NCBI GenBank assembly: GCA_963680875.1
Contig: OY804579.1
Location: 25,157,804-25,221,803, forward strand
DNA from: Bathymodiolus brooksi
Taxonomy: Eukaryota > Mollusca > Bivalvia > Mytilida > Modiolidae
Direction: 5' to 3'
DNA: 64,000 nt
Part shown: one piece after another, positions 1 to 64,000 of the stretch
How positions within the stretch are numbered: position 1 is the stretch's first letter
Layout of the letters: the number at the start of each line of letters is the position of its first letter
Notes under the pieces: model-generated
What the model was told of the DNA's origin: nothing
What the model saw: the letters and a program-made list of their open reading frames with translations, nothing else
The model's database searches: none
Position numbers and translations under genes: made by a program

Positions 1-860
1 CACTCTTAACTTTGCGATCACTTTTTATCACAAGTTGTAAATCCTAATTGTTAGTGAAACGGTCATAACTCTTAGTACACTTACGTCTACGCTTACCAAT
101 TACGACTTTTAGTGAAACGGTTGCCTGTCTTTAAATAACTATAATAAGTGTGTTTGATGTAATTTAAGCTTGGATTCAACTGTTTTAGAAAATACATCTA
201 TGAAAATAAGGAGCTACCGAAGCATGAGACTACTGCAGCATGTCAACAAGTGAAAGTTGAACAAGCATATATAACTAGAGGCTCCCAGGAGCCTGTAATC
301 GCTCACCTGGTTTTCAATTTGACATCTAAAGTTGATAGAAAATGGGGGTGTTACACATAATTTTGAAAGTGGACCACCCAAAGATCATTTCAACTCAAAT
401 TTCTGAGCAAAAAATTTTGATGTGATTTTTATCACATAATATTCCTAAACGGAATAAACTGGTTGAAAAAATCTCACAGAAAAACCCAGAATATATGTTA
501 AACTACTCATTGTCATGTAGCTGCAGTTAAAATTTGAGTTCATTTTGAAATATAATAAAGCAACAATGGACAACTAAACAAATTTCTATTTTTTTGTAAC
601 AGCAGCCATTTTGAATGGAGGGTGGGGCTGTCAGACACAAATTTGAAATGGGACTACCCAAGGACTATCCCAGCCAAATTTAGTTTAATTTGGTTCAGCG
701 GTTTCAGAGAAAAAGATTTAAATGTGATCTTTTATCAAAATATGCCTAATTTGCATAATCTGTATAAATTGGCAGAAAGAAAAATTTCACAGAAAAACCC
801 AGAATATATGTTAAACTACTCATTGCCATGTGGCTGCAGTTAAAATATAAACTCATTATA
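1..860 (+). repeat. Duplicated segment, copy 1
   Basis: This stretch reappears almost base for base from about 2229. It starts inside the right arm of the foldback described at 2133-2343, continues through a ~150-bp spacer, and enters a repeat cassette at about 271 marked by GAGCCTGTAATCGCTCACC. Because foldback arm, spacer and cassette occur in the same order and spacing in both copies, duplication of the whole block explains them better than independent insertions. Copy 1 carries about 50 extra bases near 322-370 that copy 2 lacks. The open frame at 622-843 lies in the repeat and is not a gene. The window edge cuts the left side. Confidence 0.8.
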
Positions 861-2132
861 ATTTATAACAAAGCAGCAATGAACAATTACAGAAATTTGT
901 ATTTTTAGTAACAGCAATTTTTGCATTTTTTCTTTTGGACATTGTGTGTTGTCTGTTCTTCTTTGATATACAGATTCTGATTACCCCTTTAGTATCTTCA
1001 AACTCTTTTTAAAAGGAAGACACCTCAAAAATGGTGGGGTTGTACTGTTGTGAGTATTGCCTTACTGAATCTCTTTCTCTCTAAGACTGATATATAAATA
1101 TGAATGTCCTTATGATTATTTTTTGATATATCATTTAGAAATAATATTCCAAATGTTATCTAATCACAGTGTTTCCTGAGTAGATCCAAAGTTACGAGTA
1201 TTTGTAAACCTAATCTGAAATTAAACACTTGGTCTGATAAACACCTATACACAGTCATTTTCTCAAATGATTTCAGATGCGAATACAGAACAATCCTCAT
1301 GGCATGGGCAACCTAAATCACACAATAAAGTCTAACCAGACTATAGATTCATATCATTTTCTTAACCTGAAATCTGATTAAGAATGAGTCATGTTCTCAT
1401 GATTTTGTATTATGGTCAAATTACAAATGCACTGTACATATTTGATTTGATAAAGAAACATATTTAGAACTTAAATAATAATTACTAGATCAATACACCC
1501 CCACCTTTTTTTTCCTTTGTAGTAGATCTAAAAACATCCCATAAGGCGTCACATTGTCTCCCCATATCTTGGAAGTAAAACTGAACTTATTTTGGAGAAA
1601 ATAATTTACCTTAATCCATTTACGCACCTATAAAGACATGCAAGGCAAAAAATGTACAAAAATTCAGTCTATGACAGACGAAAATAGCAACAATGATTAA
1701 TGTACATTCAGATGTCAAACTTTAAAATGCATATGTTTATTTCATAGTAAACACTGTTAACTGTCTGACATAAACAAAAAAAAACATTACTCCTTGTGTT
1801 GATAGTTCTCCCACAGTGACAAAGAAAAAGGGGGTGGGGAGCTAGTGAAAAGATCTAATTGAACTGAAGTCTCTTCTGTATTTGAATTTTGAAACTACCT
1901 GGGATTCAGAATTTCAAATTGTAATATTTTTATTATGAATTCTTATTTTTAGATTTTCTTCTTAAAATGTCCCCTATTTGTGCCCCGACTTATCTGTAAA
2001 TTTATTGTTTGAAAAGATTACAAATTAATTTGTAAAACAGAAAATTGTTGCCTATTAGTCCTTAACACTGCCCAATATTTAAATCATCCATGTTTTCAAG
2101 AATTGTCTCCCTTTTATACCCTGGACCTGGTG
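861..2132. other. Non-coding AT-rich spacer
   Basis: No exon-like frame, RNA gene or repeat structure was recognised. The sequence is AT-rich with short homopolymers and separates the two duplicated blocks. Confidence 0.5.
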
Positions 2133-2343
2133 ACCGTTTCACTAAAGTAAGTCGTAAACGTAGACGCAAGTTCACTAAGACTTACGACCCGATTCACTAA
2201 TAATTAGGGTTTACGACTTACGTGTATATACTACCACTCTTAACTTTGCGATCACTTTTTATCGCAAGTTGTAAATCCTAATTGTTAGTGAAACGGTCGT
2301 AACTCTTAGTACACTTACCACTTACGACTTTTAGTGAAACGGT
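2133..2343. mobile_element. Foldback (MITE-like) element
   Basis: The two halves are imperfect reverse complements of about 100 bases each. The outer ends read ACCGTTTCACTAAA and TTTAGTGAAACGGT, and internal blocks such as TTCACTAA and TTACGACTTA recur in both arms around a short centre near 2230. There is no coding capacity. A target-site duplication was not clear. The right arm of the same foldback is present at 1-122. The superfamily is not assigned. Confidence 0.75.
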
Positions 2344-3050
2344 TGCCTGTCTTTAAATAACTATAATAAATGTGTTTGATGTAATTTAAGCTTGGATTCA
2401 ACTGTTTTAGAAAATACATCTATGAACATAAGGAGCTATCGAAGCATGAGACTACTGCAGCATGTCAACAAGTGAAAGTTGAACAAGCATATATAACTAG
2501 AGGCTCCAAGGAGCCTGTAATCGCTCACCTGGTTTTCAATTTGGTGGACCACCCAAAGATCATTTCAACTCAAATTTCTGAGCAAAAAATTTTGATGTGA
2601 TTTTTATCTCATAATATTCCTAAACGGAATAAACTGGTTGAAAAAATCTCACAGAAAAACCCAGAATATATGTTAAACTACTCATTGTCATGTAGCTGCA
2701 GTTAAAATTTGAGTTCATTTTGAAATATAATAAAGCAACAATGGACAACTAAACAAATTTCTATTTTTTGTAACAGCAGCCATTTTGAATGGAGGGTGGG
2801 GCTGTCGGACACAATTTTGAAATGGGACTACCCAAGGACTATCCCAGACAAATTTAGTTTAATTTGGTTCAGCGGTTTCAGAGAAGAAGATTTAAATGTG
2901 ATCTTTTATCAAAATATGCCTAATTTGCATAATCGGTAAAAATCGGCTGAAAGAAAAATTTCACAGAAAAACCTGGACTATATGTTAAACTACTCATTGT
3001 CATGTAGCTGCAGTTAAAATTTGAGCTCATTTTGGTTTATACTAAAGCAG
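2229..3050 (+). repeat. Duplicated segment, copy 2
   Basis: This is the second copy of 1-860, differing by point changes and a ~50-base deletion where the cassette begins. It includes the right half of the foldback at 2133-2343 and the start of the cassette at 2495. Confidence 0.8.
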
Positions 3051-3575
3051 CAATGGACAATTGAAGAAATTTCTATTTTTAGTAATAGCAGCCATCTTGA
3101 ATGGAGGGAGGGACTGTCGGACACAGTTTTGAAAGGGACCCACCCAGGTTTGGTGTAATTTGGTCAGCGGTTTCAGAGAAGAAGATCTAAATGTGATCTT
3201 TTATCAAAATATGCCTAATTTGCATAATTGGTAAAAATCAGCTGTAAGAAAAATTTCACAGAAAAACCCGGACTATATGTTAAACTACTCATTGTCATGT
3301 AGCTGCAGTTAAAATTTGAGCTCATTTTGGTTTATACTAAAGCAGCAATGGACAATTGAAGAAATTTCTATTTTTAGTAATAGCAGCCATCTTGAATGGA
3401 GGGAGGGACTGTCGGACACACTTTTGAAAGGGACCCACCCAGGGACCATCCCTGCCAGGTTTGGTTTAATTTGGTTCAGTGGTTTCAGAGGAGAAGATTT
3501 AAATGTGAAAGTTTACGACGTACGACGGACGTCTAGTGATGGCAAAAGCTCACCTGGCCACATTATTTTTCTTCA
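2495..3575 (+). mobile_element. GAGCCTG/CTCACCTGG cassette with ~300-bp monomers
   Basis: The 5' end carries a small stem (GAGGCTCC...GGAGCCT) followed by ATCGCTCACCTGG. The 3' end carries ACGACGGACG, AGTGATGGCAAAAGC and TCACCTGG. Between them the block CAGCCATNTTGAATGGAGGG recurs at roughly 2780, 3090 and 3387, each followed by GTTTCAGAG and an AAATTTCACAGAAAAACC stretch, so the core is a tandem array of ~300-bp monomers. The same two ends bound the cassettes at 9990, 25176 and 48048, whose cores differ. Open frames inside (for example 3316-3597) run through repeat monomers and are not taken as genes. The architecture resembles tandem-repeat-bearing non-autonomous elements of bivalves; that is inference. 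Confidence 0.65.
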
Positions 3576-3639
3576 TACAGTAATTTGCAGGACATAATAA
3601 TGCGTTGGATATAGTAAAATGCTGGAAACCGTAACTTCA

Positions 3640-4300
3640 GAATTTTAGACTCCTTTTCGAAATAAAATAGCAAACTTTTTTTATGGTGATCATTTAATTT
3701 GCCCCCAAAAAATGCATTAAATTGGATGAAAAATAAGAAAGTTCAAATTTTACTATTGGCTTTAGTCGAACTCTGTAGGTTGAATTCGTCTCCTAAACTG
3801 TAAGAGACAGGGGAAATTTGTCAGCATCATACCGAAAGTTCTCAGCTCAATAAATTCAAAGAAAGAAACTCTGGACGAAAAATAAAAATTCTATATGCCT
3901 TCCAAATTTCAGAATTTTGGCCCCATTAAATTAGACACCTTTTAAAAATATTAAGATGATCATTTTGCAACAAAACTGCATTAAAATTGGATGAAAAATT
4001 TCCTCCCTAGGACCCCTTTTATGACAACAAAGGGTAATAGTTACATAACACTATACATTTTTTCCAAGGAATTCATTAAAAAAATTCATCAAAATTAGAT
4101 GAAAAATAAACTGTCCATGTACTTACAAATAACAGAAACATTCTCTTATTTGGAAACCGTTAAGACTACAATACCCCAAATCAATACCAACCCTTATCCA
4201 GTGCCATGAATCATTGTGTTCAAAATTCGGAAGATTTTTTTTTAGAGTTTACCCTGGATGGACAGATGCTGACAGACAGACGCCAAGTGATGGATCAGGT
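3640..4300 (+). repeat. Dispersed repeat R, uninterrupted copy
   Basis: The segment shares AATAAAATAGCAAA, GCATTAAAATTGGATG, AATAAGAAAGTTCAAAT, CTCCTAAACTGTAAG-type blocks and a terminal block (CCAGTGCCATGAATCATTG) in the same order with 13380-13824 plus 14577-14650. In this copy the two parts are contiguous at about 4168-4185, so it serves as the empty site for the insertion at 13825-14576. It ends in a CAGACAGACGCCAAGTGATGG block and CAGGTGAGCT, the 3' end type of the GAGCCTG cassettes. Confidence 0.65.
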
Positions 4301-4436
4301 GAGCTGATAAAAGTGAGAAATGTTTCCTTAGATTTATTTTCATATGTACCGTATATTATGTTTTTATCTAACTTTTGTTAACAAGATGCAGAGTCAATAT
4401 ATATGCTTCATAAGATGTAAACCAATTCTTTCTGCT

Positions 4437-4535
4437 CAATACTATATTATAAACTGTCAATACTATATTATTAACTGTCAATACTATATTATAAACTGTC
4501 AATACTATATTATCAACTGTCAATACTATATTATC
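4437..4535. repeat. 21-bp tandem array
   Basis: About five units of ~21 bp, each containing CAATACTATATTAT and AACTGT, are arranged head to tail. The same unit returns as short arrays at 5866-5905 and 7367-7445. Frames read through it on both strands are low-complexity artefacts. Confidence 0.9.
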
Positions 4536-4559
4536 AGTCCCTGAAATGGACGGTCGCCC

Positions 4560-5860
4560 AGTCGCCAAATGCGACTAATATCTTATTCAGGTGACCAAAA
4601 GCTGCTCCAATTTAGGTAGTCACTGGCCCAACAAAAAATGTTTGGGCGATTGCCTAAAAGACTGTTAAAAATTGTTGTTTTACCGAAACCGGACATAAAC
4701 TGTAACTTCAACGGTAGATAACTCTTCTGTTCTAGTCAAAAACGATTTGCTACGAGCACAGCGATTGGTCCAAATACATTTTTGTAGCCAATGAATACAC
4801 AGCTAATGTAATTTACTGTTCTCCCCAATTATTTATTTTTATTGAGCCAATCAATACACGTTTCCTACACGTTTTCATGTAATACACAAGTATTCACTAA
4901 ATATTAGAAAAGAAACATGTTTTTTTGTTTCTTTATGATTTAATTATTAAAATTACGGACGAAGTGGAAAGTTGTGAACAATAAAGAGAATTCTGTCGAC
5001 TTATAATGTTTGCGATCTGGTATCTTCCACGGTTCGGAAATTTATTCATTCAATCTGCTGCAAAATGTACATGTACGAATTTCATTTTACAGAAATCGGA
5101 AACCTTTTTGTGTCAATCCTTGGGTAGTCATTGAAAAACTTTTCCCCAACAACAGAGAGAAAATCGTTGACAGTAATGTCAAACTACGGAAACGATCTGG
5201 CCTGTCACTTCTTTTAAACTTTTTATAGTTCATCTCTATATGTACACGGCTACATTTTAATGACAATTGGGAGTGTTTTCTTTTTTGGAACCAGAACTTT
5301 TGTTTACAAATTAAAAAATAACAGGAAAAGTTAACAGTTGTTTATATAACAGAAAATGACAGCACCGTTTTTTATTTCAACAAAGTGAGATACTCGTTTG
5401 GAATGAATAACCAACTGACATTACCCCGAACTGAGAGGTTATTTTACTTTAAAATCATTTCCTCATAGTGGATTGAAACAAGTGATGTCACGCTTCACTT
5501 TGGGGAGTACAAGAGTGGTCCTTGTAGTGCCATTAGTCTACTATTTTTCGGATGTCTTTAATGTGATCATGGCATTGATCTCCCCTTACACAAACCAGCC
5601 TATTATTGTCCCCATCCGATGGACTAGCATCGTTTCTTGAGACCACCCTATCCAATGGCGTCAAGGTTGTCGAAAAGGTTATAACAAGTAAATTCAGGTT
5701 TCATTTGATAGCAATATATGCATTGGGGTGTTTTCGCAATTTCAGCTGCACACCTGTACCAAAATTACCTTGAAGAGCCATCTGGCCTCGGTAAATATAA
5801 TGTTCCTGGGTTAATAAATCCTTGTACAGTGTATCCACCTCATTAAAAGTCATTAATTGT
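4560..5860. other. No recognised gene
   Basis: This region lies between two 21-bp arrays. A short frame at 5010-5228 has no recognisable domain and no splice context. Nothing else is supported. Confidence 0.45.
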
Positions 5861-5865
5861 ATACT

Positions 5866-5905
5866 GTCAATACCATATTATCAACTGTCAATACTATATA
5901 AATAA
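5866..5905. repeat. Short 21-bp array, second site
   Basis: Two diverged units with CAATAC(C/T)ATAT and CAACTGT immediately precede the MITE at 5912. Confidence 0.75.
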
Positions 5906-5911
5906 CATATA

Positions 5912-6369
5912 GTTGAGAGGGTAATAGATCAGATTGCTACCATGAGAAAAACATTGTCAACCGAGGCGAAGCCGAGGTTGACAATGTCTTTTTCGAAGGG
6001 TAACAATATACATTTACGGCCCTCTGTGTAGGGAAACATTCAGATTTGTCAACCTGAGGGGGAAGTTGTTTTCCCCGAGGGCTTGCCCGTGGGAAAACAA
6101 CCCCCTGAGGGTTGACAAATCTGGATGTTTCCCTACACAAGAGGGCCGTAATTGTTTTATTATATTTTTGCCAATGTTTTATAGGTTATCTCCCTTGTGG
6201 GGGAAAATTGGGTTGTTCGGCGGGGAACAATAGGGTTGTTTCCCGGCAGCGCAAATTTTGGCAAAACATCTCAATTATTTTATTATCACATGACTAATTT
6301 AATCCAATCAAAATCTATCATATAGATTAAAATATAATAATGATTAATCTGATCTATCACCCTCTCAAC
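5912..6369. mobile_element. TA-flanked MITE with ~25-bp TIRs
   Basis: The left end reads GTTGAGAGGGTAATAGATC and the right end is its reverse complement with one change. TA lies outside each end (5910-5911 and 6370-6371), consistent with a TA target duplication. The 458-bp body has no transposase. It contains two internal hairpins: a short one near 5953-5987 (CATTGTCAACC...GGTTGACAATG) and the long one at 6014-6151. TA duplication suggests a Tc1/mariner-type mobiliser, which is inference. Confidence 0.8.
6014..6151. repeat. Long hairpin, ~60-bp arms
   Basis: The arms start TTACGGCCCTCT and end AGAGGGCCGTAA and pair nearly perfectly inward, through GTAGGGAAACAT and TTTGTCAACC, to a ~15-base loop near 6082. 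It is GC-richer than its surroundings. It could be a nested foldback inside the MITE at 5912-6369 or part of that MITE. Confidence 0.9.
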
Positions 6370-6429
6370 TACATGTACATTTTTTTTTTTGTATATGTTA
6401 TTTAATTTATTATACTGAATGTTTTCACT

Positions 6430-7360
6430 TTCTCGTTTGCAATGATGTTTATGTCTATAAATCCATTTATTGACCGAAATGGTAGGCTATAATTAATTGT
6501 TTTATCATTTTTCAATATTATTATTTAAAGTAATATTACACCAGTTTTGGGTGAAGAAAATTTGTCCCTGAAATATCAATTTGGAATATGGCGGTACCTT
6601 TACTAAGCTATTCATGCATGTTTCAAGTCGAAATGTGTTCCCAACAACTAGAAATCTACAAATCCGTGTGCATGTTTATCGTCTTCGCCATTGTTGTGGA
6701 GACTTTCGGTTGTTTTGTTCCGATGATTGCCGATCATGACCTCGTGAAGAAAAGTTAAACAATCATGGATGCTTCGTAAGCATGCACACATTCCTGACAA
6801 TGATTATTAAGGAATCTGTCTGTTTGCAATTATTCTTATGTTGTACACATGGAATATATATACAATGTATATATTTTTTTTTTCATCAACTGAACAGTGC
6901 GCATGAGCGATAATCTCCCCAAAAGAGTTCAAATCTCGGGTCACGTGCATATCATTTGCATTACTGTACGGGAAAACAGAATTATGTTCTTAAAATCTGC
7001 TTTTGAGTGGATTTTTAATGTTATGCAGTTGATTTTAATTAAAATTAAGTGAAAATCCAAGATATTTGCCTTTCATATTACTTTAAATATTAAAATTTTA
7101 TAAAAACTTTTTTTTAAAATTTTGGAAAATATTGATTTTTTTTGGAAAATTTTGAATTTTGAATTTTCTATAAATTTTTAAAATTTTGAATTTTTTAGAA
7201 ATTTTATGAAATTTTTTACCTTTATTTGTATATTGCATGGGTGTTGCTAAATGAGAGGGTGACAGTAAAAAAATTGTTACTCGCAAAGCCATGTGTCCGA
7301 GCAGAATGTTACCCTCGTCTTATCCAATAAAATTACAGCTTACATACATGAAGTATAATA
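6430..7360. other. No recognised gene
   Basis: AT-rich sequence with a low-complexity AAAATTTT-rich stretch at about 7090-7220 that produces an artefactual minus-strand frame. No exon or element was identified. Confidence 0.45.
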
Positions 7361-7366
7361 ATATAT

Positions 7367-7445
7367 CATAAACTGTCAATACTATATTATTAAACAATAC
7401 TATATTATAAACTGTCAATACTATATAATTATAAACTGTCAATAT
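7367..7445. repeat. Short 21-bp array, third site
   Basis: Three to four units containing CAATACTATATTAT and AAACTGT match the arrays at 4437 and 5866. A poly-T run follows. Confidence 0.8.
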
Positions 7446-7849
7446 TTTTTTTTTAGAACATCTTCATCAGAAACATCAGACTACACCTCTTTTAATATCA
7501 TAAACATAAGAAAAGTAATGAGTGCATAAAGTAGGCTAATACAGGAAGGAAGAATACCATACATGCTGTGAAAACACCCATATACATGAATAACAACATG
7601 CTCTAAAGTTTTAACATGTGACAATGATTATAGGAAGTTGTCTAGAAGCTCATATATCAATAAAAACATGTGTGGATAATAGACCATCAACTTTAGAACA
7701 ACGATAAACAAGTTTCAAATGCTGACAAATTAATAATATCAGAAGGCAATCAAGTGAAAACATAATCTTTTCTTCCACAATAGACATATAAACTTGATCA
7801 AAAGTTGAAATGTTAAGATGTGCTCTATAGCTTAATCAGCATAATAGCT

Positions 7850-9278
7850 AAAATGATCAAATAACAAGCTACGATGAGATTTACACGTAAAGCAACATAA
7901 AAACTTGACTAAATGACAAGCTATGATGAGCTCTACACATAGAGGAACACACAAACTTGATCAAATAGCAAGCTATGATGAGCTCTATAGATAGAGGAAC
8001 ACACACACTTGATCAAATGACAAGCTATGATGAGATCTACATGTAGAGGAACACAAACTTGATCAAATAACAAGCTATGATGAGATCTACATGTAGAGGA
8101 ACACAAACTTGATCAAATAACAAGCTATGATGAGATCTATAGGTAGAGGAACACACTAACTTAATAACAAGCTATGATGAGCTCTATAGGCAGAGGAACA
8201 CACTAACTTGATCAAATAACAAACTCTGTGAGCTCTATAGGCAGAGGAACACACAAACTTGATAAAATAACAAGCTATGATGAGTTCTACATGTAGAGGA
8301 ACACACACACTTGATCAAATAACAAGCTATGATGAGATCTATAGGTAGAGGAACACACTAACTTGATCAAATAACAAACTCTGTGAGCTCTATAGGCAGA
8401 GGAACACACAAACTTGATAAAATAACAAGCTATGATGAGCTCTATAGGCAAAGGAACACACAAACTTGATCAAATAACAAGCTATGATGAGCTCTATAGG
8501 CAAAGGAACACACGAACTTGATCAAATAACAAGCACTGTGAGCTCTATAGGCAGAGGAACACACAAACTTGATAAAATAACAAGCTATGATGAGTTCTAC
8601 ATGTAGAGGAACACACACACTTGATCAAATAACAAGCTATGATGAGCTCTATAGGCAGAGGAACACACAAACTTGATCAAATAACAAGCTATGATGAGCT
8701 CTATAGGCAAAGGAACACACGAACTTGATCAAATAACAAGCACTGTGAGCTCTATAGGCAGAGGAACACACAAACTTGATAAAATAACAAGCTATGATGA
8801 GTTCTACATGTAGAGGAACACACACACTTGATCAAATAACAAGCTATGATGAGATCTATAGGTAGAGGAACACACTAACTTGATCAAATAACAAACTCTG
8901 TGAGCTCTATAGGCAAAGGAACACACAAACTTGATAAAATAACAAGCTATGATGAGCTCTATATGCAAAGGAACACACGAACTTGATCAAATAACAAGCT
9001 ATGATGAGCTCTATAGGCAAAGGAACACACAAACTTGATCAAATAACAAGCTATGATGAGCTCTATAGGCAAAGGAACACACGAACTTGATCAAATAACA
9101 AGCTATGATGAGCTCTATAGGCAGAGGAACACACAAACTTGATCAAATAACAAGCTATGATGAGCTCTATAGGCAAAGGAACATACAAACTTGATCAAAT
9201 GACAAGCTATGATGAGTTCTACATGTAGAGGAACACTAACTTGATCAAATAACAAGCTATGATGAGATGTATAGGTAA
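7850..9278. repeat. 52-bp minisatellite, ~27 copies
   Basis: The unit contains ACTTGATCAAATAACAAGC, TATGATGAGCTCTATAGG and AGGAACACAC and repeats about every 52 bases. Variant units (ACTCTGTGAGC; GAGTTCTACATGTAGAGG) recur in runs of three or four units, showing that multi-unit blocks were duplicated. Units at the left edge are the most diverged. If the lectin and Thr-rich exons are one gene, the array lies in the intron just downstream of the Thr-rich exon. Confidence 0.95.
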
Positions 9279-9426
9279 TTGTTCAAGCAATTTTACAGCA
9301 CATTCCAATGATACATTAACATAGCAATCATACAGAAGATTTATTTACTATGGTATATTTCTAAGCACAAACAACTAGAGCATGATATGAATGGATGAAA
9401 CATACAAAAGGTATGAAAGAACAAAC

Positions 9427-9621
9427 CTGTTTCAATTCCTTGAATAATAACATGATGAACAGCATCAGAAGTTGTAGCCTCAGAAGGTTTGTAATAGACT
9501 ACAGATTTGACAGTAGAGATTGTTGTTGATGATGTCAGAACGGTAGTGGTTGTGGTAGGTTGTACGGTTGATGTGGTTGGAGTGGTAGGTTTAGCTGTTG
9601 TTGTGGTGGTTGTCAGCATAC
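9427..9621 (-). CDS. Thr-rich mucin-like exon (partial gene)
   Basis: On the minus strand an AAAG acceptor lies just above 9621 and a GTTTGT donor just below 9427. The 195-bp exon is open, and both borders fall after the first base of a codon (phase 1-1). It encodes about 65 residues: a run dominated by Thr with Pro, Ser and Val (blocks such as TTTTTT, KPTTPTT, QPTTTTT), then a less repetitive end, HHVIIQGIET. Such Thr/Pro-rich segments are typical O-glycosylated stalks of secreted or membrane proteins. The phase matches the lectin exons at 24967-25131 and 26093-26371 on the same strand, so it could be the next exon of that gene; the ~15-kb gap makes this uncertain. The opposite-strand frame is a shadow. 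Confidence 0.5.
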
Positions 9622-9780
9622 CTTTATACATAAAAAAATGGGTAATTAACAGCCAAAAAATATTTGAAGCAAAGGAGTTGTCAGAAATGGCATTCATAAT
9701 AGCCAAAACTTATGATACGATATGAAACAAGAGGCCAGAAAAAAACATTGATACTGTAAAAGTCAAATATGTATATTATA

Positions 9781-9989
9781 ACCAGAGGCTCACAGATTCT
9801 ATATCGCTCATCTGATTATCATAAATATTTTTGTAGTTTCTAAGAGAAAGCCAATAGGGTCCTAGACTAAAAACTAAATACTGCAGTGGCTGCCATATTC
9901 GATTTCTGATGCCTAAAAATTCCAAGTTTTGTAAGAGACCATGTGCAATTCATGTACAGTTCAATCATTCATGCTGCTAGTTCCTATTA
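9781..9989 (+). repeat. Partial GAGCCTG-type cassette
   Basis: It begins CCAGAGGCTCACAG...ATCGCTCATCTG and has one diverged monomer (GCAGTGGCTGCCAT, GTTTTGTAAGAGACC). It stops where a second, fuller cassette starts at 9990. Confidence 0.55.
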
Positions 9990-11890
9990 ATAACCAGAGG
10001 CTCTCAAGAGCCTGTATCGTTCACCTGGTTATAAAAAAAACCAATTGGTCCTATGTAAAAACTATGTCCTGCAGTGGTAGTCATCTTGGAATTACGATCA
10101 ACATGAAAAACACAAAGTTTGTAAGGGACCTTCCAATGATTGAGGCAGACTTTAGGTTCAATCAGTGCAATAGCTTCAGAGAAGAATATATTTCTGTATT
10201 TTCCCCATATGGTCCTGTATTAATATTATGACCTGTGGTGGCAGCCATCTTGGATTTCCGATCGGCATAAAAAACAGAGGACCTTCCAATGATCATTCCT
10301 GGGCAGTTTGGTTTCAACTGTCCAAGTGGTTTCAGAGAAGAAGCGTTTTGAAACATTTTTCCCATAGGGTCCAATGTTAAACTAAGTTCTGCCGTAGCCG
10401 CCATTTTGAATTTCATATCGGAACAAAAAACGTAAAGTTTGTAGAGGACCATCCAATGAACATTCATGTACAGTTTGGCTTTAATCATATTTGTAGTTTC
10501 TGAGAAGAAGGCATTTGAACATTTTCCCATAGGGTCCAATGTTAATCTATGTCCTGCGGTGGCGGCCCTCTTGAATTTTCGATCGGCATAAAAAAACAGA
10601 AACTTTGTAGAGGACCTTCCAATGATCATTCCTGGGCAGTTTGGTTTCAATTGTCCAAGTGGTTTCAGAGAAGAAGCGTTTTGAAACATTTTCCCCATAG
10701 GGTCCAATATTAAACTAAGTCCTGTCGTAGCCGCCATTTTGAATTTCATATCGGAACAAAAAACGTAAAGTTTGTAGAGGACCATCCAATGAACATTCAT
10801 GTACAGTTTGGCTTTAATAATATTTGTAGTTTCTGAGAAGAAGGCATTTGAACATTTTCCCATAGGGTCCAATGTTAATCTATGTATTGCGGTGGTGGCC
10901 ATCTTGGATTTCCGATCGATATAAAAAACATAAACTTTGTAGAGGACCTTCCAATGATCATTCCTGGGCAGTTTGGTTTCAATTGTCCAAGTAGTTTCAG
11001 AGAAGAAGCGTTTTGAAACATTTTTCCCATAGGGTCCAATGTTAAACTAAGTCCTGCCGTAGCCGCCATTTTGAATTTCATACCGGAACAAAAAATCTAA
11101 AGTTTGTAGAGGACCATCTAATGAACATTCATGTACAGTTTGGCTTTAATCATATTTGTAGTTTCTGAGAAGAAGGCATTTGAATATTTTCCCATAGGGT
11201 GCAATGTTAATCTATGTCCTGCGGTGGTGGCCATCTTGGATTTCCGATCGGCATAAAAAACAGAAACTTTGTAGAGGATCTTCCAATGATCATTCCTGGG
11301 CAGTTTGGTTTCAACTGTCCAAGTGGTTTCAGAGAAGAAGCATTTTGAAACATTTTTCCCATAGGGTCCAATGTTAAACTAAGTTCTGCCGTAGCCACCA
11401 TTTTGAATTTCATATCGGAACAAAAAACATAAAGTTTGTAGAGGACCATCCAATGAACATTCATGTACAGTTTGGCTTTAATCATATTTGTAGTTTCTGA
11501 GAAGAAGGCATTTGAACATTTTCCCATAGTGTTCAATGTTAATCTATGTATTGCGGTGGCTGCCATCTTGGATTTCCGATCTGCATAAAAAACAGTAACT
11601 TGGTAAAGGACATTCCAATGATCATTCATTTACAGTTTGGGTTCAGTCAGTTCATTAGTTTCAGAGGAGAAGATCTTTGAAATTTCAGCCAATCAGAGCA
11701 TATTATTGGCCCTGGCAGCCATATTGAATATCCAACTGGAACGAAAAACAGTAACAATGTAGAGGACCATCCAAGGAACATTCCTGCTAAGTTTGGTTCC
11801 AATCGGCCCAGTGGTTTCGGAGAAGAAGCTTGAAATGTGAAAAGTTTACAGACGACGGACGCCAAGTGATGGCAATAGTGTTTATTCATT
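9990..11890 (+). mobile_element. GAGCCTG/CTCACCTGG cassette with 332-bp core
   Basis: The 5' end is CAGAGGCTCTCAAGAGCCTG followed by TATCGTTCACCTGG. The 3' end is GACGACGGACGCCAAGTGATG near 11847-11871. The core is the higher-order repeat at 10240-11640. Diverged monomers of the same kind (TTGGATTCAATC, ACCATCCAATGA) continue to about 12400, suggesting a second, decayed copy. It shares its ends with the cassettes at 2495, 25176 and 48048. Confidence 0.65.
10240..11640. repeat. Higher-order satellite, ~332-bp dimers
   Basis: Two related ~166-bp monomers alternate. Type A has CCATTTTGAATTTCATATCG and ATGAACATTCATG; type B has TTTCCGATCGGCATAAA and CATTCCTGGGCAGTTTGG. The marker AATNTTAAACTAAGT recurs near 10378, 10712, 11044 and 11376, a spacing of 332-334. 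A minus-strand frame stays open through several units (246 codons at 10902-10162, 140 at 11629-11207) because the dimer length is close to a multiple of three. The peptide repeats in step with the DNA (LDPMGK; GRSSTKF) and resembles no known domain, so it is not called a gene. Confidence 0.85.
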
Positions 11891-12430
11891 TTCCTCTTGT
11901 GCTGTAATTAATAATTTGTTAAAAACTAATAAGTCCTGTGTTGGCAGCTATCTTGAATTTCAGATCCACATAAATAATTCAAGAGACCATCCAATGACCA
12001 TTCATATATAGTTTGGATTCAATCTTGTTTGTTGTTTCTCAGAAAAAGCTATTGTTCATTTATCCATAGCCTGGCATAGGGTCCATTAGTAATGGCTAAG
12101 CCCTGCAGTGGCTGTCATCTTGGATAAAAAAATGTCAACTTTTTAAGGCACCATCCAATGACAACTCATGTGTAGCTTTGGTTCAATAATCTTGGTTGTT
12201 TCTAAGAAAAAGCTTTTATTCACTTTCCCATAGAGTTCTTTGCTAAAACTGCAGTGGTGCCCATCTTTGATTTCCAATCCACGCTAAAAATGCCAACAGT
12301 TCTATAATGTTTGTTGTTATGACGAAAAAGCTTTTTATTTGTTATCCCATAAGGTCCAAATATTAGAAAAAGGCTACACATAGCAAAGCATGTTATGACC
12401 ACAGCGTGTTGTCAAAGGGAAAGTTGAACA

Positions 12431-12530
12431 AGCGTATATTAAAAAAAGCATGGACACAGTATTTTGCTTGACACAGTAAGTTGCTGGACACAATTACATG
12501 TTGGACAGAGTACATTTTGGACATTTATCT
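12431..12530. repeat. ~20-bp degenerate minisatellite
   Basis: Five or so units of the form TGGACACAGTATTTTGC, TTGACACAGTAAGTTGC and TGGACACAATTACATGT are tandem, directly before the TIR element at 12539. Confidence 0.75.
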
Positions 12531-12538
12531 TGCTTTAC

Positions 12539-13355
12539 CAGAGCTCCAGATAAGCTGCGTATTTGCGTTTTTTATGCTATGAAAACGAGTAAAAACGCAT
12601 GTATTATCAGATCAGAGTGTACACATTACGCATACATATTGCTGTGTAAGCAAACTTTCCAAATTCGGAGCGTACTTGTACAGTCGTGTACATAACAATA
12701 CATTTTTGTCTTTGAGAAATTCCCCGTAATTACTTCCCTTTATACTTTTCGAAGGAGAGAGCGTATACATCTGAGGGGTACCGAATGTTTGCCTTTCTAA
12801 GCATCAATGTCAAAAGAGATCTGATTGGATGTTAACGATAAATCATCCCATCGTGGTCAATATTACAAATAAATGCGGTTTACGTAATAAGTAAGAACTA
12901 AGACGAAAGTAAATTTGGGAACATGTTGTTCGTTGAAAATGAGCAAGAACATGAATAAGCACGCTTCTAAGCGCAAGAGCACTACGGAAATTTATATACT
13001 TAAGTTCCTGACAGTTTCATCTGTGTCTAGTGACAGCATAGTTAAAGGAATCATTGATGACATTATCAAAACGGCTGTGAAAACTGCAGAAGTCGACGAT
13101 CAAAAAACAAAATATTTACAACATTTTATTAATAAACATGACACAATCGTGTCAAATTAAACAGAGATATACATTTCACTTGCATCCTGCGTTTATTGAA
13201 TAACATTTGTGTCAAACATAATTTTAAAAGTGTACATGTAAGCAATCTTTTCTGAAGTAGAGAGTACAACAGTGCAAAGGAAATATGCAAATACCCATCA
13301 TTTTCAAAAGTAGGGGGTAATTACCCTTTGGACTTGAAAATTATCTGGAGCTCTG
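12539..13355. mobile_element. TIR element with 5-bp TSD (TTTAC)
   Basis: The left end is CAGAGCTCCAGATAA and the right end is TTATCTGGAGCTCTG, its exact reverse complement. TTTAC precedes the left end (12534-12538) and follows the right end (13356-13360). The 817-bp body is too short for a full transposase. The CAG start and 5-bp duplication would fit a hAT-like or other cut-and-paste family, but no catalytic motif supports an assignment. It contains the small frame at 12915-13160. Confidence 0.75.
12915..13160 (+). CDS. Small unknown frame inside TIR element
   Basis: An 81-codon frame starting MGTCCSLKMSKNMNK lies wholly inside the 817-bp element. It is Lys/Ser-rich at the start, and a more ordered second half (SSDSIVKGIIDDIIKTAV) could form an amphipathic helix. 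Codon use is less AT-driven than in nearby random frames. No family was recognised. It might be a leftover end of an element protein, a short accessory protein, or chance; no ribosome-context or splice evidence decides this. Confidence 0.25.
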   Translation: MGTCCSLKMSKNMNKHASKRKSTTEIYILKFLTVSSVSSDSIVKGIIDDIIKTAVKTAEVDDQKTKYLQHFINKHDTIVSN

Positions 13356-13379
13356 TTTACTATTTCAAGTGTTAAATAT

Positions 13380-13824
13380 GCCTTCCAAATATACAAATTT
13401 CGGAATGTGGGCAAGGGTCCCTTTTAGACCCTCTTTTAAAATAAAATAGCAAAACTGGTTTATGGTTCATAAATAACCCATAAAATTTATCAGAAAAACT
13501 GCATTAAAATTGGATGTAAATAAGAAAGTTCAAATTTTGGAATTCGACTTTTGTTGACCCCTTTCGGTTGAGTTTATCTCCGAAACTGTAAGCGATTTCG
13601 ACATAAAATATCAATATTTTTTTGATTCCCATCAATAACCCATTGAAAAACAGTAATAATTACATAATAACGCTATGCATTATTCTGAAAGGGATTTTCC
13701 TAAGGATTTTTTTTTTAAAACATCAAAATCAGATTAAAGCTCTCTGTGTACTAATAACTGTAACATCCATCTTTACACCTTAGGGATTCTTGTTTGAAAA
13801 TGGGTAGGGTTACAATATCCCAAA
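13380..13824 (+). repeat. Dispersed repeat R, interrupted copy (left part)
   Basis: It matches 3640-4168 block by block (AATAAAATAGCAAA, GCATTAAAATTGGATG, AAGAAAGTTCAAAT, AAACTGTAAG). It is cut at about 13824 by the cassette at 13825-14576 and resumes at 14577. Confidence 0.65.
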
Positions 13825-14576
13825 CAAGATGAACTGTGAGCTAATGCTCATCTATGATACCCCAGCTCTTTGGCAAACAGGAAGTAGGAATCTGACGGGT
13901 CAAAAAACGCTTCTCACGATATGGGGTACCTATATGAAGCTTGTGACCAAATATCAGACTTCTGCCATCAATAGTTGCTGAGAAACATGCGACGAAAAAT
14001 GAGCATATATGTTCAATGTGTAGAAAAATCAACAAAGTCGGCAAACAGGAAGTAGGAATCTGATGGGTCCAAAAACGCTTCCCACGATATGGGGTACCTA
14101 TATGAAGCTTGTGACCAAATATTAGATCTCTGCCATCAATAGTTGCTGAGAAAAATGTGACGAAAAATGTGCATATATGTTCAATGTGTATAGAAACCAA
14201 CTAAGTCGGCAAACAGGAAGTAAGAATCCGATGGGTTCAAAAACGCTTCCCACGATATGGGGTACCTATATGAAGCTTGTGACCAAATATCAGATTTCTG
14301 CCATCAATAGTTGCTGAGAAAAATGTGACGAAAAATGTGCATATATGTTCAATATGTATAAAGACCAACTAAGTCGGCAAACAGGAAGTAGGAATCTGAC
14401 GGGTCCAAAAACGCTACCCACAATATGGTATACCTATATGATGCTTGTGACCAAATATCAGATTTCTGCCATCAACAGTTACTGAGAAAAATGCGACGAA
14501 AAATATCTTGGACGGACGGAAGGACAGACGTAAAACAGTATACCCCCCCTCCCCCTTCGGGGAGTGGGGGTATAAT
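13825..14576 (+). mobile_element. Hairpin-ended cassette, 168-bp core
   Basis: The 5' end reads AACTGTGAGCTAATGCTCA, a small stem, followed by TATGATACCCC. Four tandem monomers follow: GGCAAACAGGAAGTA recurs near 13872, 14040, 14207 and 14375, a period of 167-168. After the array comes a GGACGGACGGA-type tract and a terminal hairpin (TATACCCCCCCTCC...GGAGTGGGGGTATA). No target duplication is visible. These traits (5' block, central tandem repeats, 3' hairpin) match the general layout of HINE-type relatives of Helentrons, which is inference. Its ends match the cassettes at 23359 and 34191 although the core does not. A minus-strand frame at 13841-14200 simply reads the monomers. Confidence 0.7.
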
Positions 14577-14650
14577 TAAAACCAACCTTTATTCAGTGCC
14601 AAGCATCATTGTGTTAAATATTCAGAAGGATCTGTCAACTACAACTTAAG
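14577..14650 (+). repeat. Dispersed repeat R, interrupted copy (right part)
   Basis: AACCAACCTTTATTCAGTGC and ATCATTGTGTT correspond to 4183-4222 in the uninterrupted copy. Confidence 0.6.
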
Positions 14651-15502
14651 TTATTACATGGAAACCATTCTGTACAGGCAGACGACTATGAGAAAGTCAT
14701 AAGTAATATTATATTGCCACACATTTTTATGGTCATTTAGAAAAAATATCAAAATTTGAATTCAAATAAAAATTAAATATATTGGGAGCAGGCCTCATTA
14801 TGGGCCCCTTAAATCTGGGAAACAATGAGACCATACACAGGACTCTACAATTCATACCAGCTCCCACTAGCCTTTGGCTAGTAAGGAAACATTTTGTACT
14901 CTCCAACAAAAGTATGTTACTTCAACTTACTTGCCAGCCAATTTGTACTATATAACTCCAATAATGTTATTAATTCCCTGAATGTGACAGAATCTCTTGA
15001 ACTTGACCCCACTTTTTGTAGGTCTGTGTTGCTACTTGTATTTTTTGTTGTCTTTTTTATTTATTTAAGCTTGTAAATAAAGAAACATAAAATAATTAAA
15101 AGAGTTTAATGTCTTTTTAATCCAAATTTTGAAATAATTCAATTCAATATTTATTGTCATTTAAATCATAAAACAGATTTGTAATAATAAGTCAAAATAT
15201 GTGGGCCTGTCTGTCTGCAAAAATCACAATAAATAAGTTAACGTCTTTACTGGAATCATAAACGACACAAAAACTTTTACTTCCAGATACATTTTTTTTG
15301 CACCTTGGAATTTACGCTTTTTGGCTCTATAATCTACATCAGTATTTTCGATATATATTACCGGTGATGCTGCATCGGGTAGGGCAGTTTCATGATCAGT
15401 TGATAATTTGATTCAACCGATTTATTTTTAGTGTAGAATTTTGTAATAAGGTTTTGTTTTTTGCTCATCGTGGTCACTTGCAAGTGTTAAAAGTATGTGA
15501 TT
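14651..15502. other. No recognised gene
   Basis: AT-rich. The left part of the hAT-like relic ending at 15656 may begin somewhere after 15240 but its border was not found. Confidence 0.4.
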
Positions 15503-15656
15503 TAAAACTTTTATGTCTGAGTCAATTGTGCGGTTTAAAAGACCGGATTATCAAAGATATATAAACTCGGCGTCTGGCTATCAATACAGAATTTTCACTC
15601 GCATTTTACAAAAGTAGCTCGCAAATGTGAGTGTTTTGGTCGCATTGTAGAGCCCT
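15503..15656 (+). repeat. hAT-like relic end, copy 1
   Basis: Blocks AAACTTTTATGTCTGAGTC, GTGCGGTTTAAAAGACCG, GTCTGGCTATCAATACAG, CGCATTTTACAAAAGTAGC and a terminal GGTCGCATTGTAGAGCCCTG recur in the same order and orientation at 19252-19462. The terminal GAGCCCTG equals a hAT-style CAGGGCTC end read inward. No left end or 8-bp duplication was found. Confidence 0.6.
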
Positions 15657-17435
15657 GCATACTAAAAAGAAGGGTTTGGAGATACAGTACAGCTGACAGC
15701 ATACACTGATAAATGCTGAGCATTTAAAAGGCTCAGCATCCAATGCTGAGGTTTTATTGGGGGTAGTAAATCATGGGCTGATGATCAGTTTTATTACCCT
15801 CACATGTACAGGTGGTTAGCAATTGAATAAACTGATCATAATGATTTCCAGGTAGATGTACCTGATTCAATAGGTGTTAGTAAAATTTACCTGAACATGT
15901 ATGTGTGATATGTTACACTTGTGACTTTATTTAGTGGAAATATTTACATAATACATTTTCTATTTTACAATGTAGTAATGTTTTGATAATTCTAAAATTT
16001 AATTAAATTTTCTTTGTTTCTCAAATGATTTGTTTTGTTAAAATTTCAATTATTATCTGTATTTTAAAATTTAAAAGTAAATTATTTGAAAATATTTGAT
16101 TATACAATAGATGTGTATCTATTATTTTTTTAACCATTTGTCTGTTGTCTTTTTTTGTTGTTGCTTGTAAATCTTCATATTTTCTACAATTTGTTTGTCT
16201 TATCAATGTTTTAAATCTTGAAAGTAAACTCTAACTAAACTGTGGATATTAAAAGAATTAAACTTGGTGCACAATCAGAGAATAATATGTTTTAATTACA
16301 TTTATTAAACATTGCATAGAGATTTTTCTCCACATCATGATTAATATATGTAAATATATAGGTGTTAATTGATCAAAGACTTTATTATTCTTTAATATTA
16401 TGGTTTAATTGCATATCACTGGTGATCAAAACTGATCAAAAGTAATTAGCAGTTAATCTATTCTCATTAGCTGTCTTTGATTTTCTTTTTTTCCTTTTTA
16501 TTTTTGTTTGTACTAACAAAAACAGTAAATTATTTAAAAAAATGATTAATTCAAAATTCATCAATATTTATGAAAAAGAAATTTATAGTAATTTTAATTT
16601 TAACCATTCAACATTTCACATTAAAACAAAAAATATATGTATTTAATTTAGGAATCTAGTTGAATATGTGTGGTTTTTTTTCTTTTTCATTAGCCTAGAC
16701 AGTATGTCTCTTTAAGGTCATTTTATTACATGAAAGTGAATAAGTGGCAAATGACAAGTGTCCATAAATCCTTCATTGATTGAGATTTTCTATGTTTACC
16801 ATATTGGTGTGATAATACCCATTCTCTGTAAGGACTTAAATTGACAGGAAATGCATAGTCTCAGAATCCAAATAATGTTATCTATTTTTTTAAAGTGTCA
16901 TAAGAAATGATGGAAAATGTTGCAAAATATTTGTAACAAATGCCAGTTTCCATGGCAACCAGCTCAAATATTCTGAGTCTGAAAAATTGTAAAAAAAATC
17001 ACATCCCTCTAAAAGAAAGTTCAGCTGTTAAAACTATTCTTAATTCAAACACCCACTCTTGTTAAAAACATTTTATATGGTTTATAGGTAAAGAATGGTC
17101 CGAGTGCCAAATGTGTATCTTGTACCAAACATTGGCTATTGTCTGTCAAAATGTGATTATGACAAAGATAGGGACAGGAATAACCTTTTTTTGAATATAA
17201 AAAAAATGAGGTTGCCATGCATATAATTTACTTATACTAAGTTGAATCAATGGTTCCAATAATATAGAACTTTATTCAATAAACAAAATAATGGGACCTT
17301 CTCTTATATGTGATTACTGAGAGTTGGAATTTCCCTATTGAAGCCCTTGTTATGCAGGTAAGGATTATCTCCCTTCCTTAACTCTCCTTTGTGGAATCAA
17401 TTATAGTACATGTAAACAAATTGGGGGGCTAAACT

Positions 17436-17761
17436 CAATCGTAACTACTCGGCAATTCTCGCTACCCTGCAAATAACCTCGTACATACATAGTAGAAATT
17501 CTTCTTAAATTGTTTGCCGGAAGTTAAGTTAAGTTAAGCCGCACAAAAATATAGTCCACAAAAATCCAATATGGAAGACATACTAAGTAAAATCTAATCA
17601 TGCAAAACTAATTAAAACTTTAATTGAAATATAGAAAATTGTTTAAAATATAACTCTATCAAACTTTCATGTAACTGACATGTGAAAAGTAGTGCGATTT
17701 ATACGCCTAATGCATACAAGGTTATTTGCAGGGTAGAGAGAATGGCCGAGTAGTTACGATT
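17436..17761. mobile_element. MITE with 43-bp TIRs and 11-bp TSD
   Basis: The left end AATCGTAACTACTCGGC continues inward through TACCCTGCAAATAACCT, and the right end is the reverse complement with two or three changes. GGGGCTAAACT occurs just outside both ends (17425-17435 and 17762-17772). A 326-bp body with long TIRs and a 9-11-bp duplication is typical of Mutator-like MITEs. No coding capacity. Confidence 0.8.
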
Positions 17762-18025
17762 GGGGCTAAACTAACAACTGAAATGATTTTCCTAAACATC
17801 ACATTTATTAATATTTGTTCACTTTATTTCTTTGTACAACATCTGAATAATTGTAAAAAATAAAGATTTGAAGTTAACTACCTTTCTAAAACCAAGATAT
17901 GGGTTCATTTCCATAGGTTGGTAGACACTTTTTTTTTTTTTGGAAAATTTTTATTTTATGAAAAAAATAACCCAACTGTTTTTTTACCTTTTCTTTTTAT
18001 TAAATATTCAAAAACAACATACCAA

Positions 18026-18108
18026 AAGCATCATTTACATGTTAACATTCAGAAGTTGAAAAAATAAAGCATCATTTACATGTTAACATTCAAAAGTTGA
18101 AAAAATAG
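18026..18108. repeat. 45-bp tandem duplication
   Basis: GCATCATTTACATGTTAAC plus a following AAGTTGAAAAAATA is present twice in direct succession with one or two changes. Confidence 0.85.
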
Positions 18109-19251
18109 GGCATATTTTCAATAGAATTTTTTTTTATGGGTCTTTAAATAGGGGTACACTCATAGTCATACGTTTATCATGAAAAAATACACTAAAATGT
18201 AAAAAAGAACAATACATTATATATTAAAATATACAAAAAATAATTTAATTTGTCATTTTTTATATTGAAAAGAATGTACTTGTAATCAACTGGCATATTT
18301 CTTTTAATGTTTAGAATGTATGTTTAACAAAATAAGAATAAAAATGTGAAAAAAATGTTCTCTCTAAATACACTTATATTTTCATTGATAATCAGTTAAA
18401 GGAATTGAAACTTTTATTATGCATCAATTATAAGGGGGGTTCAAGATGTGTTCCATTTATCTTGAAAATATTAATTTCCTTTATTTTCGAAACATAGTAA
18501 CAAGTATATTTTTGAAAATGGATTACATTTATTTTATCAAATTGATAAAGCAAATTAAATATATTATTCCTCTGCAAAAACAGACAAAATTAATTACAAT
18601 TTTTTTTTTAAATACATGTACATGTATCATTAAAAGAACTATAACATTTTTGTCAAAAAAAAACCCACCACTTTTAAATACATCTACATACATGCACATT
18701 ACATAGAAAGGAAATTCTTAAAATGTTAAATCTAATCTTAATTAATTAATCTATTGAATAAAATAGCATCACAAATAATCTTGTTCTTCTTTCCCATATT
18801 TTCATTTAAAAATCCTTATATCTCCAACACAAAATTATGATTTCATTTCAATTATTTTTTTTAATTATTGGCTGATGCTAATCACAAAATATTAAATTTT
18901 AAAAATATTCTTTTATTGACAAATTTTCAAGGTACAGTTAAATGTATTGAAGTCCTTTTTCTACACATCAAAATCACTGAAGATGAAACACAACAGATGT
19001 ACATGTACATGTATTTACCTGTAGAACACATGTGACTAACCTGTGAAATCAACAAGACACTACTGACCAGGTATTTTATGGCCCTGTTTATTACCTTGGG
19101 GTTAATTAGCAGACCATCAGCGAAAATGCTGAGCCTGGCTCAGCACCCAGATTATGCTCAGCATTTATCAGTGTATGCCGTCAGCTGTACTGTACCAAAG
19201 GGGTCATCAGAATCCATATATCGAAGAAGAACAGACAACACAATGGCCACA

Positions 19252-19462
19252 AGATTTAAAACTTTTATGTCTGAGTCAATTGTGCGGTTTAAAAGACCGA
19301 TTAATTAAAGTCGGAATTTAAATTGAAAAATATGATCGGAGAGGGAACAAAACTTTTACGGATATAAAAACTCGCCGTCTGGCTATCAATACAGAATTTT
19401 TACTCGCATTTTACAAAAGTAGCTTGCAAATGCAAGTGCTTTGGTCGCATTGTTGAGCCCTG
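19252..19462 (+). repeat. hAT-like relic end, copy 2
   Basis: Same blocks and terminal GAGCCCTG as 15503-15656, with about 50 extra bases between the GTTTAAAAGACCG block and the GTCTGGC block. Confidence 0.6.
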
Positions 19463-19659
19463 ATACAAAAATCTGTTAAACTAAATAAAGAGAATTTTAT
19501 AAGGAACATACATGTACATGTACTTAAAAAATTAATCAAGATTTGTTGAAAAATAAACTCATCACATACAAAAACAGACAAGATCCTTATTGACAACTTG
19601 GGGTCTCTTGTTTCTTTTGTGTACATTGTAGTGTACTTCCAAAAAACCAACAAAAAAGT

Positions 19660-19810
19660 TTTAGAGGACCATCCTGTGAAAAATTCCTATCATGTTTGGT
19701 TCCAATTGGCTCAGTGCACGTGGTTTCAGAGAAGATTAAAATGTGAACGCTTAACAGGCACCAAGTGATGACAGTACCTCACATGACACTTTGGTTCAGG
19801 TGAGCTTAAA
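19660..19810 (+). repeat. 3' end of a GAGCCTG-type cassette
   Basis: It contains one monomer remnant (TTTTAGAGGACCATCC, TTTGGTTCCAATTGG, GTTTCAGAGAAG), then GGCACCAAGTGATGAC and CAGGTGAGCTT. The 5' part is missing. Confidence 0.6.
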
Positions 19811-21185
19811 ATTCAGCAATAACACATTCAATGGTTTCAATCAATCTGATCCAATTTTATTTTTTTCATTATTTATTTCATAAATTTCAATAGTGACCTT
19901 TCGTTAGATTTTAACAGCAATCATAAGATGGTGGATATCACATGTTGAGCAGGAATTTTACCATTCTAGAATCTATCAATTCATTTTGAATTTTAGATGG
20001 TTTGGTGTTGTTCAATATTAGTTTTTAATGTCCTGTGTCTGCTTAAAACATGTATACGTCAAATTACTTGTCGTTTTTGTTCAATTGTTCATGGTTAGAT
20101 TGTTTACTTTTTTATTTTGGCTGTTGACTATACTAAGTCATAGTATCTTCCTAGATCATTCTCTTTACTTTTTAATCTCTCTTGTTCACAATTACATCTG
20201 ATGTGTCCTATCATAAGGAGTCCCCTTCATCACAACAATTACCTTTCTCGATCATTTTCATGCATTTACTTCATTTGGAGCCTAGTGATTACTAGTACAT
20301 GTAGTATGCATGGTTTTACTATGTTGAAATACACTACTGGTGCACAGAAAACCAGTAATTTACATGTACATCATAATTCCTTCAAAATGTAAGATTCAAC
20401 AGTCCAAACCAGCCATCTGCATTTATATTAGAGGACAAGGTAAAAATCTCAAATTTCCTATTAGTTCATTATTGTGGAAACGTTTGGCAAAAGAAATAGG
20501 TGACTCAGAATGACATTCTTCCATTTTTTAGAAAAGGTCTGATTTAATTACAAATAAAATTAATTTAGTTGGATCCTCATGTTGAAGAGATGTCAAATTG
20601 TCTTCTTAAAATCATAAGGATTGTCTGCTTCATGGAGAATTAGCATTACCAAAAAGTTCTGATTGAGGACATTCCCAGTCGTGTAGCATGTGTTTTGTTA
20701 TCTGCTGTATGTGCTGGTCTTATAATGTGTGCTGTATTTAAATGCTGTATGTCCATGTCTTCTACCACACTACTCTGATGCCACAATGTTAGTGCTCAAA
20801 GTATGGCTTACAATGTAAAAGTGGATGAAATGAGAAGATGCTAAGATGTTAGATTATGAACAAGCAACTATGAAAGCACTGAAATTAATAATAAAGCCAC
20901 ATGTTTACTGAACACAAATAGATATGACCTTCTAAAGTACCACCTCAACTGCTATTTGAACAAAAGACTACTACAATTGCCAGTCTACAAGCCCTCACAT
21001 TGTGTTAGCAATGAGTTATTTTGTCCACACATACAATTAAGTCCTACTTTAAGTTGGAGTGTCCATGAATATTACAATGTTAATGATAACAAACAATGTA
21101 CTCTCATAAAGTACCTACACAGTAGTACAGTACAGTTCTGGAAAAGGAAGAATAATAGCTGTGACATGGTACAATGTACATAATA
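19811..21185. other. No recognised gene
   Basis: AT-rich sequence. Frames at 20201-20392 and 20956-21183 show no domain, and no exon borders were evident. Confidence 0.4.
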
Positions 21186-21189
21186 AATC

Positions 21190-21233
21190 AAAGTTTCCAG
21201 GTGACTGATTCAGGCTCATGTGAGCCTCTAGTT
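21190..21233 (-). repeat. Solo 5' end of GAGCCTG-type cassette
   Basis: Read on the minus strand it gives AACTAGAGGCTCACATGAGC and then CAGTCACCTGG, the 5' stem block of the family, in opposite orientation to the other copies. Confidence 0.6.
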
Positions 21234-21849
21234 AAAAAAAATATAGAGTCATACAATAATTATGTAGTATATTAGTGTGAATCACTGCGACCTGGTGGTT
21301 ATGCAGAAGTTTTGAAACTTAAAGTTAACTTGGAATTTGAGTCAAGGTGCTCGATACTTGTAAGTATCAAAATATTAACACATTTTTAAGGCTAAAATAG
21401 TATAAGGTTACAGTTCAAATATGCAAGAACAAAACATAAAGCTGTAAAATCTTTAAAATAATCAACTAAACAATGGTGTGATGTTTACTAATAGAAATTT
21501 ATGTATTATTATTGTTGTTCCTGCTGTTGATCTCATTGGATCATAATTTGATTGCTTTTTCATGTTCCATTTTATAGGACTGCAAAAATTTTGCGGTCAT
21601 ATCTTGTTATTGGTCTGTCATTGTTGGCATTTGTCTGTAGACACCATGGTTTCTGTGCAATAACTTTAGTTCTACTTAAACAATTCTTTTAAGATTTTAA
21701 CACATCCTTGACAAAGAATAAAAGTCGCCAAGAGGTCAATTATCACCCACCAGTAATTGTGTCCATATAGACCAACGACAACATACCATAATTTTACCGT
21801 AAAATCATTTTTTTGCCCCATTGAGACTCTTTTTTCTGTGGTGGATTAC

Positions 21850-22030
21850 CGATAAAAAAAAACCATCAATTTTGTAGAGGACCATCCACTGAACATTTTT
21901 ACCAAATTTAGTTTAATTTCATAGAAGATTAAAATGTAAAAGCTTATGGACAAGAATGCCACTGTTGTCAACAGACACAAATTGATGACAATACATGTAC
22001 CTCATCTGATCATATGGGTCAGGATTTTAT
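21850..22030 (+). repeat. 3' end of a GAGCCTG-type cassette
   Basis: It contains TTTTGTAGAGGACCATCC, a shortened monomer, then AATTGATGACAATAC and a degenerate CTCATCTGATC/GGTCAGG end. It stops 30 bases before the TIR element at 22061. Confidence 0.5.
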
Positions 22031-22060
22031 TTAATTGTACTATTGATATCTTGCATACAC

Positions 22061-24780
22061 CACTGGTATTAAACTGATGTTCGTAACTTAAGTTACCTAC
22101 ATCCCAACATGGTGGACATGGAAAATGGTAAATTAGAATATCATTGTTTTCTCTTTGTTTTTAGCTTATTTTCAAATACTGTCATTTCAAATGTATAGAT
22201 ATTTTAACAATTAACTGTAGTGATATGCTTAAATCAACTGTAAATTCTCCTATGTGGCGCAAAACCTACTTTAAGAAATACAAATGATGTAAGTAACTTT
22301 AGAATTATTTTTGAACGATGTTCGTAACTTTCAAATATGATGTTGGTAACTTTAAAGTTTGGTGTTTCTCAAATCATATTTAAAACATTTAAAGAACAAC
22401 GCTTTTGTAATAAATAAAATTTGAAAACAAAGAAAAACATCCTTGAAGTGATAGAGAGGGTAATAGAGGTGGGAGAGATTATATAATGCACGAGAGAGAA
22501 AAAAATACAGAGCGGAGGATGAGAGGGTTATTAATGAGTGAGATGAACGAAAGATGAGGGTATTGGGAGAAGAACACCTTGTACAACGCTTGTTTCCAAT
22601 TAGCAATAATAAACACGTGGCTTTGCGTTTGCTGTAATCTTACAGCGATGGATATCGAGAATGACCAGATAATTAATAGTGCTGAGGCTGATGCGGCAGT
22701 CGATACAACATATGGGGTTGTTTAGTATTATATTGATATTTCTATTTGGTCTTGGACTGTGTGCTCTAGAAGGGTCTTTCATAAACTACGACCTTGCAAT
22801 AGGGCGTTTTGACTTCCGACCTTTGGGTGTTTAGGACCTCCCATGGATGGCGACCTCCGACATCATCATTAAATTCGATTAGGGCCATTCTGGGTCTCAT
22901 ATATAAATTCTAACAAAGTATATTTGTATGTAAATTAACAGTTCTATGTGTAAATATGCTGTGAATTATTATCAAATTAATTGTCCTTTGTGTTTTTTGC
23001 TTATTTTAATAAAAATGGACACACCAGATCAAGTATTTTAAGAATGACACATCTAATTATTTCCCTTTAATGCTGAAATGAAACCAGATTAATTTATTAT
23101 TAATTTGTTAGACTATTGTATTAAATACAGATAAATAAAGATTTATAATACTTTTTAACGAATCTATAATTTGTAAGTATTAAAATTGGATTAATCTATG
23201 GTAAAGCTGTTTTCAAAAAGTTCATTTTTTTTATATCATACCATTTCAAGTTTTACAAATACATATACATTTATAAATATGCATTGAAATTGACAGGATG
23301 TTAGTCTGAACAGTCTTGACGGTATATAAACGAATTAGTTTAATATCAATAGTTTTTATACCCATACCCCCCACAAACAAAGTTTGGGGGGTATACAAGA
23401 ATCACCCGTCCGTCCATGTACCTTGTAAGCGCAACTCCTCCTAAACCGCTTATTGGATTTTTATGAAACTTTACACATTTGTAGTACACTACCTGCAGAT
23501 GTACATGAAGGAATATGGTTGCCGTCCAAAATTCAAAAGGAGAGACAATTCAACTTATACTTTCACGAAAAGGGGGGCATGTACCTTGTAAGTGCAACTC
23601 CTACTGAACTGTTTATTGAATTTTTATGAAACTTTACACAGTTGTAGTACACAACCTGCAGATGTGCATGAAGGAATACCGTTGCTGTCTAAAATTTAGA
23701 AGGGGAGATAATTCAACTTATACTTTCACGAAAAGGGGGGTCGTGTACTTGTGGCGACCCCTAGATGTATGTTCTTGGTTAGTTTATTTTGGAGATGGGA
23801 TGTTGTCTCCTTGCCATAACTCCATATCCGTTCATTTTTCATAGGTAACTTGCTAATATACCTGTATTCCAAAGTTTGAACATCATAGTATTGCAAGCGG
23901 GGGGGTATCACTCAGTGAGGTCACTCACAGTTCTAGTTTAAATCAGGATCGCATTCATGAATTTCCTTCACCCATGTTAAATATAATTATACACATAGAT
24001 TTCCTACAAGTCCCTTATCTATATTCTTGTATACTTTAGTAAATATGTTGCTATAGGTAATATATCTCTACCGACAATATTTATGTAGTACAGATACATT
24101 GCTTTCAGCAGCAAACGTATTAAAGGGGTACGCACAAGATACACATAGGTTAGAAAGGGACTTATTGTAGCAAGTCTATAATTGTTTACATTGACATGAT
24201 TACGATGTTTCATGGATCAACAAGTCTTCAACTGTCAATAAGTCGCATGTGACGCTAAAACAAATCAACATCCTAAAAATGTGAGAAAGGTAGAATACTG
24301 TACATGTATGCGACCCTGAATTGTTTTTCTTCTTAATACTCGTTCTATATGCTTTCGTTTCGTTGCTTGTTGTTCTTTTTACTTTTAAGTTGTCTGCATG
24401 CTTAATTTTGCTTTTAAATTGAAACCAAGAGTTTCTTAACGACAAGCAATTAAGCACCTTCTTATTATTTAACAGTTATGGAAATCTGCAGTTACGGACA
24501 TCCCTTTAAATATCTTTCTAAAGTTACGAACATCACTTCAAAGAGTTACGTACATCCTTCAAATTTTTTCAAGTTAATATTTCAATGCTCTCATAAGAGT
24601 TTCGTCATTTTTATGTATGCATTCGAGTATCTAATATTCCCACCTGTAATCATACCGTTGGACTTACTAATAAGCACTACTGATAAAGAGAAAACAAGGA
24701 TATTCTAATTTACCATTTTCCGTGTCCGCTATGTTGGGATGTAGGTAACTTAAGTTACGAACATCAGTTTAATACCAGTG
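22061..24780 (+). mobile_element. TIR element family X, copy 1 (6-bp TSD)
   Basis: The ends CACTGGTATTAAACTGATG and its reverse complement begin inverted repeats of about 85 bp that include GTTACCTACATCCCAAC and GGAAAATGGTAAATTAG. ATACAC flanks both ends (22055-22060 and 24781-24786). The interior is collinear, in reverse, with the copy at 45080-47354. Subterminal copies of GATGTTNGTAACTTT near 22260-22370 and 24480-24560 may be internal binding-site-like repeats. No transposase was recognised. The copy is interrupted by the hairpin-ended cassette at 23359-23935. A 6-bp duplication is unusual for TIR elements; Polintons make 6-bp duplications but usually start AG, so the class is unassigned. 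Confidence 0.8.
23359..23935 (-). mobile_element. Hairpin-ended cassette in element X copy 1
   Basis: Read on the minus strand it starts CTAGAACTGTGAGTGACC...TCACTGAGTGATACCCCC, carries about three ~162-bp monomers (CTGCAGGTTGTG, GTTTCATAAAAATTC, AGGAGTTGCGCTTAC) and ends in a hairpin (GTATACCCCCCAAAC... GGGGGGTATG). The related element copy at 45080-47354 lacks it: there ACTATTGATATT joins straight to the GATCCTGATTTAA block. The monomer is the same family as at 34191-35964. The frames at 23626-23844 and 23726-23911 are repeat artefacts. Confidence 0.75.
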
Positions 24781-24966
24781 ATACACGTTAACAATTTATA
24801 ATCATACAACCACTTATTATACCATCTCTTCTAACTGTACCAGTACAATCATCTTCTAACTGTACCAGTACAATCATCTTCCATGGGTGCTGAAACATAT
24901 TCCTTTGCTACAATCTACCAACCATCAACCCACTACATTTTCAAAGTAAAAAATAAGGAAACTTAC

Positions 24967-25131
24967 GGAACTGACAAATATACTTGTAGGTAAAGAGGTC
25001 ATTTTCACATGAGTAATCATGCCACCTCCAATCATCGTTTCTTCTCATACATGCACAGTCCTCAAAAGAAATAAAACCAAACATCTTACTAGGCTCACCA
25101 GGTTCCCAGTAACCATAGGTCTGTTCATCAC
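24967..25131 (-). CDS. C-type lectin domain exon, C-terminal half
   Basis: On the minus strand a TATAAACAG acceptor precedes 25131 and a GTAAGT donor follows 24967. The 165-bp exon starts and ends in phase 1. It encodes 54 full codons, with WEPGEPS (the region of the EPN/QPD sugar-specificity motif, here EPS), then EDCACM, DDWRWHDYSCEN and YICQF. These are the Cys, the WND-like Ca2+ site region and the closing Cys of a C-type lectin domain. It joins in frame to the exon at 26093-26371 to complete the domain. Asn of WND is replaced by His, so canonical Ca2+-dependent sugar binding is uncertain. Such lectins in bivalves are usually secreted recognition proteins. Confidence 0.85.
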
Positions 25132-25175
25132 CTGTTTATAAAAGATGTGAATTTTTTGAATTTTTTTTTCTAAGA

Positions 25176-25890
25176 ACAAAACTGGAGGCTCACCTGAGCC
25201 TGTATCATTCACCTGGTTATTCATGCACGTTTGTGTTCAGGCAAGTCTGCAGTTTTTCAGAAAAAAAATTTATTCATATAATATACATTTGTACATATAA
25301 CAAAAGTTTGCTTTGAGGTCAGCTACAATTCCTTATCCATACACAAAAATGACAATCCAATGATTCTTTATGTAACATGTAAATATGGTCCTACAATGTA
25401 TATGGAAAAAAAACTACCTGCATGATTGGTGTACCATTTGGGTTCATTCAAATTTCTGGTATCTGAGAAAAAAAATAATTCTATTTTCCCATATTGTCCT
25501 ATGTTTAAAACTTTGTCTTGCAGCCGGTGGTGGCCAGCTTGGATTTCTGATTGACAAAAAAAACAAAAATTTTTAGAGGGCCACATAACAATCATTCCTA
25601 CCAAAGAATTCCATCGCATAAGCGGTTTTAGTAAATAAGATTTTTCTTAATTTAAGCCAAGTAGAAAGCATAATTGGACCTAATAACCATACATGTATAA
25701 CGAAAAACAAGTAAAATATTAAAAAATACCCAAGTACAATGTACGTAATATTTACACTGAGTTTGGTTCCAATTGGGTCAGTGGTATGTGAGTAATAGAT
25801 TGAAATGTTAATAAATTAATTGACAGTGGATGTGGACGGATGAAAAGTGATGACATACAGTACAATGTATAGAACATCACATGACCCTTT
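25176..25890 (+). mobile_element. GAGCCTG-type cassette in lectin intron
   Basis: The 5' end is GGAGGCTCACCTGAGCCTG with TATCATTCACCTGG. The core has diverged monomers (TTTGGGTTCATTC, GCAGCCGGTGGTGGCC, TTTTTAGAGGGCCAC, GGTTCCAATTGGGTCAGTGG). The 3' end is TGGACGGATGAAAAGTGATG with ATCACATGACCC. It lies between the two lectin exons. Confidence 0.6.
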
Positions 25891-26092
25891 GGTCTGATGA
25901 ACTAATAACATTCTATATATACAACAATTAAAAGGATATTTATTACATTTTGAATTGGATAAATGTTTAAAAAAAAAAAGGTACAAACTGTAGTTGTTAC
26001 GGTGTACAATGTACACCTATAGATAAACTGGTACATTTTACACCTATATTCTTTCTTTTCAATTGAATGACTTTAACAAAATGTGATCATAC

Positions 26093-26371
26093 CAGTAGTC
26101 CACTTCCATCCTCCACTTCCTCGGTCGTGTAATCCTATCCAAACACCATTATTTCTCCATCGTAAATGATTACCCATCACTCTCCTTAGAAAATCCATTG
26201 TATCTTTGTCTGGTATATGTACCATATCCCCTCCCCATGTCTCGCATTGTGCTCTGGCATCAACCCAAGTTTTCTCATGGTTTATAAATACATAACAAAT
26301 ACTGTTGTGTGTAAATACATATCCAAGACTTTTCAGAGAATCAACGATTGGCTGACAACTGTCTGAATACA
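26093..26371 (-). CDS. C-type lectin domain exon, N-terminal half
   Basis: On the minus strand the acceptor TTTTTTGTTCCAG lies just above 26371 and the donor GTATGA starts at 26092. The 279-bp exon is open and phase 1-1. It encodes a domain start with a leading Cys (DSCQPIV), CYVFINHEKTWVDARAQC, GGDMVHI, then WIGLHDRG and GGWKWTTG. These are the conserved first Cys pair, the beta1-alpha1 Trp and the WIGL signature of C-type lectin domains. The following exon at 24967-25131 supplies the rest. The signal-peptide exon is expected upstream (above 26400) but was not found. Phase 1-1 exons are the shuffled type common for extracellular domains. Likely a secreted lectin, partial here. Confidence 0.9.
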
Positions 26372-26849
26372 CTGGAACAAAAAAGAAATCATTATATTAG
26401 AACTACAAAAAAAATGTATACCTTGTATACATACATGCTATATGAAAAAGAAATGCACACTTGAGCCTACATGTATATTGATCACCTGCAGCTCTTTTCA
26501 CAAAAATGTGTACGATAAATACTTATTTTAGTGTAAAAGAGTTTCACAAAAAAAATTGTTGAAAGTCAGACTCTCTACGACCAAAACGACCCACTCTTAA
26601 GTGTAATATATTTATCATAAGAGTAAAATTTCTCTTAAATCAAAAAAAAATATCATCAACAAATACAAATCTGCATATTTCATGCTTTCGTGTTGATATT
26701 GCTAATGCTGGTAACATTTACACTTTTTTGACAGTTTGAAAACTTGAAAAAGAAAATGAAAGACGAGGAAGGGATTAACCCTCTACCGAAGCAAAAAGGG
26801 TTCATTTTCCAATTATCAAACTGTTTCAACTGTTGTGGAGCAAAAATAG

Positions 26850-26905
26850 AGACTCCTCTAAGGAGCCTGAATCTCTCACCCTTGAGAAGTTTTCAAAGAT
26901 CAGCC
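26850..26905 (+). repeat. Solo 5' end of GAGCCTG-type cassette
   Basis: AGACTCCTCTAAGGAGCCTG is followed by AATCTCTCACCCTTG, then unrelated sequence. Confidence 0.5.
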
Positions 26906-26954
26906 AATATGAAATTTCAATCTGTCATATGTTAACTTATATTTAAGTCATCAT

Positions 26955-27025
26955 ATACAAGGGCATTTCGGTACATGTTGAACATTTCGGCATTTCTGTG
27001 ATTCCGGGGCATTTCGGTAATTCAA
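26955..27025. repeat. CATTTCGG minisatellite
   Basis: GGGCATTTCGGTA, AACATTTCGGC, ATTTCTGTGATTCC and GGGGCATTTCGGTA are degenerate ~15-base units. Confidence 0.65.
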
Positions 27026-27365
27026 AGTGCCCCAACAATGAATGGACAATGGATTCAATTCATATTCCACCTTGGTAACAAACTTTCCTGATATCAGACC
27101 ACTTTGCAACTTTTTTTTTTATGTTTTTTACGTTGCTCCATTTTGACACATAAATACATGTGTCATTCCTTTGATCAAATTAACCCGTTAGTTTACAATC
27201 ATTTGATCAAGTGAAATAATTAATTAACTATCATTACAAATATTAATTATGTATTACACTACAAAGATTAATCAAATTATTTGCTTGTACTATACAGTGA
27301 TGCAACGTATTGTTGTATTTTAAAATATTTTTATCTATAATTTGTAATAAACTTTATTTTTATAA

Positions 27366-27492
27366 TCAGTGCCGATCTGTCGAGCCAAGTGCCGATTTGT
27401 CTATATTATTGAGTGCAGATTAGTCTAAGTGCCGATATGTCCAGGTGCTGATTAGTCTCAGTGCCGATATGTCCAGGTGCCGATTTGTCTTG
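27366..27492. repeat. GTGCCGATNTGTC minisatellite
   Basis: Seven units of about 16-20 bp, such as AGTGCCGATCTGTC, AGTGCCGATATGTCCAGG and TGCTGATTAGTCTC, lie head to tail 40 bases before the Tc1-like element. Confidence 0.8.
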
Positions 27493-28089
27493 TTTATTTT
27501 CAAGTTATTCTTGAGTGAAATACATTTGAATATACAGTCAGTGCTCAAAAGTTTTTCCTCACAATGGTGGCCGATTTTTCTTCCATGATTGTTTGGCACC
27601 GGTAAAATCGAATTTTCTCAATATTGCGGTAACATATTCGGATAATATTTTCAGGGTACTTAGATTATCTGTGTTAGCGGTAGATGATCGCCACGTCGCA
27701 TTTTGCGAATATAACGGTAGTGTGGCGAGGATAATTTGTGTAGCAGTAGCCACACTGGCGAACGAAAAACTGTTAGAGCGTGCATCTTACAACGACCTTT
27801 TATTATGTAGAAGTCAACTTCGAATAAAACGCGTTATAGACAATGATTTGATCGATGTATAATATCCAAAATGATTTTAAAAAGTGGATCAAATTGATTA
27901 CTTCTGGTAGTTTTTTCAGTTGAAATAACATTATCCGGGTCCCATTCCGGAAATAGTTTCGAATTTAGTCACCGACTGACTGGTTTCCTAAATTATGCTT
28001 TATTCTGTCTGTCCTTCTGTCTACGCTTGAATCTAAAACCAGTAAATTATTTCACAACGAGAAGGTCAAGCATGGCAAAGCGCGAATCC

Positions 28090-28988
28090 GGGTCCGTTCG
28101 CCCTGATAATTATAATTATGTAGGGTATTAAAAATAATAGAAAAATAAGTGATATTTGATTGCTTATAAATATTAAATTGAGAAATTTTAAATATGCGGC
28201 ATGCTAAAGTGTACAGTCAATGAACATAGGTATTCGTCACTCGAAATTACGCTATATATTTCATATAACCACATTGTTCAAAAAAATTATTTTGAAGTCA
28301 TTTCTAAACGGGTTTTGATAATTTTTGCACCAGAATAAGCAGCAATATTAAAGATTTTTGTTTATTTTAGAATGATTTTCCGTTAGATTTCCTTTATTTT
28401 CTTATGATTTAAAGACAATTTTTGTTTTTTGTTGTAAAATTTGCTATATACTGTATTTTAATGAAAGTGACAAATACTTATACATGTATATGTCCACAGA
28501 CTGTATGCTTCGATAATGGGCAAAGGTAAACATTTCAGTCCTTGGAATAAGTGAATCAGGTAACGATTAGTGAATCCACCGAGTCCGTAGAAAATGTAGG
28601 ATATTAAAAATAATTGGTATGCTAAAGTGTATGTTTCTATAATGAACAAAGTTAAACGTTTTAGTCCTTGGAATGAATGAAGCAGGTAAAGATGAGTGAA
28701 TCCAGAGTCTGTAGAAAATGTATGTGTCCTTGGAATTAGTAAATCAGATAAAGATGAGTGAATCAAGAGTCTGTAGTTCATTATACTTTATTAAAGTATT
28801 AAAAAAGTAATAAATATAACAAAGATATAGTTTAAACAAACTATTAACATAATGTTCAAGTTACATAACAAAGTTGCATAGTATAGAAGCTGTAATGTTT
28901 TAATTCTGTTGTGCAACATGGTCCAATGGGTTGTTTGGTGGCTTATAAAGACTCGATATAATTTTTAATAATCAGGGCGAACGGACCC
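28090..28988. repeat. Inner inverted repeat pair
   Basis: GGGTCCGTTCGCCCTGAT at 28090 is the exact reverse complement of 28971-28988. The spacing suggests a ~0.9-kb element inside the insert. No flanking duplication was found. Confidence 0.6.
28505..28785. repeat. Diverged tandem repeat
   Basis: Three copies of a block with AGTCCTTGGAAT, GAATCAGGTAA or AGATAAAGATGAGTGAATC and GAGTCTGTAG occur in order, with spacing of ~60-130 bp. The minus-strand frame over it is repeat-derived. Confidence 0.7.
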
Positions 28989-29391
28989 ACTTGTAGGGCA
29001 AACGGACCTGATACCGCCAAGGATCTATTTTATCCTTTTTTGGCAACGCCAACGGCCCCACACAGCAAAACAACAAATTCATACGAATATTGAATGTTCT
29101 GTTTATCTAATGTTCAAAGTTTGTTGTTTATCATGATAATATATGAATTATTATTGTTAGTTAATTAAATAATAAAGTTTTGAACTTTCAACTGTTTTAT
29201 GCTCTTTGTTTATATTTAGTGTGGCTAACTGAAATTGAGTGTGGCTAAAAGAAATTAGTACCCATTAGCCACAATGGCTAATAAAAAAAAAATGTCTACC
29301 GCTAACACAGATTATACCTTTACCGGTAAAATTTTTAATAAAATATAAGAGTTATCTCTCTTTTGCTTACATTCATTGTCTGCAACCAAAG

Positions 29392-30444
29392 ATGTCAGGC
29401 CATGAAAAAAATTTGAGGACCGAGATAAAACAAACCATCGTGTGATTTAAGAATGAAGTCCACAGTGGGAGAAAAATAGGGAAATTGTTGGATATTGAAC
29501 CATCGACCATCAATAAATTTCGGAAGTGCTATAACGAAAGGGGGGATGTTGAAAATAAACATTGGAGCGGGAGACTACGAAAGTGCAATGACCGAACTGA
29601 CAGACATCTTATACGGGTAGTGAAAATCAACCGCAGGAAGAATTTGCAGGACATTACTGCTACTTTAAATGAGGGAACCCCAGTTAAAATAAGTCATTCT
29701 ACTGTCAGGAGACGTTTATCGTTCTTCGGGTATAAAAGAAGGATTGTAAAAAAGAAAATAATTGTTTCAAATGTGAATTGTTTCAAACGAAGGGCATGGT
29801 ACAGGTCAAAGCTACACTGCACGGTTGAAAATTTTTGGAAGGTAATTTTTTCTGATGATACTCAAATTGTGTTAGGGAAATAAAGGTAGTAAGGTGCATG
29901 TATGGCGAAAAGAATGTGAACAGTGGGCTCCATACTGTCTTGGTGAAGGACGAGATCGGCAACCCAGGGAGGTAGCAAGTGTGATGTTTTGGGGTTGTAT
30001 AACTCATGAAGGTGTGGGGACTTTTGTACCAGTTGATGGGACAATAAACTCGGGAAAAATATATACAAATCTTGGACCATAACATGTGGCCTGTCACTGC
30101 AAAACATTTTCCACAAAACCCTTGGATTTTTCAAGATGATAATGCTACCCCCCACCGTTCCAGACTTACCACTCAGTGGAAGCAGGAAAATAATTTACTG
30201 GTAATGACATGGCCAGCACAGAGCCCCGATATTAACATTATTGAAAATTTGTGGAGATACTTAAAAATCAGACTACAAATACGTGCGCATCTCATACGAT
30301 CAATCATCAAAGAAGGACCTCATTGACACTGCCACTTCAATCTGGACATCCATAACTCCAACCTTTGTAAAATCGTTATATTCGTCTATTCCAAAACGAA
30401 TTCGGAATGTGTTGAGAGTGAATGGTGATATAACAAAATATTAA
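29392..30444 (+). pseudogene. Tc1-like (DD34E) transposase pseudogene
   Basis: The reading starts MSGHEKNLR at 29392 and ends ...DITKY at a stop at 30442. It has an N-terminal paired-type helix-turn-helix region (IGKLLDIEPSTINKF), then the catalytic Asp in FSDD (29850 region), Asp in FQDDN (about 30140) and Glu in NIIENLW (about 30245), with 34 residues between the second Asp and Glu. It cuts and reinserts DNA at TA in active relatives. It is broken by an in-frame TGA near 29443 and by shifts near 29880, 30065 and 30290, so the protein cannot be made whole. Upstream it begins ~80 bases after the insert at 27668-29311. Confidence 0.9.
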
Positions 30445-31059
30445 GGTAAGAAAGTTCATGTATTACATTTTTATTGTTAAAAATTAGTTGAATTTTGTTG
30501 AGTTCTGAAATTGTGAAATCGCAGCAGCCATTTTGAGGACAAACTTTTGACAGCAACTAGTAGTGTGTTGGACGAAATTACACTACGAATTTCTACCCAA
30601 TTACTAATGTAATGACATGACTACTGCGACTGTCTGTTGAAAATGACGTAAGCGATCATGTTTGCGATCGATAATTTTGGCAACAAAATCATGATTTACA
30701 AACATTATAATTTAATATTAGAGAGTAAAAAACACGTGAAATTAATACAAATTATATAATATATTTAAATATTACACAACAACACGCCATTTACAGCATT
30801 GTTTGGGCAAACGGTCAGCTTCCTGTTTCTTGTTTACATAATACAATCATTATTTTACTGACGAAATAACTCACCTTTTTCACTTAGTAAAACAATTAAC
30901 ACTAAAATACTTTGTCTTATATCCATTCTACATCAAGTGAACATTAGCTAGCTGTTCGCACAAAAAAGTCTGAATATTGGACAAGATCGGATTTCCCTAT
31001 ATTTTTGTTATACTTATAGTCCATTTCTTGTAAACGTCAGATTGGTCCTACATACATTA

Positions 31060-31119
31060 CATCCGGAACTCCTCGCGACTGAAAGAAAACTTGGGGAAAG
31101 GCGTGAGGAGTTCCGGATG
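31060..31119. repeat. Short hairpin
   Basis: CATCCGGAACTCCTC and GAGGAGTTCCGGATG are exact inverted 15-mers, 30 bases apart. GC-rich against an AT-rich background. Confidence 0.8.
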
Positions 31120-31286
31120 ACATACATTAGGCTTTAAAAAAAACCTGATCACTAGAACGTAGAAGTGAGTGTGTTAACAACAAAGGTTTATCTGAATATT
31201 TAACCTTGACAGATGTCAATTTTTATAGAACATGTTAAACAAGATCGTATTCATGAGGTCATCGCCAAACAGTATATACATAACAG

Positions 31287-31754
31287 CATGTGGACAATTT
31301 AAGTGATTCCGTCTCCGCCATCTTCCCTATATATTTCATATAAAACCACTTATTTTCATAACATTCTCATGAAGTCATTCCTTAGCCGATATTCATGAAA
31401 TTTTCACCTTTAAAAACAGAATTAATTAGAGTTTATTTTATTATCTTCATGTAATTTGCAAGCATCTATGATTCAAACACAAATGTAAATTCTTGACGTC
31501 ACAATTTTATATGATTATATAGTAAGATTTGGTGAAAAAATTAAACTTTGTTTTTAAATCAATTCTTAAGAGAAAGTAGAAATAAAATTATTTGCAAATT
31601 ATACGAATAAGAAACTATATATTTCTGCATTTAATGCTGAAAATTTCATGAAAATCAGATAAGGAATGACTTCATGAGAATGTTATGAAAATAAATGGTT
31701 TTATATGAAATGTATAGGGAAGATGGCGGAAACGGAATCAATTTTGTCCACATG
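31287..31754. mobile_element. Foldback MITE, ~120-bp arms
   Basis: From CATGTGGACAATTT inward (ATTCCGTCTCCGCCATC, TTCCCTATATATTTCAT, CATTCTCATGAAGTCATTCC) the left arm is the reverse complement of 31630-31754. The centre is AT-rich without coding. A related TTTCATATAACCACATT fragment lies near 28258. No target duplication is evident. Confidence 0.8.
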
Positions 31755-32529
31755 TATATATAGGCCTATATAATTAGAGCTGACGAAACTGAAGATGAAA
31801 ACCCACGCAGGTGGGAAAACTAAAAAAATATGTTTTCCTTGACAAATCGGGATAATGTCATTACTCCGACACTCAATACTCCGACAGTCATTACTCCGAC
31901 ACTCAATACTCCGACAGTCATTACTCCGACACTCAATACTCCGACAGTCATTACTCCGACACTTATTACTCCGACAATCATTACTCCGACTCTTAATACT
32001 TCGACAGTGACCGATAGTCTTTGCAATTCTGGCGCTTTTAGCAATCCAAATGCAGTACGGGACTGCCCATTTAACTTGAAAGGGGCATGGTTTTTATCCC
32101 GGAGTCGGAAGTTTTTTTCGTATGCAGCGCTATTGTTTTTAAAGCTTTTCAGCGCGGCCCAACAAAATATTTTTTATAAAAGAAAATATTATTTCATGTA
32201 GATCTAATAAAAATGCTTTCTCTGATTAGTTTGTTTCTTCGATTCCCGTCATATTTTCCTCAAAATTCAGAATAGCACAATTAGAACGCACAATAAAAAA
32301 TGCAAGAAAAATACCTAATCAAAAGGACAACAAAAATACAACACTAGAGAGGCAATTCCTGGTAAACACTCGCTATTACTGACAGCTAGCTACGAACCGT
32401 CGACCGACTGATGTAAAAGAATCATGCATACCAGTACCAGATCAAGGAATGGAATGAAAGGATATATTGTATTTTTGCAATCCTCTTTGTACCATAAACT
32501 GAGGGTCAAGTTTAACATACTGTTAGGTT

Positions 32530-32950
32530 GTACTTCTGCAGGGGACACCAATGGACGGTGCTTAAGGAAATGTAGCATTCTAAAGCCTACACTCCTCCTC
32601 CTATCCAGTGCAGAAGAACAAGCATAACATATGCATAAATAAAGGGAATGTATATACCAAATATAATAGTTAAAAGTTTGCATGTTGTTTTTCTGCAAGG
32701 GACACCAAGGGGCGGTGCTCAAGGAAATGTAGCATTTTAGTGCTTACACTCCTCATCGTGTCCAGTGCAGATGAACAATATGTTATTATCGTGTAGTTTC
32801 AAAATTGAATGAATTGATAAAAATAAATATGAGCTTTCATGTTGTCATTCTGCAAAGGGACACCAAGGGGTGGTACTCAAGAAAATGTAGCATCATAAAG
32901 CGTACACTCCTCCTCGTGTCCAGTGCAGAAGAACAAGATGCAATAGAAAT
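32530..32950. repeat. ~161-bp tandem array, three monomers
   Basis: GGGACACCAANGG, CAAGGAAATGTAGCAT and GTCCAGTGCAGAAGAACAA recur at about 32541, 32699 and 32859. Confidence 0.85.
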
Positions 32951-33336
32951 GTCAGAAAGAAAAAAAAATCATCTACAATATTTACAGATAAATTGACACA
33001 TCTCTTTCAAGACTAAGTCATTTTCGCATGTCATTAACCACAAGAATATCTCTTCTATACTTAAGTTTTGGATGTTGATACATGTCATCCCAACTATACT
33101 AAAAAGGTCTTGCCTAGTTTTATCATATTTTGAACAGGACATTAAAAAATGCATTTCATCCTCAATTTCCCATATTTCAGAGCAATATAGTAAAACATGT
33201 TAAATGGTATGGTCAAAAACATATGTCCTAAGCGACGTCGCTAAGTAAACATTGACGCGCAGGAATACTGAAAACATAGTTCATCTAAATTTTCGACTAT
33301 ATCTTTTATTTTCGTCAATGAAATAAATATAATAAT

Positions 33337-33489
33337 TAATTGCACGTCGTGAATATTGAATATATGATCACTCGTGGCGAAACGCATTCAGATTAAACTC
33401 GTGCGCATAGCAAGTTCCGCACACTCGTTTAATCTGATGCGTTTTGCGGCAGTCGTGATCATATTTTCAATATCCACTCCGTGCAATTA
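33337..33489. repeat. Foldback, ~65-bp arms
   Basis: TAATTGCACG, GAATATTGAATATATGATCA and ATTAAACTCGTG pair with CACGAGT-like, TGATCATATTTTCAATATC and CGTGCAATTA on the right around a centre near 33412. Confidence 0.85.
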
Positions 33490-33783
33490 TCCTATAGTTG
33501 TTTGGAGTTGCGATTAGAAAGGATATGATGATACAACCCGGATGCATGATCGGAGTATTAATGAGTGTCAGAGTAATGACTGTCGGAGTTATGAGTGTCG
33601 GAGAAATAACTGTCGGAGTTATGACTGTCGGAGTAATGACTGTCGAAGTAATGAGACGACCCCGATAAATCTAGACTTTAGAGCTTATCTTATGACCTAG
33701 AGAATTCTTTGAATAATCTCAGTCCGAAAAATTTTCTCGGGCTGAACTTGATACTCAGTAAACTTGGGTACCTATAAAGTGCG

Positions 33784-33955
33784 AAACGAAATAGAAACAA
33801 AACGACATGAAACGAAACAAAACGAAACGAATTGAACGAATACAAAACGAAACGAAACTAAACGAAATGAACGAATTAAACCAAAACGAAATAAAACGAA
33901 ACCAACGATAGCAAAACGAAATCAAAGAAAACAAAACGAAAATGGAAGAAAAAAT
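33784..33955. repeat. CGAAA-rich simple repeat
   Basis: Imperfect AAACGAAAC / AAAACGAAATGAACG units. The complementary-strand equivalent (TTTCGTTTTG) occurs at 41896-42045. Confidence 0.85.
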
Positions 33956-34190
33956 CTAAAAGAAATCCAGCCTATGTTCACAATTACGATGCTAGACTAC
34001 TTCCCACGCTGTGCCACACATGTCTGTCTTTCATCATGAGAGGACAGGATTTGATCACCATTGAACAAGAATACTATGCGTTTATTCAGTAGGAGTCTGT
34101 CCTTTTGACTTGGTGGCTTTTTTTTAATTTAGGAACCATAAGAGGAACGTCGTCTTTTCTTTTTTTTTTAAAGGAGAGGAATTAAAATAA

Positions 34191-35964
34191 ACTAGAACTG
34201 TGAGTGACCTCACTGAGTGATACCCCCAGCTTGCAATACTATGATGTTCAAACCGTTTGGAATACAGGTATATTAGCAAGTTACCTATGAAAAAAGAACG
34301 GATATGGAGTAATGTCAAGGAGACAACATCCCATCTCCTAAATAAACTAACCAAGAACATGCATCTAGGGGTTGCCACAAGGTCTTCAACAAAGTGGGAT
34401 TGTTTAAAACCAATACGGTTTCATCAGTATACATGAGGATTACAACATTTCCTAACTTTTGTACAAGAGGATATAGGTCACATCAAATGTTATTGATTCA
34501 AAATTAATTATTTATTCTTGAGTAGTTTTTATATTGCAAATATCCAGATGTGAAAAGGTCAATTAAAATCTTATTTCATTCAGGAATAGTTACTCTTACA
34601 TCACCTTCCAAATGTTTGACAGGAACCATATTCCTTCATGCACATCTGCAGGCAGTGTACGTATTACAACTGTGTAAAGTTTCATTTAAATCCAATGAGC
34701 CGTTTAGTTACAAGCCCATCTCTCCATACAGAACGTATTTCAAAGTATAAGTTAAATTATCCCCCCTTCCAAATTTTGGACAGCAACCATATTCCTTCAT
34801 GCATATCTGCAGGTAGTGTATTACAACTGTGTAAAGTTTCATAAAAATCCAATAAGTTGTTTAGGAGGAGTTGCGCTTACAAGGTACATGCCCTCCTTCT
34901 TTTCGTGAAAGTACAAGTTGAATTATCTCCCCTTCCAAATTTTGGACAGCGACCATATTTCTTCATGCACATCTGCAGGTAGTGTACTACAACTGTGTAA
35001 AGTTTCACAAAAATCCAATAAGCCGTTTAGGAGGAGTTGCGCTTACAAGGTACATGACCCCCCTTTTCGTGAAAGTATAAGATGAATTATCTCCCCTTCT
35101 AAATTTTAGACAGCAACGGTATTCCTTCATGCACATCTGCAGGTTGTGTACTACAACTGTGTAAAGTTTCATAAAAATTCAATAAGCAGTTTAGTAGGAG
35201 TTGCGCTTACAAGGTACATGCCCCCCCCCCTTTCGTGAAAGTATAAGTTGAATTATCTCCCCTTTTAAATTTTGGACAGCAACCTTATTCCTTCATGCAC
35301 ATCTGCAGGTAGTGTACTACAAATGTGTAAAGTTTCATAAAAATCCAATAAGCCGTTTAGGAGGAGTTGCGCTTACAAGGTAAATGCCCCCCCCCCCTTT
35401 CGTGAAAGTATAAGTTGAATTATCTCGCCTTTTAAATTTTGGACAGCAACCATATTTCTTCATGCACATCTGCAGGTAGTGTACTACAAATGTGTAAAGT
35501 TTCATAAAAATCCAATTAGTCATTTAAGAGGAGTTGCGCTTATAAGGTACATGCCCCCCCCCCCTTTTCGTGAGAGTATAAGTCGAATTATCTCGCCTTT
35601 TAAATTTTGGACAGCAACCATATTCCTTCATGCACATCTGCAGGTAGTGTACTACAGATGTGTAAAGTTTCATAAAAATCCAATATGTCGCTTAGGAGGA
35701 GTTGCGCTTACAAGGTACATGCCCCCCCCCCTTTTCGTGAAAGTATAAGTTGAATTATCTCGCCTTTTAAATTTTGGACAGCAACCATATTCCTTCATGC
35801 ACATCTGCAGGTAGTGTACTACAAATGTGTAAAGTTTCATAAAGATCCAATAAGTTGTTTAGGAGGAGTTGCGCTTACAAGGCACATGGATGGATGGACG
35901 GACGGACGGACGGACGGAAAGGGTGATTCCTATATACCCCCAAACTTTGTTTGCGGAGGGTATA
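34191..35964 (+). mobile_element. Hairpin-ended cassette, 166-bp core
   Basis: The 5' end is CTAGAACTGTGAGTGACC...CACTGAGTGATACCCCC. The core from about 34600 to 35890 has seven to eight monomers: GCGCTTACAAGGTACATG recurs at ~34875, 35041, 35205, 35372, 35538, 35707 and 35875. Runs of 9-13 C occupy the same place in several monomers. The core ends in GGATGGATGGACGGACGG, and the terminal hairpin is TATACCCCCAAAC...GCGGAGGGTATA. It has the same ends as the cassettes at 13825 and 23359, and the same core as the latter. The frames 34550-34844 and 35479-36092 are repeat translations. Confidence 0.75.
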
Positions 35965-35984
35965 AAAAGAAGTGTAGTAGTCAA

Positions 35985-36122
35985 AATTCACTAATAGATA
36001 CCCTCGTCCGAGCAAAATTAAAAAGTGTGTCGGAGAGACGAAAAAGTGACGACCGGACGGACAAACGAACGAACGGACAACAGAAACCCTAAATACCCCA
36101 TCTTTTTTTTGGCGGGGTATAA
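35985..36122 (+). repeat. 3' end of another hairpin-ended cassette
   Basis: ATACCCTCGTCCGAGC, GACGACCGGACGGAC and a hairpin TACCCCATC...GGCGGGGTATA follow directly after the cassette ending at 35964. No core is left. Confidence 0.6.
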
Positions 36123-36265
36123 AAATCCTATCAAAAATTAACTTTAGAAATAAAAAAAAATCTACATATCTTGTAAAAGTACTTTTTTTTCTCTTTGATT
36201 CTTTTTCATAAACCCCCGCCCCCCCTCCAAAAACATTTTTTTTCGGTATGCATAAATTTGCTACA

Positions 36266-37545
36266 GCACATACTTTTATACCCCCGGTAGATAGCGAGGG
36301 GTATATAGTACATGTCCGTTTGTGCGTCCCTCACAGCCTATGCAATTCCTCCTCAGCAACTTGATGGAATTGAATGAATCTTACAGGAAATCTTTAGTAC
36401 CAAATGGCAAGGTTCATTCAGAAATCCTTTAGTACCAAATGGCATTGTGCACCTTCTATTTTTGCTAAAATTTCTTCACTTTTGGACTTTATCATTTAAG
36501 TGTCTGTCTCGCAGAAAACCATGCAAACTCGTAACATAGTGATATTGTCAAAACCTTATGAAATCTTGTCCATGAAATACCTTTGGCCAAGTACAATTAA
36601 CACACAAAATATTTTTTTCAAATATTATTATTTGACTGAATTATTAGGGTTTTTTGATTTATCCAGTATTTCAATATACAATGAAGCCAAACACAATGAA
36701 TTTTACAATATTTCAACCTCCAATATATCTTGCATAGCATAACATGTGTCTGTCTCGTATAGTATCCAGGATTAATCAACTTTCACTGTATCATTTAACA
36801 TAATATACTCAATATTTGGTCCCATGGGTTTTTTACAGGCCACACTTTAATATACCCATAAATCAGTAAATGGTCTTTTATGCAAAAATTGTACATATAT
36901 AACAGGAAATATCTCCCTTGGGGGAGAAATAGAAATATCCCTAATTTATTTCGATATAACTTTGTTTTCATACAAAAACATATAAAAAATCCACCTTCGG
37001 CAAATTAAGATAAAATGGTGAAAATAAGGACAAAAGTTAAGTACATGTGCACTCAGCCGAAAATGGACAAGGTGAATAGTAAAAACAGTAGAGCAGTGTT
37101 AATGCTCAATAAGTACCAAAATATCAATACAGAAGTTATGTATAGTATTCCAGAGGTATAAAAAAGAGTTTAATGAAGATATAAAATTAACTTAGGTACA
37201 TTGTGGTTTTGGGGGATGGGTGGGACGGGAGCATCCATTTTGTGCATCTGGGTAAAATGGAATTTAATTAAAACTTTGTTTTCAAAATGATCTAATGCGA
37301 TTTATTGGTGATACATAATATAAGATAAGTAAACTCTTTTTAGTTTGTATGAGGTATTTCATACTGATTAAATTTCATATTGTATAAGGGGAGATAATTT
37401 GTAAAGAAATAATAGGGAAAATCACATTTTCGCAATTTTTATGAATAGGATCTGTGACTCCTATTTTTTATTTCATACTTTTAAATTGTTTAATGAAAAA
37501 TATCTATTGCTTAATTTTTCATCTAAATCTACCATTTGCTTTAAT
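36266..37545. other. Hairpin remnant then no recognised gene
   Basis: ATACCCCCGGTAGATAGCGAGGGGTATA at 36277-36306 is a solo hairpin of the same style, followed by a GTCCGTTTGTGCGTCCCTC tract. The rest is AT-rich with no exon seen. Confidence 0.45.
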
Positions 37546-37547
37546 AT

Positions 37548-38077
37548 GAAATCGGCACGGCCATGAATGCTCGCTCATCTGAAAATTATCTGACAATTTC
37601 ATCAAAAAGTGTCGAGATTTTTTGGGCCGAGATATATTAGGGACGACTTTTTTAGGGCCGAATCTAGTCTCATTCAATCGAGCTGTCGTTCCTTTATTCG
37701 AGTTATCGTTCCTTACGAAATCTCAAAAGTTAACTTCCGCGTAGAAACAAAAATTCTTGTCAGTATGTCAGAAGAGATTTAATAAATTAAAAAATATCAA
37801 TATAAGTAAAACAAGCTGGCAAAATGACTTTTATTACACACGGGTTCCGGGTTTCAGTGGTATCGGACGTACGAGAGAGGGTACGAGACTTCAGGATCAC
37901 ATTTACGCTTTATGTTAAGAAGATCTTCATTAGTTGAGTGTGTTAGTGTGTTACCCGGAAACCGGTGTTTACAAAACGTAGAATTTTTTTTTCTTCGACA
38001 ATATGTTCAACCATGTTTGTTAAAAAATCCTAAGTACACATTCTATACCATAAAGAGCTCGCTTAAGCTCGCATAAT
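37548..38077 (+). repeat. ~525-bp dispersed repeat Y, copy A
   Basis: It starts ATATGAAATCGGCACGGCC and ends GAGCTCGCTTAAGCTCGCAT. Inner landmarks are GGGCCGAGATATATT, CTCATTCAATCGAGCTGTCG and CCCGGAAACCGGTGTTTAC. It is directly followed by copy B and matched by copy C at 50281. No coding capacity. Confidence 0.85.
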
Positions 38078-38487
38078 ATGAAACCGGCACGGCCTTAAAT
38101 GCTCGCGCATCTGAAAATTATCTGGCAATTTCATCAAAAGTGTCAAGATTTTTTGGGCCGAGATATATTGGGGACGACATTTTTTAGGGCCGAATCTAGT
38201 CTCATTCAATCGAGCTGTCGTTCCTTTATTCGAGTTATCGTTCCTTACGAGAGAGGGTACGAGATTTCAGGATCACCTTAGCGCTTTATGTTAAGAAGAT
38301 CTCCATTAGTTGAGTGTGTTAGTGTGTTACCCGGAAACCGGTGTTTACAAAACGTAAGGAACGATAACTCGAATAACAAATACAAAACGTAGAATTTTTT
38401 TTTCTTCGACAATATGTTCAGCCATGTTTGTTAAAAAATCCTAAGTATACATTTTATACCATAAAAAGCTCGCTTAAGCTCGCATAT
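38078..38487 (+). repeat. Repeat Y, copy B (internally deleted)
   Basis: Same ends as copy A. About 170 bases are missing between the TTACG following ATCGTTCC and the TACGAGAGAGGG block, with TACG at both deletion borders. A 22-base inverted copy of its own segment (38228-38249) is inserted at 38353-38374. Confidence 0.85.
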
Positions 38488-38656
38488 TAAAAAAAGTAGA
38501 CAATTTGTTTTCCTCCCAAACAACCAATATGACTATTTTCAAAGTCTTCACTGAAGTCACGAGATCAATAATCATTTGGTTTTTTAAGGTTAAAATTTTA
38601 AAGCCAATTTGAACATCAAACTTTCAAAGTAGCTTGAGAATAATATTTATTATTCT

Positions 38657-38677
38657 CCCCCCCCCCCCCCCCCCCCC
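38657..38677 (+). repeat. Poly-C tract (21 C)
   Basis: An uninterrupted C run in AT-rich DNA. Confidence 0.9.
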
Positions 38678-39183
38678 TTCCAAAATAAAAAAAACTTATC
38701 TTAATCAAAGTGCTTGACAGCAATGATTGTAATGCCCACACACCACAATATACTATTGTATGGGATTGAATAATTTCTGTGAGATGCAGCTTAATTATTT
38801 GAATAATGAAACTATAATAATTGAAATTAAGTTAATCCTATTGTTAAAAAGTAAAGAAAACAAATGCCATTACAATAAACATATGAATTTGCAGCCAGCT
38901 CCTAAGCAATTTTTAAAAAAACAATATACAATGTATATGTGATTGTGTTAAAATAAGCTGATTTTTTCCCCCTGTCCATCATATCCTACAAGAGATCATG
39001 AAACTTCTTCTCAATAATACGTTTTCTGAGGTTGTTATTTCATGGATACATTTGTATGTATCTAAAACCTTCTCTTATACTCTTAGATAATCACAGAGTA
39101 CAAGTTTAAATATGTTGGATTTGTGAATTTCGGTAGATAGGCCAAGAAATTAGAAAGTTGATATTCTTATTATCAGAACAAGA

Positions 39184-39530
39184 AATGTGTGCATCACAAA
39201 ATACGCCCGTCTATATAAATTATTAGGGATCTCTATGTGTAGTCAAGTGGTGTATAATATGACGTCAGGGGAATCATGTGGCCAACTTTGTTAAAGATCC
39301 AATATACAGAACTAAAGTTATCATGTGGAAACGACCCTGTTGTCAAAAATTCTATTTATAGTAACGGTGACCTTTGACCACAAATAAATAGGGTTCTTCC
39401 CCTTCCACAGGGGAATCATGTGGCCAAGTTTGGTAAAGATCCGATATACAGAACTAAAGTTATTGTGCGGACGCACGCCCGCCATACCCAATCACATAAT
39501 ACGCCCGTCTCGAGACGGGCGTATGTATAA
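39184..39530 (+). mobile_element. Small hairpin-ended cassette (CGCCCGTCT type)
   Basis: ATACGCCCGTCT lies near the 5' end (39202) and again as half of a perfect 26-base palindrome at 39499-39524 near the 3' end. Two related units between (GGGGAATCATGTGGCCAA, AAAGATCCNATATACAGAAC) are ~165 bp apart, followed by GCGGACGCACGCCCGCC. The layout equals the larger cassettes: 5' partial hairpin motif, tandem core, GGACG-type tract, terminal hairpin. Confidence 0.7.
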
Positions 39531-39539
39531 AAATGATAT

Positions 39540-41505
39540 TCCATAAATATGAAATGTGTACTATTTACATTTTGTACAATTTATTCTCACGTTTATAATC
39601 ACTATGCCCCCCCGCCCCTTCTCATGACATAAAATGGACCTAAAAACTAGTTGTAGAAAAACCACTCGGGCATATGCTTATATATAGTTAATGGAAACTT
39701 AATTGTTAATTATGATTAATCAACCCTGAACAATATTTATCTATCCATTGACAAAACCATGTGTTGACTTTTAAATGTCACCTCATGACATAAGAAATGA
39801 ACCCAAATGTAAAAATGTAAACAAGTTGCTCAAGTAAAATGTAGATTTCAGTGACCATAAATATTAGTTATACCTTTGTACCATCCAAGCACAAACCATT
39901 TACCAAACATTGTTGCTATCATGTGCAACTAAGGTATTCAAAATATGGACCTAAATACAAAAACGTCCCCAGATTGGTATTTGCAGACATTATGGTAAAT
40001 TTAGATGCCCCCTTCTTGATGTAGGTTTCCATTGTGTTGAAGACCTTGGAGTTACATCTGGATGAGAGGGTTTTGTCTTTTGCATTCACATCTCTACTTT
40101 TTCATAGCACAGAAACTGTATTTGTGATTAAGCTGACAATTTGACTTGTCCTGTGTATCATGGTCCTTCACAGAGTTAAGATTTGAAAACATTTGGTTGA
40201 TGTAAACATAAAAGGTATGTAATTGTCATACGAGGCCATACAATAGAGAAAAGGTACAATTGCGTTATCCATAACTCTTCCTAAACAACTGAATGGATTT
40301 CAATAAAACTTCCAGAGATTCTTGTTTGGTTTTTGCAAGCATTAATTTTTCCAGAAGTCCTTCTGTAAGGAGGGGGCTCACTGTACGTTCTGTTTTGTTA
40401 TTGTTTTTTAAAGTTCTTCAAAATAGGACAATATGATTTTAAATAAAAAATTACAATTCAGAATGTTGGGTCTTCATTTTGACCCCTATATATCTCGGAA
40501 AGAACAATGGTAAGACATTACGCCAGATCTGTTGGCACACTACCGAATAAAGGTAATAACAATGGTACCGTACTCCAAGGCGCATTCAAAAGGGAAAGTC
40601 TACTGTAACCGACAAAACCGATAAGAAGCTCAACCATCTCAACCAACGGAACAACTGAAAAACAATTGTCCACGGAAAATGATGGGTCTGATAGCAGATT
40701 GGCCGAGATGCCACTCGTCTAACCCTAAGACGTTACCAAGTACATGAAGTATATGAACAATCGGTACATGTAAATTCTCTAAACCCAAGACATGACCAAA
40801 CGTGAAACTATAGAAAACAACTACGGTATCATATTCTAGATTTGGTACAGACATTTCCAAGAAAATGGTGGGTTAAACCAGGTTTTAGGACACGTCAAAC
40901 TTCCCACTTGTATGGCAGTCGTTAATAGTACTGTCATATTGACAAAAAGGGGGTGGGGGCGATTAGATGTGACAAGTCCAGTAGTCAAATAGTGCTCACA
41001 ATCTGCAACTCAATACCATCCTGTATGATTTGCGAAAGGGCAAATTTATGAAGAATAGAGAGAAAAAACGTAACAAAATCAGATGAAAAATGAACGCTCA
41101 ATTATATATCCCTAACTATGAAAATACCGTTTTTGTCGTTTTGTCCGTTTTTCTTAAACAAAAGGGATCAAAACCTCTTTTTTCAATGCTAGTCTTTATT
41201 TTGTACCTATAACTTATAAGATTACTGCGTTTAAATTTCTTGGAAATGCGTTAAATGGAACTGAAGATATTGCACGGAACAGTGCCACAACCTGCATACG
41301 AATTACGACAGGCCCATATTTTGACTACATATTTTTTTGCGGTCGTAAAGGGTGATATATTGCGGCAGTTTTTAAACTAGTTGTTAATCCAATATATTGA
41401 CCGCTGGGTCACCTGACGGGAAAAATTTGTGCTAAAAACAGATTCATTTAAACCTTCCTGAGAGATCTCTTTTCCTCATGTTACTCGTGTTTCAGTAAAT
41501 TATAA
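39540..41505. other. No recognised gene
   Basis: AT-rich. A minus-strand frame at 40639-40860 has no recognisable domain. No repeat structure was seen. Confidence 0.4.
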
Positions 41506-41509
41506 ATAA

Positions 41510-41625
41510 TTCGGGGATTCGGGATCCAGGAATTCCTAATTCAGATTTCAGGAAGTCTGAATTGCATATTTGTTTAATTCAGGAATTCGAGGTATCAAGT
41601 TCGGGATTTCGGGCTCAGACCCCCT
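41510..41625. repeat. GGGATTC/AGGAATTC degenerate repeat
   Basis: Units such as TTCGGGATTCGG, CCAGGAATTCC, TTCAGGAATTCG and TTCGGGATTTCGGG. Confidence 0.6.
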
Positions 41626-41685
41626 CCTATCCCCCCTTTTTTCTTCTATATGCCCACTTCAGAAATTTAGAATTCATAAATACTG

Positions 41686-41714
<29 letters not shown>
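41686..41714. repeat. (CA)n microsatellite
   Basis: About 14 CA units. Confidence 0.95.
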
Positions 41715-41720
<6 letters not shown>

Positions 41721-41895
41721 AATAAAAATATGACATTTGAACTTCAGAAAGTTTATCGGCCAGCAAACCCTGCTTGAATTGAGATGCGGGTAATGTACGT
41801 GAGGAGTACTGTAACGAACAGACATGCACGATATGGGTTATAATTAATCAAATTTATTGTATTAAAAAAATCGAATTATCATTTTTTTATTTCTT

Positions 41896-42045
41896 TATTT
41901 CGTTTTGTTTTCGTTTGTTAATTTCTTTTATTATTTTTTCCCCTTCTATTTCGTTTTGTTTTCGTTGACTTCGTTTTGCTTTCGCTGGTTTCGTTTTATT
42001 TCGTTTTGTTTTCGTTGATTTCGTTCCGCTTCGTTTTCGTTGATT
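41896..42045. repeat. TTTCG-rich simple repeat
   Basis: TTTCGTTTTGTTTTCG-type units, the reverse-complement equivalent of 33784-33955, ending in a G run at 42050. Confidence 0.85.
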
Positions 42046-42379
42046 TCGAGGGGGGGGGGGGAGATCAGTTAGAACATATTGTTTAGAGATGGGAATAACC
42101 TCTGACCTACAGTCAAACCATTCTCGTAAAAAAAAGAGATCAGCAAAAATGTTTTAATGGAAAATAATGTTATATTTAATGATTAAATAGATATATGTGA
42201 TACTTTTAATTCTTTTTTGCAAATGTTGCAAATGATATTGGTAAAGGAATTATTTCTGATGAAAACAACCACTCTAGCATAAACCGTATCAGAAAAAATT
42301 CTAAAAAAAACCCATTGATTTTGATTTCATACCAACAAACACAGACAGTATAACAAAACTGGCGAAAAAAATTTAATAG

Positions 42380-43515
42380 AAAGCTACTGGTGTTGACCAA
42401 ATATCCTATGAACTTCTCAAAGCTGGTGCACCTGTACTCAACAAACATCACCACACCTTCAAATAATACAATAAAACACAGCCAATTTCCAAACAAACTA
42501 AAAGAAGCACAAGTTGTACCTCTGCATAAAAAATGACCCACTGGACAAGAAAAATTATCGTCCTGTCAGTATCTTCCAACAATTTTAAAAATGTATGAGA
42601 TGTTGCTGTCAGATCAGTTAAGCCAAGAAAAAAATACTCTTGTTTCCGCAAACATGCTCTAAGATATTAGGGTTGGTAGGTAGGAAAAAGATTTTTTATT
42701 AAAATATTTTAGCTAGTTTGTACAGGGGACACATTCTGATTTTAATAGCGTTTGTTCAAATGTGGTAAAAAAAACCACTTTAGGGTAGGCACAAAAAATT
42801 AGGGTCGGTAGGGTTAGCGGAAACACATGTAATTTTGTTTGTTGCCTTAGTGGAATTTTTAAATACTATTTTTCATGATTTTTATGTGCTTTTAGAAAAG
42901 GTCATGGCGTTAGACCACACTGCTAAGAATTCTTGAAGATTGAAAATCAGCTCTGGACAAGAATTGTTATGTGGCAGCTATTTTGATGGATCTTTCGAAA
43001 GCTTTTGATTTCCTGCCACATAACATTCTTCTCAGTAAAGTGACTGCATATGGCCTGTGAAATCAAACTGTAAATTACTAGACAATTATTTGACAGGCTG
43101 TAAACAACAAATTAAACTCCAGGGGTGGCAAAATTTACAGAAAGGTGTTCCCAAGCTCTATAACCTGGGACATTTGCTTTATAATATTTTTATAAACGAA
43201 TTGTTTTACTTTTTTGAACATGGTACATTGTACAACTATGCTGATGACAACCATATGCTGATCAACAGTATGATACTTTAATTAATGTTTTAGAAAAAGA
43301 AAGCTCTATTTTAATTGAATGGTTTAATATCAATTGTATACAAGCCAACCCAGATACATTTCAAGCTATAGCTGTTGGCAAGAAAACTTATGCAACAGAA
43401 CCTGTTCTTAATATTGCGTGGTGTGATGAAGGTATCAAATTACTGTGTACAGACCATCAACTAAATTTTGATAAACATATTAAACAGAACTGTCGTAAAG
43501 CTTCACAACTATAAT
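42380..43515 (+). pseudogene. Decayed LINE reverse transcriptase (jockey/CR1-like)
   Basis: Reading through several shifts and stops gives the RT landmarks in order: KATGVDQISYELLKAGAP, NYRPVS, FRKGHGV, ILMDLSKAFD, QKGVPK, YNYADDN (the catalytic box), NINCIQANPD and LNFDKHIKQNC. The order and wording fit non-LTR retrotransposons of the jockey/CR1 type. No endonuclease or 3' tail was found, so this is a fragment. It is also split by the insert at 42648-42830. The minus-strand frames over it are shadows. Confidence 0.8.
42648..42830. mobile_element. Small insert in the LINE fragment
   Basis: It interrupts the RT reading before FRKGHGV. TTGTTTCCGCAAAC at the left and GTTAGCGGAAACA at the right are inverted, and TTAGGGTNGGTAGG appears twice inside. 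No coding capacity. Confidence 0.55.
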
Positions 43516-44086
43516 TGAGTGTGCTAAAGTGTATTGGTTTTTTATGGGTTAAGCTTAATAAGCTAACACGTTTTCATACATACATTTATATTGTTTCCTT
43601 TTAATTTTTGTGCATCGGCTTGGCATGTTTGTTCAAAAGCAAATACTATAAAACTCGAAAAAAATACAAGAAAGGGCTGTAGTTTAATCTATGAAGATTA
43701 CCAACACATATGAAGAACTTTTACATACAGCAAAAGTACCATCTCTACAAATATGGATAATGCTCGCTATGGCATTATAATGTTTTAAAATATAGTATAT
43801 AAAATATTCTAACATAACCTCCTTCTTTCGCTTTGTTAACAAACGAGCGAGTTATTCATTCGGTATAATCTCATTAGCACATGCGCCGGTGAATGTGACT
43901 GACTTCCCTTGCCAGCATAAATTGTACATAAATTGTAACCCGAATAATGCCGATAGAGGGCGCAGTATTATTCGAGGTACATAAATTGTGTGCGACATTT
44001 TCCGCAAGCGTAAATATAAATTACCGTCTTCCAATCAAAGTATACTACCGTATTTGTACTCATGGACATATCAGAATCGAAATAAA

Positions 44087-44226
44087 TCATGGAAGCCAGA
44101 ATGTGTTGAGAGTTTTAACATGGATTGCGGATATTAGTAAATTGTATCCCTTGCTTCTGGCTCGGGATAAAATACTAATATCCGCCAATCCATGTTAAAA
44201 CTCCCAACACATTCTGGCTTCCATGA
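44087..44226. repeat. Foldback, ~62-bp arms
   Basis: TCATGGAAGCCAGAATGTG...GGATATTAGTA..GTATCCC is mirrored by GGGATA..TACTAATATCC...CACATTCTGGCTTCCATGA around a ~13-base loop. Mismatches are few, so it is young or maintained. Confidence 0.92.
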
Positions 44227-44291
44227 TCTATTTCCACGTGTATAACCACATTTAAAGTAAATATAGCTTAATATACTCTAATATTAATAGG

Positions 44292-44533
44292 GACGTCGTG
44301 GTCGTGATTGTATGGTGTTTGGATTTATAACTACCTATGCAATCAGTGCCTATCACCACTAGCGTTGTGAGCTCGAATCCCGCTCAGGCGAGGTGTACTC
44401 GATACAACATTATGTGATAAAGTTTGTCAGTGACTTGCGACAGGTCGGTGGTTTTCTCCGGTTTCCTCCACCAATAAAACTTACCCCCATGATAAAAACA
44501 CTGACATATTGTTGAAAGCACCATAAAATCAAC
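44292..44533 (+). mobile_element. SINE copy 1 (tRNA-derived type)
   Basis: A B-box-like GAGCTCGAATCCCGC is at about 44371. Downstream is the core GGTCGGTGGTTTTCTCC, TTTCCTCCACCAATAAAAC and GTTGAAAGCACCATAAAATC, shared with the copies at 58041 and 63020. The A box is degenerate. No coding capacity. Confidence 0.7.
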
Positions 44534-45073
44534 TAACCAAAATCTAATATTAATATTGTAGAGATACCTAGTAAAGACTACTGCCTATGGTAAGAACTCT
44601 TTTAACCCTTTGAGCGCCAAAACGTTGATTGTATATAATAAATATACAACGTTACGTTGCCATATTATATTCCAGAGCGCAACGATAAAACCGGTCACCT
44701 TACGTTGCGTGTTTTCATGATGTTCACGCACGTGCATATTTCCAATGTTTTTAAAGGCATACAGGCCGTTATTTTAATTAAAAAGAATGTTTCCCAATAT
44801 AAGACCTAAACTTGAAAAAACCATAAAGATATATTACAGTTGAAATTTTTCATAATATACGTAAATAGCCTAAAACGAAGGAAATACGTCGCTGTTTGAT
44901 TTTCTTCCATCATGGAAAGAATTCAATGTTGACCCGCCCAATATTCATACAACCTGACAGTGAACTCATTCGGGAAAGCGTTTGCGCATGTGCGAAATTG
45001 TTTGTTGATGAAGAAAATGTGGGATGTGCAAAAATCGAACCGTGGAAGAACAAAAACATTGACGGATTCAACA
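44534..45073. other. No recognised gene
   Basis: A frame at 44896-45096 runs into element X copy 2 and has no recognisable domain. Confidence 0.35.
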
Positions 45074-45079
45074 CGAAAA

Positions 45080-47354
45080 CACTGGTGTTAAACTGATGTT
45101 CGTGACTGGAGTTACCTACATCCCAACATGGCGGACACGGAAAATGGTAAATTAGAATATCCTTGTTTTCTTTTTATCAGTAGTGTTTATTAGTAAGTCC
45201 ATACGGTATGATTACAGGTGGGAATATTAGACACTCGAATGCATACATAAAAATGACGAAACTCTTATGAGAACATTGAAATCGTAACTTGAAAAAAAAT
45301 TGAAGGATGTACGTAACTCTTTGAAGTGATGTTCGTAACGTTAGAAAGATATCTAAAGAGATGTCCGTAACTGCAGATTTCCATAACTGTTAAATAATAA
45401 GAACGTGTTTAATTGCTCGTTAAGAAACAGTTTGAGAGATTGAATCTAGTTTCTGCATGACTGATCAAATGATGGTCTTTCATAAATTTTAGTTTTAGTA
45501 CTGGTTTTGAGTAGATTTTATTGGTCCTCTCTCGTGATCAAATATGCAATAGTTTTGTGGTGTATGTTTTAGTTTCGTCTATATCAAACCAATGTCTGTT
45601 CGTTCGATTACACTTGAAGAATATATTTTCATTATTGCAGATAGTTGCATGTGTTACCAATCTAAGAAGACTGTTGGTTTCAATTTAAAAGCAAAATTAA
45701 GCATGCAAACAACTTAAAAGTAAAAAGAACAACAAACAACGAAAGCATAGAACGAGTATTAAGAAGATAAAACAATTCAGGGTCGCATACATGTACAGTA
45801 TTCTACCTTTCTCACATTTTTAGGATGTTGATTTGTTTTAACGTCACATACGACTTATTGACAGTTGAAGACTTGTTGATCCATGAAACATCGTAATTAT
45901 GTCAATGTAAACAATTATAGACTTGCTACAATAAGTCCCTTTCTAACCTATTTGTATCTTGTGCGTACCCCTTTAATAAGTTTGCTGCTGAAAGCAATGT
46001 ATCTGTACTACATAAACATTGTCGGTAGAGATATATTACTTATAGCAACATATTTACTAAAGTATACAAGAATATAGATAAGGGACTTGTAGGAAATCTA
46101 TGTGTATAATTATATTTAACATGGGTGAAGGAAATTCATGTATGCGATCCTGATTTAAAAAACTATTGATATTAAACTAATTCGTTTATATACCATCAAG
46201 ACTGTTCGGACTAACATCCTGTCAATTTCAATGCATATTTATAAATATATATGTATTCGTAAAACTTGAAATGGTATGATATAAAAAAAATGAACTTTTC
46301 GAAAACAGCTTTACCATAGATTAATCCAATTTTAATACTTACAAATTATAGATTCGTTAAAAAGTATTATAAATCTTTATTTATCTGTATTTAGTACAAT
46401 AGTCTTAACAAATTAATAATAAATTAATCTGGTTTCAGCATTAAAGGGAAATAATTAGATGTGTCATTCTTAAAATACTTGATCTGGTGTGTCCATTTTT
46501 ATTAAAATAAGCAAAAAACACAAAGGACAATTAATTTGGTAATAATTCACGGCATATTTACACATAGAACTGTTAATTTACATACAAATATACTTTGTAA
46601 GAATTTATATACGAGACCCAGAATGGCCCTCATCGAATTTAATGATGATGTCGGAGGTCGCCATCCATGGGAGGTCCTAAACACCCAAAGGTCGGAAGTC
46701 AAAACGCCCTATTGCAAGGTCGTAGTTTATGAAAGACCCTTCTAGGGCACACAGTCCAAGACCAAATAGAAATATAAATATAATACTTACAACTACATAT
46801 GTTGAATCGATTGCCGCATCGACCTCAGCACTATTGATTATCTGGTCATTCTCGATATCCATCGCTGTAAGATTACAAAAGATTACAGGAAACGCAAAGC
46901 CACGTGTTTATTTATTGTTAATTGGAAACGAGCGGTGGGCAAGGTGTTCTTCTCCCGCTACCCTCATCTTTCGTTTATCTCGCTCTTCATAACCCTCTCA
47001 TCCTCTGCTCTGTAATTTTTTCTCTCTCGTGCATTATATAATCTCTCCCACCTCTATTACCCTCTCTATCACTTCAGGGATGTTTTTCTTTGTTTTCAAA
47101 TTTTATTTATTACAAAAGCGTTGTTCTTTAAATGTTTTAAACATGATTTTAGAAACACATCATTTGTATTTCTTAAAGTAGGTTTTGCGCTACATAGGAG
47201 AATTTACAATATCTATATATTTGAAATGACAATATTTGAAAATAAACTAAAAACAAAGAGAAAACAAGGAAGGATATTCTAATTTACCATTTTCCGTGTC
47301 CGCCATGTTGGGATGTAGGTAACTCCAGTGACGAACATCAGTTTAACACCAGTG
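45080..47354 (-). mobile_element. TIR element family X, copy 2 (6-bp TSD)
   Basis: The ends CACTGGTGTTAAACTGATG and their reverse complement start ~85-bp inverted repeats. CGAAAA flanks both (45074-45079 and 47355-47360). The body is collinear with 22061-24780 in reverse orientation and lacks the 23359-23935 insert, so it is the cleaner copy. Conserved stretches include the one coding the frame at 46677-46862 and a TATA-rich stretch with a 64-codon frame (45883-46077) whose counterpart in copy 1 is also open (24213-24019). No transposase motif was recognised. Confidence 0.85.
46677..46862 (-). CDS. Small membrane-protein-like frame in element X
   Basis: 61 codons starting MDIENDQIINSAEVDAAID, with one hydrophobic stretch (YVVVSIIFIFLFGLGLCAL, residues ~22-40), then a polar tail ending GRFDFRPLGV. 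It has an acidic N-terminus and a single predicted membrane span. The counterpart in copy 1 (from 22648, plus) keeps the first ~20 codons but hits a stop after YGVV. It could be a real first exon carried by the element or chance. No homologue was recognised. Confidence 0.3.
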   Translation of the reverse strand: MDIENDQIINSAEVDAAIDSTYVVVSIIFIFLFGLGLCALEGSFINYDLAIGRFDFRPLGV

Positions 47355-47399
47355 CGAAAAGGAGGCTTCAGCAAAATACAACAAAACCAGAGTATCCAT

Positions 47400-48040
47400 A
47401 GGTGATCAATTTACATACAACATGCTTACCTCATAATCCATCCTCAGTCATTTATAGCAGTTATCACACTCTGCTCGGCAAACTTCGGAACTGCAGCCGA
47501 TTCATAATTAATCATATGTTAATGGCGATTCCACCAACAGACGTTGATAAACATTCGAATTCTTTTCACTAATTGCGACATTATAACATATTTTTTAAAC
47601 CTGGCTTTTTGTTCAGAACATTTTATTAGTATAAAACATTGAATATTGGTAACTTTTTTCATAAACAAAAATTCAATTCTGACAGCCTGTAAAGGCATTT
47701 GACAAATTGTATGTAAATGCAAAGATATCTCACAAGTAACTTAAGTACTCCGAAAGGGTTAGCAGTTCCTGTTCTTACTTGAAATTTGATTAGATTAACG
47801 GGCAAGTCAATTAAGGAGGGAAACGTGGAAAAATCTATGGCAATTGACAGAAATTTCGGATTTAAAAAAACCCCCAATATTTACATCCGAACAAATTTAC
47901 TTTATATTAGCAATGGACAACATTACATACTAACCTTCAAATAGTTTAATAGAATCAAGCTTTTGAATCACATTAATTAAAATTTACAGAAAAATCAGAG
48001 TTAGGGGTAAATGTACATCATGATTTTGGTATAACGAAAA
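47400..48040. other. No recognised gene
   Basis: AT-rich with short frames lacking domain features. Confidence 0.4.
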
Positions 48041-48047
48041 CTATACT

Positions 48048-49335
48048 AGAAGCTCAGTGAGCTGAGCCTGTGTCGCTCACCTTTCATTATGTTTTGAGCA
48101 AACTTTATACAGAACTTCCATAGGTGCTTCCTACCAAATTTTGGTTCATTTGGCTACTCGGTTTCAGAAGAGAAGATTTTTTAAAGAAATCAATCAATCA
48201 GAAATAAGAATTGCCTGTGGTGGCCATATTTGATAACGGATCGGGACGAAATAAGCAATCTTGATAGAGGACCTGCCATAGAAGCTTCCTACCAAGTTTT
48301 GGTTCATTTGGCCAAGCGGTTTCAGATAAGATTTATTTAGAAATCAACCAATCAGAAACAATAATTGGCTGTGGCGGACATATTTATTAACGGATCGGGA
48401 CTAAATGAGCATAATTTATAGAGGACCTTCCATAAATGCTGTCTACCAAGTTTCGATTCATTTGACCAAGTGGTTTCAGAGGAGAAGATTTTTAGAAAAC
48501 GACCAATCAGAAACAATAATTTCCTGTGGTGGCCATGTTTGTTAACGGATCGGGACTAAATGAGCAAGGTTTATAAAGGACCTTCCATAGATGCTTCCTA
48601 TCAAGGTTTGGTTAATTTGGCAACTCGGTTTCAGAGGAGAAAATTTTGAGAAATCGAAAAATCAGAAACAAGAATTGCCTGTGGTGGCCATGTTTGTTTA
48701 CGAATCGGGACGAAATGAGCATTCTTTATACAGGATCTTTCATAGATGCTTCCTACCAAGTGTCGGTTCATTTTGCACCTCGGTGTTTCAGGGGAGAAGA
48801 TTTTTAGAAATCAACCAATCAGAAACATGAATTGCCTGTGGTGGCCATGCTTGCTAACAGATCGGGACGAAATATGCAATCTTTAGATGCTTCCTACCAA
48901 GTTTCGGTTCATTTGATGAAGCAGGTTTCAGAGGAGAAGAATTTTAAGAGATCAACCAATCAGAAACAATAATTGCCTGTGGCGACCATGTTTGTTTAAC
49001 GGATCGGGACGAAATAAGCAATCTCTTTAGAGGACCTTCCATAGATGCTTCCTTCCAAGTTTTGATTCATTTGGCCAAGCGGTTTCAGAGGAGATGATTT
49101 TTAAAAATCGGCCAATCAGAAACAAGAATTGCCTTAGGCAGCCATGTTTGTTAACGGATCAGGACGAAATGAACAATCTTTATAGAGGATCTTAAATAGA
49201 TGCTTCCTACCAAGTTTTAGTTCATTTGGCTAAGAGGTTTCAGAGCAGAAGATTAAAATATGAAAAGTTAACGGACGACAGACGACGGACGCCAAGTGAT
49301 GGAAAAAGCTCACATTGTCTTTGGCAAGGTGAGCT
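48048..49335 (+). mobile_element. GAGCCTG-type cassette with ~155-bp core
   Basis: 5' end: CTAGAAGCTCAGTGAGCTGA with GCCTGTGTCGCTCACC. Eight monomers follow with CTTCCTACCAAGTTTTGG, GGTTTCAGAGGAGAAGA, CCAATCAGAAACA and GGATCGGGACGAAAT; the GGTTTCAG marker repeats every ~155 bases from 48161 to 49238. 3' end: GACGACGGACGCCAAGTGATG and a small hairpin GCTCACATTG...AAGGTGAGC. Short frames inside are repeat-derived. Confidence 0.8.
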
Positions 49336-49398
49336 GAAAACGTCATTAATAGAGTGTCCGATATTATACAGTAGACAGTACAAATATACATCAGTTAC

Positions 49399-49589
49399 AT
49401 TCTCCATAATTAAGCCCGGTATGATATCTACTGAAGCACCTTTCAATACAGAGTCCAACTTTACAATTAGGACATCATCACTGTATTCATGTTTTCCTGA
49501 ACCGTTCGTGAGAACTTGAACACGCAACAGAAATGTCTCTCCATGATTCTTGTTAACTGTCTGTGCTCCTGTCTCTCCACTCTGACTTG
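49399..49589 (-). CDS. Possible exon, unknown product
   Basis: On the minus strand an AAATCAG acceptor precedes 49589 and a GTAACT donor follows 49399. The 191-bp stretch is open from phase 1 to phase 0 and reads ASQSGETGAQTVNKNHGET, FLLRVQVLTNGSG, HEYSDDVLIVKLDSVLKG. The even hydrophobic/polar alternation looks like an extracellular beta domain, but no family was recognised. The open frame continues past the donor to 49240 within the cassette, so the border is uncertain. Confidence 0.35.
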
Positions 49590-49713
49590 CTGATTTCTAT
49601 GCAATTGAGAATGCAAGAAATATAATATTTCTGGGACCTTATTCACAAAGCACCCGTTAAATACTGTAACGAACAATAATTTATTATTTTTAAAAATATA
49701 TATATACAAGTAT

Positions 49714-49814
49714 TATATATACCATGGATCTTACGAATTAACTTATTTAAACCAACGAATCCGAAGGATGAGTTGTTTTAAATAAGTTCATGAGTAAGAT
49801 CCATGGTATATATA
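49714..49814. repeat. Foldback, ~40-bp arms
   Basis: TATATACCATGGATCTTAC and GTAAGATCCATGGTATATA are the outer arms. AACTTATTTAAA pairs with TTTAAATAAGTT inside. Confidence 0.9.
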
Positions 49815-49860
49815 GTTTGTAACAGAAATCAATATTGGGTGCTTTCTTCGAGGTCCGCAA

Positions 49861-49902
49861 AATCATGGAATAACATCAAGATCTTGATGTTATTCCATGA
49901 TT
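49861..49902. repeat. Perfect 42-bp palindrome
   Basis: AATCATGGAATAACATCAAG plus A is followed with no loop by its exact reverse complement; the centre is between 49881 and 49882. The match stops abruptly on both sides. Confidence 0.97.
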
Positions 49903-50205
49903 GTCATGTTAGACCATGGTTTGTAAAAGTTCACTATTTTCAAGTTGATTACTGCATAAAAACATCAAAGGAAAAATGCGTATTTATGTTACAAAAATGT
50001 ATATTCCATCGTTATAGTATTGCACCGCTTGAAATATTTTGTCAAAACGCCCATTGACAATGTAATTCTATAAAAGGACAATGTAATTATTCATACAACA
50101 ATTTATTTCGAGTTCATTCATCTGAGACTAATAGAATCTAACACCGGTGACAGGTCAAGATCGAGAAATCTCAGGCTCCCAAGGGTAAGATTTCAATCGT
50201 TCTCT

Positions 50206-50340
50206 CCTTTTTGATGAAATTGCCAGATAATTTTCAGATGCCCGAGCATTCAAGGCCGTGCCGGTTTCATATTAAATATATTAATATGAAACCGGCACGA
50301 CCATGAATGCTCGCGTATCTGAAAATTATCTGGCATTTTC
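50206..50340. repeat. Head-to-head ends of repeat Y
   Basis: The first ~65 bases of repeat Y (CCGGCACGGCC..., TCTGAAAATTATCTGGCAA) occur in reverse at 50206-50272, separated by an AAATATATT spacer from the start of copy C at 50281. Confidence 0.85.
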
Positions 50341-50805
50341 ACGCTCATCCAGTGCATCAAAAAGTGTCGAGATTTTTGGGCCGAGATATATTGGGGACGA
50401 CTTATTGTTAGGGTCGAATCTAGTCTCATTCAATCGAGCTGTCGTTCCTTTATTGGAGTTATCGTTCCTTACGAAATCTCAAAAGTTAACTTCCGCGTAG
50501 AAACAAAAATTCTTGTCAGTATGTCAGAAGAGATTAAATAGATTAAAAAATAGATGACTTTTATTACACACGGGTTCCGGGTTTCAGTGGTATCGGACGT
50601 ACGAGAGAGGGTACGAGACTTCATGATCACCTTTGCGCTTTATGTTAAGAAGATCGTCATTAATTGAGTGTGTTAGTGTGCTACACTGAAACCGGTGTTT
50701 ACAAAGCATCGAATTTTTTTTCTTCGATAGTATGTTCAGCCATGTTTGTTAAAAAATCCTAAGTACACATTTTATACCATAAAGAGCTCGCTTAAGCTCG
50801 CATAT
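50281..50805 (+). repeat. Repeat Y, copy C
   Basis: Same start (AATATGAAACCGGCACG), inner blocks and end (GAGCTCGCTTAAGCTCGCAT) as copies A and B, with an extra GCTCATCCAGTG near 50342. It retains the region deleted in copy B. Confidence 0.85.
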
Positions 50806-51393
50806 AAATGTTACTACAACAGAAATAAATACCTGTAAAACAATATTTGAATTTGGTCAAAGGGAGGTAATTTCTTTCTTTACGTTAGTTACTAACAAGG
50901 GAGAGCACTTTATTATTTACTCAAAATAAACAAACATTGACTTAAAGAGAGCCTGAAAAAAGAATCAAACACCGTGAAAGGTGCACGTTAACTAGCAGAA
51001 TATAATACATAAATGAATTTAAAAATACTTATGTAGTAGAATCGTGGTTAATTGTTTATTTTAAAAAGGAAAAGCATGGAGAATTGGGGGGCAGTTGACA
51101 TAAACTGTACAGCTTGCAATTGCCGGTAAAACGCACGTGATTTTGTAAGAAAATCTCACATAGCTAAAAATAGGAACATGTACATGTAAACTATTAAAAC
51201 CCTTTAACGGTATAAAACATGTCAAAATTACGGGTTATAAAACATTGATGAAAATATATGTAGATAAACTATGTAAATATTCGAAAAAGTATTGTCATGT
51301 ATTGTTGAACATTCGATGTATTTTTTTAATGATGGTGTTAAATTATAGTTATGTATACTATTTATATTACGATTGATGTGACTCATAAACAAT

Positions 51394-53735
51394 ATGATTT
51401 CTAAAAATATGATAAATTTGTGTAGTTTGAATGTTAATGGTATTCACGGGAGAGAGAAACGAAATAGGGCAGTTTAGTGGATAAAAACACAAATGTGTTC
51501 AATAGCTTTTTTTACAGGAAACTCATTTGGATGAAAACATTGAAAATGAAATAAAAAACAAAACAAATTTCGCTATTTATTGTAGTAACGGTACATCCGC
51601 AAGTAGGGGGGGTAGGTATAGTTATCAATAAATCATTGAATTACGAAATTATGGATAAGTTTACGGGCGAAGATGGTAGAATGATACTTATAAACATACA
51701 AATTGAAAACACCATGTTTTCAATGGTAAGTATATATGCACCTAACTGCAGAACATTGAGAAATGTGTTTTTTAAAAATGTAAGTAGATTCTTAAAGGAA
51801 CATGGGACTGGAATACCAATAGCTGGGGGTGATTTTAACGAAACTCTTATGCCAATTGATAGGAAAAGTAAATGTAAAAATGGTACATTTATACAACCAG
51901 TAGCAAGTTTAAAAACGTTTATAAAAACAAATAATTTAACAGATATTTGGAGAAAATTTAATCAAGATAAACAACAATTTACTTGGCGACGGAAGGATAA
52001 AACACAGGCCAGTCGTATAGATATGATATTTATTGGGACAGATTTTTGTTCTCTTGTAGAAACATGTAAAATTAAACCTGTAACCATACAATCTACTGAT
52101 CACCAAAGTGTATATATAAATTTTATACCAGGGGTTTCAGAAAAGGGTAGGGATTATTGGAAAATCAATAATTCAATACTACAGGAAGTAGAGTACCAAC
52201 TATTGATTAATAATCTGATTGATAAATATATTTACGATAAGGTAAACAATAACGTAGATTTTCGGCTTTTATGGGACGTTCTAAAAATAGAAATTAGAGA
52301 AGCAACTATTATATATTGTAAAAGTAAATCAAAATTTAATCGAGAAGCTAGAAGATCTTTAGAAAAAGAACTACAAGATTTATCATCACATCGGGACTCT
52401 TTAGATATCACAGACGAAAGTTTAGATAAACGAATTAATGATATTGAGAAAGAACTAGAACAAATTTATAACCAAAAGGCAAAAGGGGCGCAAATTAGGT
52501 CGAGAGAAAAATGGGTAGAATTGGGTGAAAAAAATAATTCATACTTTTTGGGTTTAGAAAAGCAAAGACAGGCTAAAAAATCTATAAGTAAGTTACTAGA
52601 TGAAAACAATAAAGTTATTAAAGAACAAGGGGAAATACTTAATACAATTAAGGACAACTATGAAAAACTTTATACGTCGAAAAAAACAGATGAAATTTCA
52701 TCAAAAGAATATATTTTTGATACAAAATTAGATAAAATTTTAAACGACAAAGAAAAATTAGATTGTGATGGGGAGGTAACTGATACCGAATGTTCTGAGG
52801 CTATAGGAAACATGAAATTGAATAAATCTCCAGGGTTAGATGGGTTAAACGTATAATTTTACAGAGCATTTTGGGGGAAATTAAAAATTGTTCTTACGGA
52901 TATCTATAATAAGAGTTACAATGAAGCTTTAATGTCTTATTCACAACGGTCAAGTATTTTATCGTTACTATTTAAAAAGGGGGATCCTTTATGTCTTGAT
53001 AACTATCGTCCGATTTCTCTTTTGAATGTAGATCTTAAACTGATTTCACATGTTTTAGCACAACGTTTGAAAAAAGTTTTACCAAATATAATTAACGTAG
53101 ATCAAACAGGGTATGTAAAAAATAGATTTATTGGTTTTAATCTTAGACAAATACAGGATATCATAGACTATGCAGATACATATAAAATAGAAGGGGCTAT
53201 AATTTTCGTTGACTTTACAAAGGCTTTTGATTCTTTGGAATGGAATTTCATGCTAAATACTCTTAAGCATTTTGGATTCAATGAATCTTTCATTAACTGG
53301 GTAAAAACTTTATATACAGATATACAAACGTGTGTAATGAACAATGGGTGGGTCTCAGAAATGTTTAAGAATACAAGAGGAATTCGTCAAGGGTTTCCTT
53401 TATCAGCTTTGTTGTTTGTCTTGTCAGTGGAAATCATGGCTTCAAGACTTAGAAACAATAAAGATATTAAGGGATTTCAAATAAAAATAGACGAAAAAAC
53501 TCATAGCATTAAGATATCGCAACTCGCTGATGACACAACTTTATTTTGTACGTCTAATGAAGAAATATATATAGCATTTAATGAATTAGAAACTTTCGGG
53601 TCTTTTTCTGGATTATTAATGAACAAAAATAAAACTGGGGGAATTTGGGTAGGAAAACTTAAGCACAGTAAAGATAAAATAGAGGGCATTAAATGGTATG
53701 AAAAACCTATTATAACATTGGGTGTATATTTTGGT
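51394..53735 (+). pseudogene. LINE ORF2 part 1: endonuclease and RT
   Basis: The start MISKNMINLCSLNVNGIHG at 51394 is followed by a TAG and two small shifts before 51636 (the LQETHLDE endonuclease box lies in a shifted frame). Then it is open to 52853 with GGDFNETL, SRIDMIFIG and STDHQSVY, the APE endonuclease signature. A single TAA at 52854-52856 (after KSPGLDGLNV) interrupts an otherwise continuous frame. RT follows with NYRPISLLNVD, DQTGYVKNRF, VDFTKAFDSLEW, RGIRQGFPLSALLF and QLADDTTLF (catalytic Asp pair). The reading ends at GVYFG where the DNA element entered. The wording fits the L1/Tx1 group. Confidence 0.9.
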
Positions 53736-53736
53736 A

Positions 53737-54777
53737 TAGTCTGTTTGGTGACTCTGAAAATAGGGGAAAAAATTCCTAAAAAATCAACGGGTTGTCAAAT
53801 TTTCTTTTTAATTATATTTATATTAAGGACTTATTATTACATATTATAGGTGAATTTATTAAAGAATAAAAAAGTTTGCCATAGGACTTAATTGTAAAAT
53901 TATGTCATTTTGTCATGTAACAAACATGGGAGTAAATACTACTGAAATGAACAGCAACATGTGGTCAGTATTGACAAACAGCAAGTCAGCTGATTTCATC
54001 ATTAGCATGTTACATCAGATGTTTACTACTGGCCATACCAAATATGGACAATATTCAAATTAGATTTACACCTGTTCAGGTAAAAATCAATAATGATGAT
54101 ACATTATTACATAACTGATTGTGGAGCATTTAAAGTACATGCAAACTATCCATTCCCTTTATGTGCATAGAGGTTAATAATAGAGAACAAAATTACCTGA
54201 AAACGTTGTTTATTCTGACCAGTACATATCAGTAGTTTCACCCTCACTGTCATGATCCCCATCTGAATCAGTGTCACTATCACTGTCTAGATTTATAATA
54301 ATTTTTGGAATTTCCTCTATAATGTGGTCAGATTTCCAATATTGTGGTTCTATTTTGTTTTCAACATGAATGCAAAAGTTAGTCCACTTTTCTGGGGTTA
54401 TGGTTTTAAATCCTTTTATTATTAAGTCCTTTACATCATTAGTTTTAAATGGTCAAACTGTTTATCAATTATTCAAAACATCTTGAATCTTTAGCCTAAT
54501 ATGGCATTCCCATGTGACTGAAATTAGCATAACAACAGACAGGAAAGAACAGGTAAGGCTGTTCATTATAATGGCAGCCTCCTTTACTTACAATCTGATA
54601 AAATTAGTATTGGGCCCTATGGAGATTTTTTTTATTATTTGAATTTTTTCTTTGACAACTTTTACTCAGATATGTATTGAATAATGTGTGCCTAAAATGT
54701 TAAAAAGAGCAATAGAAAGCAAATCCCTGATTTTTAAATAATTTTTTCCCCTATTTTCAGAGTCACCAAACAGACTA
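53737..54777 (-). mobile_element. TA-flanked DNA element inside the LINE
   Basis: TAGTCTGTTTGGTGACTCTG at the left and its reverse complement at the right begin ~50-bp inverted repeats (through AAAATAGGGGAAAAAATT). TA lies outside each (53735-53736 and 54778-54779). The LINE frame is restored exactly when the element and one TA are removed, which fixes the duplication as TA. The 1,041-bp body keeps only the end of a minus-strand protein (54210-54452), so it is a deletion derivative. Confidence 0.88.
54210..54452 (-). pseudogene. Transposase-like C-terminal remnant
   Basis: The minus-strand reading from 54452 to a TAA at 54210 gives about 80 residues: DLIIKGFKTITPEKWTNFC, then HVENKIEPQYW, IIINLDSDSDTDSDGDHD and a short acidic/aromatic end. 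A basic-hydrophobic helix followed by an Asp/Ser-rich tail is typical of transposase C-termini in marine invertebrates (inference from general resemblance). It has no start codon and meets a stop directly upstream; a neighbouring frame (QFDHLK) may be the continuation after a shift. Catalytic parts are gone. Confidence 0.55.
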
Positions 54778-54779
54778 TA

Positions 54780-56203
54780 ACAATAAAGAAGACTGTGAAA
54801 AATTAAACTGGGAAAATAAGATAGATAAAATGAATACTTTATTCTTTTCTTGGGGAAAACGAAATTTAACTATTCTTGGGAAAATTATGATTATTAAAGC
54901 GTTAGTCATACCTATATTTACTTTTGTTGCTAGTGCACGTGTCGTGCCAGACAAATATAGAAAAGAAATTGAAAGTAAATGTTTCAAATTTATATGGGAT
55001 GGTAAACCAGACAAAGTTAAAAGAAACACTATGATAGGTAATTTTGAAATGGGGGGTTTAAATATGATAGACATAGGAAGTTACTTTGCATCACTGAGAG
55101 CATCATGGGTAAGTAGATTTGTTAGTGGAGAAATGGACAATTGGAAATTGATACCATATAAATACTTTAGACAATTTGGTAAGAATTGGTTGATATTTTC
55201 AATGAATATCGAATGCAAAAAAATTAAAGATTATTTAAGATATATTCCTGATTTTTATAAAGAAATATTGCAAACCTGGATAAAAATGGGTGGGGGTCAA
55301 ACAAAAACGCTAACACATTTTGCAGAGATTAGAAAACAGCTTATATGGGGAAATAAATTTATAATGTTTAAAAATAAAAGTTTAATGTTTGATAATTGGA
55401 TAAATAGTGATTTAATTTATATTAATGATATTTTAAATGAAAACGGGGAAATAAGTCAGAATTTAATTTTAGATAAATTAAAATACAAGAATAATTGGAT
55501 ATCTGAATTTATCTGCCTAAAAAAAGCGATACCTAATGAATGGTATCATACATTACAGGCTCAAAACTCTATTAAAAGTGTTGTAAATTTTCAAAAAGAT
55601 AAGTTTATAGTAAATGGAAAATGTAAAGATCCGTCACAACTGTCCAACAAATATTTTTATAACGAATATATTAATGTAAACTTTTTGAAACCAATAGGTA
55701 TAAATACATGGTTAAGGTACTTGTCTATAAATGAAAAACCAAACATGAGTCAGCTTTACTCTTTCATTTTTCATTATTTAGAAGTAAATAAGCTAAAAAT
55801 ATTCAGATGGAAACTATTGCAATATATAATTCCTACAAAGAAACTATTAATGAAATGGAGAATTGCTATTAATAGCCAATGTAATTTCTGTGGTCAAGAT
55901 GAAGACTATCTACATTACTTTATGTATTGTCCGTATCTGAAAGAATTTTGGGTGAAAATACAACAAATATTGAAAAAATCTAATATAGAAAATTTTGTCA
56001 CATTAAAACATATTGTTTTTGGGTATAAGATATTTGATAAAGATTATTTTGATTTCAATTAATTTTTAACAATTTTAGGATTTTCTATATACAAAGCATA
56101 TTATGTATCTGAACAAAAGACCAAACAAGTAAACATATATTCTTTATTTGTGAGAGAAAGAATATATTACGAGAATAAGCCAGGTGCAAAAACTCCAAAA
56201 TAG
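54780..56203 (+). pseudogene. LINE ORF2 part 2: C-terminal domain
   Basis: It resumes NNKEDCEKLNWENKIDKM in the same frame as part 1, continues through FFSWGKRNLTILGKIMIIK, WDGKPDKVKR and GGLNMIDI to CNFCGQDEDYLHYFMYC, a zf-RVT-like Cys/His cluster. One TAA at 56060-56062 precedes FLTILGFSIYKAYYV, and the final stop is at 56201. An ~87-base gap separates the restart from the first ATG, so this frame alone would not be translated. Confidence 0.88.
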
Positions 56204-56512
56204 TAAACTGTTAGCAAAAATAAGGGAAAATATTGAAATGTAAATATGTATGCATTGTATATATGTATATGTATATGTATGCATGCATATGTATGTGTGT
56301 ATATGCATAGATGTATGTGTGTAGATGTAGGTGCGTATGTATAGGTATATTTAATTAAAGTCTGATACTCATCAGTTATATTATATTATTTGAAAGTATT
56401 TTAATTATATAAGAAAATATTAATATGAAATACTTCATAAGTAGCTTGGGCTTTTGAAGTAAGAATGTAACAAGCATTTTGAATAAAAATATATTGTTGT
56501 TAAAAAAAAAAA
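56204..56512 (+). other. LINE 3' untranslated region
   Basis: It contains an ATGTATATGTATG-rich low-complexity stretch (56250-56345) and ends in the A run. Confidence 0.7.
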
Positions 56513-56835
56513 AAAAATAGGAACTGGTCTGTCTCAAAAGTGAGAAAGTAAAATCTGTGACACCCGAGGGTAAGATTTAAATCGTATCGTATCGTACCCG
56601 ACAAAAGAAACATATTCTAACTAGTGTTGTCCGAAAAAAATATTTCTGAACGAAAAAAAACCCATACCCCCCCCTCTGCAAGTTAAATGGTCGGACCCTT
56701 ACCCTGGGCCTGGAGCCGGGGTAAGATAGAAAAATCTTTTTCACCTAAATTAACGGACTACTTTATCCAAGGGGCGAGAAAGAAAATTCTCACTAATGAG
56801 AGAGCACAGTTCCTATTTTTAGCCGTGTGAGATTA

Positions 56836-57005
56836 ATAGGTTCTTACATACGTTCTTGGGAAAGACCGGGTGATCTTCCACGAATGATAGAAATTTTATG
56901 TCTTTTAGCGAGTGGAGCGCAGCGAAACGAGCGAGAAGACACAACAATTTCTATCGCGAGTGGAAGATCACCCGGGCTTTCCCAAAAACGCATGTAAGTA
57001 CCTAT
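56836..57005. repeat. Foldback, ~75-bp arms, in host element
   Basis: ATAGGTTCTTACATACG, GGGTGATCTTCCAC and ATAGAAATT are mirrored by AATTTCTATCGCG, GTGGAAGATCACCC and CATGTAAGTACCTAT around a GC-rich centre containing GCGAGTGGAGCGCAGCG. Confidence 0.9.
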
Positions 57006-57699
57006 TTCTTCCGTAAGCCAACAACTTTCACTATCGCGAATTCCTAGAGACGCCCGCCATTGATCAGTAACTAATTTTCATACATTATCAGATCAATATC
57101 ATTGAGCGTTATGAAATACACATCACATAAAATTGACTTTTGTGACACCGACTAATAAACTAAGTAGCTTTCTACTGATATTTGAGCTTTTCTCACTAAT
57201 ATTTTATTGAAAGTACAGTATTTTACTTCATGAGACATGACGTGACACATATTTTGACGTCATCAAAGGTACGGAAAAGGACATCTAGAAATACGACAAA
57301 AATGAAAATAAAAGACACAAATATATATTTAATACAGTTGGAATCTGTATTTGAAAAAAACCCAATGGTTAATTCCGTAATATATCTGTTATTCAGCTAT
57401 CATACAGGGTATATAATGCGGTGACATTCCAGGCTTAAGGTATATATTTAAACGATTTTTTTTCTTGTTAGAGGCGTTCTGATTGGATGTCACAACGAGT
57501 AAAGACGAGTGCACGTGGACTCGTCTTCACCCGAAAACGGCCATTTACGGAAGAAATCCAATTCTCACTTTTGAGACAGACCAGTCCCTATTTTTAGCGA
57601 TGTGAAATTTTCTTATCTTGCACTAGTGCAAGACAAAAAAACGTGCGTATTACTGGCAAATGCATGCTGTGCACAGTTTATGTCAACTTTTGCATCCGT

Positions 57700-58040
57700 C
57701 ATTTTGTTGTTTTTTTTAATTTTGCTGTTTGAGTGAGAGTATGTAAGCTTTATGATCGATGATATCTTGTATATTTTGGATTGGACCGAGGAATAATTGA
57801 GTATTTTATTTGAATTATGCCGTTCATATATATGCAAACTAACCTTGTATGGGTATATTTTTGCAGACTATTTTATATGCACACAAGTCGAGCAAAGGTG
57901 TACCCTGCAAAGGAATTGGAGCATGGTTTGAGACCCAATAGTCAGATTAGCCAGTACATAATACCTACAAAAGTTTCCACTATTCAGCCAAGGTATGATA
58001 TACTATACATTTACAAATCATGTCCAGTAGACAGAGAGTA
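57700..58040. other. No recognised gene
   Basis: A short frame at 57817-58041 has no domain features. Confidence 0.35.
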
Positions 58041-58319
58041 AGATTTGATTGATTGATTTTTTGGTGTTTTAACGCCAATTTCAACAATATTTCAGCTATA
58101 TCATGGCGACCAGTTTTAGTGGTGGAGGAAGCCGCAGTACGCGGAAAAAACCCACCGACCATGGGCAAGCAACTGGTAAACTTTATCACATGCGGCTGCG
58201 AGTCGAGTGCACCCTTTTTGTTATTAACAAAGTCGGGCGCGAACCCACGCCGTATTGGTGATAGGCTTGTATGAGTTGTTAGATCCAACGACCTAACTCA
58301 TTGAGCCATCCGGGTCCCT
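58041..58319 (-). mobile_element. SINE copy 2 (tRNA-derived)
   Basis: On the minus strand it has an A-box-like TGGCTCAATGAG near 58308 and a B box GGTTCGCGCC at 58245-58236, ~55 bases apart. The core is GGTCGGTGGG, CTTCCTCCACCACTAAAAC, CGCCATGATATAGCTGAAA and GGCGTTAAAACACC, ending in an AATC-type tail. The polymerase III boxes and tail make this the best-preserved of the three copies. Frames over it on both strands are accidental. Confidence 0.88.
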
Positions 58320-58329
58320 TATAAGTTAA

Positions 58330-59395
58330 TGAAAAGTTCAAACCTGTTGATGCAAAACAAGCAAAGAAGGGACGAATATGTAAAGGGGAAAGAAACGTAT
58401 TATTTTGTAGACACCGGGTATATAATAGTTATTACAAACCTATCAGCACTTTAATTTATTATTCCAAATATAATAAAATATGAATTATACACTAGAACAG
58501 GTTTTTTGGCTATTACCTAAGTAACGGCATATTTTTTCTTGACAAATACCACAGTTTTCCCCCAAAGATAATGATTTTATCTTCTCGATCGTCAAAGTAC
58601 TGATTGCTAAACATTTGGACGCTTCAGATACATTTAACTATGAAATTTTATTGAAAGAGAAAATCAAGCGACTATCCACTACATATCTGATTGCCAACAA
58701 GCACCTAAACACTGCAATTCTTGCATCACTATCTTTGACCCAAACTTTCTCGGCATTGATACAACTTACAAAAATCTGTCTTTGCATGTCAAAAGTATAC
58801 ATGTATATGAAAGGCTTTTAAAAAACGTATATTTCAATATCATAACATTTTCGAATATTTTGTAAAAAGCTGTCAAACAAGACAGGCACTCAAACTTCTA
58901 CTGAGCGGTGGTATTTTTTGGACATTTTATCTTGCATTTGCAGCATTATAGCAGTGTTTCATGCATCAAATATACACATGGACCTTCGTAAGGCAAATTA
59001 AAACTTTGGTTGCTTTGTATAAGCTAAAGCCATTACAAAATCTTACCTGAGGTAATATTTTTACAATCCTGCAAGCGATGGATCGTCGCTATGCACCATC
59101 AGTAGGACAGCCAGCGTGACAGGAGAGCTCCAAAGTCAAGTCCCAGTCACGTGACTTTCGCTTCATTTTTGATGAAAAATGACGTTCAACCCTTCGCTTA
59201 AAATACGTCGGTTTACAATAAATATTTATGCTTGAAATCAATTAAAATATACGGAAGATGTCTATGGATAAATAGAAATTTATTGTATCCCTTCAGTTTT
59301 TATTTATATTGTGTACAAACATCGAATTTTGCTACTTGAAGTGGACTCAATTTCAAAACAAATGTCAATGTGGTTCTATTTAAAAGAGAAAATTT
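58330..59395. other. No recognised gene
   Basis: AT-rich. A frame at 58615-58821 shows no known domain or clear splice borders. Confidence 0.4.
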
Positions 59396-59423
59396 AATTA
59401 AAACAATATGATGGCTTTCTTAC

Positions 59424-59703
59424 ATTGCCTGAGGAAATCATCTAGGATCATTGTCATACCGACAATTAGTGTCAATGTCTTGTGGGATGCAATTGTTCCA
59501 CTTAGCCCTACACCCACCTTGATCGGATCGACCATTTGCCAAACATCGAAATTCATTGTCTTTCGGAACACATCGGTGGTGTTTCTTAACATCAACAATA
59601 AACGACACCTAAGCGTACATCCGAAAGAGTATATTTCATTTGGGAAAGGGGTGTCTATGTCTTTTTTGAATTTTCTTGTATTAATACCGTATTTTTTAGT
59701 TTA
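59424..59703 (-). CDS. Possible exon, unknown membrane-like product
   Basis: The minus-strand reading is open from about 59703 and meets a GTAAGA donor just below 59424. It reads KYGINTRKFKKDIDTPF, NEIYSFGCTLRCRLLLMLRN, DVFRKTMNFDVWQMVDP, VGVGLSGTIAS and LTLIVGMTMILDDFLRQ. The composition is more balanced than nearby noise frames, with hydrophobic segments that could be membrane helices. No acceptor was fixed and no family recognised. The overlapping plus-strand frame is considered the shadow. Confidence 0.35.
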
Positions 59704-59709
59704 ATTGAA

Positions 59710-60255
59710 TTATTTGTATTGCAATATTGTTTTAGACATTGTGCATTTTGTAATTTAGACTGGGGAATTACTATTTATCATCACTTTAAATTTAAAAAAA
59801 AATCATCTATGATACTAGACTTGCACAGAGAATGTACAACAATTAATAATTTCAATTTAATTTAATTTCAATACAACAGGTACAAGATAAATAGAAATAA
59901 ATAAATGTGTGGAAAAAATAAAAGCATGTAAACAAAAATTAAGCGAATTGAAAAAATATGAAAATATTATAAAAAAAAAAAAAAACATGTAAAAAAATTA
60001 ATAATTTTTTTAAAATCTAAAAAAAAAGTGAAACCTTGAGACAAAAAGGGGCATAAAAAATTGTGTTCAGATATCTTAACCCTTCCTATTATATCAAGGC
60101 AAATTAAAAAAAAATCAGTGTAAGCAAATATTTTTCTTGAAATTAGGAAATTTTATTATCTGAATGAAAGCTACCAAGTTTCATGTTTATCTCACAATGT
60201 AAATATCAATGTATTTGGAATATTCATGTGTTTGACACAACTACAAACTAGCTTT
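59710..60255. other. No recognised gene
   Basis: Strongly A-rich low-complexity sequence. Confidence 0.5.
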
Positions 60256-60261
60256 TATAAC

Positions 60262-60515
60262 ATATATGGGTGGTCAAGTTGTAACAATTCTTTCCCCTTG
60301 ACATTCACAAAATGACCAGCATTTACAAATATGAGTACTTAGGTTGCAATAATTCTTTCTCCAGGACATTCACAAAATGACCAGCATTTACAAATATGGG
60401 TACTTAGTTTGCAATAATTCTTTCTCCAGGACATTCACAAAATTACCAGCATTTACAAATATGGATACTTAGATTGCAATAATTTTTCCACCATGACATT
60501 CACAAACAAAATGAC
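60262..60515. repeat. ~66-bp tandem repeat
   Basis: Four units with GCAATAATTCTTTCTCC, GACATTCACAAAATGACC and GCATTTACAAATATGG. Shorter degenerate pieces (GACTAGCATTCACAT) continue to about 60670. Confidence 0.9.
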
Positions 60516-61006
60516 TATAGCATTCACATCAGTAAAAGACAGACACAAAATGACTAGCATTCACATAAAAGACACATACAGAATAACTAGCATTCACATA
60601 AAAGAGCATATTGAATGACTACCATTCACATAATTTTAAGACACATACAGAATACTTGCATTCACATGAAAGGACAAACCAGAATTCCAAATTTCACTAA
60701 GTAAATTAAATGACTAGAATAGAATGAATATGTTTTCTGTTGGCAAAATAACCAAGTATTGGTTAATATTGTTTAAAATTGAAGTTAACAAATTTATTTT
60801 ATTTGTTCCAATGACTGGAAAAAAGTTAATAAATGGGCACATTTTGAAAAATTCTTTTCTGTAAAAGAAAAATTATAAATTTCAGCATTAATATTCATAG
60901 ATAAAAGATAATTATATTTCTCATAAACAACAGGCAACATAAGTACCTTTTCATCTAAAAAAAAAAGCATGAATAACAAATTCAACAACATGTTGTGTAT
61001 ACAGGT

Positions 61007-61244
61007 CTAAATGTCTGTAGAAACTTGTTCAACAACTTGGTTCTGGTTCAATATATCTATAAGAAATTGAAAAGTTTGAGATCTTGTTTCAGCTCCACTT
61101 TCTGACCTAGAAAATGTGTTACAACTGTTATAACAATATGTACCACAATATAATTTATCTTCTGAGCCAAATTCTTTACAGAAATTTAATTCATTCTTGA
61201 AATGTTTAAGACAAGTCCTGGTTTTCAATTGAAATTGAAATAAA
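61007..61244 (-). CDS. Possible exon, Cys-containing, unknown
   Basis: An open minus-strand reading ends at a TAG at 61007. It gives KTRTCLKHFKNELNFCKEF, DKLYCGTYCYNSCNTF and FQFLIDILNQNQVVEQ. Four Cys cluster in the middle. There is no ATG and no firm acceptor. It may be a last exon or chance. Confidence 0.25.
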
Positions 61245-62865
61245 CCTTTTGACTTTCAGATGAAGTTTCACAAATTACACAAATTACACAATCAAAAAGT
61301 TCTTTTCTGAATGACTTTATTATAATTTATGACACAAGGTGTCTTGAAAACTCATGGCATTTGTTTGATGATGTACTTTAAAAATAATTGGAATGTTGGT
61401 CCATTTTTTTTACTTCATGGATATTTTAGAAGAAAAAAAATATATATATATATATATTGATTTTCAAACCTGTATGAATATATATATAAGACTTATCATA
61501 TATTCTTATTTTTATTTATTCAAATATTCAACCAATAAACATCACAGGAAACTTTGCATTTATACTCATAGAATCTGAAACTAACAGAAAATAAACATCC
61601 ATTTTATTTAATAGAATCTGTAACTTTGCCCCTTTGGTATCTTCAGACTCTTGTTAAAAAAAAAATAAACATCCCATGTCCAGTCTGTATATATATATCT
61701 ACCTACAATGATCTAAAACTAACTAAAACTGTAGGTTGTCAATAGCATTGGCACTGAAAAGTAGCATGTACACACATCAATAAGTATTTCAGGAAAACAG
61801 ACTGAAAATGAAAAAAAAAGGGGGGGGGGGGGTGTAAATGCTTCAAATGAACTAAATATGTAGCCTTATGCGATGCCATGTTAATCTAGAGTGAATTTAA
61901 CATAATCTTTCACCATTCTCTGCATGGCAAGATCATACATTATAATGCAGACCTTTTTATTTCTAAAATGTATTTATTAATTATGTCAATATTTTGACAT
62001 GTCCATAAATGCCATGGAACGAGTCAACGAAAATGAAAGATTTGTTGTTAAAAATGGAATAAAATGACTCTATATATGTGTGACTATGATTGGTCAAGTG
62101 GTTCTTTCGTGTTTAAACAGAAACAGTCACATTTTCATCCTAATAGATCGATCAATCTATGAAAAAACCCAGAAATATTTGGTTAGAATCTCGAAATATA
62201 GTGCTTCTTGTTTACATCCAAATATGGAATTCTAGTGACGAATGATGGGGAAAATATGCAAATAATCCATACTCTAATACGTGATTCTAGCTATTTTTAC
62301 CAAATTTATTAATAAACAGCCAATGGGATGCAATTGTTCCACTTAGTTAAAGAGTCTATTTTTAGCGCCATTTTTTTTTACACCATTTCATCAGCAGCGG
62401 TATCCCGAGTTCCAACGTTGATTTCAAACAAACGATATCATAAATACACGTATTCACGCGTCAGTCACGTTACAATTTTATTTAAAAAATGGATTCAATA
62501 AAAATGAATACTTCTTTCAGTTTTATTTATGAAGATATTCAGTAAAAACACATGGGGTGTCGACGTAAACAATGCATGGCCGCTCACTTGTAAAGCGTGA
62601 TATCTAAAAAAAATAGAGTTACGTCCCTTGATTTCGGGATTTGACTTTGCATTGTTGGAGGTACGGAATCTGTGCGTGGCTTCCCGACTGATTCTATTCT
62701 ATGAACAGTCATTGTAGATTGCCCTACATGCAGATATGGCACTTAAGAATTCGGGCTAGTAGTTTACAGTTTCAGTAAAATCAATATGGCACTTGCCCGA
62801 ATTGACAAGTTGGTCAAAAAGTTAATGTCGAACCCTGAATAGGTATGCAGCCTACAGCCAGTATA
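61245..62865. other. No recognised gene
   Basis: It contains a TA-repeat near 61440, a G run near 61820, and a 23-base block at 62324-62346 identical to 59483-59505. No exon was identified. Confidence 0.45.
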
Positions 62866-63019
62866 CCATTTGGGCACATGGCCGACTTGGAGCTGGGGTC
62901 AGACGTGTGATCCCAAGCTGTTGTACTTGGAAAATTAGGGACAAGTATCCTGATCTATATGGACAATACAAGGGTTTCATTCCTAGACGATTCATGAAAT
63001 ATTTTGTATTTTATCCCAT

Positions 63020-63166
63020 ATACCCTAATGATAAAGTTTACCACTTGCTTCCCTATGGTCGGTGGTTGTCCGGGTACTCTGGCTTCCTCCACCACTAAAA
63101 CGGGTCGCCATGATGTAGCTGAAATATTGCTGAAAGTGGCATTAAAACACCAAAAATAAAAAATAA
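63020..63166 (+). mobile_element. SINE copy 3 (core and tail)
   Basis: GGTCGGTGGTTGTCCGGG, CTTCCTCCACCACTAAAAC, CGCCATGATGTAGCTGAAA and GGCATTAAAACACC match copy 2 closely. The tail is AAATAAATC-like. The tRNA-related head is not recognisable. Confidence 0.8.
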
Positions 63167-63332
63167 ATCAACCCTAAGCAGTTGTTAATTTCACAAGTTG
63201 GTCAGATGTAAATTTCACAAGTTGGTCAGATGGAATTGTAAATTTAATTTGAAAGTTTTGCCATCTTATTATTATTTTTTGTCAGCACTGACAACTTCTT
63301 CTAAAATGGACTGACAGTCTTTCATATAATTC

Positions 63333-63545
63333 AAAACCAAACTTGGCAGAGATGTTTTCTATGAGGTCCTAACCAAGAGTTGTTACTTTTGTGCCATTTG
63401 AAAATTCAAAATGGCCACCAGCGGAGGTCAAAGTTTGCATTGAAACCCTATGGGAAGCAACATTTTCATCTTCTTCTTGAGAACAGCCGAACAGAATTTA
63501 ACCAAACTTGGCAGAGATGTTTCTTGTGAGGTCCTAAAAAGTTGT
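63333..63545. repeat. ~165-bp tandem monomers (partial array)
   Basis: AACCAAACTTGGCAGAGATG followed by GAGGTCCTAA occurs at 63335 and 63500. Between are AAATGGCCACCAGCGG and CCTATGGGAAGC. Confidence 0.75.
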
Positions 63546-64000
63546 CCTGGTTCGTACTAACTAGACCAACACACTGAGTGCTATCATTATTGTGCATTGG
63601 ACAATTTGTAATGCCCATTATCATGACTTGGGTACTTTTCTGCTCTAAAAGTGCAGAACTTCTGTTAGACCAGGAAAAACTAAGAGTGACAATCTAAATT
63701 TATTTTATGCGACAATATAGTCAATTGTTTTGTCTTGGTCTTCAAATCTGGATTTCTGAGATGCTACAATATTATCCCGAGTTGGAGGTTGTGGAATTGG
63801 TGCAAGATGGACCGAGATTCTTCTGGGATCATCTACTTCCAACTGCACACGTTAATTCATTCCTTCATTATCTTGCAGTCTCATACAAATGATGACCCTT
63901 AATAGTCTTAGAACATAGGAATATGACTCGTCAGCTTTAACAGGCTGCACAGACCATCTAGCTGTCTTTTTGTTGTAACTTCTCTGCCACCTGAGGTAGA
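63546..64000. other. No recognised gene
   Basis: A frame at 63707-63892 has no known domain. The sequence runs off the window. Confidence 0.35.

What the first reader, a model, noticed from the sequence alone, without database searches (positions are those of the whole stretch)
13825..36122. Cassettes with the same ends but swapped tandem cores
Seen: cassettes at 13825-14576 and 34191-35964 (plus) and 23359-23935 (minus) share a 5' block AACTGTGAG...CTCA...TGATACCCC, a GGACGGAC tract and a TATACCCCC...GGGGGTATA hairpin at the 3' end. The core at 13825 is unrelated to that of the other two. Solo ends of the same type lie at 35985 and 36277. Known: HINE/Helentron relatives and bivalve pearl elements combine central tandem repeats with a terminal hairpin. 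Inference: one mobilising machinery recognises the ends and tolerates capture or replacement of the satellite core, making this a satellite-dispersing system.
Basis: partly seen in the sequence, partly recalled or inferred. Interest (0 to 1): 0.75.

Follow-up and report, generated by a model that had tools for sequence, protein, structure and literature searches.

The report
Satellite-carrying Helentron relatives in a bivalve
These cassettes are small, non-coding jumping elements of a kind already described in oysters that carry short satellite-DNA arrays between conserved ends; each end subtype examined stayed with its own satellite, so they look like sister families, not one element freely swapping its cargo.

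Summary
The cassettes are real. A (13824-14574), B (34191-35964) and C (23357-23937, opposite strand) share a palindromic end with ATACCCC, GGAC tracts and a TATACCCC/GGGGTATA hairpin. B and C are one family and A another, with unrelated cores. The window holds a paralogous empty site for C and one for an A copy elsewhere; both fit insertion between two T's, though a 2-bp duplication is not excluded. The end pattern occurs 3357 times in the 2.0-Gb genome against 0 for its reversed control. In the first 50 listed sites (37 independent by flank) end subtype predicted core 50 of 50 times, so free core exchange is not supported; some unusual A-end copies could not be read. A third family (D, one copy read) has the end with a third core. 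Shared ends with different arrays, and satellite dispersal by such elements, are already published for Crassostrea gigas. Helitron-type Rep matches exist (119), but none lies within 180 kb of the 113 end sites compared, a small part of all. Ordinary; new members of a known kind.

The parts
13824..14574 (-). Family A copy, whole element (strand given in HINE orientation)
   Evidence: flanks ...A|ACAAGATG and TATA|A; the boundary A's could belong to either side
13837..13850 (-). A: 3'-end palindrome TGAGC-TAAT-GCTCA
   Evidence: DNA fold, z -2.07
13855..13863 (-). A: 3' subterminal inverted repeat (TGATACCCC as read on +)
13872..14504 (.). A core: 168-bp tandem repeat, 3.8 copies
14511..14530 (-). 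A: GGAC/GTCC microsatellite
14539..14574 (-). A: 5' subTIR plus complementary IR forming the TATACCCC hairpin
   Evidence: z -3.98, 0 of 200 shuffles fold as well
34191..35964 (-). Family B copy, whole element
34200..34213 (-). B: 3'-end palindrome GTGAG-TGAC-CTCAC
   Evidence: z -2.24
34218..34226 (-). B: 3' subterminal inverted repeat
34742..35888 (.). B core: 167-bp tandem repeat, 6.9 copies
35897..35920 (-). B: GGAC/GTCC microsatellite
35933..35964 (-). B: 5' subTIR/IR hairpin
   Evidence: z -2.51
23357..23937 (+). Family B copy (cassette C), whole element, inserted in a dispersed repeat
23415..23752 (.). C core: about 163-bp tandem repeat, 2.1 copies, same as the B core
46158..46159 (.). 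Paralogous empty site of cassette C: flanks 94% and 96% identical over the two pieces that meet here, without the cassette (run of six A's)
6760..6778 (.). Paralogous empty site of an A-family copy held in locus L036 (flanks 88% over 141 bp and 92% over 48 bp); position to within a few bases
36272..36308 (+). Solo 5'-type end (subTIR/IR hairpin followed by a GTCC-like tract)
   Evidence: z -3.64
36093..36121 (-). Possible 5'-type hairpin of a core-less remnant; left partner near 35998-36004 not convincing
   Evidence: z -1.31

Best explanation
The cassettes are copies of two related families (A; B = B and C) of non-autonomous Helentrons (HINE, 'pearl' type). In transposon orientation each runs: T-rich target, 5' subTIR TATACCCC, its complementary IR (the hairpin), GTCC microsatellite, satellite array, 3' subTIR GGGGTATCA, 3' palindrome, CTAGT or CTTGT, T. 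Mechanism (inferred): a Rep/helicase/endonuclease made elsewhere in the genome nicks at the T-rich 5' boundary, peels off one strand by rolling-circle replication, stops at the 3' palindrome and inserts between two T's. The array is passive cargo whose unit number drifts. Related ends with unrelated cores reflect rare past replacement of the interior; afterwards each end-core pair spread as its own family. Shown: anatomy, high copy number, insertion at a TT step, strict pairing in the sample. Inferred: the helper, the rolling-circle step, absence of a duplication, the past core replacement.
For: Layout matches the published HINE order of 5' subTIR, IR, microsatellite, tandem array, 3' subTIR and palindrome (PMC7492417). 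Empty site of C: empty TTT-AAAAAA-CTATTG, filled TTTAAA|CTAG...GGGTAT|AAAAACTATTG. Empty site of an A copy (L036): AAACAATCATGG against AAACAA|CAAGATG...GGTAT|AATCATGG. Both gain two A's (T's on the other strand), as expected for A^A (T^T) insertion of an element with an A at each end. 3357 exact end matches against 0 control; 2236 first-look candidates for cassette C, of which the tool scored 40, all 40 at 95-100% identity, the window's own copy included. End subtype predicts core 50 of 50. A, B and D share only end motifs beyond short chance matches. The genome holds 119 Helitron_like_N matches, some of them fragments, nine in open frames over 1400 aa. Near one of these (C12, about 103.01 Mb) fetched pieces on the same strand match PIF1 helicase and, below the cut-off, an endonuclease family.
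Against: No autonomous element with these ends was found. Two A's gained at each empty site also fit a 2-bp AA duplication. A third, diverged empty site (L028) was ambiguous. The planned genome-wide counts of end by core did not complete.
Confidence: 0.88

Rival explanations
1. A modular satellite-dispersing system: one active machinery recognises the ends and cores are swapped or captured continually.
For: Three families (A, B, and D from one copy read) share the end motif and have unrelated cores. PMC7492417 group 2 describes related flanks with unrelated arrays; PMC8268682 describes end boxes shared by several elements; PMC12628747 (passages) reports different arrays within one element and the same array in different elements. 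Some A ends with unusual neighbours remain unread.
Against: 50 of 50 sampled sites (37 independent) show strict subtype-core pairing, and the 22 of 50 hairpins whose loop was recognised also follow the end subtype. Strict end plus a neighbour that excludes the usual A and B sequence (NNNRR): 11 of 3357, of which 9 are A-type and 2 B-type ends; 7 of the 11 can be read as an 8-nt deletion in A (inferred). Apparent double arrays in L053 and L054 look like a neighbouring and a nested insertion.
Confidence: 0.08
2. MITE-like DNA transposons with foldback ends, or plain satellite arrays whose edges converge by chance.
For: Short non-coding elements with inverted repeats; pearl-type elements and DTC84 are called MITEs in PMC5139131 (passages).
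Against: Subterminal, not terminal, inverted repeats; the two clean empty sites leave room for at most a 2-bp duplication; the same boundaries recur in many copies.
Confidence: 0.04
3. The copies spread mainly by segmental duplication rather than transposition.
For: Several C1 copies ride in an 18.3-kb tandem repeat unit (units mostly 98-99.9% identical); 13 of the 50 sampled sites repeat a flank already seen.
Against: 37 of 50 sampled sites have distinct flanks, and empty sites exist.
Confidence: 0.03

Closest known systems
Cg_HINE elements of Crassostrea gigas (PMC7492417; abstract, Results and first part of Discussion read), especially group 2 (Cg_HINE_3 and _6)
   Same: 5' subTIR + IR + microsatellite (GTCY/GTCC/GTCK in several) + satellite-like array, mostly 140-180 bp + 3' subTIR + palindrome; TT insertion preferred, no TSD found; consistent array-to-flank pairing; related flanks with unrelated arrays; insertion into other repeats; no autonomous partner linked
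   Different: Another genome and other cores; consensus sequences could not be compared because figures and supplements were not held
C. gigas Helitron-N elements with shared terminal Boxes 4/5 (PMC8268682, passages read)
   Same: Several elements, matched by satellite DNAs, share one pair of end boxes
   Different: Sequence relation to A, B or D not tested
DINE-1 / HINE of Drosophila and mites (PMC4067079, passages read)
   Same: subTIRs, palindromes, central repeats, preference for TT, no target modification found
   Different: There autonomous Helentrons with matching ends were identified; here none was found
pearl elements CvA/CvE/CvG, DTC84 and MgE of bivalves (seen only as cited in PMC7492417, PMC5139131 and PMC11136912)
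   Same: Bivalve elements with central tandem repeats, about 160 bp in pearl
   Different: Original papers not read; no sequence comparison made

Membership tests
HINE (non-autonomous Helentron) | Subterminal inverted repeats at both ends | tested here: met
   TATACCCC at one end, TGATACCCC (reverse complement GGGGTATCA) at the other
HINE (non-autonomous Helentron) | IR complementary to the 5' subTIR, then a microsatellite | tested here: met
   Hairpins fold (z -3.98 for A, -2.51 for B); GGAC/GTCC tract next to them
HINE (non-autonomous Helentron) | Palindrome near the 3' end | tested here: met
   z -2.07 for A and -2.24 for B; also seen in D
HINE (non-autonomous Helentron) | Insertion at TT without target-site modification | tested here: inconclusive
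   Two clean empty sites fit T^T without duplication, but a 2-bp TT duplication cannot be excluded; a third site is ambiguous
HINE (non-autonomous Helentron) | Autonomous Helentron partner with the same ends | tested here: inconclusive
   119 Helitron_like_N matches; the nearest of 113 end sites compared is 183 kb away; about 3200 other end sites not compared; partial flanks of two candidates lack the end
Cg_HINE group 2 (same family by sequence) | Sequence identity of flanks with Cg_HINE_3/_6 | not testable with these tools
   Consensus sequences are in a figure and supplements that are not held
Canonical Helitron (features recalled) | 5'-TC...CTRR-3' between A and T | tested here: not met
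   Both clean empty sites lie between two A's (T's), and the 5' end is TATACCCC; B does end in CTAG followed by T

The most novel reading that the evidence does not exclude
The recognised signal is only about 30 nt (ACTGTGAG, palindrome, ATACCCC), kept across at least three families whose interiors share nothing else, and the families are orphans: a 2-Gb genome with thousands of copies may hold no autonomous element with these ends, so they were driven by a Helentron with diverged ends or by one that is now lost.
Probability: 0.25. Interest if true: 0.4.

Novelty: new member of a known kind. Interest (0 to 1): 0.22.

Why it matters
It extends the oyster picture (Helentron derivatives as dispersers of satellite arrays) to another, probably bivalve, genome of 2.0 Gb. 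It suggests that the end-core association is conserved rather than modular on short time scales: cores turn over between families, not within one. The open question, also left open in PMC7492417, is which autonomous element moves them; this genome, with thousands of copies and long Rep and helicase frames, is a good place to ask.

Tried and rejected
Autonomous partner: the PF14214 scan gave 119 matches. I intersected their positions with 113 end sites (100 listed of the 173, and the 13); the nearest is 183 kb away. The 100 sites listed all lie on C1 below 48.7 Mb, far from the five C1 Rep matches at 68-99 Mb. About 3200 other strict-end positions are not listed by the tool and were not compared. 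Partial flanks of one Helentron-like locus (C12, about 103.01 Mb: 2.2 kb upstream, 1.6 kb downstream) hold no A/B-type end (motif scan; the last stretch read by eye). Nor does a stretch beside another Rep match (C3, 103.94 Mb), about 3.4 kb beyond an open frame that I take to be its continuation though Pfam found nothing in it. Their true ends may lie outside what was fetched.

At C12 I first noted an intact 1839-aa Rep-helicase-endonuclease frame. On checking, the Rep frame and the PIF1 frame are in different frames of the same strand, with about 2.5 kb between the fetched pieces not read; so no intact single protein is claimed.

18.3-kb spacing of end hits on C1: at first suspected to be a large autonomous element; it is a tandem segmental repeat in which the cassettes ride.

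L053 and L054, apparent double cores: an adjacent third family (D) and a nested insertion of another element.

Empty-site search: of the candidates printed, L001 is cassette C itself, L067 matched its own flank and was dropped, L028 (two candidate sites, 77-87% identity) is ambiguous, L036 is clean.

Rfam: no match in the window. Genome-wide counts of end by core (patterns): not completed.

Full report
Observation. The three cassettes exist. Cassette A (13824-14574) holds a 168-bp repeat, 3.8 copies. Cassette B (34191-35964) holds a 167-bp repeat, 6.9 copies. Cassette C (23357-23937, opposite strand) holds a 163-bp repeat, 2.1 copies. B and C share both ends, the stretch next to the left end and the core, so they are one family, though B is longer. 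A and B share a left block (GAACTGTGAG, then CTCA, then TGATACCCC) that 0 of 2000 dinucleotide shuffles match; A against C is matched by 1 of 2000. The right ends of A and B align beyond shuffles only in the GGAC tract (0 of 2000; A against C 42 of 2000), and the A and B cores are no more alike than shuffles. A blastn-short comparison of A, B and a third family D shows the end motifs and a few short chance-level matches in common.

Orientation. The published order for C. gigas HINEs is 5' subTIR, complementary IR, microsatellite (often GTCY), tandem array, 3' subTIR, palindrome (PMC7492417; abstract, Results and first part of the Discussion read).

Empty sites. The flanks of cassette C are a dispersed repeat with a paralogue at about 45080-47158 on the other strand that lacks the cassette; the two pieces that meet at the site are 94% (1008 bp) and 96% (504 bp) identical. 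The empty site reads GATTT-AAAAAA-CTATTG; the filled site keeps three A's on one side and five on the other. A second empty site, for the A copy in locus L036, lies in the window near 6760 (88% over 141 bp, 92% over 48 bp) and reads AAACAATCATGG; the filled site has AA on both sides. Both gain two A's, as expected for insertion between two T's (other strand) by an element with an A at each end and no duplication; a 2-bp duplication is the alternative. A third site (L028) is 77-87% identical and ambiguous. A fourth candidate (L067) matched its own flank and was set aside.

Genome-wide. The window lies in a 2.0-Gb, 136-contig assembly. No tool named the species; a bivalve is inferred from the repeat types. 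The end pattern has 3357 exact matches, and 0 for the reversed control. The first 50 listed sites were read, 30 as loci and 20 as stretches: 34 A-subtype ends all on A cores, 16 B-subtype ends all on B cores (at least one core unit by blastn); 37 sites are independent by flank (29 A, 8 B). Hairpin loops were recognised in 22 of the 50, with loop patterns chosen by me from copies seen, and followed the end subtype in all 22. These 50 are the first on one chromosome, not a random draw. Requiring a neighbour that excludes the usual A and B sequence leaves 11 of 3357. A looser end with an RR neighbour gives 13, two of them D-type, and with a YR neighbour 173. Of the 76 rows shown with letters, 26 are D-type ends, 26 are A ends followed by TGCCA (probably a 7-nt deletion of A, not read), 6 are A ends followed by GCATA (unread), and the rest are other variants, two of them a further end type (CATAG...AAATGGATACCCC). 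So exchange within a subtype was not seen, but it is not excluded.

Divergence. Over the first 190 bp, 30 flank-distinct A copies differ by a mean of 0.078 and 10 B copies by 0.166 (median 0.074); copies came from the loci held then except L039-L050, and from the window.

Helper. The genome has 119 Helitron_like_N matches, some of them fragments, nine in open frames over 1400 aa. Around one (C12, about 103.01 Mb, Rep frame 1839 aa) a 983-aa piece of that frame matches DUF6570 and Herpes_teg_N, and a 731-aa frame about 2.5 kb further on the same strand matches PIF1 helicase (E 2.3e-21) and, below the curated cut-off, an endonuclease family (E 9.4e-4). The two are in different frames, and the stretch between was not read; this is Helentron-like coding content, not proof of an intact protein. 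Its partly fetched flanks carry no A/B-type end. No Rep match lies within 180 kb of the 113 end sites compared. The helper remains unidentified, as it did in C. gigas (PMC7492417).

Known or new. PMC7492417 describes 11 Cg_HINEs, including a group with related flanks and unrelated arrays, and states that each array cluster pairs consistently with its flanks. PMC8268682 (passages) describes end boxes shared by several satellite-related elements. PMC12628747 (review, passages) reports different arrays within one element and the same array in different elements. The finding is therefore a new set of members of a known kind, with window-internal empty sites and a sampled pairing test as its own contribution.

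Noticed in passing
274, 2496, 9993, 21232 (minus), 25181, 48045: Starts of another repeat family (E): (A)AC.[AG]GA[AG]GCTC..GAGCCTGT...TCACC. After 2496, 9993 and 48045 tandem arrays of about 295, 166 and 155 bp follow, with a GACGGACG..AGTGATGG tail; the 48045 copy ends in an AGCTCAC..GTGAGCT hairpin at 49307. Same HINE-like layout with other end sequences.
   Followed up: partly
L053, about 779-1372 in the orientation: A third family (D) with end ACTAGTATTACTGTGAGCACAGCTCACTAAGATATACCCCC, a 161-bp core and its own hairpin loop, next to an A copy.
   Followed up: partly
G000 C1:2.03-2.09 Mb, 3.33-3.35 Mb, 4.71-4.75 Mb: An 18.3-kb segmental unit repeated in tandem and elsewhere on C1 (mostly 95-99.9% identity), carrying A- and B-family copies as passengers.
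   Followed up: partly
51555-56062: Open frames resembling a LINE-type retrotransposon (endonuclease and reverse transcriptase motifs by eye; no family search run).
   Followed up: no
7854-9275: Tandem array with a 52-bp unit, 27.7 copies, higher-order periods of 155 and 207 bp.
   Followed up: no
31857-32006 and 33559-33654: 15-bp unit arrays (CTCAATACTCCGACA type) in inverted orientation 1.55 kb apart.
   Followed up: no
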